A stretch of DNA of 64,000 nt from Heloderma charlesbogerti (taxonomy: Eukaryota; Chordata; Lepidosauria; Squamata; Helodermatidae), in contig JANEZZ010002705.1 of NCBI GenBank assembly GCA_026122225.1, positions 1,261,932 to 1,325,931 of the forward strand. Direction: 5' to 3'. The translations under genes were made by a program, and so were the position numbers. Below are positions 1 through 64,000 of the stretch, in pieces. Numbering within the stretch: the stretch's first letter is position 1; each line of letters begins with the position of its first letter. The notes below the pieces were generated by a model. That model saw only the letters and a program-made list of their open reading frames with translations. It searched no databases and was not told where the DNA came from.

Positions 1-246
1 TTTTTTCCCCTCTACGTTTTTGGGTTTTTTTTAAACCGCACAGCAAAGTGAAGGCATTTTCAAGACAATAAAAAGAGGTCCTGGAGTTGGGAAAGTTCTC
101 CCTGCTGGCTTCATCTGTGGGGCAGGCTTGCTTATCCAAAAAGGAGCCCCATCCTCAACACGAATATTGGAATAGTAACCCACTGTGCTAGCAATTTCAA
201 GCGGAATAAGGTCAGCAAACATAAGTAAGGGAAGATCAGTTAAGTC

Positions 247-392
247 CGCCTTCCTCAACCTGGGGCTCGCCATATGTGTTGGACTTCAACTCCCATCATC
301 CCGAACTGCCATTACCATTTGCCATGTTAGCTGGGAATGATGGAGAGTTGTAGTCCAACACAACAGGGGGGTGACAGGTTGCGGGAGGCTGA
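247..392. mobile_element. Palindromic hAT-like MITE, about 146 bp
   Basis: The two halves are imperfect reverse complements: CCTTCCTCAACCTGG at the left, TTGGACTTCAACTCCCATCA in the middle, and the inverse at the right. The flanks carry an 8-bp duplication with one mismatch, GTTAAGTC (239-246) and GTCAAGTC (393-400). It belongs to the same family as 9029-9164 and 58970-59105. An 8-bp duplication fits hAT-type transposition. Confidence 0.7.
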
Positions 393-507
393 GTCAAGTC
401 ATGGTTGCTGCGGTCCTGGACCCACTTTCTTAGAAGCAAGGTCCCAGTAAGCTCAATGGGACTTACTTCTGAGTAGACATGTACAGGACTGTACTGTGAG
501 CTAAGTA

Positions 508-600
508 CACAGGAAGCTTATACTGAGTCAGACCACTGGACCATCTAACTCGGTATTGTTGACATTGACTGGCACCAGCTCACCAGAGTTTCAGGAAAGA
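508..600 (-). mobile_element. tRNA-derived SINE, 3' part only
   Basis: The reverse strand carries the SINE body seen at 9705-9885: a 'GTCAACAATACCGAGTTAGA' block followed by 'CTGACTCAGTATAAGCTTCC'. The tRNA-like head is missing, so the copy is 5' truncated. The stretch just before it (about 430-505) has another dispersed block, AGTAAGCTCAATGGGACTTA, whose family I cannot name. Confidence 0.6.
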
Positions 601-604
601 GTTT

Positions 605-960
605 AATGGGGTTGACCATCAACAAAACACTTCCAATGTTTTTTTAAAGCATAAACGTACAATAAAAACAAAACCAAATAAACAGCAGCAGAATAAATCA
701 GCAAACACGCACCAAAACAGAAAGCACCCTATGGAAAGGTGTGTGCATCTAAACAAAATGGATGTTGTTCTGCTACTGAAAAGTGGACAGACCGAGAGAA
801 AGGTGGCCAGAGAGAGAGAAAGTCAAGCTGCTCTCCTGGGGCAGAGAGTTCTACAGCCTGGGTGCCACCACTGAAAAGGCTCTTTTCCATGTCTTTCCAG
901 CTACACCTCAGACAACAATGGAACATGGAGCAGAGCCTCCTCTGAAGACTGAAGTGTGCA
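605..960 (-). mobile_element. L2 LINE 3' fragment
   Basis: On the minus strand a frame resembling the L2 C-terminal motif 'AFSVVAPRLWNSLP' can be followed with a stop in it. It is followed by a T-rich 3' untranslated tail. The copy is old and 5' truncated. Confidence 0.6.
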
Positions 961-1514
961 GGCACATTCATTCCTGTTTCTAGGTAAGCATGATGGTCAA
1001 AACATAAGCTAACCTTGTGAGCTGGGATAAGCCAAACAAAATAAAAAAGTAATGCTCAGATTAAGTTTTACATGAATCTCTTACTATGTACTAACAAACC
1101 TAGACATTTTGGTCTTTAAAGAGAGAGCAACGAGGGTGAGAGTTATCACCTCTTCGTTTTGTTATGATTTTAAATCCAGGGAGAGGAGGGGAGTCAATAA
1201 AACCTAAAGTTATCACTAATCCCCATGACAGAACCAGACTGCCTACACTCTCTCGGATGAACTGGTAAAAGACATTCCTTAGGAACATTTCTTGCCCTCA
1301 ACCAATGCTTTCCAAGCTTCAATCCCAGTTTGGACGTACATTTCCCAGCTTTCTAAATCACAGTTTAGCAACTCAGAATCACAGTTGAGAGAGCATGCTC
1401 CCACCTCACCTCTCCCCTTGCCACCTTTCTTCACACATCACCTTATGTAACATGGAGTTGTAGTTTAACAACAGGATCGTGAACCATGGTTTGAACTCCT
1501 AACAACTGAACTCA
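961..1514. other. No recognisable feature
   Basis: I see no repeat family, structured RNA or convincing exon here. The mirrored stretch is 42833-43386. Confidence 0.5.
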
Positions 1515-1740
1515 TAGGCCACATTCAGGGTGACTAGCTCTGATGGCTATGTGCTACCTCCAGTATCAGAGGCAGTAAGGCTATGTATACCAGTTGCTGG
1601 GGAACATGGGTGGAGAGTGCTGTTGCACTCATGTCCTACTTGTGAGTTTCCCACAGGCAGCTGGTTAGCCACTATGTGAACAGAATGCTGGATCAGATGG
1701 ACCCTTTGTCTGATCCAGCATGGTTCCTCTTCTAGGACTT
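1515..1740 (+). mobile_element. CR1-type LINE 3' end (TTCTTATG-tail group)
   Basis: It shares the blocks 'CCTCCAGTATCAGAGGCAGT', 'GCTGGGGAACATGGG', 'TGTGAACAGAATGCTGGA' and 'GATCCAGCATGG' with 11598-11990 and 47981-48412. It is a 5'-truncated copy with only untranslated sequence. Confidence 0.7.
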
Positions 1741-1772
1741 CATTACCCAGTCAGCCACTTCTTGTTGCATAA

Positions 1773-2056
1773 GTCATAGAATCATAGAATAGTAGGGTTG
1801 GAAGGGGCCTACAAGGCCATCGAGTCCAACCCCCTGCTCAATGCAGGAATCCAAGTCAGAGCATCCCTGACAGGTGGCTGTCCAGCCTCATCTTGAATGC
1901 CTCCAGTGTGGGAGAGCCCACCACCTCCCCAGGTAATTGGTTCCATTGTCGTATTGCTCTTACAGTCAGGAAGTTTTCCCTGATGTTCAGCTGGAAAAGT
2001 CGGTGGCCAGTAGAGGTGTAGTCACTCCTGTGGCCCTGAACAGCTAGCGCCACTGG
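1773..2056 (-). mobile_element. CR1 LINE 3' end (ATTCTATG tail)
   Basis: On the minus strand the fragment encodes the CR1 C-terminus 'AIRQWNQLPGEVVGSPTLEA' with the usual stop after 'SHLSGML'. It then has the untranslated tail 'GGACTCGATGGCCTTGTAGG' and two ATTCTATG octamers. The 5' side is truncated at about 2056. Confidence 0.9.
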
Positions 2057-2249
2057 ACCCCTCAGCTCCTGGAGCTCCCATGTACCATCTCAGATTCTGA
2101 CACTGCCGTAGAGTCCTGCGAATTCAATCCATCTCCACAGGCCTCTCTTGCAGCCATAAATGGAGATGTAAACACTGTTTGATACACCGCGAGTCAATTA
2201 TCATGCAGGGCTCGTGCAACACCTAAGGGAATCCAGTCTCCATTGGGGC

Positions 2250-2440
2250 AGAAGAACAGAAAAAGAGCCCTGCTGGATCGGATCAAAGAACCATGCAATC
2301 CAACATCCTGCTTCCCAGAGTGGCTAACCAATGCTTGGGGGAGGGCTGCAAGCAGGTTATAAAGGCCTCAGAGGACCTCAGTGGGAGCTACTTCCTGGCA
2401 ACTGCCCAGTATCAGCAAGGGAAAAGTGCTTCCCTCATGG
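2250..2440 (-). mobile_element. CR1-type LINE 3' end, diverged
   Basis: The plus strand shows 'AGAGCCCTGCTGGATCGGAT' and 'CCAACATCCTGCTTCCCAGA', the reverse complement of the TTCTTATG-tail CR1 group. The octamer tail is reduced to 'AGAACAGAAAA'. Confidence 0.6.
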
Positions 2441-2619
2441 GCTGAGTTCCAGCGACGAAAGGAAGCAAGGCTGCCTGAATAATCCTGGTTCTTGTACAGA
2501 AACCCGTGTAATTTTGCTTCCTGTACTACATTCCTGTACATTTGAGTGTGATTTGCTTTCAGAGGCTCATGGTGCTAGAACATGGATGAGGAACGTGAGG
2601 TGCATCAGATGCTGCTGGA

Positions 2620-2705
2620 CTGTTAACTCCCAGCATTCTTCAATCTAGGCTGTGCTGGCTAGGGCTGATGGGAGCTGCCATCCAACAACATCTGGAGGGT
2701 GATCC
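2620..2705. mobile_element. Remnant of a palindromic MITE
   Basis: The core 'TTAACTCCCAGCATTCTTCA' and the later 'GGGCTGATGGGAGCTGCCAT' with 'CAACATCTGGAGGGTGATCC' match the inner and right half of the 136-bp MITE family. No target duplication is visible. Confidence 0.5.
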
Positions 2706-3412
2706 ATGCTTTGATAACCTCGTGTCTGGATTGCTGCAATGTGTCATGGGGGCTGCCTTTGAAAACGGTCCAGAAACTTCAGCAGCTCCAAAACAGGGCA
2801 GCAACATGGTTAACGGGAGCTAGCTAATGTGATCAGATTATGCCAGTACTTTTCCATCTGCACTGGCTGCCAGTCCATGTCCAGGCCCAATTTAAAGCAC
2901 TGATATTAAAGTTCAAGCCCCAAATGGCTTGGGGCCAGGTTACCTGAAGGATCATCTCCTGCCATATATATCTGCCCAGACCCTAAGATCAGCAGTCCTT
3001 CTCCAGGAGCCCCCGCCAAATGAAGCGAGGTGAATAGCCGCTAAGAACAGGGCCTTTTCTGTTGTGGCACCCCAGTTGTGGAATGAGCTTCCCAGACAGG
3101 CTCGCCTGGCGCCTACGTTGTACTCTTTTTGGAGCCAGGTGAAGACCTTTCTTTTCTTTTCTTTTTAATTTTCCCAGGCATTTTAATCTTTCAGTTTCTG
3201 TTTTAAATCTGGCACTATATTTTAAATCTTTGTATTGCTTCTAGGTTTTATTTTGGTTTTTATTTTTATTTTATACTGTAGTTTCTAAACTTTTACACTA
3301 TATTTTATCATCTTGTATTTTATGGTTTTAATTGCTATGAACCACCCAGAGAGCTCTGTCTATTGGGCAGTATAGAAATGTAATAAACAAACAGATAAAC
3401 AAACAAATAAAT
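2706..3412 (+). mobile_element. L2 LINE 3' end with AT-rich tail
   Basis: Frame fragments match the conserved L2 C-terminal stretch: 'LDCCNVSW', then 'LQQLQNRAAT', 'HLHWLPVHVQAQFKALILKF', 'KNRAFSVVAPQLWNELP' and the end 'EDLSFL'. It has several breaks. The untranslated tail reads through 'ATGAACCACCCAGAGAGCTC' to 'GGGCAGTATAGAAATGTAAT' and ends in an AAACA/AAATA-rich stretch. The tail motif recurs at 4155, 5853, 10270, 14020 and 16828. Confidence 0.85.
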
Positions 3413-3842
3413 AAGTTCCCCATCTCTGGACTAGAAAGCAGGATGGAAGTATTCTAAATAAATAAAATCAAATAAATAAAGGCACCTAGCAATTGGTGCT
3501 CAGTGGCATAGTGCCTCTGAACATGCCATCATGGCTGCTAGACATTGGTAGACAAGTCCTCTACTTAATCTGTTTACCCCCACACACCTTAAAACTATAT
3601 CAGCTAGTGTCCATTACCACATTCTTGTGGCAGAGAATTCAGCCCATTAATTATGTCGCTGTACAAATAAGTTATCTCTTTTTGCCTGCCCACTGCTGAT
3701 CAGTTCTATTAGGTAGCCCTGAGTGTTATGTGAAAGGGACAAGAAAAGGGAAAAATGCTATTGAATTTCTCCATACTTTGCATAGTTTTATAAATGTCCA
3801 TCATGCCACCTTCTTAGGGAGAAATGTTATATTAATTGTGTA
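3413..3842. other. No recognisable feature
   Basis: Apart from an A/T-rich AAATAAA stretch around 3455-3480 I recognise nothing. The mirrored stretch is 40505-40934. Confidence 0.5.
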
Positions 3843-4056
3843 GCGTGTAGTTGAGGCTTACCTCTAGCTCTCTTTTTTTTACTCTAGAGTAAATGTGCAT
3901 AGCCCCAATTCAGATTGGAACCATGCCACCACTGTTTGCTTCCCAAAAATCCCCCCCCCAAATGTGCAGGGGGGGGTTGAAAAAAGAGAAAAACTCTCCA
4001 TTGGTGTCAATAGAGGCCATTCTCTCTCTTTCTTTAAGCCTTAATGACACACTACG
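3843..4056. mobile_element. Putative small foldback element
   Basis: The ends are roughly inverted: AGCGTGTAGTTGAGGCTTA at the left and AAGCCTTAATGACACACTAC at the right. The interior has a T-run, 'AGTAAATGTGCATAGCCCCA', C9 and G8 runs, and 'CTCCATTGGTGTCAATAGAG'. The same interior layout appears at 12380-12600 (inverted) and 18533-18715, so this looks like an interspersed family. I cannot name it. Confidence 0.4.
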
Positions 4057-4154
4057 CAATTTACGTAATGTGTAGTTTGTCCCTCAGTTGTCTTTTTTCA
4101 AAACTAAAACTCCAAGGCGTTTAATGGCATATGATGGGGCATTTATGCGTGCTG

Positions 4155-4302
4155 TCTGAAGAGGTCTCATATTTTACTGAAATTGCTTTTAGCAATTTAA
4201 ATTATTTTTCAATTTGGTATATTTAGTTTTTTATGCTGTACTTTATCTTGGAAATTGTTGTGAAGTGCTCAGAGAGGTTTGGCTATTGGGTGGTATAGAA
4301 AT
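4155..4302 (+). mobile_element. L2 LINE 3' tail
   Basis: A T-rich stretch leads into 'CTCAGAGAGGTTTGGCTATT' and 'GGGTGGTATAGAAATGG', the same L2 terminus as at 3345-3385. The microsatellite begins exactly at the A-rich end. Confidence 0.7.
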
Positions 4303-4382
4303 GGAAGGAAGGAAGGAAGGAAGGAAGGAAGGAAGGAAGGAAGGAAGGAAGGAAGGCAGGCAGGCAGGCAGGCAGGCAGGCA
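4303..4382 (+). repeat. Compound microsatellite (GGAA)n then (GGCA)n
   Basis: About 13 GGAA units are followed by about 7 GGCA units with a sharp switch near 4356. It directly abuts an L2 3' tail, so the tail probably seeded it. Confidence 0.95.
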
Positions 4383-5852
4383 TGGGGGACATGCCCCAAC
4401 TCCTTTGATCATTTTAGCTGTCCCTTCCTGTACCTTTTCCAGCTCTTACGACAGCCTTTTTTTCCCCAGGTGCGGATGACCTGAACTGTAGAGACTCAAG
4501 CTCTATGCTGGTGGTTCAGAGCCTGACAGGATCAGAGGCTTCCCTCCAGAAACAGACAGTGGCAATGTTCCAAGTTGCACGGAGCCTCGGCCCTTTAATC
4601 TCCACAGCCTAACACTCCTCAAACATTTCTCTCCATGTGCATAATGTTAAGATAAACCCAGGAAACAAGGCTGGCAACAGCCAGGAAAAACAGCCACCAT
4701 TGTGCACAAAAAAAGAACGGGGCACAGTCGAGGGAACTGGCCCCTCTCTGTGGTGGGCTTCGTGGGGCAGATATTACATGTGAAAGGAAAGGAAAACTGG
4801 CAAGGCCTCCCTTGATTTATTTGCACTGAAACATTGGTGCCATTGTGCTGGGTCGTGAGGAGACACAAGCAAAGAACACTAAGCCATCTATTACCCTGTT
4901 CCTTGTGTCCCAATTCCTTCCGTTTTTCTTTCTCTTTTTTTAAGGCACCAAGAAAGCCGCTGGCACGACACCAGACACAACATTTATGGCAGTTCGCTTT
5001 AAAGTCTCAAAAACGGACACCATTCAAAACATTCTCTGTCTGAGGGGCGGGGATAGAGTCTTCTCAGAGGATGGTACCCAGTTGGGTTGGGTTTTCACAG
5101 GGGCGTTTGCTTGGAAATGGCCCTGCATGAAAATAATGCCCCCTTTTAATAATAAAAAAGGACACTTCAGAGAGAAGAGAAAGGACGCCGTCATGTGCTA
5201 CTAGTGTGAAGAGACAACATGGGTAGGAAGTGGCTGCAGGGCCAGGCCTCTGGACGACAATATGGCTCCCCCATCCCTGCCATCCACATGGCACCATCCA
5301 CATGCAGGAGGGAGGTATCAACAGGCTTGGAAGAACCCAAGGGTTTGCAGAAGAACAAAAATATTTAGGAAAAAAAACCTCAAGGTCAAGGGGAGGGACC
5401 ACACAAAAAAGCTCTCAATGGGGACTGAGCAGGCTCAGTGGGCACAGAATGCCGAGTGACTGTTGGTGGAACTACCCAGAAAATCGGGGGAGAGAATGGA
5501 GTACCCTGAAAGAAGGCATGACTGATGGGCCGGCTGGAACACTGAACAGCAGCACTCCACACTGCAACATTTTGCTGCAGACGCTAAATGTATCTCTATC
5601 TTACAAGGGTATATAGAGGGGGGGAAAGCAATCAGTGGGGTAAACATGCCATGAAATGCAAGAGCTACAGCCTCTGACATTTCTAAGCAAAGCTCCAATA
5701 TGTATGAGGTAGGTACAGCGGCCATTTACAACAGCAGGAATTGGTGATAACACAGTTTTCCTAGCTCTGCTACTGGTCTACCATCGTGCAGTTTTATGCA
5801 CTGTTCCTATAACTTCGTTAAAGCAAATATTTTAATGTATTAAAAAGGTAGC
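4383..5852. other. About 1.5 kb without a recognised feature
   Basis: Open frames of up to 128 codons exist on both strands here. They lack recognisable domains, overlap each other and look like chance frames. I recognise no repeat family. The mirrored stretch is 38495-39964. Confidence 0.5.
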
Positions 5853-5960
5853 CGTTTATTTTATTTTTATTTATTTATTTCATTTCAATGCCACCCAATA
5901 GCCAAAGCTCTCTGGGCGGTTCACAAACGCCAAAGCAGTTGATATCCCCTGTGTCTGCTT
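5853..5960 (-). mobile_element. L2 LINE 3' tail
   Basis: The plus strand reads 'TTTCAATGCCACCCAATAGC' then 'CAAAGCTCTCTGGGCGGTTC', the reverse complement of the L2 terminus, next to an AAATA-type tail at 5853-5880. Confidence 0.75.
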
Positions 5961-6029
5961 GTAATTATGTAGGTGATCGTACATCGTTTTACTTCTGTTA
6001 ATTTAAAGTTTTGACTTTAAATATATAGA

Positions 6030-6445
6030 CATATACAGCTGCCTTAGGCTGAGTCAGACTGCTGCTCCATTTAGCCTAGTATTCTCTGCTGTGACTGCCA
6101 GCAGTTCTCCAAGATCTCCGGATGAAGCCTTTCCCAGTATTGCATCTGGAGTTTCAGGGATTGAACCCAGGACTTTCTGCATGTGCTTGGCCCAGTGGAG
6201 CCTGGTGGCTCTGATTTCGGTGGGGCTGTGAATCCATTCTGGGTTTCAGTCAGAACCAGCCAGAATGCTAAGAGCTATCCAATGTACTGAACCGAGTTTA
6301 GGGCTATGGCTCAGCACCTTGGATAGCTCCTTTGGAGTTCTGGCTGGTTCTGTCTGAAACCCAGAATGGATTCACAGCCCGACCGCAATCGGAGCCACCA
6401 GCCTCCACTGGCTCAGCCACTGAGCTGTGACCCCTTCTAAGAGCA
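6030..6445 (-). mobile_element. tRNA-derived SINE split by a MITE
   Basis: On the minus strand the tRNA-like head ('CACAGCTCAGTGGCTGAG', then 'GGTTCAATCCCTG' as B box) and the body ending 'CTGACTCAGCCTAAGGCAGC' are in order. The head is interrupted at 6193-6410 by a palindromic insertion. The SINE was therefore present first. Confidence 0.8.
6193..6410. mobile_element. Palindromic hAT-like MITE, 218 bp, inside a SINE
   Basis: It begins CAGTGGAGCCTGGTGGCTC and ends with the inverse, GGAGCCACCAGCCTCCACTG. The halves stay complementary through 'TCCATTCTGGGTTTCAG' up to a short centre near 6295-6312. The flanks GCTTGGCC (6185-6192) and GCTCAGCC (6411-6418) match at six of eight positions, consistent with an aged 8-bp target duplication. 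Confidence 0.75.
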
Positions 6446-7157
6446 TTCTCTTTGGGTATCTGCATGAGAGGCCTCCCCTTCACCCGAATCACTAAGCACC
6501 ATCAGTTGGGTATTGGAGGAAGCAGCAGTCTAAGAGATCTCATTTCGCTAAGAGCAAATGGCGAACAGGAGGTGAGCCCCTTTCCCCCACCATGAAATGA
6601 GGATATAAACGTCTAGGCAAAAATAAGAGCGAGGAGGGGTTCTACCTACTCAGATGACTCCCTAGGCATGCAGAAGTATATTTGTAAAATGAAAGACTTT
6701 AAAAAAATGCAAAAAAACTCGACCACAAAATGGTGTGACAAGAACCCAAGAGTTTTCAGGACTTATGGAAGGTTGATTGCAGTTGAGCCTATAGAGATAA
6801 GACATACTAGAATACCTCAACCCACTGCCTGAAAATGGAACTCCCTGGTTCCTCTAGGATGCAGTCCGACACACAAAGGAGGAAGGGCCACTGAACACAG
6901 TGAGACAGAATTCCCAAAAAATATGCACAGAATTGTGCTGTTAGACCCTATTTTTTCTCTCTCTCCCCTGGGTTTATTGGGGGCTGGAAATACACTGCAA
7001 TGTTCTGTTGCAGATCACTACTTGTTACATTTGTAGCCTATACCATCTGCAATTAAAGAAATGTCTATTGATGATTACGGAGCTCAGGCCCGGTTCTTCT
7101 CCAGGCACAACTGTCCTATCCATCACAGCCATGTGGGGGAAGTACTGTATGAGCTGG
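6446..7157. other. No recognisable feature
   Basis: I recognise no repeat family or exon. The mirrored stretch is 37190-37901. Confidence 0.5.
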
Positions 7158-7411
7158 TAAAAATCACACTGCTTCCCAGTTGCATTTTTTAAATTGCATT
7201 TTTTAAATTTTAAAAATCACACTGCTTCCCAGTTGCATTTTTTAAATTGCATTTTTTAAATTTTAAATTGCATTTTTTAAATTTTAAAAATCACACTGCT
7301 TCCCAGTTGCATTTTTTAAACTGCATTTTTTAAATTTTAAATTGCATGTTTTAAATTGCATTTTTTAAATTTTAAAAATCACACTGCTTCCCAGTTGCAT
7401 TTTTTTTTTTA
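7158..7411 (+). repeat. A/T-rich minisatellite with variable unit length
   Basis: Four units each start with 'AAATCACACTGCTTCCCAGT' (near 7159, 7213, 7287 and 7375) and continue as copies of 'TGCATTTTTTAAATT'. The spacing grows from about 54 to 74 to 88 bp because the inner TTTAAA block is duplicated a different number of times, giving a two-level repeat. Confidence 0.9.
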
Positions 7412-8149
7412 GTGGCAAGTTAAAATATATATTGCTGTACTCCTATAAATAATGACCAGGAAGCAGGCATCATTGCTTCTGCTCATATATTACTTCCTCC
7501 CCAAGTCTGCAGCAACAGGGCCACTTTACATGGGACATTTTTGATATGAGCCAGGCTAAAAGCAGAATTTGTCTTTGTTGTATTTTAAAAATCGTGTGTG
7601 TAAATGTGGATCATGGTTTCCCTGGTTCCTAACAAATCTAGTTCGTTAGTTTCTGCGCATTAAATCCAGAACCTCAGCATATTAACTCTTAAAACATCCC
7701 TATCGGTGAAGAATTCTTGGAAGCCACAGGGGGATATGAGCTGTCGGTTATCAATCTACATTATGGATTCAGAAATGAACACTACGGTGCTGACAGCTGC
7801 AATCCAATTAAGGCAGCACAGCTTAATTAAGCCATTGTAAACAGAGACTTTAGTATTACAGGCTATTGCCAGGCTCAATAACCTTCTATTTAGACAAAGG
7901 CATGGATTCAAAGAGCTTTAGACATGCCTAAGGGCTCTGACATGCCCAGCGCAGTCTTTGAATTGTTGTGTTCTTTGAACTGCAGACCCACATGCCATAT
8001 CCCCAAACCACTTTTGAAACCCCCCATTTCTGAAATGTCGCACCATTTGGTATGAGGGAACTGTTTTTTCCAGAACCATGAGTCCAAAGCTTCCTCGGGA
8101 ATGCCAAATTGAATGGAGTGGTTGGTTGATGACAATTGCACCCCACCTT
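7412..8149. other. No recognisable feature
   Basis: I recognise nothing here. The mirrored stretch is 36198-36935. Confidence 0.5.
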
Positions 8150-8381
8150 TCCCTAAAATGTGCTCAAGATGGCTACTAACAGTAAAACCCACAATTTAAA
8201 AAGTAACATAACAAACACGATAAAGCCATCTAAAAATCAAACAAGAGCATATAAAAATAGTAGCCAGTTAAGCATCTACATTAAAATACAGGTTAAAACA
8301 TACAGCAGCAGGGAAAACAGATTAGCTCTATAGGTCAAATGCCTGTTTAAATAAAAAGGGTTTTGCCTCCCTTGGTAGGGA

Positions 8382-9338
8382 CAGAGATGTGAAGGCCTGG
8401 GGGAAAAAACGGGAAAAATTGGGGGGAAACTTTTTTTCCCTTTTTTTTTTTGAGGACGGTTTTTGTTTTTTTACCAAAAAATTGAACAGCTTTGGATTAT
8501 GAAATATTTTCTTTTAGAATTTAAGTCAAAGTATTTATATATTGTTAACCAGCCTTTATTCCCCCCCAAAACGATTTCTAAAAACTATGTAATAAGAACA
8601 CTTTTATAGACAGACTAGAGATGTAAAATGTCTGGGAATAAGGAAGCCATGGGGTAAAATAAATTTTTAATCCTCTCTGTAAGATTCCCAGCATAGTTCG
8701 TTCGTTCATTCCTTATTAAAATTATTGATCTAAAATATATTTTACTGATAGACATTTATGCTCAGTTTCCCAACATGTGAGTAGAGTCACCACTGTGCAT
8801 TCTTGACAGTAAATGTGCATTCTTGACAGCTTGGGTTTTGTTCTATAGAGTCCTGTGTTTCGGATGCTGTAGCAGTCGTTTGATGTACCTCTAATCTATT
8901 CAGACAATAATTACAAATTTACTGAGTTTACTTTTTAAAGTTTTAAAATCTAATGATAAGTTTATGAGTAAACTAAGTCATACATAAAATAACCTTAGGA
9001 ACAGACAGGCTGCTTTATGCTCCTAAAGCAGCCCTCCCCAACCTGGTGCCCTCCAGATGTTTTGGACTGCAGTGCCCAGCATTCCTGACCATTGGCCAAG
9101 CTGCCTGAAGCTGATGGAAGCTGAAGTCCAAAATACTTGGAGGACATCAGGTTGGAGAAGGCTGTCTTAAAGCAACAAAGTGACTTTGGATCTGCAAAGT
9201 ATGCTAAAAAACCAATATTGCTTATTTTTCAATTTTTCCAAGATTTCCAGTTTTTTCACACACACATACCCCACCCCCCAAAACAACCATGTGGTTTTTT
9301 CCCCATGGGCTCAAAATTCCAGAAATTTTACATCTCTA
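8382..9338. mobile_element. hAT-like element, 957 bp, with perfect 8-bp TSD
   Basis: The ends CAGAGATGT and ACATCTCTA are inverted apart from the outermost base. The flanks are a perfect 8-bp duplication, GGTAGGGA, at 8374-8381 and 9339-9346. No transposase frame is visible, so it is non-autonomous. It contains homopolymer-rich sequence, a second internal TAGAGATGT block near 8616, and a nested palindromic MITE at 9029-9164. It sits inside an L2 copy. The only length difference I found between the palindrome arms is its G6 run (8421-8426). Confidence 0.8.
9029..9164. mobile_element. Palindromic MITE, 136 bp, nested in the hAT-like element
   Basis: It starts CAGCCCTCCCCAACCTGG and ends with the inverse, CCAGATG-type arms closing in CAGGTTGGAGAAGGCTG. 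The flanks TCCTAAAG (9021-9028) and TCTTAAAG (9165-9172) match at seven of eight positions. Length and ends equal those of the copy at 58970-59105. Confidence 0.8.
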
Positions 9339-9594
9339 GGTAGGGAATTCCAAATCTGGGTGCAACCACTGAGAAGGCCCTTTCTTGAGTTCCTGCCAAA
9401 TTAACTTGAGATGCAGGCGAAATACAGAGAAGGGTCTCTCCAGAATATCTCAACGTCCAGGCATGTTCACTGGGGAGAAGATGATCCTTTGGATTCTAAC
9501 CACTCATCTTAGTTTTGCAAACAGCAGTCTGCTTTTCCCCTCCCAATGTTGGGACAGTTTTTCCAGAGGATTAACCATGTTACTCTGTTGCAGC

Positions 9595-10182
9595 AAAAGC
9601 AATAAAGAGTCTTGTGGCACCCTAAAAACTAACAAATTTATTAGGCCCAAAGGTTTCATGATCCAGAGTTCACGTATTCAGATGGATGAAATGTTCCCCC
9701 AAGGCGTATGGCTCAATGGTAAAGCACGTGTTATGCATGCAGAAAGGCTCCGGTTTGATTCCTGGCACCTCTAGGTAGGGCTAGAAAAACTCCTGCCTGA
9801 ACCCTTGGAGAACTGCTGCCAGTTAGTGTCAACAATACTGGGCTAGATGGACCAAGGGTCTGACTCAATCTAAGGCAAGTGGTGATGGTGGGGAGAAATG
9901 AACAGTGAGGTCAGTGGGAAATGAAAAGCAGAAAGTACAGACAGTGACAATTACATTATTAACAAGGGGCACTCACAAAAACATGTGCATTGCATCACAT
10001 TATTTGTGTTATCAGCAACAGCAGTTTTGTGAATGGCCAGTGTTTACCCCCGCCCCACAACAAGTGTATATAGACCTGCAGCTCAAACAGTTCACGCAAC
10101 TGATGAAGTGGGCTCTAGTCCACGACAGCTTATGCCATAATATATTTATTTGTCATTAAAGTGCCACAAGACTCTTTGGGGA
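9595..10182. mobile_element. Unnamed element with about 90-bp inverted ends
   Basis: The left end has AAAGAGTCTTGTGGCACC, and the right end has its inverse, GTGCCACAAGACTCTTTGG. Inside, the left 'ACTAACAAATTTATTA' aligns with the inverted right 'GACAAATAAATATATTATGG', and further in 'CATGATCCAGAGTTCAC' aligns with 'CGTGGACTAGAGCCCAC'. The ends are diverged copies in opposite orientation. A SINE (9705-9885) lies between them. It could be one foldback element or two copies of a repeat in inverted order. Confidence 0.5.
9705..9885 (+). mobile_element. tRNA-derived SINE, nearly complete
   Basis: The head 'TATGGCTCAATGGTAAAGCA' looks like an A box and 'GGTTTGATTCCTGGC' like a B box. The body reads 'CTCCTGCCTGAACCCTTGGA' and 'CAACAATACTGGGCTAGATG' and ends at 'CTGACTCAATCTAAGGCAAG'. 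It is not a functional tRNA gene because the cloverleaf is not closed. Confidence 0.8.
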
Positions 10183-10269
10183 CATTTTTGTTATTATTAC
10201 AAGAAATGACACTTCGAAACTGACCACTACACCGCTGCCAGCAGGGCTCTTCTTACGTTTATGTTCATG

Positions 10270-10445
10270 CTACCTTCATTCATTAATTCACTCATTCATT
10301 ACATTTCTATACTGGCCAGTCGCCAAACCTCTCTGGGCCATTCACAGCATGATAAAACATAATATAAACCCTTTGACATTCAAAACTGTAAAATGGTTCA
10401 AAAACAAGTTAAAAACCATTGGCAAAGAGATGGTTTTAAGGGGAG
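10270..10445 (-). mobile_element. L2 LINE 3' tail
   Basis: The plus strand has 'CATTACATTTCTATACTGGC' followed by 'AAACCTCTCTGGGCCATTCA', the inverse of the L2 terminus, next to an ATTC-rich tail (10278-10300). Confidence 0.7.
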
Positions 10446-10446
10446 A

Positions 10447-10535
10447 TGTGGAAAACGGAACCCTTGGCCTTCTGCATGCGAAGCATGTGCTTTACCACTT
10501 GAGTTACAGCCTCTTCCCAACAGAGCTGTACGTAC
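10447..10535 (-). mobile_element. tRNA-derived SINE, head only
   Basis: The minus strand reads 'GGCTGTAACTCAAGTGGTAA' and 'GCATGCAGAAGGCCAAGGG', the tRNA-like head of the family. The body is missing. Confidence 0.65.
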
Positions 10536-10989
10536 AGCCGGCCCCGTATTAAATGCAGAGCAGTTCTGAGCCAGCTTGGCTTGTGGCTTGGTTCTCTCGC
10601 TCTCTTCTTTTTAAGGTTAAAAAAGAAAAGAATGTGGGTGGACGGAGCTGTGAGTGGGTGACTGCACCCTTCTTCTGCTTCTTCAGTTCAGTGGCAACAC
10701 CTGCTCCATCAGTACAAATGTCCTTAAAAAGTAGAACAGCAGTACCTACTCCAGTTCATTTAAACAAAGGCTATCGCAACAACGAATCGTCCATTTTGTG
10801 GACTGTTCATTTAAACAAAGGCGCTGTAGAACAATTACGATGGTGTCTTAAATGCTGGGAATCTGAGTGAAAGTCTGGATCCCATGTCTTAACCTGCAGT
10901 TCTCAGACATAGTTTTACACCATGATTTCCCCCTGTTCTGTTAACAGCAATTTGTGAACTGTGAGAAAAGATATCTTCCACCATTCAAA
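10536..10989. other. Unassigned stretch with a short direct repeat
   Basis: 'GTTCATTTAAACAAAGGC' occurs at 10754 and again at 10805, 51 bp apart. I recognise no named family. The mirrored stretch is 33357-33810. Confidence 0.4.
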
Positions 10990-11236
10990 GAGGCAGTGTG
11001 GTGCAGTGGTGCGAGTGTTGGACTGGGAACCGGGAGATCTGGGTTCTAGTCCCCACTCGGCCATGGAAGCTCACTGGGTGACTTTGGGCCCGTCACAGAC
11101 TCTGAGCCCAACCTACCTCACAGCGTTGTTGTTGTGAGGATAAAATGAAGAGGAGGAGGATAATGAAAGCCGCTTCGATTCCTTGCAAGAGGAAAAAAGG
11201 CAGGATATAAACGCAATACATACATACATACATACT
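10990..11236 (+). mobile_element. Sauria-type SINE
   Basis: The tRNA-like head carries 'GTGTGGTGCAGTGGTGCGAG' (A-box side) and 'GGGTTCTAGTCCCC' (B box). It is followed by 'CACTGGGTGACTTTGGGCCC', 'CAACCTACCTCACAGCGTTG', 'GAGGATAAAATG' and the LINE-like end 'GGCAGGATATAAACGCAATA' with a CATA tail. Sauria SINEs are known from squamates and share their 3' end with Bov-B LINEs. Confidence 0.9.
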
Positions 11237-11334
11237 TTGTGTGCTTCCTTTCTTAGAAGAAACACTTGGAATAGGAGGATTTTTTTTCTGGCACTAGGGG
11301 TGTGAAGCGAGTCCCTGCAAAAAGGCTTCATTGG

Positions 11335-11435
11335 ACAGCTGCTGCCAATCAGTGTCAACAACAGTGGACTAGTCCATTGACTAGTCCATTGACTACGGAG
11401 TCAATGGTCTGACTCTGTATAAGGCAGCTTCCCTT
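11335..11435 (+). mobile_element. tRNA-derived SINE, 3' part with small internal duplication
   Basis: 'CAGCTGCTGCCAATCAGTGT' and 'CTGACTCTGTATAAGGCAGC' mark the SINE body. The block GACTAGTCCATT is repeated head to tail inside. Confidence 0.65.
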
Positions 11436-11436
11436 C

Positions 11437-11597
11437 CAACCTGAAAGAGGTAATACTACTGTATAGTTTTTTGTGATTTTGCTATCTGATTACTGGGACA
11501 GGGGGCAGGGCAGGGCAGAGCAGGGCAGGGCACTGCTGTTGTGGTTCTGCCTTCAGGCAATACCTGGCCAGTGTCTGGGATTTGAGCAAAGGAGGCT
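11437..11597. repeat. Short GGCAG-rich simple repeat and unassigned sequence
   Basis: GGGGCAGGGCAGGGCAGAGC and similar units fill about 11500-11532. The rest is unassigned. Confidence 0.5.
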
Positions 11598-11990
11598 AAT
11601 AAGAACGTAAGAAGAGCCCTGCTGGATCAGACCAAGGGTCCATCTAGTCCAGCATTCTGTTCACATAGCAGCCAATAAGCTGCCCATGAGAAGCCCCAAA
11701 GCAGGACATGAGTGCAACAGCACCCACCCGCCTATGTTCCCCAGCAATTGGTGTACACAGGCTTACTGGCTCTGATACTGGAGGTACAAAGAGCCATCAT
11801 GACTTGTAGCCACTGATGGCCTTTCTCCTCCATGAATGTGTCTAACCCGCTTTTAAAGCCATCCAAATTGGCGGCCATCACGTCTTGTGGTAGCCAATTC
11901 CATAGTCTGATTATGCGCTGTGTGAAGAGGTACTACCTTTTATCCGTCTTGAATCTCCCACCATGTCCCAGCATAGATGCTTGATGCTTT
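11598..11990 (-). mobile_element. CR1-type LINE 3' end (TTCTTATG-tail group), long copy
   Basis: The plus strand starts 'TAAGAACGTAAGAAGAGCCC' and continues through 'CCATCTAGTCCAGCATTCTG', 'GAGGTACAAAGAGCC' and 'AATTCCATAGTCTGATTATG'. The minus strand thus has a coding remnant of the type 'LWNWLPQDVMAANLDGFK' ahead of the untranslated tail. Confidence 0.8.
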
Positions 11991-12202
11991 CTCAAAGGGA
12001 GAGATGCAAAGATCTTTCTGGGGTGACATGCCTTCCCACCCTCCAGCTAATGAAATGTAAGCTAGATCCACATGTGGTAAGAACAAGAGAAGGAGAGCTT
12101 GGGACAGTGCGACAGAGAAACTGCAGTTTGGGGGCTAAACCAATCCTCATCATTTTGTTTGCCTAAGTGTATGCTCAACAGATCTGGATCACCGTTCATG
12201 GG

Positions 12203-12365
12203 TAGAATCATAGAATCATAGGGCTGGAAGGGGCCTACAAGATCATCGAGTCCAACCCCCTGCTCAGTGCAGGAAGCCTGATTCCCAGGTGGTCTCCCAT
12301 CCAAGTACTAACCAGGGCTGACCCTGCTTAGTTTTCGAGATCAGACAAGATCAGGCGCATCCAGG
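12203..12365 (-). mobile_element. 5S rRNA-CR1 chimera (putative SINE3-like element)
   Basis: Read on the minus strand, about 88 bp resemble 5S rRNA from the 'CGATCTCGTCTGATCTCGGA' region to the 3' side, with A-box-like 'AACTAAGCAGGGTC' and C-box-like 'GGATGGGAGAC'. This runs directly into a CR1 3' end ('CTGAGCAGGGGGTTGGACTC', ATTCTATG octamers). A 5S head joined to a LINE tail is the design of SINE3-type elements. The first ~20 bases of 5S are missing. It could also be a one-off 5S pseudogene beside a CR1 tail. Confidence 0.7.
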
Positions 12366-12397
12366 CCACTTTTCCCCCTAAAATGTCCCACCCATAC

Positions 12398-12427
12398 ACA
12401 CACACACACAGAGACACACACACAGAG
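12398..12427 (+). repeat. CA-rich microsatellite
   Basis: An imperfect (CA)n run is broken by GAGA. Confidence 0.85.
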
Positions 12428-14019
12428 AGGGGCTTTTAAAAAGAAAGAAAAGCTCCATTGGTGTCAATGGAGGGTTTGTTTAGATCCCACAGTGGGGGTA
12501 GGGGGGAGAATCTGATGAAGGGGGAAGTGGTTCTGTGGGGAAGTTGAACCCTCGATCAAGATTGGGGGCCTGCACACTTACAGTGAAGTAAACAAAATGT
12601 TGAGGATCAGCTGCACGCTACTTATTTAACATAGCTGGTGGTGTAGCCCTGAGTATGAGACAGAAAAAGATGGTGAAAGAGGGGGCTGAAGGCAAAAACA
12701 TATCGGGATATTGGGCTGTCTGGGGATCTGATGTGGAACGATGGCTTTGCTGCTTGTAGGAGTGTTTGAGCTGCTTGTCTCCACCAACATTCAAGTTGCG
12801 TATTTGAAAATAAACTCAAATATTGCAAAACACCATCAGTCTCCGCTGATGTCTCCTTCCAAAGGAAACCAAACCTAAGCAAGTGTTGCCTCTGGAACTT
12901 GTCACTTGTTCAGAGAAGCAGAGAGCTCATACCAATATTTTGGAAGAGGCAAGCATAATTCTGGGACCTTTTCAGAAGTGAACAAGAGAAATGCATTCAA
13001 GTGCTACTGCACAACAGTACAGGAATAGGAAGTTAGCATTTGTGTTTCTCCAGGGGCAGTCTGCATGCCATGGGTGTGTGGGGGGGGCGGTTTTATTTGC
13101 CACTTGAATGCTTATTTGTGGTGAGGGAGACAATCACTCATCATCACCCCGAGCCAGTGGTAAGAGAGAGGTCAAATGCAAAATCTGAATACTGAGATAT
13201 GCCCCAACACCACCTTGTCAGCTGTTACCAGAAGCAACTTGACTGACCCAGTTCTGTGAGGAGCTAAGGGCTTTCAGGGACAGTGAAATTCTTTGCTTTT
13301 AATTTGGATTTCCCCTAACAGTCTGAGTCCAGAGGCCGCAATACAGTTCTCCTCTGGTTACTGCCACCACTGTCACAGTTCAAACCTCCAGAAAGCAAAC
13401 ACCGATGTCACCATGGTGGATGCAATTCTGTGCACGTTGAGCTCTACGCTTCCAGCATCAAGCAAAACCGACAGCCGAGTTTTGTTTTGGGTGCAGGAAG
13501 CTCTGTTCCAAAGGACTGACCTTCAAAAACCAAATATTACTTAAGTACAACCATCAGCCTATATACATAAACCTTCTTCTGCTTGCTTTGCCTACTATAA
13601 GCCCAAAGAGACAGAGGGCTGAACAAGGATTAACGGTGCGGTAGTGGAAAAGATTACACTCTGGCCTCACTACCAACACAGATAAGCAGATCGTGAGCAG
13701 GGAGCGAGGTAGGTGGGATAAAAAAATTTCTGAATTCCCCACCCATCACCCTTTCCATTGAAGTTTTAGAATTTAGCAAAGAGAGGGTTTATCTGTGGGA
13801 GATTAAAAGTGCGATCCTATTCATGTTTACTCAGAATGAAGTCGTACTATGTCCAATGAGGCTTGCTCCCACACCATTCTGCCTTGGATCGCTGCCTAAA
13901 GCAATAGCACTAAATGGTTCCAGCACATACGTGTGTATAAAGGTCATACAGATCAATGTGCATAGCATTAGTGGTGAACCTACTGGGGAAGTGAAATTGC
14001 TGCTTGGTGGATAAACATA
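12428..14019. other. Mostly unassigned; one putative foldback family copy
   Basis: About 12430-12600 holds 'CTCCATTGGTGTCAATGGAG' and, inverted, 'GTAAGTGTGCAGGCCCCCAA', matching the family at 3843-4056 in opposite orientation. Around 13808-13870 'TCCTATTCATGTTTACTCAG' is a dispersed fragment of unknown family. I see nothing else. The mirrored stretch is 30327-31918. Confidence 0.4.
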
Positions 14020-14580
14020 TCCAGCCCCTGCTGAAGCCATTCCAGCAGGCTGTATGGAAGGAGAGAAGAGGGAGAATGGGGCCATTCCACCAACACTCCT
14101 AAAAAGACCATCTCTTCCCATATACACCTGCTCAGACTCTAAGATCATCTTCAGCCCTCCTTCTCTGGGTGTCCCTGCGAAAGGGAGTGAGGTGGTGGCT
14201 ACTAAGAAGAGGGCCTTTTCTGCTATGGCACCCTGGAAGTAGAATGTGCTTCCCAGAGAAACCCGCCTGGCACCTATGGTGTGCTCTTTCGGCACCAGGT
14301 GAAGACCTTTTGAACCCTAACCCTTTTTATTTTCCCAAACATCTTAGTCGTTCAGTTTCTGTTTTAAATCTGGTACTGTATTTTAAATCTTTGCATTGCT
14401 TCTAGGTTTTATTTTGGCTTTTATTTTAATTTTATACTGTGGTTTTAAAAGTTTAAACTTTTATTTTTGTGTATTCACATCTTGTCTTGTATGGTTTCAA
14501 TTGCTGTGAGCCACCCAGAAAGACTTGGCTATTGGGCAGTGTAGAAATGTAATATAAATAAATAAATAAATAAATAAAAA
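14020..14580 (+). mobile_element. L2 LINE 3' end with AAAT tail
   Basis: Coding remnants ('KRAFSAMAPW', 'LVHLWCALSAPGED'-like shifted frames) precede 'GGCACCAGGTGAAGACCTTT'. The untranslated part runs to 'GAGCCACCCAGAAAGACTTG' and 'GGGCAGTGTAGAAATGTAAT', ending in (AAAT)n at 14550-14580. It parallels 2706-3412. Confidence 0.85.
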
Positions 14581-14589
14581 TATTTCCCC

Positions 14590-14752
14590 CTCTTCCTTCC
14601 TCATTCCTTTTGTGTTGTGTCTTAATGGCTTGTGAGCCTGTGGGTGGGAATTGTCTTGTTTAATTGATTCTATGTATGCCACTCTGGAAGACTCCTTGGC
14701 TGAAGAGCAGTATAAAAATACTTCAAATAAGTAAGTAAGTAAGTAAGTAAAT
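14590..14752 (+). mobile_element. 3' tail of a LINE- or SINE-like family with GTAA repeat
   Basis: 'GTGAGCCTGTGGGTGGGAAT', 'CTTGGCTGAAGAGCAGTATA' and a (GTAA)n tail form a block that recurs at 21840-21995 and 61225-61425, each time ending in a different simple repeat. I cannot name the family with confidence. Confidence 0.6.
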
Positions 14753-15357
14753 GGCAATCTTCTTCCCCAGGAGACTGATTTCCCTTTTGGTTGCTATTTG
14801 AAAGGGCTGTGCAACAGTATGGGCTGGCTGGTCCTTGTGTCTATTGGAAAGCTACTATTCCCCCCCCCTTCTCTGAACAGATTTTCAATTTTAAGAAAGA
14901 GGGTTAAAAATGCTACTACCGCTTCTAAACAACAGCAGCATGTGAGACCTTCAGCAAATGTTGTGTGCAGTGCTCGTGTTCACTGTTCAGTCAATCCATG
15001 CCCTGTTCCACAATGCTGAATTCTTTCTCCTCCCACTCAGTTTTCTGGGTTTTCCCCTACTCAACAGAGAGCATTCAGTGCCCACCAGGCACGCTTGGAC
15101 CTCACTGGGCTGTTCTGGGAACACCCCCCCCCTTTAGGGTTTATTCTTCTAAAGATGTTTGGTATTTCCACAAACCTTGGGGCACCCTGGAGTCTGCTGA
15201 TGTCTCCCCTCTTGTGTGCAGACGTTGCCATTTTGGCTACATACGAATTGGCACTTGCAGCCAGAGTACTGGAAATAGAGGGAATGAGCAAAGCAGAAAT
15301 ACATGAGAGGAAGGAGGAGGAGTGCAGACAGCCATCCTGAAGCACAGGGAAGGAGCA
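14753..15357. other. No recognisable feature
   Basis: Open frames of 113 and 112 codons on opposite strands overlap and lack domains. The mirrored stretch is 28989-29593. Confidence 0.45.
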
Positions 15358-15555
15358 AAGAGGAAGATTACCTTGTACTAGATCAGACCACTTGTCCATC
15401 TAGTCCGGCATTGTCTACTCTGACTGTCAGTCCAGGGTTTCAGGCAGAAGTCTTTTGCATGACCTGTTACCTGATACATTTTTGGGAAAAAACTAGAGAT
15501 GGTAGGAATTGAACCTGGGACTTCCTGCATGGAAAATGCATGATCTATGGCCCCT
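15358..15555 (-). mobile_element. tRNA-derived SINE
   Basis: On the minus strand 'CATGCAGGAAGTCCCAGGTT' with B box 'GGTTCAATTCCT' leads to 'CTGCCTGAAACCCTGGACTG', 'AGACAATGCCGGACTAGATG' and 'CTGATCTAGTACAAGG'. The 5' head is eroded. Confidence 0.75.
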
Positions 15556-15885
15556 CTTCATGGGCATTCATTTCAGAGTCTGTTCGTGTATTGGTTTTGA
15601 AGGTGAAAGTGGTGTGTAGCAGAATTTGCCCTGCGGCTGGAAAACCTGCACCCACTCCTGTTTCTAGGTACCCCTGTATGTATTCCCTATTTGTCTTTAC
15701 AACATAGCACCATCCGTGATTAGTAGCACGCATCATCAGGGTTGTATGAGTGCTATGAAAGGGGCTTGTATTAATTTACACACGCATGAGTGGGAAGCGA
15801 TAGCAAATGGTGATTGGGATCGGAAGAAAACTGAGCAGAAAGTTGCATGCCCCATGCCTTCAGGCTTGACCCGTATAATATTTTC
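15556..15885. other. No recognisable feature
   Basis: Nothing recognised. The mirrored stretch is 28461-28790. Confidence 0.45.
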
Positions 15886-15912
15886 ATCGTCGTCGTCGTC
15901 ATCATCATCATC
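15886..15912 (+). repeat. Trinucleotide repeat (CGT)n/(CAT)n
   Basis: Four CGT-type units are followed by four CAT-type units, adjoining the 3' end of a Sauria SINE. The tail probably seeded it. Confidence 0.9.
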
Positions 15913-16122
15913 TACAGCCTTGCTTTTTTCCTCTTGCAAGGAACCTAAGGGGGCTTACATGGTCCTCCTTCCTCTTCATCTTATTTTCACAACAACCCTG
16001 TGAGGTAGGTTAGGCTGAGAGTCAGTGACTGGCCCAAAGTCACCCAGGGAGCTTCATGACTGAGTGGGGATTAGAACCCAGATCTCCAACGCTCTAACCA
16101 CTGCACCATACTGGCTCTCAGT
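15913..16122 (-). mobile_element. Sauria-type SINE
   Basis: On the minus strand: 'GAGAGCCAGTATGGTGCAGT', B box 'GGTTCTAATCCCC', 'CCCTGGGTGACTTTGGGCCA', 'AACCTACCTCACAGGGTTGT' and the 3' part 'CTTGCAAGAGGAAAAAAGC'. It is almost complete. Confidence 0.92.
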
Positions 16123-16793
16123 AAGTGAATATAAGTTTGCCTGGGGGTAGGGGGCAACTGAGATCCAGTTCCCTGGCTAGAGCTCAGCAATATTCCAAAA
16201 TCTGTTATATGCAGGCATGTGGGGCTCCACAGAAACCATGAAGAAGAGAAGAAAAAGATTCCACTCCATTTTTAGGTCAGTGGCTCAGTTCCAATTGCCG
16301 TGTTCCATACACCCAGAAACTACAATAGCTAAACCAACCCCTTAGGGCAAGCCTGCTAGTCTAATGTTCACAACACCATGTTGAGGGGACAGGGAGATCT
16401 CTTTACTAGGCACAGAAATTAGTTTAAAGATACACGGGTGGGTTTGAGGAAATAAGCCAGGTCTGGAAGCTGAAATTTCGGACAAACAAATCAGGTTCCA
16501 TTTTGTCCCAAACAATTAAGCTGCCCACACAGGGAAGAATGTAAAAGTCTACAAGTGCCCACATAGGATGGAAATTTATCAAAACAGCACACATTAATCC
16601 AGCAAGCACAGGCAGCAAATAGTGTGTTATATATCGGAGGCAGCATTCAAGAAATGGGCAAACTGTGCAATAACCTGCTCCCACTTCCCGCCCACCGTCT
16701 GTAATCATATATAAAGTAGCGTCTTCTATCTTACGGAAGGGGAAGAGGGGTTGGAAAGGGATATTGCAAACCTGAGATTAAATAAATAGGAAA
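16123..16793. other. No recognisable feature
   Basis: A 94-codon minus-strand frame at 16424-16708 has hydrophobic stretches but no recognised domain or context. I treat it as chance. The mirrored stretch is 27553-28223. Confidence 0.45.
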
Positions 16794-16819
16794 TAACAAC
16801 AACAACAACAACAACAACA
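16794..16819 (+). repeat. (AAC)n microsatellite
   Basis: About eight perfect AAC units. Confidence 0.95.
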
Positions 16820-16827
16820 TCTCATCA

Positions 16828-17042
16828 TTCAGTCTCTGTTGTTTTAAATCTGTTGCAGTATTTTAAATCTTTGCGTTGCTGCTAGGTTTTATACTGGTTT
16901 TTATTTTATACTGTAGTTTTAAACTTTTCTATCATATTTTGTCATGTTATATTTTATGGTTTTAATTGTTGTGAGCCACCCAGAGAGCTTCGGCTATTGG
17001 GCGGTATAGAAGTGTAATAAATGAATAATAAAATAAAATAGG
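16828..17042 (+). mobile_element. L2 LINE 3' tail
   Basis: It shows 'GGTTTTATACTGGTTTTTAT', 'GTGAGCCACCCAGAGAGCTT' and 'TGGGCGGTATAGAAGTGTAA' with an AATAAA-rich end. Confidence 0.85.
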
Positions 17043-18532
17043 GGCTTGTCTAAAGTATTTCTAGGCTGGTTTTTTTTTTTAAGCACATTGCCCAAACAAG
17101 GCGATGTACACCACCACAACAAAAGGCAAACATAAAGAAAGGGGTGCACATGACTCCACATGCACTCACGCATTGAAATAACAAACAAAGGGGGTTGAGG
17201 GGCTGTGTGGACTAGCTCTTGCCCCCTCCAGAGCTGCGCAGCACCTCTGCCCTCCCCCAACTTCTGCGTGTTCTACAGACATCAGAATAAGATTTATCCA
17301 TGTACGTTGCTCCACGTGTAGAACTCCTGAGTGAGGAGGGACCCTGCCCTGAGGATGACAGGGGAGGTTTGAGGCAGTGCAGGGCTTTGCCCCAGGGGTG
17401 GGTTGGCTAGAGGGGGGGTGATATCCTAAAATGGCCCATTCTGTGCATTCTTTCCGTGCCAGGAGGGGTCATGTGCACCCACCTTAAGTTTGAAAAGCAG
17501 TGGGTTGATAGAGATTGCACAAAGGGTAATCCCCGTAACCTGATGTCATTCGAATGGGAATTGGTGTTGGGAATATTGCAACCTCGTCTGCAAGTCACAG
17601 GAAGTGTCACCGTTAGTTCATGCATGGGAACGTAGACCACAGCTAGCCTTAAGATCACTATAGCCTACAATGTGGCTTCCTGTGATTTTGCTCCTCCCCT
17701 TCTTCCAGCTGCTCTCCCGACCTTCCCCATTGCTGAGCGCACACGTTTGCTCTCTCTCCTGCCAGTATTATAGAACACGAAGAAATGGACTGAACAAACT
17801 TTGTCTGAAACGATATGCTGTACCTGCATGTTTATGCAAGAAACCATGAGTAAACCACTTTAACTTTTCTTCACTAAAGAAGAGTGTGGTCTCCTTTTTT
17901 TCTGCCTTGTGTGCATGATGTGGGACTGGTAAACACTCATTCAGTTCTTCCTTTTGTTTTTCTCCAACTGCTTTTTTAATAGGAGAGAGCAATACCAAAT
18001 AATCCCATCAATTGGCAGCGGCACCCAATAATGTGGAGATGGAGAAAGGGAAGGCACACTATAGTGACAGAGGGGTACGCTGTACGACATGTTATGGAAA
18101 CGCAATTTTTCAGCGGCAGCCCCCAACTTCTTTGTGACGTGTAGTTCTGCCCACAGTTTTAGCAAACCCCTGATGTAGGGGAAAGCGGGTTCCATTTGTC
18201 TTGTGCAACAAGGACGATTTGAAATCATCCTCCCCTTTGGTGAATCTCTACTTTTTAATCATTGCGGCCAGTGTGGATCACGCAACACTCATCCTCAGAG
18301 AGTGTTGCAAACACTGACAAAAGCAATTTTGGTATTTGGAGGTTAGACAGGCAGGAGTACAGCTGGCATCTACTCCTCCCATGGGGGATCTTAAGCAAGT
18401 CTTGACATTTTTGCCTCTGTTACGACACTGTAAATCCTATTTAGGGTGAAGGATGTGTGTGTTATAAAGATGGGTTTACATCACCTAGCATGGACACTGT
18501 TTGCAGATCAGTCTCTGGACCAAACAGCTATT
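17043..18532. other. About 1.5 kb without a recognised feature
   Basis: Only short chance frames and a T11 run near 17070. I recognise no repeat family. The mirrored stretch is 25814-27303. Confidence 0.45.
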
Positions 18533-18715
18533 AATTTAAATCTGTATCTAGCAGCTACTTTTTTTTATTCTAAAGTAGGCACAAAGCCCTGATCTGGATT
18601 GTGACCCTAGCATGGGGCTGGGGAGGTTGAAGATCTGGGTCACACACCCTGCACCTACTGTAGGTAAAAATGCAGGGGGGATATGCATAGGTGCTAGATA
18701 TGGATTTAAAGTAAT
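18533..18715. mobile_element. Putative foldback element with about 22-bp inverted ends
   Basis: The left end TTTAAATCTGTATCTAGCAG is inverted at the right as AGGTGCTAGATATGGATTTA. The interior T-run followed by 'AAAGTAGGCACAAAGCCCTG' aligns with 3890-3930. No target duplication is evident. Confidence 0.5.
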
Positions 18716-18893
18716 GTCTTTTTTGACCCTCTGTCGATAAGACACTTGAATCATAATACTATTATCCTACTCTTTCTTTCTAAAATGAATGTATTTTCAT
18801 TGTTATTTGAATTTATTTTGCCATATGGAATTTAACAGATTGACTGTTGTTTCTTTTTGGAATTGTATGATGGCTGATTGCTAATACACTAAT

Positions 18894-19025
18894 GGTTCAA
18901 TCCTATGCAGGTTTAGACAGAAAAGGTCCTACAATTCCCAGCATGCCCCAGCCAGCCATTCTGGCTGGGGCATGCTGGGAGTTGTAGGAGTTTTTTTTCT
19001 GTCTACACCTGCATAGGATTGAGCC
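18894..19025. mobile_element. Near-perfect palindromic MITE, about 132 bp
   Basis: It starts GGTTCAATCCTATGCAGGT and ends with the inverse. The central arms pair through 'CCAGCATGCCCCAGCCAG' around a four-base loop. A related copy lies at 47491-47608. Flanking TAA on both sides could be a 3-bp duplication, but that is too short to rely on. Confidence 0.75.
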
Positions 19026-19392
19026 TTAAACTATCTTCCTTTCTTTCTAAAGTCAGCTTTTACATAGTCTTATTGTATGCCTAACTGAAGTCAAAGGTTT
19101 TACAGAGAAGAAAGTAGCAGGCAAGTTGAGCCTGGGAACAAGATATTATGAGCCATTCTGCACTGCCACCTCGCAAAACTTCCAACACACCCTTTTTAAA
19201 CAAAATTTGCTTTATCTCAAACTAGAACACATTCTCTTGTGATTTTGAATGTCTCCCCCAATTAGCAAGAGTGAAAACATCCATCTTCCAACCTTAGCCC
19301 TGCCTGGTGAAAACCAACCACTGCCACAAGTCGAAGAAATAAAATACGTGTTTGCACTCCTCCCCCATGTTTGAAATTGACACTCTGCTTCT
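19026..19392. other. No recognisable feature
   Basis: Nothing recognised. The mirrored stretch is 24954-25320. Confidence 0.45.
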
Positions 19393-21420
19393 ATAGAAGA
19401 ATCATAGAATCATAAAATTATAGAATATTAGGGTTGGAAGGGGCCTACAAGGCCATCGAGTCCAACCCCCTGCTCAATGCAGGAATCCAAGTCAGAGCAT
19501 CCCTGACAAATGGCTGTCCAGCCTCGTCTTGAAGGCCTCCAGTGTGGGAGAGCCCACCACCTCCCCAGGTAATTGGTTCCATTGTCGTATTGCTCTTATA
19601 GTCAGGACGTTTTTCCTGATGTTCAGCCGGAACCTGGCTTCCTGTAACTTGAGCCCATGATTCCGTGACCTGCACTCTGGGATGATCGAGAAGAGATCCC
19701 GGCCTTCTTCTCTGTGACAACCTTTCAAGTACTTGAAGAGTGCTATCATATCTCCCCTCAGTCTTCTCTTCTCAAGGCTAAACATGCCCAGTTCTTTCAG
19801 TCTCTCTTCATAGGGCTTTGTTTCCAGTCCCCTGATCATCTTTGTTGACCTCCTCTGAACCCTCTCCAGTCTGCATCCTTCTTAAAGTGTGGTGCCCAGA
19901 ACTGCACACAGTACTCCAGATGGGGCCTAACAGTGCTTAGTAGACAGGAACTAGTACTTCCCGGGATTTGGAAGCTATGCTTCTCTTAATGCAGCCCAAA
20001 ACAGCATTTGCCTTTTTTGCAGCCACATCACATTGTTGGCTCATATTCAGCTTGTGATCGACAACAATTCCGAGATCCTTCTCGCTTGTAGTGTGGTTGA
20101 GCCACATATCCCCCATCTTGTAACTGTGCATTTGGTTTCTTTTTCCTAGGTGCAGAATGTGGCATTTATCCCTATTAAATGTCATTCTGTTGTTTTCTGC
20201 CCAGCACTCCAGTCTATCCAGATCACTTTGAATTTTGTTTCTGTCTTCCAAAGCATTAGCTATCCCACCCAATTTTGTGTCATCTGCAAATCTGATCAGC
20301 ATTCCCTGCACCTCCTCCTCCAAGTCATTAATAAAAATCTTGAAGAGCACTGGGCCCAGGACTGAGCCCTGTGGTACCCCACTCGTTACCTCTCCCCAGT
20401 TTGAGGAGGTCCCATTGAGAAGCACTCTTTGAGTCCGATTCTGTAGCCAACTGTGGATCCACCGGATCGTTGTTTCATCTAGCCCACTTTGAGCTAGTTT
20501 GCTCATCAGGATATCATGGGCCACTTTGTCGAAAGCTTTGCTGAAGTCAAGGTATATGATGTCTACAGCATTCCCACGGTCTACAAGGGAGGTTATTTGA
20601 TCAAAAAATGAGATCAGATTTGTCTGGCAGGATTTGTTCTTGACAAATCCATGTTGGCTTCGAGTAATCACGGCATTGTTGTCAAGGTGCTTCCAGATGG
20701 ATTGCTTTATCATCTGCTCCAGAATTTTCCCAGGGATTGATGTCAGACTGCCTGGTCTGTAGTTCCCAGGTTCCTCCTTTTTACCCTTTTTGAAGATAGG
20801 GACAACATGAGCCCTCCTCCAGTCATCTGGCACTTCCCCCATCCTCCATGATTTCTCAAAGAGAATAGACAGCGGTTCTGAGAGTTCTTCTGCCAGTTCC
20901 TTTATTACTCTAGGATGCAGTTCATCTGGCCCTGGAGATTTGACCTCATTCAAAGTAATTAGGTGTTCCTTGACCATATGCCTATCAGTCTCAAGCTGCA
21001 ATCCTGCCCCTTCAGCCTGTACTTCGCCTTTGCCAGGGGGGTCATAGACCCTCTTTTGGGAGAAGAATGAGCCAAAGTAGGAATTGAGCACCTCTGCCTT
21101 TTCTTTTGTCATCTGTTATCATTTTGCCATACTTATTTAACAGCTGAACCACCATTTCTTTCCTCTGCCTTTTACTATGCACGTAGCTGAAGAAAGCCTT
21201 TTTGTTGCTTTTAGCATCCCTCGCTAACCTCAGCGCATTCTCAGCTTTAGCCTTCCTGACGCCATCCCTGCAATTCTGTGCTATCTGCCTGTACTCTTCC
21301 TTTGTTACTTGGCCTTCTTTCCACTTCCTATATGTGTCCTTTTTTGTTTTCAGGTCATCCCTATGCTTTTTTTGAAGCCACATTGACTTGCTCTTCACCA
21401 CCCCACATGTGTGGTTTTAG
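19393..21420 (-). mobile_element. CR1 LINE, 5'-truncated, about 2.0 kb
   Basis: It holds the second half of CR1 ORF2 followed by the 3' untranslated tail ('GGACTCGATGGCCTTGTAGG') and several octamers near 19400-19440. The 5' end stops in ORF2 upstream of the reverse transcriptase near 21420. This matches the usual 5' truncation of CR1. It is mirrored at 22926-24953. Confidence 0.95.
19492..21401 (-). pseudogene. CR1 ORF2 reverse transcriptase, broken in three frames
   Basis: Three overlapping or adjacent minus-strand frames make up ORF2. At 21042-21401 (119 codons) lies the linker before the polymerase, with 'KDTYRKWKEGQVTKEEYRQI'. At 19937-21112 (391 codons) lies the reverse transcriptase: 'NYRPGSLTS' near residue 118, 'LDFSKAFD' at about 188-195, 'GVPQGSVLGP' at 245-254 and 'FADDTK' at 275-280, so all three catalytic aspartates are kept. 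At 19492-19839 (115 codons) lies the C-terminus ending 'SHLSGML'. The first break is an extra A in the AAAAG run near 21105. The second is a stop or frame change near 19937. A lineage alignment would say how recently it was active. Confidence 0.93.
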
Positions 21421-21569
21421 CAGAAGGGGACTATATTTTCAATGCAGAATCTGAAAAGGCAAGCTCTCCATAGATGACCTTCTTTGGATGAAAACTGGGG
21501 GGGGGGGGATACATGGACAGGAAGCATTAGCTAGTTGTGCTTCCTGTCTTTCCATTCTGAATTATCATG

Positions 21570-21770
21570 CTGCAGCAGAGGGAGAGATGAGAACCAGAGC
21601 TTTTCCATCAGCTCTGCTGGGAGACCGGCCTTGAGCTCTCCTTCAATTATCACCGAGTAAGAACATAACAGTAGCCATTCCATTGGGCTGCAGCAGAGGG
21701 AGAGATGGGAAGTGGGGCTGACTGCATCAGCTCTACTCAGAGACCAGCTCCTGCTTCCTCTTCCTCTCCC
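21570..21770 (+). repeat. Imperfect direct duplication in the spacer
   Basis: 'GCAGCAGAGGGAGAGATG', then 'TCAGCTCTGCTGGGAGACC' near 21573-21642, reappears as 'GCAGCAGAGGGAGAGATGGG' and 'TCAGCTCTACTCAGAGACCA' near 21690-21752. The spacing is about 118 bp. Confidence 0.7.
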
Positions 21771-21839
21771 TGAACTGTTTCCATTCAAGCTGGTTGCTAG
21801 AAGAACTTTGTAACTTTAAGAACTGCTGCCTGGGTTTGC

Positions 21840-21995
21840 TGGTTTTCCTCTTCCCTCCTCATCCGTTTTCCCTTTTGTGTCATGTCTTTTAGATCATAAG
21901 CCTGAAGGCAAGGGCTAGCGTTGTCGTTTTTCCTGCTCTAGAAGCCTTTTTGGCCAAAGCGTGGGGTGAAAATGCTTTAAATAAATAAATAATCT
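21840..21995 (+). mobile_element. 3' tail of the unnamed LINE/SINE-like family
   Basis: 'TTTTAGATCATAAGCCTGAA', 'GGCAAGGGCTAGCGTTGTCG' and an AAATAAATAA end match the blocks at 14590-14752 and 61225-61425. Confidence 0.6.
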
Positions 21996-22321
21996 CCACA
22001 GTGGTTCTAAAAAGACCAAGTGTTTTGCGTATACTGTACTCTTTGTCAAAGGCAGCAGTAGCTTCTTGTTTTCTGAATGAAGAGCTTCTTCTGAAAATAA
22101 GTCCTACTTATTACACTTGCAGTGTGGCGGCGTGAAGAGCATTAAGATTCTTAACTTTCAAATAAAGAATACATTTCTCTTCAGCACGTTTTGATATTAA
22201 TGTCTTTGTGGGAGAGGGGCAGAGCTTCTACCTCAATACAGCCCTTAAAGAAGCTCTTTCTATTATTTATGTGTTCAGTTTATATCCTGCCTCCACAAAA
22301 CATACTCATAGCAATACAGCG

Positions 22322-22749
22322 AAGATGATCAGGGGACTGGAAACAAAGCCCTGTGAGGAGAGACTGAAAGAACTGGGCATGTTTAGCCTTGAGAAGACTG
22401 AGGGGAGATATGATAGCGCTCTCCAAGTACTTGAAAGGTTGTCACAGAGAGGAAGACCAGGATCTCTTCTCGATCATCCCAGAGTGCAAGACACGGAATA
22501 ATGAGCTCAAGTGACAGGAAGCCAGATTCCGGCTGAGCATCAGGAAAATCTTCCTGACTGTTAGAGCAATACGACAATGGAACCAATGACCTAGGGAGGT
22601 GGTGGGCTCTCCCACACTGGAGGCATTCAAGACGAGGCTGGACAGCCATCTGTCAGGGATGCTTTGACTTGGATTCCTGCATTTAGCAGGGAGTTGGACT
22701 CGATGGCCTTGTAGGCCCCTTCCAACCCTACTATTCTATGATTCTATGA
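22322..22749 (+). mobile_element. CR1 LINE 3' fragment in the spacer
   Basis: It starts at 'GATGATCAGGGGACTGGAAA' and runs through a broken C-terminal frame ('RGLETKPCEERLKELGMFSL') to 'GGACTCGATGGCCTTGTAGG' and two ATTCTATG octamers. 'CACAAAA' occurs shortly before the CR1 sequence (22293) and directly after it (22751). It may be a target duplication, or the edges of an interrupted repeat. This copy differs from the CR1 in the arms. Confidence 0.88.
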
Positions 22750-22925
22750 CACAAAAATTTTAGAGCGGTGCACAAACAAAACAAATGGCCCCCCTCACAA
22801 GAGAGGGGAGGGGGTAGGAATTCAAGTGGAGGATTATCCCCCCCCCCCCAGTTTTCATCCAAAGAAGGTCATCTATGGAGAGCTTGCCTTTTCAGATTCT
22901 GCATTGAAAATATAGTCCCCTTCTG

Positions 22926-24953
22926 CTAAAACCACACATGTGGGGTGGTGAAGAGCAAGTCAATGTGGCTTCAAAAAAAGCATAGGGATGACCTGAAAAC
23001 AAAAAAGGACACATATAGGAAGTGGAAAGAAGGCCAAGTAACAAAGGAAGAGTACAGGCAGATAGCACAGAATTGCAGGGATGGCGTCAGGAAGGCTAAA
23101 GCTGAGAATGCGCTGAGGTTAGCGAGGGATGCTAAAAGCAACAAAAAGGCTTTCTTCAGCTACGTGCATAGTAAAAGGCAGAGGAAAGAAATGGTGGTTC
23201 AGCTGTTAAATAAGTATGGCAAAATGATAACAGATGACAAAAGAAAAGGCAGAGGTGCTCAATTCCTACTTTGGCTCATTCTTCTCCCAAAAGAGGGTCT
23301 ATGACCCCCCTGGCAAAGGCGAAGTACAGGCTGAAGGGGCAGGATTGCAGCTTGAGACTGATAGGCATATGGTCAAGGAACACCTAATTACTTTGAATGA
23401 GGTCAAATCTCCAGGGCCAGATGAACTGCATCCTAGAGTAATAAAGGAACTGGCAGAAGAACTCTCAGAACCGCTGTCTATTCTCTTTGAGAAATCATGG
23501 AGGATGGGGGAAGTGCCAGATGACTGGAGGAGGGCTCATGTTGTCCCTATCTTCAAAAAGGGTAAAAAGGAGGAACCTGGGAACTACAGACCAGGCAGTC
23601 TGACATCAATCCCTGGGAAAATTCTGGAGCAGATGATAAAGCAATCCATCTGGAAGCACCTTGACAACAATGCCGTGATTACTCGAAGCCAACATGGATT
23701 TGTCAAGAACAAATCCTGCCAGACAAATCTGATCTCATTTTTTGATCAAATAACCTCCCTTGTAGACCGTGGGAATGCTGTAGACATCATATACCTTGAC
23801 TTCAGCAAAGCTTTCGACAAAGTGGCCCATGATATCCTGATGAGCAAACTAGCTCAAAGTGGGCTAGATGAAACAACGATCCGGTGGATCCACAGTTGGC
23901 TACAGAATCGGACTCAAAGAGTGCTTCTCAATGGGACCTCCTCAAACTGGGGAGAGGTAACGAGTGGGGTACCACAGGGCTCAGTCCTGGGCCCAGTGCT
24001 CTTCAAGATTTTTATTAATGACTTGGAGGAGGAGGTGCAGGGAATGCTGATCAGATTTGCAGATGACACAAAATTGGGTGGGATAGCTAATGCTTTGGAA
24101 GACAGAAACAAAATTCAAAGTGATCTGGATAGACTGGAGTGCTGGGCAGAAAACAACAGAATGACATTTAATAGGGATAAATGCCACATTCTGCACCTAG
24201 GAAAAAGAAACCAAATGCACAGTTACAAGATGGGGGATATGTGGCTCAACCACACTACAAGCGAGAAGGATCTCGGAATTGTTGTCGATCACAAGCTGAA
24301 TATGAGCCAACAATGTGATGTGGCTGCAAAAAAGGCAAATGCTGTTTTGGGCTGCATTAAGAGAAGCATAGCTTCCAAATCCCGGGAAGTACTAGTTCCT
24401 GTCTACTAAGCACTGTTAGGCCCCATCTGGAGTACTGTGTGCAGTTCTGGGCACCACACTTTAAGAAGGATGCAGACTGGAGAGGGTTCAGAGGAGGTCA
24501 ACAAAGATGATCAGGGGACTGGAAACAAAGCCCTATGAAGAGAGACTGAAAGAACTGGGCATGTTTAGCCTTGAGAAGAGAAGACTGAGGGGAGATATGA
24601 TAGCACTCTTCAAGTACTTGAAAGGTTGTCACAGAGAAGAAGGCCGGGATCTCTTCTCGATCATCCCAGAGTGCAGGTCACGGAATCATGGGCTCAAGTT
24701 ACAGGAAGCCAGGTTCCGGCTGAACATCAGGAAAAACGTCCTGACTATAAGAGCAATACGACAATGGAACCAATTACCTGGGGAGGTGGTGGGCTCTCCC
24801 ACACTGGAGGCCTTCAAGACGAGGCTGGACAGCCATTTGTCAGGGATGCTCTGACTTGGATTCCTGCATTGAGCAGGGGGTTGGACTCGATGGCCTTGTA
24901 GGCCCCTTCCAACCCTAATATTCTATAATTTTATGATTCTATGATTCTTCTAT
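22926..24953 (+). mobile_element. CR1 LINE, 5'-truncated (mirror copy)
   Basis: Mirror of 19393-21420. It faces its twin head to head across the spacer, with the truncated 5' ends about 1.5 kb apart. Confidence 0.95.
22945..24854 (+). pseudogene. CR1 ORF2 reverse transcriptase, broken (mirror copy)
   Basis: Three plus-strand frames (22945-23304, 23234-24409, 24507-24854) are identical in protein sequence to those at 19492-21401 and carry the same two breaks. Motifs A ('LDFSKAFD'), B ('GVPQGSVLGP') and C ('FADD') are intact in the 391-codon middle frame. The breaks therefore predate the duplication or were copied by it. Confidence 0.93.
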
Positions 24954-25320
24954 AGAAGCAGAGTGTCAATTTCAAACATGGGGGAGGAGTGCAAACACGT
25001 ATTTTATTTCTTCGACTTGTGGCAGTGGTTGGTTTTCACCAGGCAGGGCTAAGGTTGGAAGATGGATGTTTTCACTCTTGCTAATTGGGGGAGACATTCA
25101 AAATCACAAGAGAATGTGTTCTAGTTTGAGATAAAGCAAATTTTGTTTAAAAAGGGTGTGTTGGAAGTTTTGCGAGGTGGCAGTGCAGAATGGCTCATAA
25201 TATCTTGTTCCCAGGCTCAACTTGCCTGCTACTTTCTTCTCTGTAAAACCTTTGACTTCAGTTAGGCATACAATAAGACTATGTAAAAGCTGACTTTAGA
25301 AAGAAAGGAAGATAGTTTAA

Positions 25321-25452
25321 GGCTCAATCCTATGCAGGTGTAGACAGAAAAAAAACTCCTACAACTCCCAGCATGCCCCAGCCAGAATGGCTGGCTGGGG
25401 CATGCTGGGAATTGTAGGACCTTTTCTGTCTAAACCTGCATAGGATTGAACC
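25321..25452. mobile_element. Near-perfect palindromic MITE (mirror copy)
   Basis: Mirror of 18894-19025. Confidence 0.75.
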
Positions 25453-25630
25453 ATTAGTGTATTAGCAATCAGCCATCATACAATTCCAAAAAGAAACAAC
25501 AGTCAATCTGTTAAATTCCATATGGCAAAATAAATTCAAATAACAATGAAAATACATTCATTTTAGAAAGAAAGAGTAGGATAATAGTATTATGATTCAA
25601 GTGTCTTATCGACAGAGGGTCAAAAAAGAC

Positions 25631-25813
25631 ATTACTTTAAATCCATATCTAGCACCTATGCATATCCCCCCTGCATTTTTACCTACAGTAGGTGCAGGGT
25701 GTGTGACCCAGATCTTCAACCTCCCCAGCCCCATGCTAGGGTCACAATCCAGATCAGGGCTTTGTGCCTACTTTAGAATAAAAAAAAGTAGCTGCTAGAT
25801 ACAGATTTAAATT
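25631..25813. mobile_element. Putative foldback element (mirror copy)
   Basis: Mirror of 18533-18715. Confidence 0.5.
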
Positions 25814-27303
25814 AATAGCTGTTTGGTCCAGAGACTGATCTGCAAACAGTGTCCATGCTAGGTGATGTAAACCCATCTTTATAACACACACATCCTTCAC
25901 CCTAAATAGGATTTACAGTGTCGTAACAGAGGCAAAAATGTCAAGACTTGCTTAAGATCCCCCATGGGAGGAGTAGATGCCAGCTGTACTCCTGCCTGTC
26001 TAACCTCCAAATACCAAAATTGCTTTTGTCAGTGTTTGCAACACTCTCTGAGGATGAGTGTTGCGTGATCCACACTGGCCGCAATGATTAAAAAGTAGAG
26101 ATTCACCAAAGGGGAGGATGATTTCAAATCGTCCTTGTTGCACAAGACAAATGGAACCCGCTTTCCCCTACATCAGGGGTTTGCTAAAACTGTGGGCAGA
26201 ACTACACGTCACAAAGAAGTTGGGGGCTGCCGCTGAAAAATTGCGTTTCCATAACATGTCGTACAGCGTACCCCTCTGTCACTATAGTGTGCCTTCCCTT
26301 TCTCCATCTCCACATTATTGGGTGCCGCTGCCAATTGATGGGATTATTTGGTATTGCTCTCTCCTATTAAAAAAGCAGTTGGAGAAAAACAAAAGGAAGA
26401 ACTGAATGAGTGTTTACCAGTCCCACATCATGCACACAAGGCAGAAAAAAAGGAGACCACACTCTTCTTTAGTGAAGAAAAGTTAAAGTGGTTTACTCAT
26501 GGTTTCTTGCATAAACATGCAGGTACAGCATATCGTTTCAGACAAAGTTTGTTCAGTCCATTTCTTCGTGTTCTATAATACTGGCAGGAGAGAGAGCAAA
26601 CGTGTGCGCTCAGCAATGGGGAAGGTCGGGAGAGCAGCTGGAAGAAGGGGAGGAGCAAAATCACAGGAAGCCACATTGTAGGCTATAGTGATCTTAAGGC
26701 TAGCTGTGGTCTACGTTCCCATGCATGAACTAACGGTGACACTTCCTGTGACTTGCAGACGAGGTTGCAATATTCCCAACACCAATTCCCATTCGAATGA
26801 CATCAGGTTACGGGGATTACCCTTTGTGCAATCTCTATCAACCCACTGCTTTTCAAACTTAAGGTGGGTGCACATGACCCCTCCTGGCACGGAAAGAATG
26901 CACAGAATGGGCCATTTTAGGATATCACCCCCCCTCTAGCCAACCCACCCCTGGGGCAAAGCCCTGCACTGCCTCAAACCTCCCCTGTCATCCTCAGGGC
27001 AGGGTCCCTCCTCACTCAGGAGTTCTACACGTGGAGCAACGTACATGGATAAATCTTATTCTGATGTCTGTAGAACACGCAGAAGTTGGGGGAGGGCAGA
27101 GGTGCTGCGCAGCTCTGGAGGGGGCAAGAGCTAGTCCACACAGCCCCTCAACCCCCTTTGTTTGTTATTTCAATGCGTGAGTGCATGTGGAGTCATGTGC
27201 ACCCCTTTCTTTATGTTTGCCTTTTGTTGTGGTGGTGTACATCGCCTTGTTTGGGCAATGTGCTTAAAAAAAAAAACCAGCCTAGAAATACTTTAGACAA
27301 GCC

Positions 27304-27518
27304 CCTATTTTATTTTATTATTCATTTATTACACTTCTATACCGCCCAATAGCCGAAGCTCTCTGGGTGGCTCACAACAATTAAAACCATAAAATATAAC
27401 ATGACAAAATATGATAGAAAAGTTTAAAACTACAGTATAAAATAAAAACCAGTATAAAACCTAGCAGCAACGCAAAGATTTAAAATACTGCAACAGATTT
27501 AAAACAACAGAGACTGAA
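27304..27518 (-). mobile_element. L2 LINE 3' tail (mirror copy)
   Basis: Mirror of 16828-17042. Confidence 0.85.
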
Positions 27519-27526
27519 TGATGAGA

Positions 27527-27552
27527 TGTTGTTGTTGTTGTTGTTGTTGTTA
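27527..27552 (-). repeat. (GTT)n microsatellite (mirror copy)
   Basis: Mirror of 16794-16819, with the same unit number. Confidence 0.95.
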
Positions 27553-28223
27553 TTTCCTATTTATTTAATCTCAGGTTTGCAATATCCCTTTCCAACCCCT
27601 CTTCCCCTTCCGTAAGATAGAAGACGCTACTTTATATATGATTACAGACGGTGGGCGGGAAGTGGGAGCAGGTTATTGCACAGTTTGCCCATTTCTTGAA
27701 TGCTGCCTCCGATATATAACACACTATTTGCTGCCTGTGCTTGCTGGATTAATGTGTGCTGTTTTGATAAATTTCCATCCTATGTGGGCACTTGTAGACT
27801 TTTACATTCTTCCCTGTGTGGGCAGCTTAATTGTTTGGGACAAAATGGAACCTGATTTGTTTGTCCGAAATTTCAGCTTCCAGACCTGGCTTATTTCCTC
27901 AAACCCACCCGTGTATCTTTAAACTAATTTCTGTGCCTAGTAAAGAGATCTCCCTGTCCCCTCAACATGGTGTTGTGAACATTAGACTAGCAGGCTTGCC
28001 CTAAGGGGTTGGTTTAGCTATTGTAGTTTCTGGGTGTATGGAACACGGCAATTGGAACTGAGCCACTGACCTAAAAATGGAGTGGAATCTTTTTCTTCTC
28101 TTCTTCATGGTTTCTGTGGAGCCCCACATGCCTGCATATAACAGATTTTGGAATATTGCTGAGCTCTAGCCAGGGAACTGGATCTCAGTTGCCCCCTACC
28201 CCCAGGCAAACTTATATTCACTT

Positions 28224-28433
28224 ACTGAGAGCCAGTATGGTGCAGTGGTTAGAGCGTTGGAGATCTGGGTTCTAATCCCCACTCAGTCATGAAGCTCCCT
28301 GGGTGACTTTGGGCCAGTCACTGACTCTCAGCCTAACCTACCTCACAGGGTTGTTGTGAAAATAAGATGAAGAGGAAGGAGGACCATGTAAGCCCCCTTA
28401 GGTTCCTTGCAAGAGGAAAAAAGCAAGGCTGTA
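28224..28433 (+). mobile_element. Sauria-type SINE (mirror copy)
   Basis: Mirror of 15913-16122; here the element reads in plus orientation. Confidence 0.92.
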
Positions 28434-28460
28434 GATGATGATGATGACGACGACGACGAT
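28434..28460 (+). repeat. Trinucleotide repeat (mirror copy)
   Basis: Mirror of 15886-15912. GAT/GAC units follow the SINE end. Confidence 0.9.
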
Positions 28461-28790
28461 GAAAATATTATACGGGTCAAGCCTGAAGGCATGGGGCATG
28501 CAACTTTCTGCTCAGTTTTCTTCCGATCCCAATCACCATTTGCTATCGCTTCCCACTCATGCGTGTGTAAATTAATACAAGCCCCTTTCATAGCACTCAT
28601 ACAACCCTGATGATGCGTGCTACTAATCACGGATGGTGCTATGTTGTAAAGACAAATAGGGAATACATACAGGGGTACCTAGAAACAGGAGTGGGTGCAG
28701 GTTTTCCAGCCGCAGGGCAAATTCTGCTACACACCACTTTCACCTTCAAAACCAATACACGAACAGACTCTGAAATGAATGCCCATGAAG

Positions 28791-28988
28791 AGGGGCCATA
28801 GATCATGCATTTTCCATGCAGGAAGTCCCAGGTTCAATTCCTACCATCTCTAGTTTTTTCCCAAAAATGTATCAGGTAACAGGTCATGCAAAAGACTTCT
28901 GCCTGAAACCCTGGACTGACAGTCAGAGTAGACAATGCCGGACTAGATGGACAAGTGGTCTGATCTAGTACAAGGTAATCTTCCTCTT
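28791..28988 (+). mobile_element. tRNA-derived SINE (mirror copy)
   Basis: Mirror of 15358-15555. Confidence 0.75.
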
Positions 28989-29593
28989 TGCTCCTTCCCT
29001 GTGCTTCAGGATGGCTGTCTGCACTCCTCCTCCTTCCTCTCATGTATTTCTGCTTTGCTCATTCCCTCTATTTCCAGTACTCTGGCTGCAAGTGCCAATT
29101 CGTATGTAGCCAAAATGGCAACGTCTGCACACAAGAGGGGAGACATCAGCAGACTCCAGGGTGCCCCAAGGTTTGTGGAAATACCAAACATCTTTAGAAG
29201 AATAAACCCTAAAGGGGGGGGGTGTTCCCAGAACAGCCCAGTGAGGTCCAAGCGTGCCTGGTGGGCACTGAATGCTCTCTGTTGAGTAGGGGAAAACCCA
29301 GAAAACTGAGTGGGAGGAGAAAGAATTCAGCATTGTGGAACAGGGCATGGATTGACTGAACAGTGAACACGAGCACTGCACACAACATTTGCTGAAGGTC
29401 TCACATGCTGCTGTTGTTTAGAAGCGGTAGTAGCATTTTTAACCCTCTTTCTTAAAATTGAAAATCTGTTCAGAGAAGGGGGGGGGAATAGTAGCTTTCC
29501 AATAGACACAAGGACCAGCCAGCCCATACTGTTGCACAGCCCTTTCAAATAGCAACCAAAAGGGAAATCAGTCTCCTGGGGAAGAAGATTGCC

Positions 29594-29756
29594 ATTTACT
29601 TACTTACTTACTTACTTATTTGAAGTATTTTTATACTGCTCTTCAGCCAAGGAGTCTTCCAGAGTGGCATACATAGAATCAATTAAACAAGACAATTCCC
29701 ACCCACAGGCTCACAAGCCATTAAGACACAACACAAAAGGAATGAGGAAGGAAGAG
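29594..29756 (-). mobile_element. LINE/SINE-like tail with TTAC repeat (mirror copy)
   Basis: Mirror of 14590-14752. Confidence 0.6.
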
Positions 29757-29765
29757 GGGGAAATA

Positions 29766-30326
29766 TTTTTATTTATTTATTTATTTATTTATATTACATT
29801 TCTACACTGCCCAATAGCCAAGTCTTTCTGGGTGGCTCACAGCAATTGAAACCATACAAGACAAGATGTGAATACACAAAAATAAAAGTTTAAACTTTTA
29901 AAACCACAGTATAAAATTAAAATAAAAGCCAAAATAAAACCTAGAAGCAATGCAAAGATTTAAAATACAGTACCAGATTTAAAACAGAAACTGAACGACT
30001 AAGATGTTTGGGAAAATAAAAAGGGTTAGGGTTCAAAAGGTCTTCACCTGGTGCCGAAAGAGCACACCATAGGTGCCAGGCGGGTTTCTCTGGGAAGCAC
30101 ATTCTACTTCCAGGGTGCCATAGCAGAAAAGGCCCTCTTCTTAGTAGCCACCACCTCACTCCCTTTCGCAGGGACACCCAGAGAAGGAGGGCTGAAGATG
30201 ATCTTAGAGTCTGAGCAGGTGTATATGGGAAGAGATGGTCTTTTTAGGAGTGTTGGTGGAATGGCCCCATTCTCCCTCTTCTCTCCTTCCATACAGCCTG
30301 CTGGAATGGCTTCAGCAGGGGCTGGA
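29766..30326 (-). mobile_element. L2 LINE 3' end (mirror copy)
   Basis: Mirror of 14020-14580. Confidence 0.85.
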
Positions 30327-31918
30327 TATGTTTATCCACCAAGCAGCAATTTCACTTCCCCAGTAGGTTCACCACTAATGCTATGCACATTGATCTGTAT
30401 GACCTTTATACACACGTATGTGCTGGAACCATTTAGTGCTATTGCTTTAGGCAGCGATCCAAGGCAGAATGGTGTGGGAGCAAGCCTCATTGGACATAGT
30501 ACGACTTCATTCTGAGTAAACATGAATAGGATCGCACTTTTAATCTCCCACAGATAAACCCTCTCTTTGCTAAATTCTAAAACTTCAATGGAAAGGGTGA
30601 TGGGTGGGGAATTCAGAAATTTTTTTATCCCACCTACCTCGCTCCCTGCTCACGATCTGCTTATCTGTGTTGGTAGTGAGGCCAGAGTGTAATCTTTTCC
30701 ACTACCGCACCGTTAATCCTTGTTCAGCCCTCTGTCTCTTTGGGCTTATAGTAGGCAAAGCAAGCAGAAGAAGGTTTATGTATATAGGCTGATGGTTGTA
30801 CTTAAGTAATATTTGGTTTTTGAAGGTCAGTCCTTTGGAACAGAGCTTCCTGCACCCAAAACAAAACTCGGCTGTCGGTTTTGCTTGATGCTGGAAGCGT
30901 AGAGCTCAACGTGCACAGAATTGCATCCACCATGGTGACATCGGTGTTTGCTTTCTGGAGGTTTGAACTGTGACAGTGGTGGCAGTAACCAGAGGAGAAC
31001 TGTATTGCGGCCTCTGGACTCAGACTGTTAGGGGAAATCCAAATTAAAAGCAAAGAATTTCACTGTCCCTGAAAGCCCTTAGCTCCTCACAGAACTGGGT
31101 CAGTCAAGTTGCTTCTGGTAACAGCTGACAAGGTGGTGTTGGGGCATATCTCAGTATTCAGATTTTGCATTTGACCTCTCTCTTACCACTGGCTCGGGGT
31201 GATGATGAGTGATTGTCTCCCTCACCACAAATAAGCATTCAAGTGGCAAATAAAACCGCCCCCCCCACACACCCATGGCATGCAGACTGCCCCTGGAGAA
31301 ACACAAATGCTAACTTCCTATTCCTGTACTGTTGTGCAGTAGCACTTGAATGCATTTCTCTTGTTCACTTCTGAAAAGGTCCCAGAATTATGCTTGCCTC
31401 TTCCAAAATATTGGTATGAGCTCTCTGCTTCTCTGAACAAGTGACAAGTTCCAGAGGCAACACTTGCTTAGGTTTGGTTTCCTTTGGAAGGAGACATCAG
31501 CGGAGACTGATGGTGTTTTGCAATATTTGAGTTTATTTTCAAATACGCAACTTGAATGTTGGTGGAGACAAGCAGCTCAAACACTCCTACAAGCAGCAAA
31601 GCCATCGTTCCACATCAGATCCCCAGACAGCCCAATATCCCGATATGTTTTTGCCTTCAGCCCCCTCTTTCACCATCTTTTTCTGTCTCATACTCAGGGC
31701 TACACCACCAGCTATGTTAAATAAGTAGCGTGCAGCTGATCCTCAACATTTTGTTTACTTCACTGTAAGTGTGCAGGCCCCCAATCTTGATCGAGGGTTC
31801 AACTTCCCCACAGAACCACTTCCCCCTTCATCAGATTCTCCCCCCTACCCCCACTGTGGGATCTAAACAAACCCTCCATTGACACCAATGGAGCTTTTCT
31901 TTCTTTTTAAAAGCCCCT

Positions 31919-31948
31919 CTCTGTGTGTGTGTCTCTGTGTGTGTGTGT
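31919..31948 (-). repeat. GT-rich microsatellite (mirror copy)
   Basis: Mirror of 12398-12427. Confidence 0.85.
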
Positions 31949-31980
31949 GTATGGGTGGGACATTTTAGGGGGAAAAGTGG

Positions 31981-32143
31981 CCTGGATGCGCCTGATCTTG
32001 TCTGATCTCGAAAACTAAGCAGGGTCAGCCCTGGTTAGTACTTGGATGGGAGACCACCTGGGAATCAGGCTTCCTGCACTGAGCAGGGGGTTGGACTCGA
32101 TGATCTTGTAGGCCCCTTCCAGCCCTATGATTCTATGATTCTA
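31981..32143 (+). mobile_element. 5S rRNA-CR1 chimera (mirror copy, plus orientation)
   Basis: Here the element reads forward. The 5S-like part is about 31981-32068 ('TGATCTTGTCTGATCTCGAA', 'AACTAAGCAGGGTC', 'TACTTGGATGGGAGACC'). It joins at 'GGGAATCAGGC' to the CR1 tail at about 32069-32143, with two ATTCTATG octamers at the end. The internal 5S promoter motifs are well kept compared with the flanks. Confidence 0.7.
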
Positions 32144-32355
32144 CCCATGAACGGTGATCCAGATCTGTTGAGCATACACTTAGGCAAACAAAATGATGAG
32201 GATTGGTTTAGCCCCCAAACTGCAGTTTCTCTGTCGCACTGTCCCAAGCTCTCCTTCTCTTGTTCTTACCACATGTGGATCTAGCTTACATTTCATTAGC
32301 TGGAGGGTGGGAAGGCATGTCACCCCAGAAAGATCTTTGCATCTCTCCCTTTGAG

Positions 32356-32748
32356 AAAGCATCAAGCATCTATGCTGGGACATGGTGGGAGATTCAAGAC
32401 GGATAAAAGGTAGTACCTCTTCACACAGCGCATAATCAGACTATGGAATTGGCTACCACAAGACGTGATGGCCGCCAATTTGGATGGCTTTAAAAGCGGG
32501 TTAGACACATTCATGGAGGAGAAAGGCCATCAGTGGCTACAAGTCATGATGGCTCTTTGTACCTCCAGTATCAGAGCCAGTAAGCCTGTGTACACCAATT
32601 GCTGGGGAACATAGGCGGGTGGGTGCTGTTGCACTCATGTCCTGCTTTGGGGCTTCTCATGGGCAGCTTATTGGCTGCTATGTGAACAGAATGCTGGACT
32701 AGATGGACCCTTGGTCTGATCCAGCAGGGCTCTTCTTACGTTCTTATT
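32356..32748 (+). mobile_element. CR1-type LINE 3' end (mirror copy)
   Basis: Mirror of 11598-11990. It ends in 'AGCAGGGCTCTTCTTACGTT' and CTTATTA. Confidence 0.8.
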
Positions 32749-32910
32749 AGCCTCCTTTGCTCAAATCCCAGACACTGGCCAGGTATTGCCTGAAGGCAGA
32801 ACCACAACAGCAGTGCCCTGCCCTGCTCTGCCCTGCCCTGCCCCCTGTCCCAGTAATCAGATAGCAAAATCACAAAAAACTATACAGTAGTATTACCTCT
32901 TTCAGGTTGG

Positions 32911-33011
32911 AAGGGAAGCTGCCTTATACAGAGTCAGACCATTGACTCCGTAGTCAATGGACTAGTCAATGGACTAGTCCACTGTTGTTGACACTGATTG
33001 GCAGCAGCTGT
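32911..33011 (-). mobile_element. tRNA-derived SINE, 3' part (mirror copy)
   Basis: Mirror of 11335-11435. Confidence 0.65.
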
Positions 33012-33109
33012 CCAATGAAGCCTTTTTGCAGGGACTCGCTTCACACCCCTAGTGCCAGAAAAAAAATCCTCCTATTCCAAGTGTTTCTTCTAAGAAAGGA
33101 AGCACACAA

Positions 33110-33356
33110 AGTATGTATGTATGTATGTATTGCGTTTATATCCTGCCTTTTTTCCTCTTGCAAGGAATCGAAGCGGCTTTCATTATCCTCCTCCTCTTCA
33201 TTTTATCCTCACAACAACAACGCTGTGAGGTAGGTTGGGCTCAGAGTCTGTGACGGGCCCAAAGTCACCCAGTGAGCTTCCATGGCCGAGTGGGGACTAG
33301 AACCCAGATCTCCCGGTTCCCAGTCCAACACTCGCACCACTGCACCACACTGCCTC
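33110..33356 (-). mobile_element. Sauria-type SINE (mirror copy)
   Basis: Mirror of 10990-11236. Confidence 0.9.
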
Positions 33357-33810
33357 TTTGAATGGTGGAAGATATCTTTTCTCACAGTTCACAAATTGCT
33401 GTTAACAGAACAGGGGGAAATCATGGTGTAAAACTATGTCTGAGAACTGCAGGTTAAGACATGGGATCCAGACTTTCACTCAGATTCCCAGCATTTAAGA
33501 CACCATCGTAATTGTTCTACAGCGCCTTTGTTTAAATGAACAGTCCACAAAATGGACGATTCGTTGTTGCGATAGCCTTTGTTTAAATGAACTGGAGTAG
33601 GTACTGCTGTTCTACTTTTTAAGGACATTTGTACTGATGGAGCAGGTGTTGCCACTGAACTGAAGAAGCAGAAGAAGGGTGCAGTCACCCACTCACAGCT
33701 CCGTCCACCCACATTCTTTTCTTTTTTAACCTTAAAAAGAAGAGAGCGAGAGAACCAAGCCACAAGCCAAGCTGGCTCAGAACTGCTCTGCATTTAATAC
33801 GGGGCCGGCT

Positions 33811-33899
33811 GTACGTACAGCTCTGTTGGGAAGAGGCTGTAACTCAAGTGGTAAAGCACATGCTTCGCATGCAGAAGGCCAAGGGTTCCGTTTTCCACA
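33811..33899 (+). mobile_element. tRNA-derived SINE, head only (mirror copy)
   Basis: Mirror of 10447-10535. Confidence 0.65.
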
Positions 33900-33900
33900 T

Positions 33901-34076
33901 CTCCCCTTAAAACCATCTCTTTGCCAATGGTTTTTAACTTGTTTTTGAACCATTTTACAGTTTTGAATGTCAAAGGGTTTATATTATGTTTTATCATGCT
34001 GTGAATGGCCCAGAGAGGTTTGGCGACTGGCCAGTATAGAAATGTAATGAATGAGTGAATTAATGAATGAAGGTAG
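33901..34076 (+). mobile_element. L2 LINE 3' tail (mirror copy)
   Basis: Mirror of 10270-10445. Confidence 0.7.
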
Positions 34077-34163
34077 CATGAACATAAACGTAAGAAGAGC
34101 CCTGCTGGCAGCGGTGTAGTGGTCAGTTTCGAAGTGTCATTTCTTGTAATAATAACAAAAATG

Positions 34164-34751
34164 TCCCCAAAGAGTCTTGTGGCACTTTAATGACAAATAA
34201 ATATATTATGGCATAAGCTGTCGTGGACTAGAGCCCACTTCATCAGTTGCGTGAACTGTTTGAGCTGCAGGTCTATATACACTTGTTGTGGGGCGGGGGT
34301 AAACACTGGCCATTCACAAAACTGCTGTTGCTGATAACACAAATAATGTGATGCAATGCACATGTTTTTGTGAGTGCCCCTTGTTAATAATGTAATTGTC
34401 ACTGTCTGTACTTTCTGCTTTTCATTTCCCACTGACCTCACTGTTCATTTCTCCCCACCATCACCACTTGCCTTAGATTGAGTCAGACCCTTGGTCCATC
34501 TAGCCCAGTATTGTTGACACTAACTGGCAGCAGTTCTCCAAGGGTTCAGGCAGGAGTTTTTCTAGCCCTACCTAGAGGTGCCAGGAATCAAACCGGAGCC
34601 TTTCTGCATGCATAACACGTGCTTTACCATTGAGCCATACGCCTTGGGGGAACATTTCATCCATCTGAATACGTGAACTCTGGATCATGAAACCTTTGGG
34701 CCTAATAAATTTGTTAGTTTTTAGGGTGCCACAAGACTCTTTATTGCTTTT
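34164..34751. mobile_element. Unnamed element with inverted ends (mirror copy)
   Basis: Mirror of 9595-10182. Confidence 0.5.
34461..34641 (-). mobile_element. tRNA-derived SINE (mirror copy)
   Basis: Mirror of 9705-9885. Confidence 0.8.
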
Positions 34752-35007
34752 GCTGCAACAGAGTAACATGGTTAATCCTCTGGAAAAACTGTCCCAACAT
34801 TGGGAGGGGAAAAGCAGACTGCTGTTTGCAAAACTAAGATGAGTGGTTAGAATCCAAAGGATCATCTTCTCCCCAGTGAACATGCCTGGACGTTGAGATA
34901 TTCTGGAGAGACCCTTCTCTGTATTTCGCCTGCATCTCAAGTTAATTTGGCAGGAACTCAAGAAAGGGCCTTCTCAGTGGTTGCACCCAGATTTGGAATT
35001 CCCTACC

Positions 35008-35965
35008 TAGAGATGTAAAATTTCTGGAATTTTGAGCCCATGGGGAAAAAACCACATGGTTGTTTTGGGGGGTGGGGTATGTGTGTGTGAAAAAACTGGA
35101 AATCTTGGAAAAATTGAAAAATAAGCAATATTGGTTTTTTAGCATACTTTGCAGATCCAAAGTCACTTTGTTGCTTTAAGACAGCCTTCTCCAACCTGAT
35201 GTCCTCCAAGTATTTTGGACTTCAGCTTCCATCAGCTTCAGGCAGCTTGGCCAATGGTCAGGAATGCTGGGCACTGCAGTCCAAAACATCTGGAGGGCAC
35301 CAGGTTGGGGAGGGCTGCTTTAGGAGCATAAAGCAGCCTGTCTGTTCCTAAGGTTATTTTATGTATGACTTAGTTTACTCATAAACTTATCATTAGATTT
35401 TAAAACTTTAAAAAGTAAACTCAGTAAATTTGTAATTATTGTCTGAATAGATTAGAGGTACATCAAACGACTGCTACAGCATCCGAAACACAGGACTCTA
35501 TAGAACAAAACCCAAGCTGTCAAGAATGCACATTTACTGTCAAGAATGCACAGTGGTGACTCTACTCACATGTTGGGAAACTGAGCATAAATGTCTATCA
35601 GTAAAATATATTTTAGATCAATAATTTTAATAAGGAATGAACGAACGAACTATGCTGGGAATCTTACAGAGAGGATTAAAAATTTATTTTACCCCATGGC
35701 TTCCTTATTCCCAGACATTTTACATCTCTAGTCTGTCTATAAAAGTGTTCTTATTACATAGTTTTTAGAAATCGTTTTGGGGGGGAATAAAGGCTGGTTA
35801 ACAATATATAAATACTTTGACTTAAATTCTAAAAGAAAATATTTCATAATCCAAAGCTGTTCAATTTTTTGGTAAAAAAACAAAAACCGTCCTCAAAAAA
35901 AAAAAGGGAAAAAAAGTTTCCCCCCCAATTTTTCCCGTTTTTTCCCCCAGGCCTTCACATCTCTG
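35008..35965. mobile_element. hAT-like element, 958 bp (mirror copy)
   Basis: Mirror of 8382-9338. It is one base longer because of the C7 run at 35920-35926, the only arm difference I found. Confidence 0.8.
35182..35317. mobile_element. Palindromic MITE, 136 bp (mirror copy)
   Basis: Mirror of 9029-9164. Confidence 0.8.
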
Positions 35966-36935
35966 TCCCTACCAAGGGAGGCAAAACCCTTTTTATTTAA
36001 ACAGGCATTTGACCTATAGAGCTAATCTGTTTTCCCTGCTGCTGTATGTTTTAACCTGTATTTTAATGTAGATGCTTAACTGGCTACTATTTTTATATGC
36101 TCTTGTTTGATTTTTAGATGGCTTTATCGTGTTTGTTATGTTACTTTTTAAATTGTGGGTTTTACTGTTAGTAGCCATCTTGAGCACATTTTAGGGAAAG
36201 GTGGGGTGCAATTGTCATCAACCAACCACTCCATTCAATTTGGCATTCCCGAGGAAGCTTTGGACTCATGGTTCTGGAAAAAACAGTTCCCTCATACCAA
36301 ATGGTGCGACATTTCAGAAATGGGGGGTTTCAAAAGTGGTTTGGGGATATGGCATGTGGGTCTGCAGTTCAAAGAACACAACAATTCAAAGACTGCGCTG
36401 GGCATGTCAGAGCCCTTAGGCATGTCTAAAGCTCTTTGAATCCATGCCTTTGTCTAAATAGAAGGTTATTGAGCCTGGCAATAGCCTGTAATACTAAAGT
36501 CTCTGTTTACAATGGCTTAATTAAGCTGTGCTGCCTTAATTGGATTGCAGCTGTCAGCACCGTAGTGTTCATTTCTGAATCCATAATGTAGATTGATAAC
36601 CGACAGCTCATATCCCCCTGTGGCTTCCAAGAATTCTTCACCGATAGGGATGTTTTAAGAGTTAATATGCTGAGGTTCTGGATTTAATGCGCAGAAACTA
36701 ACGAACTAGATTTGTTAGGAACCAGGGAAACCATGATCCACATTTACACACACGATTTTTAAAATACAACAAAGACAAATTCTGCTTTTAGCCTGGCTCA
36801 TATCAAAAATGTCCCATGTAAAGTGGCCCTGTTGCTGCAGACTTGGGGAGGAAGTAATATATGAGCAGAAGCAATGATGCCTGCTTCCTGGTCATTATTT
36901 ATAGGAGTACAGCAATATATATTTTAACTTGCCAC

Positions 36936-37189
36936 TAAAAAAAAAAATGCAACTGGGAAGCAGTGTGATTTTTAAAATTTAAAAAATGCAATTTAAAACA
37001 TGCAATTTAAAATTTAAAAAATGCAGTTTAAAAAATGCAACTGGGAAGCAGTGTGATTTTTAAAATTTAAAAAATGCAATTTAAAATTTAAAAAATGCAA
37101 TTTAAAAAATGCAACTGGGAAGCAGTGTGATTTTTAAAATTTAAAAAATGCAATTTAAAAAATGCAACTGGGAAGCAGTGTGATTTTTA
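36936..37189 (-). repeat. A/T-rich minisatellite (mirror copy)
   Basis: Mirror of 7158-7411. The four units have the same lengths, which is notable for a repeat type prone to length change. Confidence 0.9.
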
Positions 37190-37901
37190 CCAGCTCATAC
37201 AGTACTTCCCCCACATGGCTGTGATGGATAGGACAGTTGTGCCTGGAGAAGAACCGGGCCTGAGCTCCGTAATCATCAATAGACATTTCTTTAATTGCAG
37301 ATGGTATAGGCTACAAATGTAACAAGTAGTGATCTGCAACAGAACATTGCAGTGTATTTCCAGCCCCCAATAAACCCAGGGGAGAGAGAGAAAAAATAGG
37401 GTCTAACAGCACAATTCTGTGCATATTTTTTGGGAATTCTGTCTCACTGTGTTCAGTGGCCCTTCCTCCTTTGTGTGTCGGACTGCATCCTAGAGGAACC
37501 AGGGAGTTCCATTTTCAGGCAGTGGGTTGAGGTATTCTAGTATGTCTTATCTCTATAGGCTCAACTGCAATCAACCTTCCATAAGTCCTGAAAACTCTTG
37601 GGTTCTTGTCACACCATTTTGTGGTCGAGTTTTTTTGCATTTTTTTAAAGTCTTTCATTTTACAAATATACTTCTGCATGCCTAGGGAGTCATCTGAGTA
37701 GGTAGAACCCCTCCTCGCTCTTATTTTTGCCTAGACGTTTATATCCTCATTTCATGGTGGGGGAAAGGGGCTCACCTCCTGTTCGCCATTTGCTCTTAGC
37801 GAAATGAGATCTCTTAGACTGCTGCTTCCTCCAATACCCAACTGATGGTGCTTAGTGATTCGGGTGAAGGGGAGGCCTCTCATGCAGATACCCAAAGAGA
37901 A

Positions 37902-38317
37902 TGCTCTTAGAAGGGGTCACAGCTCAGTGGCTGAGCCAGTGGAGGCTGGTGGCTCCGATTGCGGTCGGGCTGTGAATCCATTCTGGGTTTCAGACAGAAC
38001 CAGCCAGAACTCCAAAGGAGCTATCCAAGGTGCTGAGCCATAGCCCTAAACTCGGTTCAGTACATTGGATAGCTCTTAGCATTCTGGCTGGTTCTGACTG
38101 AAACCCAGAATGGATTCACAGCCCCACCGAAATCAGAGCCACCAGGCTCCACTGGGCCAAGCACATGCAGAAAGTCCTGGGTTCAATCCCTGAAACTCCA
38201 GATGCAATACTGGGAAAGGCTTCATCCGGAGATCTTGGAGAACTGCTGGCAGTCACAGCAGAGAATACTAGGCTAAATGGAGCAGCAGTCTGACTCAGCC
38301 TAAGGCAGCTGTATATG
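37902..38317 (+). mobile_element. tRNA-derived SINE split by a MITE (mirror copy)
   Basis: Mirror of 6030-6445. Confidence 0.8.
37937..38154. mobile_element. Palindromic hAT-like MITE, 218 bp (mirror copy)
   Basis: Mirror of 6193-6410. Confidence 0.75.
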
Positions 38318-38386
38318 TCTATATATTTAAAGTCAAAACTTTAAATTAACAGAAGTAAAACGATGTACGATCACCTACATAATTAC

Positions 38387-38494
38387 AAGCAGACACAGGG
38401 GATATCAACTGCTTTGGCGTTTGTGAACCGCCCAGAGAGCTTTGGCTATTGGGTGGCATTGAAATGAAATAAATAAATAAAAATAAAATAAACG
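38387..38494 (+). mobile_element. L2 LINE 3' tail (mirror copy)
   Basis: Mirror of 5853-5960. Confidence 0.75.
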
Positions 38495-39964
38495 GCTACC
38501 TTTTTAATACATTAAAATATTTGCTTTAACGAAGTTATAGGAACAGTGCATAAAACTGCACGATGGTAGACCAGTAGCAGAGCTAGGAAAACTGTGTTAT
38601 CACCAATTCCTGCTGTTGTAAATGGCCGCTGTACCTACCTCATACATATTGGAGCTTTGCTTAGAAATGTCAGAGGCTGTAGCTCTTGCATTTCATGGCA
38701 TGTTTACCCCACTGATTGCTTTCCCCCCCTCTATATACCCTTGTAAGATAGAGATACATTTAGCGTCTGCAGCAAAATGTTGCAGTGTGGAGTGCTGCTG
38801 TTCAGTGTTCCAGCCGGCCCATCAGTCATGCCTTCTTTCAGGGTACTCCATTCTCTCCCCCGATTTTCTGGGTAGTTCCACCAACAGTCACTCGGCATTC
38901 TGTGCCCACTGAGCCTGCTCAGTCCCCATTGAGAGCTTTTTTGTGTGGTCCCTCCCCTTGACCTTGAGGTTTTTTTTCCTAAATATTTTTGTTCTTCTGC
39001 AAACCCTTGGGTTCTTCCAAGCCTGTTGATACCTCCCTCCTGCATGTGGATGGTGCCATGTGGATGGCAGGGATGGGGGAGCCATATTGTCGTCCAGAGG
39101 CCTGGCCCTGCAGCCACTTCCTACCCATGTTGTCTCTTCACACTAGTAGCACATGACGGCGTCCTTTCTCTTCTCTCTGAAGTGTCCTTTTTTATTATTA
39201 AAAGGGGGCATTATTTTCATGCAGGGCCATTTCCAAGCAAACGCCCCTGTGAAAACCCAACCCAACTGGGTACCATCCTCTGAGAAGACTCTATCCCCGC
39301 CCCTCAGACAGAGAATGTTTTGAATGGTGTCCGTTTTTGAGACTTTAAAGCGAACTGCCATAAATGTTGTGTCTGGTGTCGTGCCAGCGGCTTTCTTGGT
39401 GCCTTAAAAAAAGAGAAAGAAAAACGGAAGGAATTGGGACACAAGGAACAGGGTAATAGATGGCTTAGTGTTCTTTGCTTGTGTCTCCTCACGACCCAGC
39501 ACAATGGCACCAATGTTTCAGTGCAAATAAATCAAGGGAGGCCTTGCCAGTTTTCCTTTCCTTTCACATGTAATATCTGCCCCACGAAGCCCACCACAGA
39601 GAGGGGCCAGTTCCCTCGACTGTGCCCCGTTCTTTTTTTGTGCACAATGGTGGCTGTTTTTCCTGGCTGTTGCCAGCCTTGTTTCCTGGGTTTATCTTAA
39701 CATTATGCACATGGAGAGAAATGTTTGAGGAGTGTTAGGCTGTGGAGATTAAAGGGCCGAGGCTCCGTGCAACTTGGAACATTGCCACTGTCTGTTTCTG
39801 GAGGGAAGCCTCTGATCCTGTCAGGCTCTGAACCACCAGCATAGAGCTTGAGTCTCTACAGTTCAGGTCATCCGCACCTGGGGAAAAAAAGGCTGTCGTA
39901 AGAGCTGGAAAAGGTACAGGAAGGGACAGCTAAAATGATCAAAGGAGTTGGGGCATGTCCCCCA

Positions 39965-40044
39965 TGCCTGCCTGCCTGCCTGCCTGCCTGCCTTCCTTCC
40001 TTCCTTCCTTCCTTCCTTCCTTCCTTCCTTCCTTCCTTCCTTCC
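39965..40044 (-). repeat. Compound microsatellite (mirror copy)
   Basis: Mirror of 4303-4382, with TGCC then TTCC units. The unit count matches the left arm. Confidence 0.95.
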
Positions 40045-40192
40045 ATTTCTATACCACCCAATAGCCAAACCTCTCTGAGCACTTCACAACAATTTCCAAG
40101 ATAAAGTACAGCATAAAAAACTAAATATACCAAATTGAAAAATAATTTAAATTGCTAAAAGCAATTTCAGTAAAATATGAGACCTCTTCAGA
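40045..40192 (-). mobile_element. L2 LINE 3' tail (mirror copy)
   Basis: Mirror of 4155-4302. Confidence 0.7.
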
Positions 40193-40290
40193 CAGCACGC
40201 ATAAATGCCCCATCATATGCCATTAAACGCCTTGGAGTTTTAGTTTTGAAAAAAGACAACTGAGGGACAAACTACACATTACGTAAATTG

Positions 40291-40504
40291 CGTAGTGTGT
40301 CATTAAGGCTTAAAGAAAGAGAGAGAATGGCCTCTATTGACACCAATGGAGAGTTTTTCTCTTTTTTCAACCCCCCCCTGCACATTTGGGGGGGGGATTT
40401 TTGGGAAGCAAACAGTGGTGGCATGGTTCCAATCTGAATTGGGGCTATGCACATTTACTCTAGAGTAAAAAAAAGAGAGCTAGAGGTAAGCCTCAACTAC
40501 ACGC
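40291..40504. mobile_element. Putative small foldback element (mirror copy)
   Basis: Mirror of 3843-4056. Confidence 0.4.
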
Positions 40505-40934
40505 TACACAATTAATATAACATTTCTCCCTAAGAAGGTGGCATGATGGACATTTATAAAACTATGCAAAGTATGGAGAAATTCAATAGCATTTTTCCCT
40601 TTTCTTGTCCCTTTCACATAACACTCAGGGCTACCTAATAGAACTGATCAGCAGTGGGCAGGCAAAAAGAGATAACTTATTTGTACAGCGACATAATTAA
40701 TGGGCTGAATTCTCTGCCACAAGAATGTGGTAATGGACACTAGCTGATATAGTTTTAAGGTGTGTGGGGGTAAACAGATTAAGTAGAGGACTTGTCTACC
40801 AATGTCTAGCAGCCATGATGGCATGTTCAGAGGCACTATGCCACTGAGCACCAATTGCTAGGTGCCTTTATTTATTTGATTTTATTTATTTAGAATACTT
40901 CCATCCTGCTTTCTAGTCCAGAGATGGGGAACTT

Positions 40935-41641
40935 ATTTATTTGTTTGTTTATCTGTTTGTTTATTACATTTCTATACTGCCCAATAGACAGAGCTCTCTG
41001 GGTGGTTCATAGCAATTAAAACCATAAAATACAAGATGATAAAATATAGTGTAAAAGTTTAGAAACTACAGTATAAAATAAAAATAAAAACCAAAATAAA
41101 ACCTAGAAGCAATACAAAGATTTAAAATATAGTGCCAGATTTAAAACAGAAACTGAAAGATTAAAATGCCTGGGAAAATTAAAAAGAAAAGAAAAGAAAG
41201 GTCTTCACCTGGCTCCAAAAAGAGTACAACGTAGGCGCCAGGCGAGCCTGTCTGGGAAGCTCATTCCACAACTGGGGTGCCACAACAGAAAAGGCCCTGT
41301 TCTTAGCGGCTATTCACCTCGCTTCATTTGGCGGGGGCTCCTGGAGAAGGACTGCTGATCTTAGGGTCTGGGCAGATATATATGGCAGGAGATGATCCTT
41401 CAGGTAACCTGGCCCCAAGCCATTTGGGGCTTGAACTTTAATATCAGTGCTTTAAATTGGGCCTGGACATGGACTGGCAGCCAGTGCAGATGGAAAAGTA
41501 CTGGCATAATCTGATCACATTAGCTAGCTCCCGTTAACCATGTTGCTGCCCTGTTTTGGAGCTGCTGAAGTTTCTGGACCGTTTTCAAAGGCAGCCCCCA
41601 TGACACATTGCAGCAATCCAGACACGAGGTTATCAAAGCAT
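40935..41641 (-). mobile_element. L2 LINE 3' end (mirror copy)
   Basis: Mirror of 2706-3412. Confidence 0.85.
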
Positions 41642-41727
41642 GGATCACCCTCCAGATGTTGTTGGATGGCAGCTCCCATCAGCCCTAGCCAGCACAGCCT
41701 AGATTGAAGAATGCTGGGAGTTAACAG
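41642..41727. mobile_element. MITE remnant (mirror copy)
   Basis: Mirror of 2620-2705. Confidence 0.5.
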
Positions 41728-41906
41728 TCCAGCAGCATCTGATGCACCTCACGTTCCTCATCCATGTTCTAGCACCATGAGCCTCTGAAAGCAAATCACA
41801 CTCAAATGTACAGGAATGTAGTACAGGAAGCAAAATTACACGGGTTTCTGTACAAGAACCAGGATTATTCAGGCAGCCTTGCTTCCTTTCGTCGCTGGAA
41901 CTCAGC

Positions 41907-42097
41907 CCATGAGGGAAGCACTTTTCCCTTGCTGATACTGGGCAGTTGCCAGGAAGTAGCTCCCACTGAGGTCCTCTGAGGCCTTTATAACCTGCTTGCA
42001 GCCCTCCCCCAAGCATTGGTTAGCCACTCTGGGAAGCAGGATGTTGGATTGCATGGTTCTTTGATCCGATCCAGCAGGGCTCTTTTTCTGTTCTTCT
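41907..42097 (+). mobile_element. CR1-type LINE 3' end, diverged (mirror copy)
   Basis: Mirror of 2250-2440. Confidence 0.6.
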
Positions 42098-42290
42098 GCC
42101 CCAATGGAGACTGGATTCCCTTAGGTGTTGCACGAGCCCTGCATGATAATTGACTCGCGGTGTATCAAACAGTGTTTACATCTCCATTTATGGCTGCAAG
42201 AGAGGCCTGTGGAGATGGATTGAATTCGCAGGACTCTACGGCAGTGTCAGAATCTGAGATGGTACATGGGAGCTCCAGGAGCTGAGGGGT

Positions 42291-42574
42291 CCAGTGGCGC
42301 TAGCTGTTCAGGGCCACAGGAGTGACTACACCTCTACTGGCCACCGACTTTTCCAGCTGAACATCAGGGAAAACTTCCTGACTGTAAGAGCAATACGACA
42401 ATGGAACCAATTACCTGGGGAGGTGGTGGGCTCTCCCACACTGGAGGCATTCAAGATGAGGCTGGACAGCCACCTGTCAGGGATGCTCTGACTTGGATTC
42501 CTGCATTGAGCAGGGGGTTGGACTCGATGGCCTTGTAGGCCCCTTCCAACCCTACTATTCTATGATTCTATGAC
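42291..42574 (+). mobile_element. CR1 LINE 3' end (mirror copy)
   Basis: Mirror of 1773-2056. Confidence 0.9.
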
Positions 42575-42606
42575 TTATGCAACAAGAAGTGGCTGACTGG
42601 GTAATG

Positions 42607-42832
42607 AAGTCCTAGAAGAGGAACCATGCTGGATCAGACAAAGGGTCCATCTGATCCAGCATTCTGTTCACATAGTGGCTAACCAGCTGCCTGTGGGAAA
42701 CTCACAAGTAGGACATGAGTGCAACAGCACTCTCCACCCATGTTCCCCAGCAACTGGTATACATAGCCTTACTGCCTCTGATACTGGAGGTAGCACATAG
42801 CCATCAGAGCTAGTCACCCTGAATGTGGCCTA
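42607..42832 (-). mobile_element. CR1-type LINE 3' end (mirror copy)
   Basis: Mirror of 1515-1740. Confidence 0.7.
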
Positions 42833-43386
42833 TGAGTTCAGTTGTTAGGAGTTCAAACCATGGTTCACGATCCTGTTGTTAAACTACAACTCCATGTTAC
42901 ATAAGGTGATGTGTGAAGAAAGGTGGCAAGGGGAGAGGTGAGGTGGGAGCATGCTCTCTCAACTGTGATTCTGAGTTGCTAAACTGTGATTTAGAAAGCT
43001 GGGAAATGTACGTCCAAACTGGGATTGAAGCTTGGAAAGCATTGGTTGAGGGCAAGAAATGTTCCTAAGGAATGTCTTTTACCAGTTCATCCGAGAGAGT
43101 GTAGGCAGTCTGGTTCTGTCATGGGGATTAGTGATAACTTTAGGTTTTATTGACTCCCCTCCTCTCCCTGGATTTAAAATCATAACAAAACGAAGAGGTG
43201 ATAACTCTCACCCTCGTTGCTCTCTCTTTAAAGACCAAAATGTCTAGGTTTGTTAGTACATAGTAAGAGATTCATGTAAAACTTAATCTGAGCATTACTT
43301 TTTTATTTTGTTTGGCTTATCCCAGCTCACAAGGTTAGCTTATGTTTTGACCATCATGCTTACCTAGAAACAGGAATGAATGTGCC

Positions 43387-43742
43387 TGCACACTTCAGTC
43401 TTCAGAGGAGGCTCTGCTCCATGTTCCATTGTTGTCTGAGGTGTAGCTGGAAAGACATGGAAAAGAGCCTTTTCAGTGGTGGCACCCAGGCTGTAGAACT
43501 CTCTGCCCCAGGAGAGCAGCTTGACTTTCTCTCTCTCTGGCCACCTTTCTCTCGGTCTGTCCACTTTTCAGTAGCAGAACAACATCCATTTTGTTTAGAT
43601 GCACACACCTTTCCATAGGGTGCTTTCTGTTTTGGTGCGTGTTTGCTGATTTATTCTGCTGCTGTTTATTTGGTTTTGTTTTTATTGTACGTTTATGCTT
43701 TAAAAAAACATTGGAAGTGTTTTGTTGATGGTCAACCCCATT
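43387..43742 (+). mobile_element. L2 LINE 3' fragment (mirror copy)
   Basis: Mirror of 605-960. Confidence 0.6.
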
Positions 43743-43746
43743 AAAC

Positions 43747-43839
43747 TCTTTCCTGAAACTCTGGTGAGCTGGTGCCAGTCAATGTCAACAATACCGAGTT
43801 AGATGGTCCAGTGGTCTGACTCAGTATAAGCTTCCTGTG
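43747..43839 (+). mobile_element. tRNA-derived SINE, 3' part (mirror copy)
   Basis: Mirror of 508-600. Confidence 0.6.
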
Positions 43840-43954
43840 TACTTAGCTCACAGTACAGTCCTGTACATGTCTACTCAGAAGTAAGTCCCATTGAGCTTAC
43901 TGGGACCTTGCTTCTAAGAAAGTGGGTCCAGGACCGCAGCAACCATGACTTGAC

Positions 43955-44100
43955 TCAGCCTCCCGCAACCTGTCACCCCCCTGTTGTGTTGGACTACAAC
44001 TCTCCATCATTCCCAGCTAACATGGCAAATGGTAATGGCAGTTCGGGATGATGGGAGTTGAAGTCCAACACATATGGCGAGCCCCAGGTTGAGGAAGGCG
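43955..44100. mobile_element. Palindromic hAT-like MITE (mirror copy)
   Basis: Mirror of 247-392. Confidence 0.7.
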
Positions 44101-44346
44101 GACTTAACTGATCTTCCCTTACTTATGTTTGCTGACCTTATTCCGCTTGAAATTGCTAGCACAGTGGGTTACTATTCCAATATTCGTGTTGAGGATGGGG
44201 CTCCTTTTTGGATAAGCAAGCCTGCCCCACAGATGAAGCCAGCAGGGAGAACTTTCCCAACTCCAGGACCTCTTTTTATTGTCTTGAAAATGCCTTCACT
44301 TTGCTGTGCGGTTTAAAAAAAACCCAAAAACGTAGAGGGGAAAAAA

Positions 44347-44839
44347 GGCTTTAGATTTCCTCTTGGTTGTATTTTTCTCTCATAGCAAAAGGCTGTGTTT
44401 GCCCTGGGAGAATACTAATGGACTGTGCTTTGAAAGGAACAGCATATGTTTAAAAGAATGGCAACTTTGTTGTCAAATGGAAAATGTTCCTATTCAAAGC
44501 ATACGTGTGTGCGTGCAACCCCCCCGCCCCAACCATTCTTCAGTTCTAATGAGGATGGTGTTCCCACTGGCTAAAAACACCTCCCTTTATCGTCTGTTTT
44601 TCTTGGGGGGACAGTTTTATTTTGCTCTCTGTATATTATGTGTATCTTTTAACTGGAGACGTCGCATCACTCGGAAGCGTCTAGACCAGGGTTTCAAATG
44701 GTTACGCATCTTCTCTTCACAAAACGTTTATTTTCACACTGGCATGTGTCTTGTTTTGTCCTGGAATAGAAGTGGCTGCATTTCCCTGAACCCAGAGAGG
44801 TCCAGTGTGCCTGAAATGGAAAGAACAGTGGGTGGGCCT
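44347..44839. other. Unassigned; one 164-codon open frame
   Basis: The plus-strand frame at 44363-44857 is the longest non-repeat frame outside the arms. It has a hydrophobic stretch ('LFFLGGQFYFALCILCVSF') but no recognised family. It runs into a CR1 tail, which argues that it is chance. No other feature is visible. Confidence 0.4.
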
Positions 44840-44990
44840 GCTGCACAGGATATCTAGAGAACAGGAGGATGCTATTACACTCATGTCCTACTTGTTGGTT
44901 TCCGGCGGGTAGCTGGTTGGCCACTGTGTGAACAGAATGCTGGACTAGATGGACCTTTTTCTAATCCAGCATGGCTTGTCTTATGTTCTT
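44840..44990 (+). mobile_element. CR1-type LINE 3' end (TTCTTATG tail)
   Basis: 'CACTCATGTCCTACTTGTTG', 'TGTGAACAGAATGCTGGACT' and 'TTATGTTCTTATGAC' identify the group. The tail is the first part of the 72-bp tandem unit that follows. Confidence 0.75.
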
Positions 44991-45262
44991 ATGACTATTT
45001 CCCCCAGGTCCGGCCCTACCATTAGGCAAAGTCTGATACAGCATGGCTTGTCTTATGTTCTTATGACTATTTCCCCCAGGTCCGGCCCTACCATTAGGCA
45101 AAGTCTGATACAGCATGGCTTGTCTTATGTTCTTATGACTATTTCCCCCAGGTCCGGCCCTACCATTAGGCAAAGTCTGATACAGCATGGCTTGTTTTAT
45201 ATTATGACTTTTTCCCCCTGGTCCGGCTCTACCATTAGGCAAAGTCTGATACAGCATGGCTC
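44969..45262 (+). repeat. 72-bp minisatellite, about four units
   Basis: 'GCATGGCTTGTCTTATGTTC' recurs at 44969, 45041 and 45113 (exactly 72 bp apart), then with changes at 45185 and 45254 (69 bp). Each unit joins a CR1 octamer tail to 'CCAGGTCCGGCCCTACCATT', the start of a hAT-like MITE. Because 72 is a multiple of three, both strands stay open (157 and 98 codons). I regard those frames as by-products. Confidence 0.95.
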
Positions 45263-45334
45263 TTCTTATGTTACATTATGTTACACTTGGTGGCGATTAT
45301 TACATGGTGGAAATGTTTTCAAGGTTTTTATTTC

Positions 45335-46215
45335 TTTATATTGTTATTTATTTACCATATTTGTATACTGCTCCATATCTAAAACAGATTTTGGAGCAGT
45401 GAACACAAAGATAAAACAGTAAAAGAATAAAAAGATTAAAACGCCATATTACTATTATGGTTTTTTTTAGAAACAGAATGCTAGTAGAAGGCCTCCTGGA
45501 ACAGTGCTGTTTTCAGGAGGTGCCGGAAACAACACAGTGTTGGTGTCTGCCTGACCTCCAGGGACAGGGAGTTCCAAAGAAAGGGGGCTACCACACTGAA
45601 GGCTTGTCTCTGGGTGGACTCCAATCGGGCCAAAGGTCCACATGGAACCACCAGGAGCAAGCCCTCAGTGACTAGGTGGGTTGGTAAGGGAGAAGGCGCT
45701 CTCTCAGGTATCCTGGTCCCAAGTTGTTTAGGACTTTGTGCACTAGTACTATAACCTTAAACCTGGCCCAGTAGTAAATAGGCAGCCAGTGTAGTTCCCT
45801 CAGCAAAGGAGTTACCTGCTGGAAAGGGGCAGCTCCCGAGAACAGCCGAGCTGCTGTATTCTGCACTAGCTGCAGCTTCTGGAGCAGCCTTAAGGGCAGC
45901 CCCACACAGAGCGCATTGCAATAATCCAGACTTGAGGTTACTACTGCCTGTACCACTGTGGCCAAGCTATTCCTGTTCAGGAGAGGCCTTAGTTGGTGAA
46001 CCAGCCAAAGCTGGTAAAAGGCACTCTGAGCCACCATGGCCCCTTGGGCCTCTAGCGACAGTGATGGATCTAGGAGTACCCTCAGGCTACGAACCTGATC
46101 TTTCAAAGGGAGTGCAACCCCATCCAGAACAGGCAATGATCCTATCTCCTGGACATGGGAACCACTCACCCACAGGGCTTCTGTCTTGCCAGGTTTCAGT
46201 TTCATTTTGCTTAGC
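45335..46215 (-). mobile_element. L2 LINE 3' portion
   Basis: The minus strand carries the C-terminal ORF2 part, then 'GGAGTCCACCCAGAGACAAG' and a 3' tail around 45335-45420 with 'GGAGCAGTATACAAATATGG'. It is flanked by a diverged CR1 at 46222. Confidence 0.88.
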
Positions 46216-46256
46216 ATAGTTCGGGGCATAGAGTTGGATGGGCCTTTTGAGGCCAT
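45672..46256 (-). pseudogene. L2 ORF2 C-terminal fragment
   Basis: The 194-codon frame reads 'KMKLKPGKTEALWVSGSHVQ', then 'SLRVLLDPSLSLEAQGAMVA', 'VVTSSLDYCNALCVGLPLRL', 'LQLVQNTAARLFSGAAPF' and 'LLRELHWLPIYYWARFKVIV'. This is the conserved stretch after the L2 reverse-transcriptase core. The catalytic core and the endonuclease are absent. The first codons (near 46216-46256) read into the neighbouring CR1 and are not part of L2. It looks less decayed than other L2 pieces here. Confidence 0.9.
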
Positions 46257-47335
46257 CTAATCCAACTTCTGGTCAGTGCAGAGCTAGAGTATCCCCAACA
46301 GATGGTTTCAGTCTCTGCTTGAAGAAATCCATTGAGGGAGAGACCAACTACCTCTAAACAATTGGTTCCATTGTTGAACTGCTACTACTGTCAAGAAGTC
46401 TCTCTCAATGTTCAACCAAAATCTACTTGTCTGTATCTTAAACCCATTGAATGCAGCCCTGCCGCTGGGGCAGCAGCTAACACATATTTACCCTCTCCTG
46501 TGTGACCGCTAGGGATGTGCGAAACACTTACCCTGTCCCAGCTAGCAGTCCACGGTGTGGGGGGGGGAGGCAATCCATTCCTCCCCCCCCGGAATCCTCC
46601 CCGGCCGGTTCCACTCCACAGCAAGGCCGTGGAGCTGCCAGCCAGGGCCAGCTGCAGCTGGACTTCCGGCGGCTGCCAGGCTGCAGCTGCAAATGGCGGC
46701 TGCTAACGCCGGCTGCCATTTGCGTCCCTGCCAAGCCGTGATGGGCTACATAAGCATCTACGTAGTCTATCACGGCAAAGAGCAGGGGCGCAAATGGCAT
46801 AGCGGCCACTATTTGCATCCCTGCTCTTTGCCATAATAGGCTACGTAGACTTGGGGTGGACGCAGATGGTGTAGTGGCTGCCATTTGCGTCCCTGCCTTT
46901 TGCCGTGATAGGCTACGTAGATACTTACGTAGCCTATCACGGCTTGGCAGGGATGCAAATGGCGGCTGGCGTAGCGGCCGCCATTTGCAGCCGCAGCCCA
47001 ACAGTGGCCGGAAGACAACTCGGAGCTGCCGCTGGACTGCCGCCACTGCCAGGTAGGTCCATTCCAGGGGGGATTTCGGGGGGTGGCAGGGAGGTAGTCT
47101 GTTCCACCATGGACTCCGGGGGGCCGGATTCTAAAGGATCCGGCCTCACTGGAGTCCATGGCGGAATTCTCCAACATCCCTAGTGACCGCCTTTCAGGTA
47201 TTTGAAGAGTGCTATAATATTCCATTCCCGCCACCCCCGCAAGTCTTTTCTTTTCCAAGCCAAACATACACAGTTCCTTCAACCTCTCCTCATAGAACTT
47301 CTTTTCCATACTGTTCTCCATCTTTGTCATAAATC
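46222..47335 (-). mobile_element. Diverged CR1 LINE 3' end split by a hAT-like element
   Basis: Piece one (about 46222-46501) has 'TTGGATGGGCCTTTTGAGGC' and 'CAATTGGTTCCATTGTTGAA'. Piece two (about 47191-47335) has 'CTTTCAGGTATTTGAAGAGT' and 'CTCATAGAACTTC'. Removing the insertion and one target copy restores a continuous CR1 order. Confidence 0.85.
46510..47182. mobile_element. hAT-like element, 673 bp, perfect TSD, hairpin-rich
   Basis: The ends TAGGGATGT and ACATCCCTA are perfect inverses. The flanks are a perfect 8-bp duplication, GTGACCGC, at 46502-46509 and 47183-47190. The GC-rich interior has CTACGTAGCCTATCACGG-type blocks in alternating orientation (about 46730-46960), each bordered by 'GCCATTTGCGTCCCTGC' or its inverse, so two or three long hairpins can form. 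The overlapping open frames of 172-173 codons are compositional and encode no transposase. Confidence 0.88.
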
Positions 47336-47359
47336 CTCATGATAATAAAACCTAAAAAG

Positions 47360-47480
47360 AGTTACAACAATAACCCTGTAAGGTAGATCAGTGCAATCTC
47401 TGTTTTGCAGATATGGGCTGAGAGATAGTGAGGCCATCAGGTAACTTCATGGCTGAGGTAAACAACTGAACTGAGGACTT
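47360..47480 (-). mobile_element. MIR-like SINE remnant
   Basis: The plus strand shows 'ACAACAATAACCCTGTAAGG', 'TTTTGCAGATATGGGCTGAG' and 'AGTGAGGCCATCAGG', resembling the inverse of the CORE-SINE/MIR body. It is diverged, and a Sauria-like remnant is also possible. Confidence 0.4.
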
Positions 47481-47490
47481 GTAGCGTAGG

Positions 47491-47608
47491 GCGCAATCCT
47501 TTGCATGTTTAGACAGAAAAGAAGCCTACAACTTCCAACATGCCCCAGGTTGGGGAATGCTCAGATTTGTAGGCCTTTTTTTTCTGTCTAAACATGAATA
47601 GGATTGCG
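47491..47608. mobile_element. Palindromic MITE, second copy of the 18894 family
   Basis: It begins GCGCAATCCTTTGCATGTTT and ends with the inverse near 'AACATGAATAGGATTGCGC'. Between them are 'AGACAGAAAAGAAGCCTACA' and its inverse. It is shorter and more diverged than the arm copies. Confidence 0.65.
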
Positions 47609-47610
47609 CC

Positions 47611-47980
47611 CTTTCTCTTTTAGCCATTGTATCTTAAGCATCCTCAAGTTAGGAAGTCGGGCAGTTCTATTTAATCATATTTATGTTGTGCATGTTGTGA
47701 TTTTGAGATTCAGATTATTCAGGACTAGACTGCTGGCGTTGAAGAGGTGGTAGGAAGGTTCTCTTCTGGGTTGGTAATTGAAATGGTCAAAACAAACTAA
47801 GAAAGTAATACTTAGATACTGTCAAACAGCACTTTAAATGAATGCATGTAGGCTGCCCTCTTATGGTCCTTGGGCCAGCATCAAATCTCAGGTCCCCTCT
47901 CCTGCCCCTGTGGAAAGTTCAGCACCCTTCATCTCCCCAGCGTGGAAGCTCTGAGGTCAGACAGGGGATAAAGGGGGATG
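47611..47980. other. No recognisable feature
   Basis: Nothing recognised. Confidence 0.45.
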
Positions 47981-48412
47981 ATTGAGGGCGTGGTGTGAGT
48001 GGAGTCAGGGAGGCTCTGGATCCACAGGAGACATTTTTCTCCCTCTCTCAATATTAGAACTGAATGCAGGACAGATAAAAACAAAGCACTTCTTTACAAA
48101 GCGCATAGCTAGCCTATGGAATTCACTTCCAGGAGACATATTGATGGCCACCAGTTTGGATGGAGGAGAAGGCTTCAATTCCTGGAGGAGAAGGCTATCA
48201 GTGGCTACTAGTTCTGATGGCTACATGACACCTCCAGTATCAGAGGCAGTATGCCTGTGTACAGCAGCTGCTGGGGAACATGGGCAGGAGGGTGCTGTTG
48301 TGCTTATGCCCTGCTTGAGGGTTCCTGGTCGACAGCTGGTTGGCCACTGTGTGAACAGAATGCTGGACTAGATGGACCCTTGGTTTGATCCAGCAGGGCT
48401 CTTCTTATGTTC
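47981..48412 (+). mobile_element. CR1-type LINE 3' end (TTCTTATG tail)
   Basis: It holds a short coding remnant around 'LWNSLPGDILMATSLDG' and then 'CCTCCAGTATCAGAGGCAGT', 'GAACAGAATGCTGGACTAGA' and 'TCTTCTTATGTTCTTATG'. A small duplication ('CCTGGAGGAGAAGGC' after 'GGATGGAGGAGAAGGC') lies near 48160-48200. Confidence 0.82.
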
Positions 48413-48436
48413 TTATGACTTACGATGATGTCTTCC

Positions 48437-48764
48437 AGGTCTGTCCCTACCATTAGCCAGTGAGGCAAGTGCCTCAGGTGGCAGATGGGGGCGGGGGTTA
48501 GCAGTGGCAGCCCTCTGGCCGTTTCTCTCGAGCCCCGTTACTATTCCCTTCTGTTGGAGGACAGAGCTGTGTGTGCCTTGCGGAGCGCCCCACGCCTCCT
48601 CAACACCCCTCAAGTGCAGTGGTGGACACTGTCCTGTCACCAGCATTGAAGTAAAATTCAATTGCCAGTCCGGTTTGCAGAATGAGCGTGGGAACATCTT
48701 ATCCTTTGCTTCAGGCAGCAAGATGTTGCCCCTAACTGGGTTGAAAATTTAGGCCAGCCCTGGA
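48437..48764. mobile_element. hAT-like MITE (CAGGG-type ends)
   Basis: The start CAGGTCTGTCCCTACCATTA and the end TTAGGCCAGCCCTG are imperfectly inverted. The body aligns with 63324-63603 ('GAGGCAAGTGCCTCAGGTGG', 'TCACCAGCATTGAAG', 'CTTCAGGCAGCAAGATG'). No clear target duplication is left. Confidence 0.65.
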
Positions 48765-48989
48765 GCTGGTCTGCATCCATTCCCTCCTGTTGCACACGAC
48801 GGAAGAGAAATTGCTTTGAAGAACAACCAGGCAATGGGAGGAAGAGCCTGCCAGGAGCCTGGCAGTTGCATCGGGCGGTTTGACCTTGGAGCACTCTGAC
48901 GCCAGTAGGGTTGTCCTACCCGAATGCTATAATTTAGTAGAGCTATAACAATGAGAGCGCGACCTGTGTTAATTGCAAATCCCCGAGTT

Positions 48990-49807
48990 AGGGCCAAATC
49001 ACACGTAGCGTTAAAAGTATGGTCTTTATCATATCTGTTTTAACATGTCAGATAAATATGACATGTAAATAGCCATAGGGGGATCATGATTGAGAATGTG
49101 GCACATGGGGAGAGGGCATTTAACCCCCCCGCCGCACGACGGTCCTGATTCAAATCCCCCCCCTTTGCAACTGCTAAGCTGGTATTGGCATCAGTAGCAG
49201 CTCCCACCCAACTCCAAATAGCAAATCCAGTATGGCACTTTTTGTCAGAGCCATGACTAGGGATGTCAGAGAAATCGAACCCATGGATTCCACAGTAGAC
49301 TAGCTTTTCCTGAGTTACATGGAATCAATGGACTTGCGGACCATTAAAAAAAAAAAAATTCTGGAATTTGATGCGAATGTAATCGTAGAAAAATACGTAA
49401 AATTAAAAAAACAAACCACGAGTGGCTGAAAATGCACATTTCCCCATAGGCTAAAGCATGAAAGTGTGCCGGGGGGGGGGGGATTTTCACATTTCTGCAT
49501 GTGCAAATTTGTGAAATGTGCATTTGCGCAACTGCAAATTTGGGAAATTGGGAAAAATCTGATTCCATCAATAAGTGGATGATAGAATGAAAGGTACCTA
49601 ACAATCCGCAAAACGTAGCTGGAATGGATTTTACAAAATCGATACAGCCCTAGACATGACATGGGAGTGAAGCGTTACACCCAGCCTACACATCATGGTG
49701 CTGATTCTGATTGGGACACACACACCTCCGCGCATGGCTGATATTTAAAAAATATACAGACAGCTAACGTGAAATGCAGGCATGCATGCAACATGTAGTT
49801 TGGCCCT
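48990..49807. mobile_element. Putative DNA element with inverted ends, hosting a hAT-like insert
   Basis: The left end AGGGCCAAATCACACGTAG and the right end ACATGTAGTTTGGCCCT are inverses with few mismatches. Without the nested element (49258-49652 plus one target copy) it would be about 415 bp. I found no target duplication. Confidence 0.55.
49258..49652. mobile_element. hAT-like element, 395 bp, nested
   Basis: The ends TAGGGATGTC and ACAGCCCTA are inverses with one difference. The flanks GCCATGAC (49250-49257) and GACATGAC (49653-49660) match at seven of eight. The interior, with 'GAAAATGCACATTTCCCCAT' and poly-G, aligns with 53196-53587, so the two are one family. Confidence 0.8.
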
Positions 49808-50088
49808 TCCTTTAACAGCTGTGAAATTAAGTCCCATACTGTTGCAATCAATTACTTCTAGCAAATGGTGTTATAGCTAATAAATAGTGTAATCAAAAAT
49901 AAATGTATGAACAGTATGCATAAGGCTGAGCAGTTCTGACTGGCTTTCATCCTGGAACCCCAGAGAGCATAACCCAAGGAGTTGCAACTGTTATTTAATA
50001 TCAAATGTAAATAAATCATACACACACAAACTATCAAACAACTATCTGTTTTTAAGTATTGGGTTATAGGTGTATTATGTGTATAAAT
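49808..50088. other. No recognisable feature
   Basis: A/T-rich sequence without a recognised family. Confidence 0.4.
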
Positions 50089-50209
50089 TACAGAACCAGT
50101 GGTATAGCAGTTAGAATGCTGGAATGAGCCCTCACTCGGCCTTGAAGCTTACTGGGTGATTTTGGGCAAGTCTCTCTCTCTCTCTCTCTCTTACTGGGTG
50201 ATTTTGGGC

Positions 50210-50250
<41 letters not shown>

Positions 50251-50520
50251 GGTGATTTTGGGCAAGTCTCTCTCTCTCTCTCTCTCTCTCCCTCTCTCTT
50301 ACTGGGTGATTTTGGGCAAGTCTCTCTCTCTCTCACACACACACACACGTACAAACACACACACACAGCCTAACCTACCTCACAGGGTTGTTGTGAGTAT
50401 AAAATGGAGGGTGCAGGGGAAGAGAACTTTGTAAGCCACCCTAAGCTCCTTGGAAAAAGGGCAGGATAACCATGTAATAAATTAATAAATAACAAGTAAT
50501 AAATAATAAATGGAATAAAT
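50089..50520 (+). mobile_element. Sauria-type SINE with internal tandem expansion
   Basis: The head ('AACCAGTGGTATAGCAGTTA') and the 3' part ('AGCCTAACCTACCTCACAGG', 'GTAAGCCACCCTAAGCTCCT') are normal. Between them the segment 'ACTGGGTGATTTTGGGCAAG' plus a (TC)n run occurs four times (from about 50151, 50193, 50247 and 50300), followed by (CA)n. The expected B box is lost, and the AT-rich tail extends to about 50560. Confidence 0.85.
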
Positions 50521-50601
50521 GAATAATTAATACAGTCATAAATAACAAGAAATAATAAATGAAGCCTGCAGTCTAATAATATACACATTTCTAGATGCTA
50601 G

Positions 50602-50757
50602 TGGAAGGACTGTAGCTCAGGGGCAGAGGACATACTTTGCATGGAGATGGTCCAAGGTTCAGTCCTGGCATCATCAGGTGTGGCTAAGAAAGATCCCTGG
50701 GGAGCTGCCGCCAATCGGCCTCGATAGTACTGAGCTGAATAGACCAGTGGCCTGATT
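50602..50757 (+). mobile_element. tRNA-derived SINE
   Basis: The head 'ACTGTAGCTCAGGGGCAGAG' and B-box-like 'AAGGTTCAGTCCTGG' are followed by 'CTGGGGAGCTGCCGCCAATC' and 'CTGAGCTGAATAGACCAGTG'. Confidence 0.8.
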
Positions 50758-50991
50758 TCATAGAATCATAGAATAGTAGGGCTAGAAGGGGCCTATAAGG
50801 CCATCAAGTCCAACCCCTGCCCAATGCAGGAATCCAAGTCAGAGCATCCCCGACAGATGGCTGTCCAGCCTCATCTTGAATGACTCGAGTGTGGGAGAAC
50901 CCACCACCTCCCTAGGTAATTGGTTCCATTGTCACACTGCTCTAACAGTCAGGAAGTTTTTCCTGATGTTCAGCTGGAATCTGGCTTCCTG

Positions 50992-53033
50992 TCACTTGAG
51001 CCCATTGTTCCGTGTCCTGCACTCTGGGATGATTGAGAAGAGATCCTGGCTTTCCTCTCTGTGACAACGTTTCAAGTACCTCAGTCTTCTCTTCTCAATG
51101 CTAAACATGCCCAATTCTTTCAGTCTCTCTTCATAGGGCTTTGTTTCCAGTCCCCTGATCATCTTTGTTGCCCTCCTCTGAACCCTCTCCAGTTTGTCTG
51201 CATCCTTCTTAAAGTGTGGTGCCCAGAACTGGACACAGTACTCCAGATGAGGCCTAACCAGTGCTGAGTAGAGGGGAACTTGTACTTCCCGGGATTTGGA
51301 AGCTATGCTTCTATTAATGCAGCCCAAAAGAGCATTTGCCTTTTTTGCAGCCACATCACATTGTTGGCTCATATTCAGCTTGTGATCTCCAACAATTCCA
51401 AGATCCTTCTCGCTTGTAGTGTTGTTGAGCCACGTATCCCCCATCTTGTAACTGTGCATTTGGTTTCTTTTTCCTAGGTGCAGAATGTGGCATTTATCCC
51501 TGTTAAATGTCATTCTGTTGTTTTCTGCCCAGCGCTCCAGTCTATCCAGATCACTTTGAATTTTGTTTCTGTCTTCCAAAGTATTAGCTATCCCGCCCAA
51601 TTTTGTGTAATCTGCTAATTTGATCAGCATTCCTTGCACCTCCTCCTCCAAGTCATTAATAAAAATGTTGAAGAGCTCTGGGCCCAGGACTGAGCGCTGT
51701 GGTACCCCACTTGTTACTTCTCCCCAGTTTGAGAAGGTCCCATTGAGTCCGATTCTGTAGCCAACTGTGGATCCACCGGATTGTTGTTTCATCTAACCCA
51801 CTTTCAGCTAGTTTGAAGGATATCATGGGGCACTTTGTCGAAAGGTTTGCTGAAGTCGAGGTATATGATGTCTACAGCATTCCCACAAGGAGGTTATTTG
51901 ATCAAAAGGGTTATCAAAAGTAACCTCCCTTGTGATCAAAAGATCACAAGGGAGGTTACTTGATCAAAAAATGAGATCAGATTCTTCTGGCAGGACTTGT
52001 TTTTGACAAATCCATGTTGGCTTCGAGTAATCACGGCATTGTTTTCAAGGTGCTTCCAGATGGATTGCTTTATCATCTCCTCCAGAATTTTCCCAGGGCC
52101 TGATGTCAGACTGACTGGTCTGTAGTTCCCAGGTTCCTCCTTTTTACCCTTTTTGAAGATAGGGACAACATTAGCCCTCCTCCAGTCATCTGGCACTTCA
52201 CCCGTCCTCCATGATTTCTCAAAGAGAATGGACAGCGGTTCTGAAAGTTCTTCTGCCAGTTCCTTTATTACTCTAGGGTGCAGTTCATCTGGCCCTGGAG
52301 ATTTGAACTCATTCAAAGTAATTAGGTGTTCCTTGACCATATGCCTATCGATCTCAAGCTGCAGTCCTGCCCCTTCAGCCTGTACTTCGCCTTTGCCAGG
52401 GGGGTCATAGACCCTCTTTTGGGAGAAGAATGAGCCAAAGTAGGAATGGAGCACTTCTGCCTTTTCTTTGTCATCTGTTATCATTTTGCCATCCTTATTT
52501 AATAGCTGAACCACCATTTCTTTCCTCTGTCTTTTACTATGCATGTAGCAGAAGAAAGCCTTTTTGTTGTTTTTAGCATCCCTCGCTAATCTCAGCTCGT
52601 TCTCAGCTTTAGCCTTCCTGACACCATCCCTGCAATTCTGTGCTACCTGCCTGTACTCTTCCTTTGTTACTTGGCCTTCTTTCCACTTCCTATATGTGTC
52701 CTTTTTTGTTTTCAGGTCATCCCTAAGCTTTTTGTGAAGCTACTTTGGCTTCTTCTGTTGTCTTCCACCTTTTCTTCTTGTTGGAATTGTTTGTGATTGT
52801 GCCTTGAGAATTTCCTTTTTTAAAAGCTCCCACCCATCTTGGACTCCTTTTCTCGTTAGCGTCGCCTGCCATGGGACCTTACTGATCATTGTTCTGAGTT
52901 TATTAAAATCAGCTTTTCTAAAATCCAGGGTACGCGTTTGACTACACTCGGCTTTTGCTTCCCTTAGAACCAAGAACTCAAGTACAACATGGTCGCTTTC
53001 CCCCAGAGTTCCTGTAACTGCTACTTTATCCAC
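50992..53033 (-). pseudogene. CR1 ORF2, broken, with mutated catalytic motif
   Basis: 52740-53033 encodes the end of the endonuclease-polymerase linker ('TLDFRKADFNKLRTMISKVP'). 51936-52544 (202 codons) covers the first polymerase part through 'NYRPVSLTS' and 'SQHGFVKNKSC'. 50992-51792 (266 codons) begins just before 'TSGVPQRSVLGP' and reaches the thumb and C-terminal part. The region with motif A ('LDFSKAFD') is disrupted by a small rearrangement near 51880-51960. Motif C reads 'LADYTK', so the second aspartate is replaced by tyrosine, and motif B has R for G. This copy cannot encode an active enzyme. Confidence 0.92.
51918..51961. repeat. Perfect 20-bp-arm hairpin inside the CR1
   Basis: Arms at 51918-51937 and 51942-51961 pair fully around AAAA. 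The intact CR1 of the arms has only one copy of the right arm, so the left arm is an inverted duplication added here. Confidence 0.9.
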
Positions 53034-53195
53034 TAAGTCATCCCACCAAGATGAGAGTCATCCCACCAAGTCTCAGATTTGGTATTAGGTAGCTTCCCAA
53101 ATCCATGTGTGAAATGCCACAGAATTTTCACAGTCCTGTCCCACATGCGGCTTCCCAGAATCCACCTGTTCTGGAATTCTAACCTCTGTTATGAG

Positions 53196-53587
53196 TAAGG
53201 ATGTCGGCGAAATCCACAATGCAACCAAATGAGTTCGGATTTTTATGAATCTGACCCGTGGGTTCTGTAGCAGACCCACTTTTCCCCTGTCAGGTGAATT
53301 CCATGGAGTTGTGGACCGTTTTTCTAACCTTTGGGAATTTTGCACCAATTTCAGCATAGAAAAATATGCAAAAATTTAAAGAACCCAGCCAAAAATGCAC
53401 ATTTTCCCCATAGGCTATAATGTGAAAATGCACATTTGGGGGGATTTGCGCATTTTTTGCATGTGCAAATCTGCGCAAACTCAGAAACTAAAAAAAATTC
53501 ATTTGATGGGCAGACAACAGAATGAAAAGTGCCTGACAACTCCCAAAACACAGATGGAATGAATTTTACACAATCTGTACATCCATA
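53196..53587. mobile_element. hAT-like element, 392 bp (first of a tandem pair)
   Basis: The ends TAAGGATGTC and TACATCCATA are imperfect inverses. The flanks GTTATGAG (53188-53195) and GTAATGAG (53588-53595) match at seven of eight. The interior with 'AAAAATGCACATTTTCCCCA' aligns with 49258-49652. Confidence 0.8.
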
Positions 53588-53595
53588 GTAATGAG

Positions 53596-54036
53596 AGAGG
53601 ATGTACAAATCAGCAAACCTCAAACTCGCCAAAGTTCCCTGAAGTCCATCTCAAAGCTCATTCTGACTCAGATCCATATCAGATTGTGAGCTTTGTTGGG
53701 TTTTTCCCCTATGAAAATCTGTGCGTATTTTCGTGCATATTTTCCCAAATGTACGCATCAATTGTACACATCTTTGAAATGTACACATTCTCCTCCCACC
53801 GATGAAAGAAAGTGTATTTGTGTGCATTTATCAAAAATATGATTTTTCATGCGCACTTTTCAAATGTACACATACTGTTGAGCTCATTGAGGGGAGGGTC
53901 TGCGAATCACATTACAAACTCAGAAATGTACAGACTTTGACACAGATTGCATCCAAATCTGTGTTACGTCCAGAAGGTACGAACCGTATAAAACCTTCTC
54001 AAAAATGAGCTGAAATAAATTTCTCAGGCGTCTCTA
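53596..54036. mobile_element. hAT-like element, 441 bp (second of a tandem pair)
   Basis: It starts AGAGGATGTACA directly after the right target copy of the previous element and ends GGCGTCTCTA before GTTGTGAG (54037-54044). GTAATGAG and GTTGTGAG match at six of eight. The interior differs from the first element but has similar A/T-rich 'GTACACAT' and 'GCGCACTTTTC' blocks. Confidence 0.6.
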
Positions 54037-54044
54037 GTTGTGAG

Positions 54045-54549
54045 GGAACCATCGTGCCCCAGGTTAGGACTGCTGGATGTAAAACCTAAATAAAAGTTGC
54101 AGTAATCATTGTCCCTAGTCATTAGTGTGCCTTGTGCAACGTGCGTGCCAAAGTTTGGCTGTCTGAGCTGTCTGCAAGTAGGTATTGCCCATTTCCAGGG
54201 GGAGGCATAGAAAAGTCTGAAGGGAGACATTTGTAAATAATTGGGCCATGTGTGTATGCGTGTGCATGCGTGCCAATACTTCATCTCTCTTGCTTGCTTT
54301 GAATTGCCTGTTTTGAAAAGAGAGATGTATAAATGTTCCTTTTCCAGCTTTCTTTATTTTTCCGAGTGGCTGTGGTGGTTTGAAATGCACACATCTGCCA
54401 GTTTTCAGGACTTGAGGTTATGAGGAAGTCCTCTTAATCATTTTGATAATGTAAGTGTGATGGTCAGTTGGTGACTGAGGCATGAGCCTCTTTTATGTAT
54501 ATTCTACATTGGGTTTGCTTTCTGCAGGAACAGATATCGATCCCAAAGG
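54045..54549. other. No recognisable feature
   Basis: Nothing recognised apart from GTGTGCATGCG-type alternating purine-pyrimidine sequence at about 54245-54275. Confidence 0.45.
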
Positions 54550-54652
54550 CCTGCTCTGAGGTCACGGGATGCAGAAGCCTTGCTGAAGCTAAGCAGATCT
54601 GTGTCTGCTCAGTGCCTGGATGGGAGAAGCCATGAGAAATCCTATGTACTTT
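54550..54652 (+). mobile_element. Possible diverged 5S rRNA-derived sequence
   Basis: 'GCTGAAGCTAAGCAGATCTG' and 'GTGCCTGGATGGGAGAAGCC' resemble the A-box and C-box regions of 5S rRNA at the right spacing. The left part is poorly matched and no LINE tail follows. It could be an old 5S pseudogene or SINE. Confidence 0.45.
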
Positions 54653-54839
54653 GAGCACATGGTTAAATGCAATGGTCCAGGAATTTTAGCTGGCCTTGGT
54701 AGCTGGCCAGATTTGTAATCTGCCATGTCCCTGTTCACATCTGTGGAGGAAGGAGCAGATTGTTCTCTCTTGCTCCACAGAGGGTAGGACTATGCTGCAG
54801 TTGCATCCTGCATTGCAGATCCTCCATTGAGCAGGGGCT

Positions 54840-54990
54840 TAGAATCATAGAATAGTAGGGTTGGAAGGGACCTACAAGGCCATCGAGTCCAACCCCCTGT
54901 TCAGTACAGGAATCCAGGTCAGATAGAATCATAGAATAGTAGGGTTGGAAGGGGCCTACAAGGTTGGAAGGGGCTTACAAGACTAGACTA
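54840..54990 (-). mobile_element. Two CR1 3' tails in direct tandem
   Basis: 'AGAATCATAGAATAGTAGGG' occurs at about 54841 and 54925 with 'TTGGAAGGGACCTACAAGGC'-type tail sequence after each. A further partial copy, 'GGTTGGAAGGGGCTTACAAG', lies at about 54962. These may be successive insertions or local duplication. Confidence 0.8.
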
Positions 54991-55960
54991 GATAACCTCT
55001 AAGGTACCTCCCTGCTCTGTGATTCTTTGATGGGGAGCTTCTGCCCTCCTCTCCATCTCTGAGCTCTTGCTCTTGCCTGTTGTGCTCAGCCTCAGGGATA
55101 CTGGCAAAGCAGTGAGATGTCTTGCTGCATTCCAAGCGTATCCAAGACACGCTGCTGGGGATGCGCCCCACGCTTTGTCAGGCTCAGGAGAAGTATGGAA
55201 ATTCTCCCTGATGCTCCCCTCATTTAGTTAAAAGATGTGCTTCCTAGTGGCAAGCTGGTGAGAGTATCTGTGGAGCCTTGGTTAAATAAATTTAATATTG
55301 TGTACGTTGCGAACAGTAAATAATGAGACCGTACTGTTCACGCTTTGTAAAATATAATAATGGAAAAGCAATTTCTTTGTTGCTGCTAAGAAGATTGGTG
55401 TCGTTCCGACACGCTGGGTATTACTCATATGCACATTAAAGAAATGGATCTCCAGTGTTTCTTTGTCTGAAACCTTTGATATATTTCACTGAAGTGTGGT
55501 GAAATCTATGGCATTGTGCTGTCGGTTCAAAGAGACTCTTTGTACACAAAGGTAGCAGTGTATGGTGGCAGAAGTAGCCTTTTCTCCTGGACAAGGATTC
55601 TGATTGTCTGAGACGAACATGCTCTGCCAAGGGCATCAGATGGCTGGCCTCAAGCAAACACATCATCCCTGAGGTCAATGCCTGCCCAGTTAAGTGCTTG
55701 CCCTTGCAAGTTTGTTAACAGTCACGGCATAGGCTAATTTCAAAAGCAGTTGGCAGCACAGGATCACAATACTTGATATGCCTGATTTAAATCTGAAGCA
55801 AATGTGGTGGCAGTGTGTGTGTCAAAATCATGTCACTGTTGTTTTCCTCTGGAAGTCTTCCATCCATCAGGAAGTGATGGGTTGGATAGCTAATCCTCTT
55901 CAGTTTACCCATTTGGGTTCTCTATTAAAATGAAGCTAGCTCCACTTTTCAATATAAGCA
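54991..55960. other. About 1 kb without a recognised feature
   Basis: No repeat family or exon recognised. Confidence 0.45.
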
Positions 55961-56510
55961 GAGAACATAAAGGCACAAAAGGAGCCCTGCTGGTTGAGAA
56001 AAGGGTCCATCTACAGCAGCCTCCTCCAACCTGGTGTCCTCCAGATGTTGCTGGACTACAACTTCCAGCATTCCTGACCATATGGCAAGCTGGCTTGGGC
56101 TGATGGGAGCTGGAATTCAAGATGTATGGCCTAGGGGTTGGGAACCTGTGGTCCTCCAGATGTTGCTTCCATCATCCCTGGCTGTTGGTCACATGGGCTG
56201 GGGCTGATGGAAGTTGGAATCCAAAATGTTTGATCTAGAGTGGGGAATCTGTGGCCTTCCAGATGTTGCTGGATTACAACTCCCATCATCCCTGAACTTT
56301 GGCCACACGGGCTGGGGCTGATGGGAGCTGGCTGCTTCTGGGGAGCTTACACCAGACCTTGAGGGCAATAGCCTCCCTACCCAGCAATTGGTATTGTGGG
56401 TTATACTGCCTTTGAACCTAGAGGTTCTATTTAGATACCATGATGGATAGCCACTGGTAGACCCATTCTCCATCCATTTGTCAAATCCAGTTCTAAAGAG
56501 GGTGGCCAAG
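55961..56510 (-). mobile_element. Diverged CR1-type 3' end interrupted by MITEs
   Basis: The tail side (55961-56003, 'GCAGAGAACATAAAGGCACA', 'GAGCCCTGCTGG') and the inner side (about 56335-56510, 'CCAGCAATTGGTATTGTGGG', 'GTCAAATCCAGTTCTAAAGA') belong to one old copy. About 330 bp of MITE sequence lies between them. Confidence 0.65.
56004..56334. mobile_element. Cluster of about three palindromic MITE copies
   Basis: 'CTCCAACCTGGTGTCCTCCA', 'GGGAACCTGTGGTCCTCCAG' and 'GGGAATCTGTGGCCTTCCAG' mark three left ends at about 56022, 56141 and 56240. Each is followed by 'GCTGATGG(G/A)AG' halves. The first two share a border, so they arose by tandem duplication or nested insertion. Confidence 0.65.
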
Positions 56511-56751
56511 AACTCCAGGCTTTACATCTTGTTTTCATCGAAGCAAATAAATAATAGGTGGCCAATTGGCAATAATTGACTGGTCAAATGGTGCACCAAC
56601 TATATTCCCCCTCACTCCTGTTATAGAAAACCAGGCAGCTGGGTGACTGTTTAACTGTGTCAAAAATTATTTTGCTTTGCACATTGTGCCAGTAAGAGAA
56701 GCAAGCTTATTTTGGTACCTTTTAATTATTCAAGGAATTTCTGTCATCTGA
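56511..56751. other. No recognisable feature
   Basis: Nothing recognised. Confidence 0.4.
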
Positions 56752-57029
56752 AGGATTGCCTTCTCCTGTATGAGTCTGTCCTTGGACTAAGATTGCCAGC
56801 TGCCAGGCCTCAGCTAAGCTCATTGAAAGGTCATGAGGTCCAGCGCTGTCTGATGTCAGGTTCTGGCACAGGCAGGCAAGGATCCAAGGATCCAAGGATC
56901 CTTGCCTGCTTGTGCCAGAACCTGACATCAGACAGCGCTGGACCTCATGACCTTTCAATGAGCTTAGCTAAGGCCTGGCAGCTGGCAATCTTAGTCCAAG
57001 GACAGACTCATACAGGAGAAGGCAATCCT
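56752..57029. repeat. Inverted repeat with about 135-bp arms
   Basis: The left arm (from AGGATTGCC at 56752) and the right arm (ending GGCAATCCT at 57029) pair almost perfectly through 'TCATGAGGTCCAGCGCTGTC'. I count two mismatches. Three GGATCCAA-type units fill the centre (56880-56900). Similar frames appear on both strands only because of the symmetry. Confidence 0.92.
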
Positions 57030-57332
57030 GACATTATTGTAGGCAAGTGACGTTATTGTAGATGAGAGAAGAGGTCAGGTTCTGGAGTAAGCAGATAAGG
57101 AGGCAAGGCAAAGGGGGAGCCTGTTCAGCAGCTTCTCTCAGGGACGAATTGCTCAGACTGAGGAGCCAAGCCTCGAGCAACGCTTGTATGGGGCCAGCTA
57201 GGCCCCTATTGGTTCGTCACATCACCTGGTTTGGCTGTGCTGAAAAGCTGTAGTACTCTCCCTGTCCATGACATGGGTGGTACTGCAGTGCAGCAGAGAT
57301 CAGATTGGAAGCTTCTTCTGCCAGGGAGTAAG
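57030..57332. other. No recognisable feature
   Basis: Nothing recognised. Confidence 0.4.
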
Positions 57333-57445
57333 TCAGGGGTGAGCAACTTGTTGCCCTCTGGATACTTTGGCCTACAACTCCCATCATCCCTCACTCATTG
57401 CCTATACTATGGCTGATGGGAGTTGTAGGGCAAAACATCCAGAGG
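57333..57445. mobile_element. Palindromic MITE, diverged
   Basis: 'CTACAACTCCCATCATCCCT' is inverted as 'GGCTGATGGGAGTTGTAGGG', and the outer 'TTGCCCTCTGGATACTTTGG' as 'CATCCAGAGGGCCT'. The target duplication is unclear. Confidence 0.7.
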
Positions 57446-57932
57446 GCCTACAGTCTGTGGTTCAAGAGACCCATAGCACCTTATCTCAGTTGTCTCTACT
57501 CTGGGTGCTCCCTCTGTCAGAACCTACATGGATGGCTGTCAGAGAACAGGGCCTTTCTGTGGTGGCACCCTGACTGTGATCACTTTACTTTCTTTTAGAT
57601 GCCAGGCAGGTAAAAACTGTTTCATTTGCTCAAGCCTTTCACACAGGAGTGGGGAACCTGTGGCCCTCCAGATTTTGTTGGACTCCCACCAGCCCCAGCC
57701 AGCATGGCCAATGGTCAGGGATGATGGGAGTTGTAATCCAACAACATCTGGAGAGCCACAAGTTCCCCACTTCTGCTTTAACAGAGCATAGTGTATTATA
57801 CAGCTGTTGTCCTGCTACTGATCCCTCTTACCTTAATTGCTTTGCATTTTATTCTCAGATTGTATTCATCTGTTGTGATATGCCATGGGGATCACTTTGA
57901 TTAAAAGAAACATCTTTAAGATAAAATAAATA
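57446..57932 (+). mobile_element. L2 LINE 3' end interrupted by a MITE
   Basis: 'ACAGGGCCTTTCTGTGGTGG' followed by 'CACCCTGACTGTGATC' is an L2 coding remnant. The 3' tail continues after the MITE, from about 57784 to 'AAGATAAAATAAATAA' at 57932. Confidence 0.6.
57644..57775. mobile_element. Palindromic MITE, 132 bp, in an L2
   Basis: It starts CAGGAGTGGGGAACCTGTGG and ends with the inverse, CCACAAGTTCCCCACTTCTG. The flanks CTTTCACA (57636-57643) and CTTTAACA (57776-57783) match at seven of eight. Confidence 0.8.
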
Positions 57933-58290
57933 ACTCAGTTTTCCCATACAAGCACATACCTGAAAGTAGCACAACTGTGCATTTTAAAGCTGCATCCTTA
58001 CTGTAAAGATGTGCAGGGAAATTTAAAAACACACGCAGAACACTGGATCCTTGGGGAAATGAATTGCTCATGGCAGTCTTACATTGCAGCCTCAGAGCTG
58101 AGAATAAATCTCAGAGATGGTCTGATGCAATTTGTGCCAACAGGCAGGTTGCTCATTTGTCATTCTTCATCAAGCTTTAACACCGGAGGTGTGGGGGGCA
58201 GCGGATGGCTTCTTCACATCTCTTCCCAGGAGAGGGAACAGAGCAGGTTTGGAAATAATGTGGTGTTAACAGCATGTGGCCAGCATTTTA

Positions 58291-58324
<34 letters not shown>

Positions 58325-58854
58325 CCTGACAGGTTTGGGACCGCGTAAGCCAATTTAGTCCATCTATATCCATTTTATTTATATATCAATTTAGAGCTGC
58401 TTTTGTAACAAGTATTTATTCAAAACAATATATATCTCAACACTTATTGCACACATAATTTTTTACCATATAGGTGTGTGTTTTCCAGCTGATTTTCATA
58501 TGATTTGTACCTGAAAATACTTCTAATAGCTTGTACAGTCTACAGTCACCCAGTGTCCTGTCCCAATTAGCAATCTGCTTCTGGATCTCTTATTGTGTGA
58601 GTTAGAACCTCGCCAGGAAGGCATATTAGTTGTTGGTCCAAGTTTAATCTAACCGATTTCTCTATTCAGTATCAAAGCCATATATCGGGTCATCTCACTT
58701 ACTCTATAATGACATCTATATTCTTTGATTTTAGTCCTGGCCTGTGTTCAATGGCCTTTCAGTAGAAGTGCAGTGGGCAAGCTCCCTAGGGCACACTTTG
58801 ATGACTCCATATTTACACATGTCTGTCCGTTAGACACACTTGTGTGTTGGGTGT
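57933..58854. other. Mostly unassigned, with a (GT)n microsatellite
   Basis: A (GT)n run of about 15 units lies at 58293-58322. The rest shows no recognised repeat or exon. Confidence 0.5.
58293..58322 (+). repeat. (GT)n microsatellite
   Basis: Perfect dinucleotide run. Confidence 0.95.
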
Positions 58855-59150
58855 AACGTGTGGTCAGGGAGGCCTGATTTCAATTCCCCTTTTCTCCAGA
58901 TGTCTGGTAAGAAGTACAGGGAAAGACCTCTGCCTAAGAGCCAGGAGAAACGCTGCCATCAGAGTAGACCAGCCTTCCCCAACCTGGTGCTCTCCAAATG
59001 GTTTAGACGACAACTCCAAGCTTTCTGGACCATTGGTAATGCAGGCAGGGGCTGACAGGAGTTGAAATCCAAAACATCTAAAGGGCACCAGGTTGGGGGA
59101 TGCTCGAGTAGACAATGCTGAGATAGGTGAACCAATGCTCCGACTCAGGG
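58855..59150 (+). mobile_element. tRNA-derived SINE split by a MITE
   Basis: The left part ('TTTCAATTCCCCTTTTCTCC', 'GACCTCTGCCTAAGAGCCAG') and the right part ('AATGCTGAGATAGGTGAACC', 'CCGACTCAGG') belong to one SINE. They are separated by 58970-59105. Confidence 0.8.
58970..59105. mobile_element. Palindromic MITE, 136 bp, with perfect 8-bp TSD
   Basis: It starts CAGCCTTCCCCAACCTGGTG and ends CACCAGGTTGGGGGATGCTC. The flanks are identical: GAGTAGAC at 58962-58969 and 59106-59113. Excising the element and one target copy restores the SINE reading. This is the best proof in the window that the family moves as a unit with 8-bp duplications. Confidence 0.9.
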
Positions 59151-59369
59151 TTATATCCAGTGTTAGTCCTACATAGAGTAGACGCATTGAAATGAAGAGG
59201 ACACAAGTTAGCATTCCATTGCATACAACCCAATAGACCCAATGCTCAGTATGAGTTAGCTTCATATAACTATGATACACATGGCCCAGATGAAGTAAAG
59301 CGCCAGTGTGGACAGATCCGGCTTTTTCCCTTATCTTGTTCGAAAGACAACAGTGACAGTCTCATGTAT

Positions 59370-60745
59370 TGTGTCCAGTTCTGGGTGCCACACTTGAAGA
59401 AGGATGCAGACAAACTGGAGAGGGTCCAGAGGAGGGCAACAAAGATGATCAGGGGACTGGAAACAAAGCCCTATGAGGAGACACTGAAAGAACTGGGCAT
59501 GTTTACCCTTGAGAAGAGAAGACTGAGGGGAGATAGGATAGCGCTCTTCAAGTACTTGAAAGGCTGTCACAGAGAGGAAGGCCAGGATCTCTTCTCGATC
59601 ATCCGAGAATGCAGGACATGGAATCATGGGCTGAAGTGACAGGAAGCCAGATTCCGGCTGAACATCAGGAAAAACTTCCTGACTGTTAGAGCAATACGAC
59701 AATGGAACCAATGACCTGGGGAGGTGGTGGGCTCTCCCACACTGGAGGCCTTCAAGACGAGGCTGGACAGCCATCTGTCAGGGATGCTTTGACTGGGATT
59801 CCTGCATTGAGCAGGGACTCAATGGTCTTGTAGGCCCATTCCAGCCCTACTATTCTATGATTCTCTGATTCTAACAAAGGTGATCAGGGAACTGGAAACA
59901 AAGCCCTATGAAGAGAGACTGAAAGAACTAGGCATGTTTAGCCTTGAGAAGAGAAGACTGAGGGTAGATAGGATAGCGCTCTTCAAGTACTTGAAAGGCT
60001 GTCACAGAGAAGAAGGCCGGGATCTCTTCTCGATCATCCGAGAATGCAGGACATGGAATCATGGGCTGAAGTGACAGGAAGCCAGATTCCGGCTGAACAT
60101 CAGGAAAAACTTCCTGACTGTTAGAGCAATACGACAATGGAACCAATGACCTGGGGAGGTGGTGGGCTCTCCCACACTGGAGGCGTTCAAGACGAGGCTG
60201 GACAGCCATCTGTCAGGGATGCTTTGACTGGGATTCCTGCATTGAGCAGGGACTCAATGGTCTTGTAGGCCCATTCCAGCCCTACTATTCTACGATTCTC
60301 TGATTCTAACAAAGGTGATCAGGGAACTGGAAACAAAGCCCTATGAAGAGAGACTGAAAGAACCAGGCATGTTTAGCCTTGAGAAGAGAAGACTGAGGGT
60401 AGATAGGATAGCGCTCTTCAAGTACTTGAAAGGTTGTCACAGAGAGGAAGGCCAGGATCTCTCCTCAATCATCCCAGAATGCAGGACACAGAATCATGGG
60501 CTCAAGTTACAGGAAGCCAGATTCCAGCTGAACATCAGGAAAAACTTCCTGACTGTTAGAGCAGTACAACAATGGAACCAACTACCTAGGGAGGTGGTGG
60601 GCTCTCCCACACTGGAGTCATTCAAGACGAGGCAGGACAACCATCTGTCAGGGATGCTTTGACTGGGATTCCTGCATTGAGCAGGGGGTTAGACTTGATG
60701 GTCTTATAGGCCCCTTCCAACCCTACTGTTCTATGACTGTGATTC
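59370..60745 (+). repeat. Tandem array of three CR1 3' ends, 435-bp period
   Basis: 'TGATCAGGG(G/A)ACTGGAAACA' begins at 59446, 59881 and 60316, exactly 435 bp apart. Each unit runs from ORF2 C-terminal codons ('LETKPYEE(R/T)LKE') through the untranslated tail and octamers ('ATTCTCTGATTCTAAC') and then restarts. Unit 1 extends further 5' (to about 59370). Units 2 and 3 share the variant start 'AAAGGTGATCAGGGAACTGG', so unit 3 derives from a unit-2-like copy. CR1 insertion alone would not give an identical start point. Confidence 0.93.
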
Positions 60746-61224
60746 TGTGTAGCACTCAGCTGCCTGCGTCTCCCATTGTGTTACATCTCTCATGGTCTCT
60801 TATCTGTGAGATGTTTTGCTCAGAACGAAGCTGCCGGACTGATGGAAACGCTGTCCAAATGTTGATGGTTTCCATTCTGTTCTGAGTGTATAATGAGATG
60901 GTGTGAGATGCCCCCATTCTTCACAGTGTAAAGGTGTGGGCACCACTTGTGGCTATCATGTTGAACCTGTCTGTTTGCACTGGTATTTTTAGCCCCAGCC
61001 CTGCCAAGAACCGGAGTGCGCTTTGGATCTGGCAGTAACTTTGCATCACAGAGCACCATCTGGTGCGGTGTTGAGGGGTTCTTTCTAATAAAACACTACC
61101 CAAATCCTTGCTCTACCCAGCCTAGTACCATACTAGGCTTGAGTTTTGCTGATTTGCACATCCCTAGCTGAGGGAGATGGGAAGGGAAGCAGGGCTGTTC
61201 CATCGGCCCTGCTGAAAGTCCATT
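60746..61224. other. No recognisable feature
   Basis: Nothing recognised apart from 'GCACATCCCTAG' at 61156, which resembles the end of the TAGGGATGT hAT-like group. Confidence 0.4.
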
Positions 61225-61380
61225 TTTCCCCCCTTCTTCCCTCCTCATTCCTTTTTCCTTGTGTACCGTGTCTGTTAGATTGTAAGCCTGCGGGCAGGGA
61301 CTATCTTCCTTCATTGATAATTTGAAGGCCGCCACAGGAACCTTTGTGGCTGAGGAGCAGGATACAAATACTCTAAATAA

Positions 61381-61425
<45 letters not shown>
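61225..61425 (+). mobile_element. LINE/SINE-like tail ending in (GATA)n
   Basis: 'CTGTTAGATTGTAAGCCTGC', 'GGGCAGGGACTATCTTCCTT', 'GGCTGAGGAGCAGGATACAA' and a (GATA)n run at 61381-61425. It is the best-kept copy of the family at 14590 and 21840. Confidence 0.65.
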
Positions 61426-61590
61426 CCTAAAGCTGAATAGGACTTGTACATGGGCCAGTCCCAAAATTATCAAAATAATGGAGTACCACAGATGCACTGG
61501 CACCACTCTTGGAAACAATATCAGGTAAATCAGAACTCCAAATTCTGGGGGAAATTTCGGTGGGGGAAATTTCATGCACATCCCTAGTAT
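61426..61590 (-). mobile_element. Possible remnant of a TAGGGATGT hAT-like element
   Basis: It ends 'TTTCATGCACATCCCTAG' near 61588, matching the terminal sequence of the group. The other end is not clear. Confidence 0.35.
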
Positions 61591-63210
61591 ATTTGTAGCA
61601 AAATAGACATTTGAACCATTTTTGCAAATGGTGCAGCCCCCTCTCCCCTTAAATGGAGATGGTTCCTCTGTAGGAAAGAAGTAACATATGTGAAGTAACC
61701 CTGAATCGGACCACAAAAATGGAATACTATGGCAGGGGGGTGCTTAGGTCAAAGAATGCTGTGAGTACAAGGGGGAAATGGCTACCAAAAATGACTGCAA
61801 ATTAGGCCATCAACAATTCAGCTGGAAAGTCAGAGCATGTAGGATTCTCTGGATATTCATCCTAATGCTTCAGAAGTCAAGAATACCATTATTTTTTTTA
61901 ACTTGCCAGAGGCTGGGAATGAATAACAAGGAACAGTTTGCACTCTTCATGAGTGCCTTCTGCTGTTAAAATGTTCCCAAGCATCTAGATCTGTTCTCAG
62001 TCAAGAATTAATTGTTAGGCTAGACGGACCACCAGACTTTGGTTGTTGTTTTTAATGTTAATTAGACTGTATTATCGCTATTAATACTCAGTCCACACTC
62101 CATCAGAGACATTTATGGGTTTGCTTTGCATTAAACAAAGTCAGCTTGAATTGACTACCCAGAGAAGCTATAAGCAGGATGGCCAAGGTCATATTGCTGA
62201 CATGTGAACAAAGAGCCAGACATCAAAGTGCTCAAGAATATATCTTGACTTCAAAATGATATTCTTTCTCTTGGCTTTCTCTGAAGCCTGGAAAGGAGAG
62301 GAGAGCACAGCTATTAGGATGGAAGAAATAGTTACTATGGTTACTGTTGTCATGTCGGTGACTATTAGGTGAGTATCCCAGCAGGATGCCTCTGTCCATC
62401 TAGCTGTGTTTTTAAAGTCTGATTGTATTGATATGCGCTGATCAGGCTTCTGGTGCTGTGCTACCTCTGCACGCTTTTTATCCCTGCGAGGATGAGTTTT
62501 GTTTCTTATCATATTTGCAAGGGAGGCTTAGAGTAGAACCGTTGAAATCGATTCACGTAGTCATGACTGTTGATTTCAGCGGGTCTACTCTACGCGTGAT
62601 AAGTCATATGACTTAAGTTTGGTTCCAACCACAGAGGAAATTATTGAGAACCACACCAGAACTTTTATGGTGATGAAGGGGAGAGTGTGGGAGAAATGTT
62701 AAGACGCCTCATATATTCTGAGACTGAAATTTTCAGCGATCCTGCAGTGGTCCTGATTGTCTGTCCCTTATGCCTGCAATTTGGAATGGGAGGGAAGTTC
62801 TCATTGTGGGGGAGCAGCGGAGGGTGGGACAGATAATGATAGGGAGGGAAGACAGTGGGCAAATGCAGTTACATATATTTAGAGCTCGGTTGCGGTTGGG
62901 AAAAGACTGGCTGATGTTGCTGTAATAGAAAGTGTTGATCTTCCGTCCGGCTGCATGATATCATCAGGAAGCAGCAGCTTTCATGAGGTTCTGGCAGTAA
63001 AGCACTTGGAAAAGCTGGCTCTGTCTCAGTTGTGTTGATAATTCAGTTACAACCACTATGGTAGAGCCTCACTTAGCCAGCCTCATAGGTAAATGTTACT
63101 ACAGTGTCATTTGTAGTCCAGATTGGGCTTGCCTAATGAAGCTAGGGCTCCAGTGGAGTCCAGGCAGCACTGACCTAGTCATCCAAGTTCCCTGGCATCA
63201 GATGTTAGCT
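61591..63210. other. About 1.6 kb, mostly unassigned
   Basis: A short inverted pair, 'AGTAGAACCGTTGAAATC' (62532) and 'GATTTCAGCGGGTCTACTCT' (62572), is a dispersed fragment of unknown family. No exon, RNA gene or other repeat is recognised. Confidence 0.45.
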
Positions 63211-63837
63211 CAGGGTGTCAAACCTCTTTCATCCAGGGGGCTAAATTCAATTTTGGAGAAGCTCTCAGGGGCCACATTCCAGTGGTGGATGGGGCCGAAG
63301 GCAAAAGGGGCAGGGCCTAAATACAGGGCAAGCCCTACCATTAGGCAGAGTGAGGCAGTTGTCTCAGGCGGCAGATGCTGAGAGGTGGCAGCAAGGTGTT
63401 GGAGGAGAGAGCTGAGTGCCACACAGCCTTCCCTGTGCCCCCTAAGCTAGTCTGCTGCCTTCAGGTGTTGTAGAGGATGTTGTCCCATCACCAGTGTTGA
63501 AGAAAGCTTTAATTGTCAGTGTAGTCAGTTTTCATACATGGAATGGGAGAGGGCGCCATCTTGTTCTTTGTTTCAGGAAGCAAAATATCTTGGGCTGGCC
63601 TAGCCTAAATACCACAAATACTGGCATATTTTTGCTTAAAGCCCTTAATGCCAGTAACTAGGTCTTAGGCGAGGCATTCGACATTTTGGAGTGGGGGAAT
63701 ACTACGCAAAAGTTAGGAAATCACCAAACGATTGGTGTTTGGGAGGAAGTGTATGGTGCCAGGGGAGGGGTGTGTGGCCATCTGGGGAACTCGAGGGGGC
63801 TGGCTTTGGCCCATGGGCCTGATGTTCAACACCCCTG
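63211..63837. mobile_element. hAT-like element with CAGGGTGTCAAAC ends, hosting a second element
   Basis: The left end CAGGGTGTCAAAC and the right end GTTCAACACCCCTG are inverses. 'GGGGCTAAATTCAATTTTGG' and 'GGGGCCACATTCC' lie inside. Without the nested element it is about 340 bp. The flanks match poorly (about five of eight), so it is old. Confidence 0.6.
63324..63603. mobile_element. hAT-like MITE, 280 bp, nested, perfect 8-bp TSD
   Basis: It starts CAGGGCAAGCCCTACCATTA and ends TTGGGCTGGCCTAG, imperfect inverses. The flanks CCTAAATA at 63316-63323 and 63604-63611 are identical. The body aligns with 48437-48764. Confidence 0.82.
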
Positions 63838-64000
63838 CATTAGGTGGTAAGATATAATTGTATAAACAGAAGCCCACATACAGACACATGGCGGGGACCA
63901 GTTGAGTCTTGTACAAGAAAGCAACTAGGTTGCCTTCCTCATGGAAAGATTGCAATGAAGCTGGATTAGTGGTGATCAAGAGGGAGTCAAAACACACAAA
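63838..64000. other. No recognisable feature
   Basis: Nothing recognised up to the window end. Confidence 0.4.

Follow-up and report, generated by a model that had tools for sequence, protein, structure and literature searches.

Positions 1–44346 of the window (the whole 64,000-nucleotide stretch of DNA that was analysed) consist of two inverted copies of some 21.5 kb around a 1323-bp spacer, and sequencing or assembly is, by a small margin, the likeliest source of the second copy (probability about 0.47, a figure that was judged and not computed). The inverted duplication itself is confirmed as present in the sequence, and it may have arisen in the animal or in the assembly.

When the window was compared with itself, a single long match in inverted orientation emerged; it is 21,512 columns in length and pairs 1–21511 with 44346–22835, with no mismatches and a single gap. 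Chance as the origin of an inverted match of this length is out of the question. The left arm (1–21511, plus strand) measures 21,511 bp as far as the window shows, and the right arm (22835–44346, minus strand), its reverse complement, measures 21,512 bp. Their sole difference is a 1-bp indel in a G run, which has six G at 8421–8426 (plus strand) and seven in the mirror at 35920–35926. The original prediction of near-identical arms of about 21.5 kb with a 1323-bp spacer was borne out by this comparison (0 substitutions, one 1-bp indel). The same prediction placed a junction near 44346, which the alignment does not support: base 1 pairs with base 44346, the partner of 44347 is the base preceding the window, and the stop at 44346 is forced by the window because the alignment ends at window base 1. 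The position is the mirror of the window edge and evidence of nothing. The outer end of the right arm is thus fixed by that edge only, and 21.5 kb has to be read as a lower bound on the length of the arms, except in the case that a contig ends at base 1. With the arm-to-arm match set aside, blastn (E 1e-6, low-complexity filter on) found no within-window repeat that crosses 44346, 21511/21512 or 22834/22835 by 15 bases on both sides. No two tandem TTAGGG or CCCTAA units occur anywhere in the window, and telomere healing at base 1 was rejected on this ground.

The absence of substitutions over 21,511 bp sets a 95% upper bound of 1.4e-4 on arm divergence. All five microsatellites of at least 6 units are identical between the arms, including the adjoining (GGAA)13 and (GGCA)7 tracts at 4303–4380 (plus strand; mirror 39967–40044), as are 24 of 25 homopolymers (A/T of at least 8, G/C of at least 6). 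Because substitutions are absent and these repeats agree, the copies stem from one molecule, either during library preparation or assembly or, as a very rough figure, no more than 0.1 million years ago, or else they are undergoing homogenisation. A recent inverted duplication, a conversion-maintained palindrome and a fold-back artefact had been proposed as the alternatives beforehand, and we judged this the right set. A head-to-head join of two alleles was rejected, as heterozygous differences would be expected and none of the 21.5 kb is substituted.

Under the artefactual origin that we slightly favour, reads or a path through the assembly graph would have turned back near the run of 12 G at 21497–21508 (plus strand), which stops three bases short of the arm's inner edge and is of equal length in both arms. 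A single stretch of the genome would then have been entered two times, once in each orientation, on the two sides of 1.3 kb of single-copy sequence; base 1 would lie at or near a contig end, and both arms would have been built from the same reads. The arms being alike in every substitutable position, in their microsatellites and in all homopolymers except the one that carries the indel argues for this origin. Homopolymer indels are the usual residual consensus error. An arm that reaches base 1 exactly fits a fold-back at a contig end, and a palindrome of any origin, once truncated by the window, would look no different. Human HiFi assemblies are reported to break preferentially at the longest and most identical segmental duplications (PMC10234299); even if a contig did end at base 1, this would be no proof of an artefact, because real near-identical segmental duplications tend to end contigs. 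Inverted chimeras are common in long reads, and in nanopore ligation data inverted repeats were reported in 0.18% to 7.33% of reads (PMC13141652). Against an artefact, a read that simply turned back, whether at a missed adapter or by going on into the second strand, should leave almost no spacer, where here there are 1323 bp, and for a single chimeric read 21.5 kb would be a long tail.

A remnant of an adapter at the turning point, of the PacBio missed-adapter type, was considered and rejected. Neither SMRTbell nor ONT adapter letters gave a standout match: the best was 14/45 in the 1.55 kb around the spacer, compared with 13/45 in the 300 bp around 44346 and 12/45 at bases 1–300, the stretches being of unequal length and scored with no shuffles. 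Among the literature matches listed for fold-back duplications at contig ends, nothing was directly on topic.

A serious competitor, which we hold to be somewhat less probable than the artefact, is a real and very recent inverted duplication, without function, young and perhaps polymorphic. A broken end or stalled fork would have folded onto itself, started synthesis from its own strand at a distance of 1.3 kb and gone on copying for 21.5 kb or more, the loop becoming the single-copy spacer. The divergence bound suits such an event, as it corresponds to an age under about 35,000 to 140,000 years without gene conversion, at assumed substitution rates of 2e-9 to 0.5e-9 per site per year. A 1.3-kb spacer also fits a fold-back event better than a simply turned-back read. 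The spacer (21512–22834) occurs once in the window, so that single-copy sequence separates the inverted copies there, and the order of arm, short single-copy spacer and arm is the anatomy of human fold-back inverted duplications (PMC3907307). All 21 of the sequenced human junctions described in that study have a single-copy spacer, of 766–70,466 bp with a median of 3,428 bp, a range that includes 1323 bp. Inverted microhomology of 2–8 bp was reported at 13 human junctions (PMC3907307); here such microhomology would be absorbed into the arms, and the spacer ends carry no longer inverted homology. In comparisons of the terminal 50, 150, 300 and 650 bp, the observed score was reached by 68, 84, 66 and 32 of 100 shuffles per length, respectively, which places it no higher than shuffled sequence. 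It would take the ancestral sequence to separate such microhomology from the arms and to tell the new inner junction from the old. Counting against a real duplication, perfect identity over such a length is, to our knowledge, rare among real palindromes, at 21.5 kb as here.

Besides a few short diverged repeats, the spacer holds the 3′ end of a CR1 LINE (22322–22749, plus strand), 92% identical to copies in the arms, with 12 further CR1-type matches elsewhere in the window; we take the LINE of the arms to be CR1. The arm element is a fragment with a reverse transcriptase frame (19405–21389, minus strand; mirror 22957–24941). Inverted CR1 copies lie near the centre, at 19405–20606 and 22322–22749. 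A fold-back mediated by CR1 was nevertheless rejected as the breakpoint, since the arms extend to 21511, beyond the repeat, and the arm edges do not coincide with repeat edges. Under a looser threshold the spacer also contained a diverged repeat, 62 bp long, and had three short matches around 47.2 and 61.2 kb. One stretch of it, 21849–21917, matches the right flank at 61235–61303 (69 bp, 80%), with weak matches adjoining, and is perhaps an old unnamed repeat.

Arms of this size and identity had further been described as typical of sex-chromosome palindromes maintained by gene conversion, as well as of very recent inverted duplications. In size this description fits, and the arms and spacer fall within the definition of large ape palindromes, namely inverted repeats of at least 8 kb and at least 98% identity with a spacer of up to 500 kb, to which a further filter of less than 80% repetitive content is applied (PMC11168930). 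In identity the arms stand above published primate values. Human P6 arms are 99.97% identical (PMC3723533), a level at which 6.5 differences would be expected here and 0 or 1 would be seen with P = 0.012; at the median of 99.953% for conserved primate X palindromes (PMC8981503), 10.1 would be expected (P = 0.0005). Because of this excess over primate palindromes, identity alone would speak less for a typical old palindrome than for an artefact or a very recent event, and gene conversion may still have acted.

Base composition bears on the same question. GC content was 44.3% in the arm, 45.7% in the spacer (P = 0.32) and 46.1% in the right flank (P = 0.0003), and no rise in the arms over spacer or right flank was found. 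The CpG observed/expected ratio of the arm was 0.26, as in vertebrate DNA. GC is often higher in arms than in spacers of ape palindromes (PMC11168930) and often raised in the arms of primate X palindromes (PMC8981503). Among human Y palindromes the rise is described for P3 and P6 and not for P4, P5, P7 or P8 (2/6), which makes it frequent and not obligatory (PMC3723533). We counted its absence for an artefact as against a long-converted palindrome.

A palindrome on a W or Y chromosome, homogenised by gene conversion, is an improbable source of the arms. It would agree with the ape definition, and gene conversion within the W has been inferred for one squamate, the prairie rattlesnake (PMC9447483). 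Against it stand the identity, above what is typical by the two probabilities given, the lack of a GC rise, and the lack of gene copies by Pfam, whereas many primate palindromes carry genes. Among the matches listed in a search for lizard palindromes, no squamate paper was found by title; of two snake W papers, PMC9447483 mentions palindromes once, in the title of a reference, and PMC7692289 contains no mention. More doubtful still is a squamate palindrome without detected genes, possibly sex-chromosomal, in which arms of at least 21.5 kb would be homogenised faster than primate ones, so that even microsatellites stay identical. If it were true, palindromes could persist without selection on gene copies.

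The claim that the arms hold no genes stands at the level of Pfam families; other types of gene lie outside the reach of the scan. Read-through translation in six frames of the left arm and spacer (1–22835) yielded RVT_1, the LINE reverse transcriptase, as the sole Pfam family at E ≤ 0.01, in 1 of 12 sequences, a scan that would miss small exons, non-coding genes and families outside Pfam. When ten single frames were scanned, RVT_1 appeared in three, two of which narrowly missed the curated cut-off, and two weaker families fell well short of theirs. The longest reading frame of the arm, 19937–21115 (minus strand), encodes a reverse transcriptase (RVT_1 at 2.8e-34). When its product was compared with proteins, at least 7982 of at least 7987 scored candidates passed. 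Bird and turtle entries head the matches listed by E-value, and the highest identities among the 120 matches listed belong to lizards: Anolis carolinensis at 70% over 83% of the query, Podarcis muralis at 69% over 90% and 68% over 99%, and Salvator merianae at 66% over 99%. Other lizard entries among those listed range down to 59%, and turtle and bird entries lie at 45–65%. From these identities the host is probably a squamate reptile, though of a species other than those three.

ARAGORN found no tRNA or tmRNA in the window. Rfam gave one match per arm, to 5S rRNA, within a SINE-like unit at 12203–12382 (minus strand; mirror 31964–32143, plus strand). The 5S-like head (RF00001, 57.2 bits) is directly joined to a CR1-type 3′ tail (88% over 76 bp) that ends in two terminal ATGATTCT units, and the whole looks like a 5S-derived SINE using the CR1 machinery.

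In the right flank (44301–64000), Pfam read-through identified RVT_1 in 2 of 12 sequences, along with weak matches to zf-C2H2_assoc (0.0016) and DUF6822 (0.0018) in one each. A 72-bp tandem repeat at 44960–45272 runs to 4.4 copies, with open frames through both strands. The 278 bp at 56752–57029 form a near-perfect hairpin whose self-complementarity is 97% and whose centre carries short CAAGGATC repeats; it may be a fold-back element. A LINE-tail tandem array at 59438–60736 comprises three head-to-tail units of a 435-bp CR1 3′ end that match at 94%.

Whichever reading holds, the kind is already known, and none of the three describes a new kind of thing. If the second arm is an artefact, it illustrates how a locus can take on the look of a bounded 44-kb palindrome where a contig or a window stops, and the structure is not a feature of the animal. 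If the animal does carry it, the palindrome is large and young, has no detected genes and would be of use in studying how such structures begin, ahead of any selection or conversion.

Primate X and Y palindromes (PMC11168930, PMC8981503, PMC3723533) resemble the structure in arm size and spacer, as far as those sources describe them; the arms here are more identical, hold no genes by Pfam and show no GC rise. Fold-back duplications with a disomic spacer (PMC3907307) likewise consist of two inverted copies with a short spacer between them, single-copy and about 1 kb long, as here. The cases in that report were recognised by comparison with a normal chromosome, and a telomere or a translocation may form their end, whereas here there is no reference, the window lacks tandem telomere repeats and the outer end is out of view. 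From the palindromic, inverted chimeric long reads and assemblies described in PMC6218980 and PMC13141652, the closest counterparts of the artefactual origin that we slightly favour, the locus differs in its 1.3-kb spacer, the lack of an adapter trace and one difference over 21.5 kb; what it has in common with them is a pair of near-perfect mirror copies.
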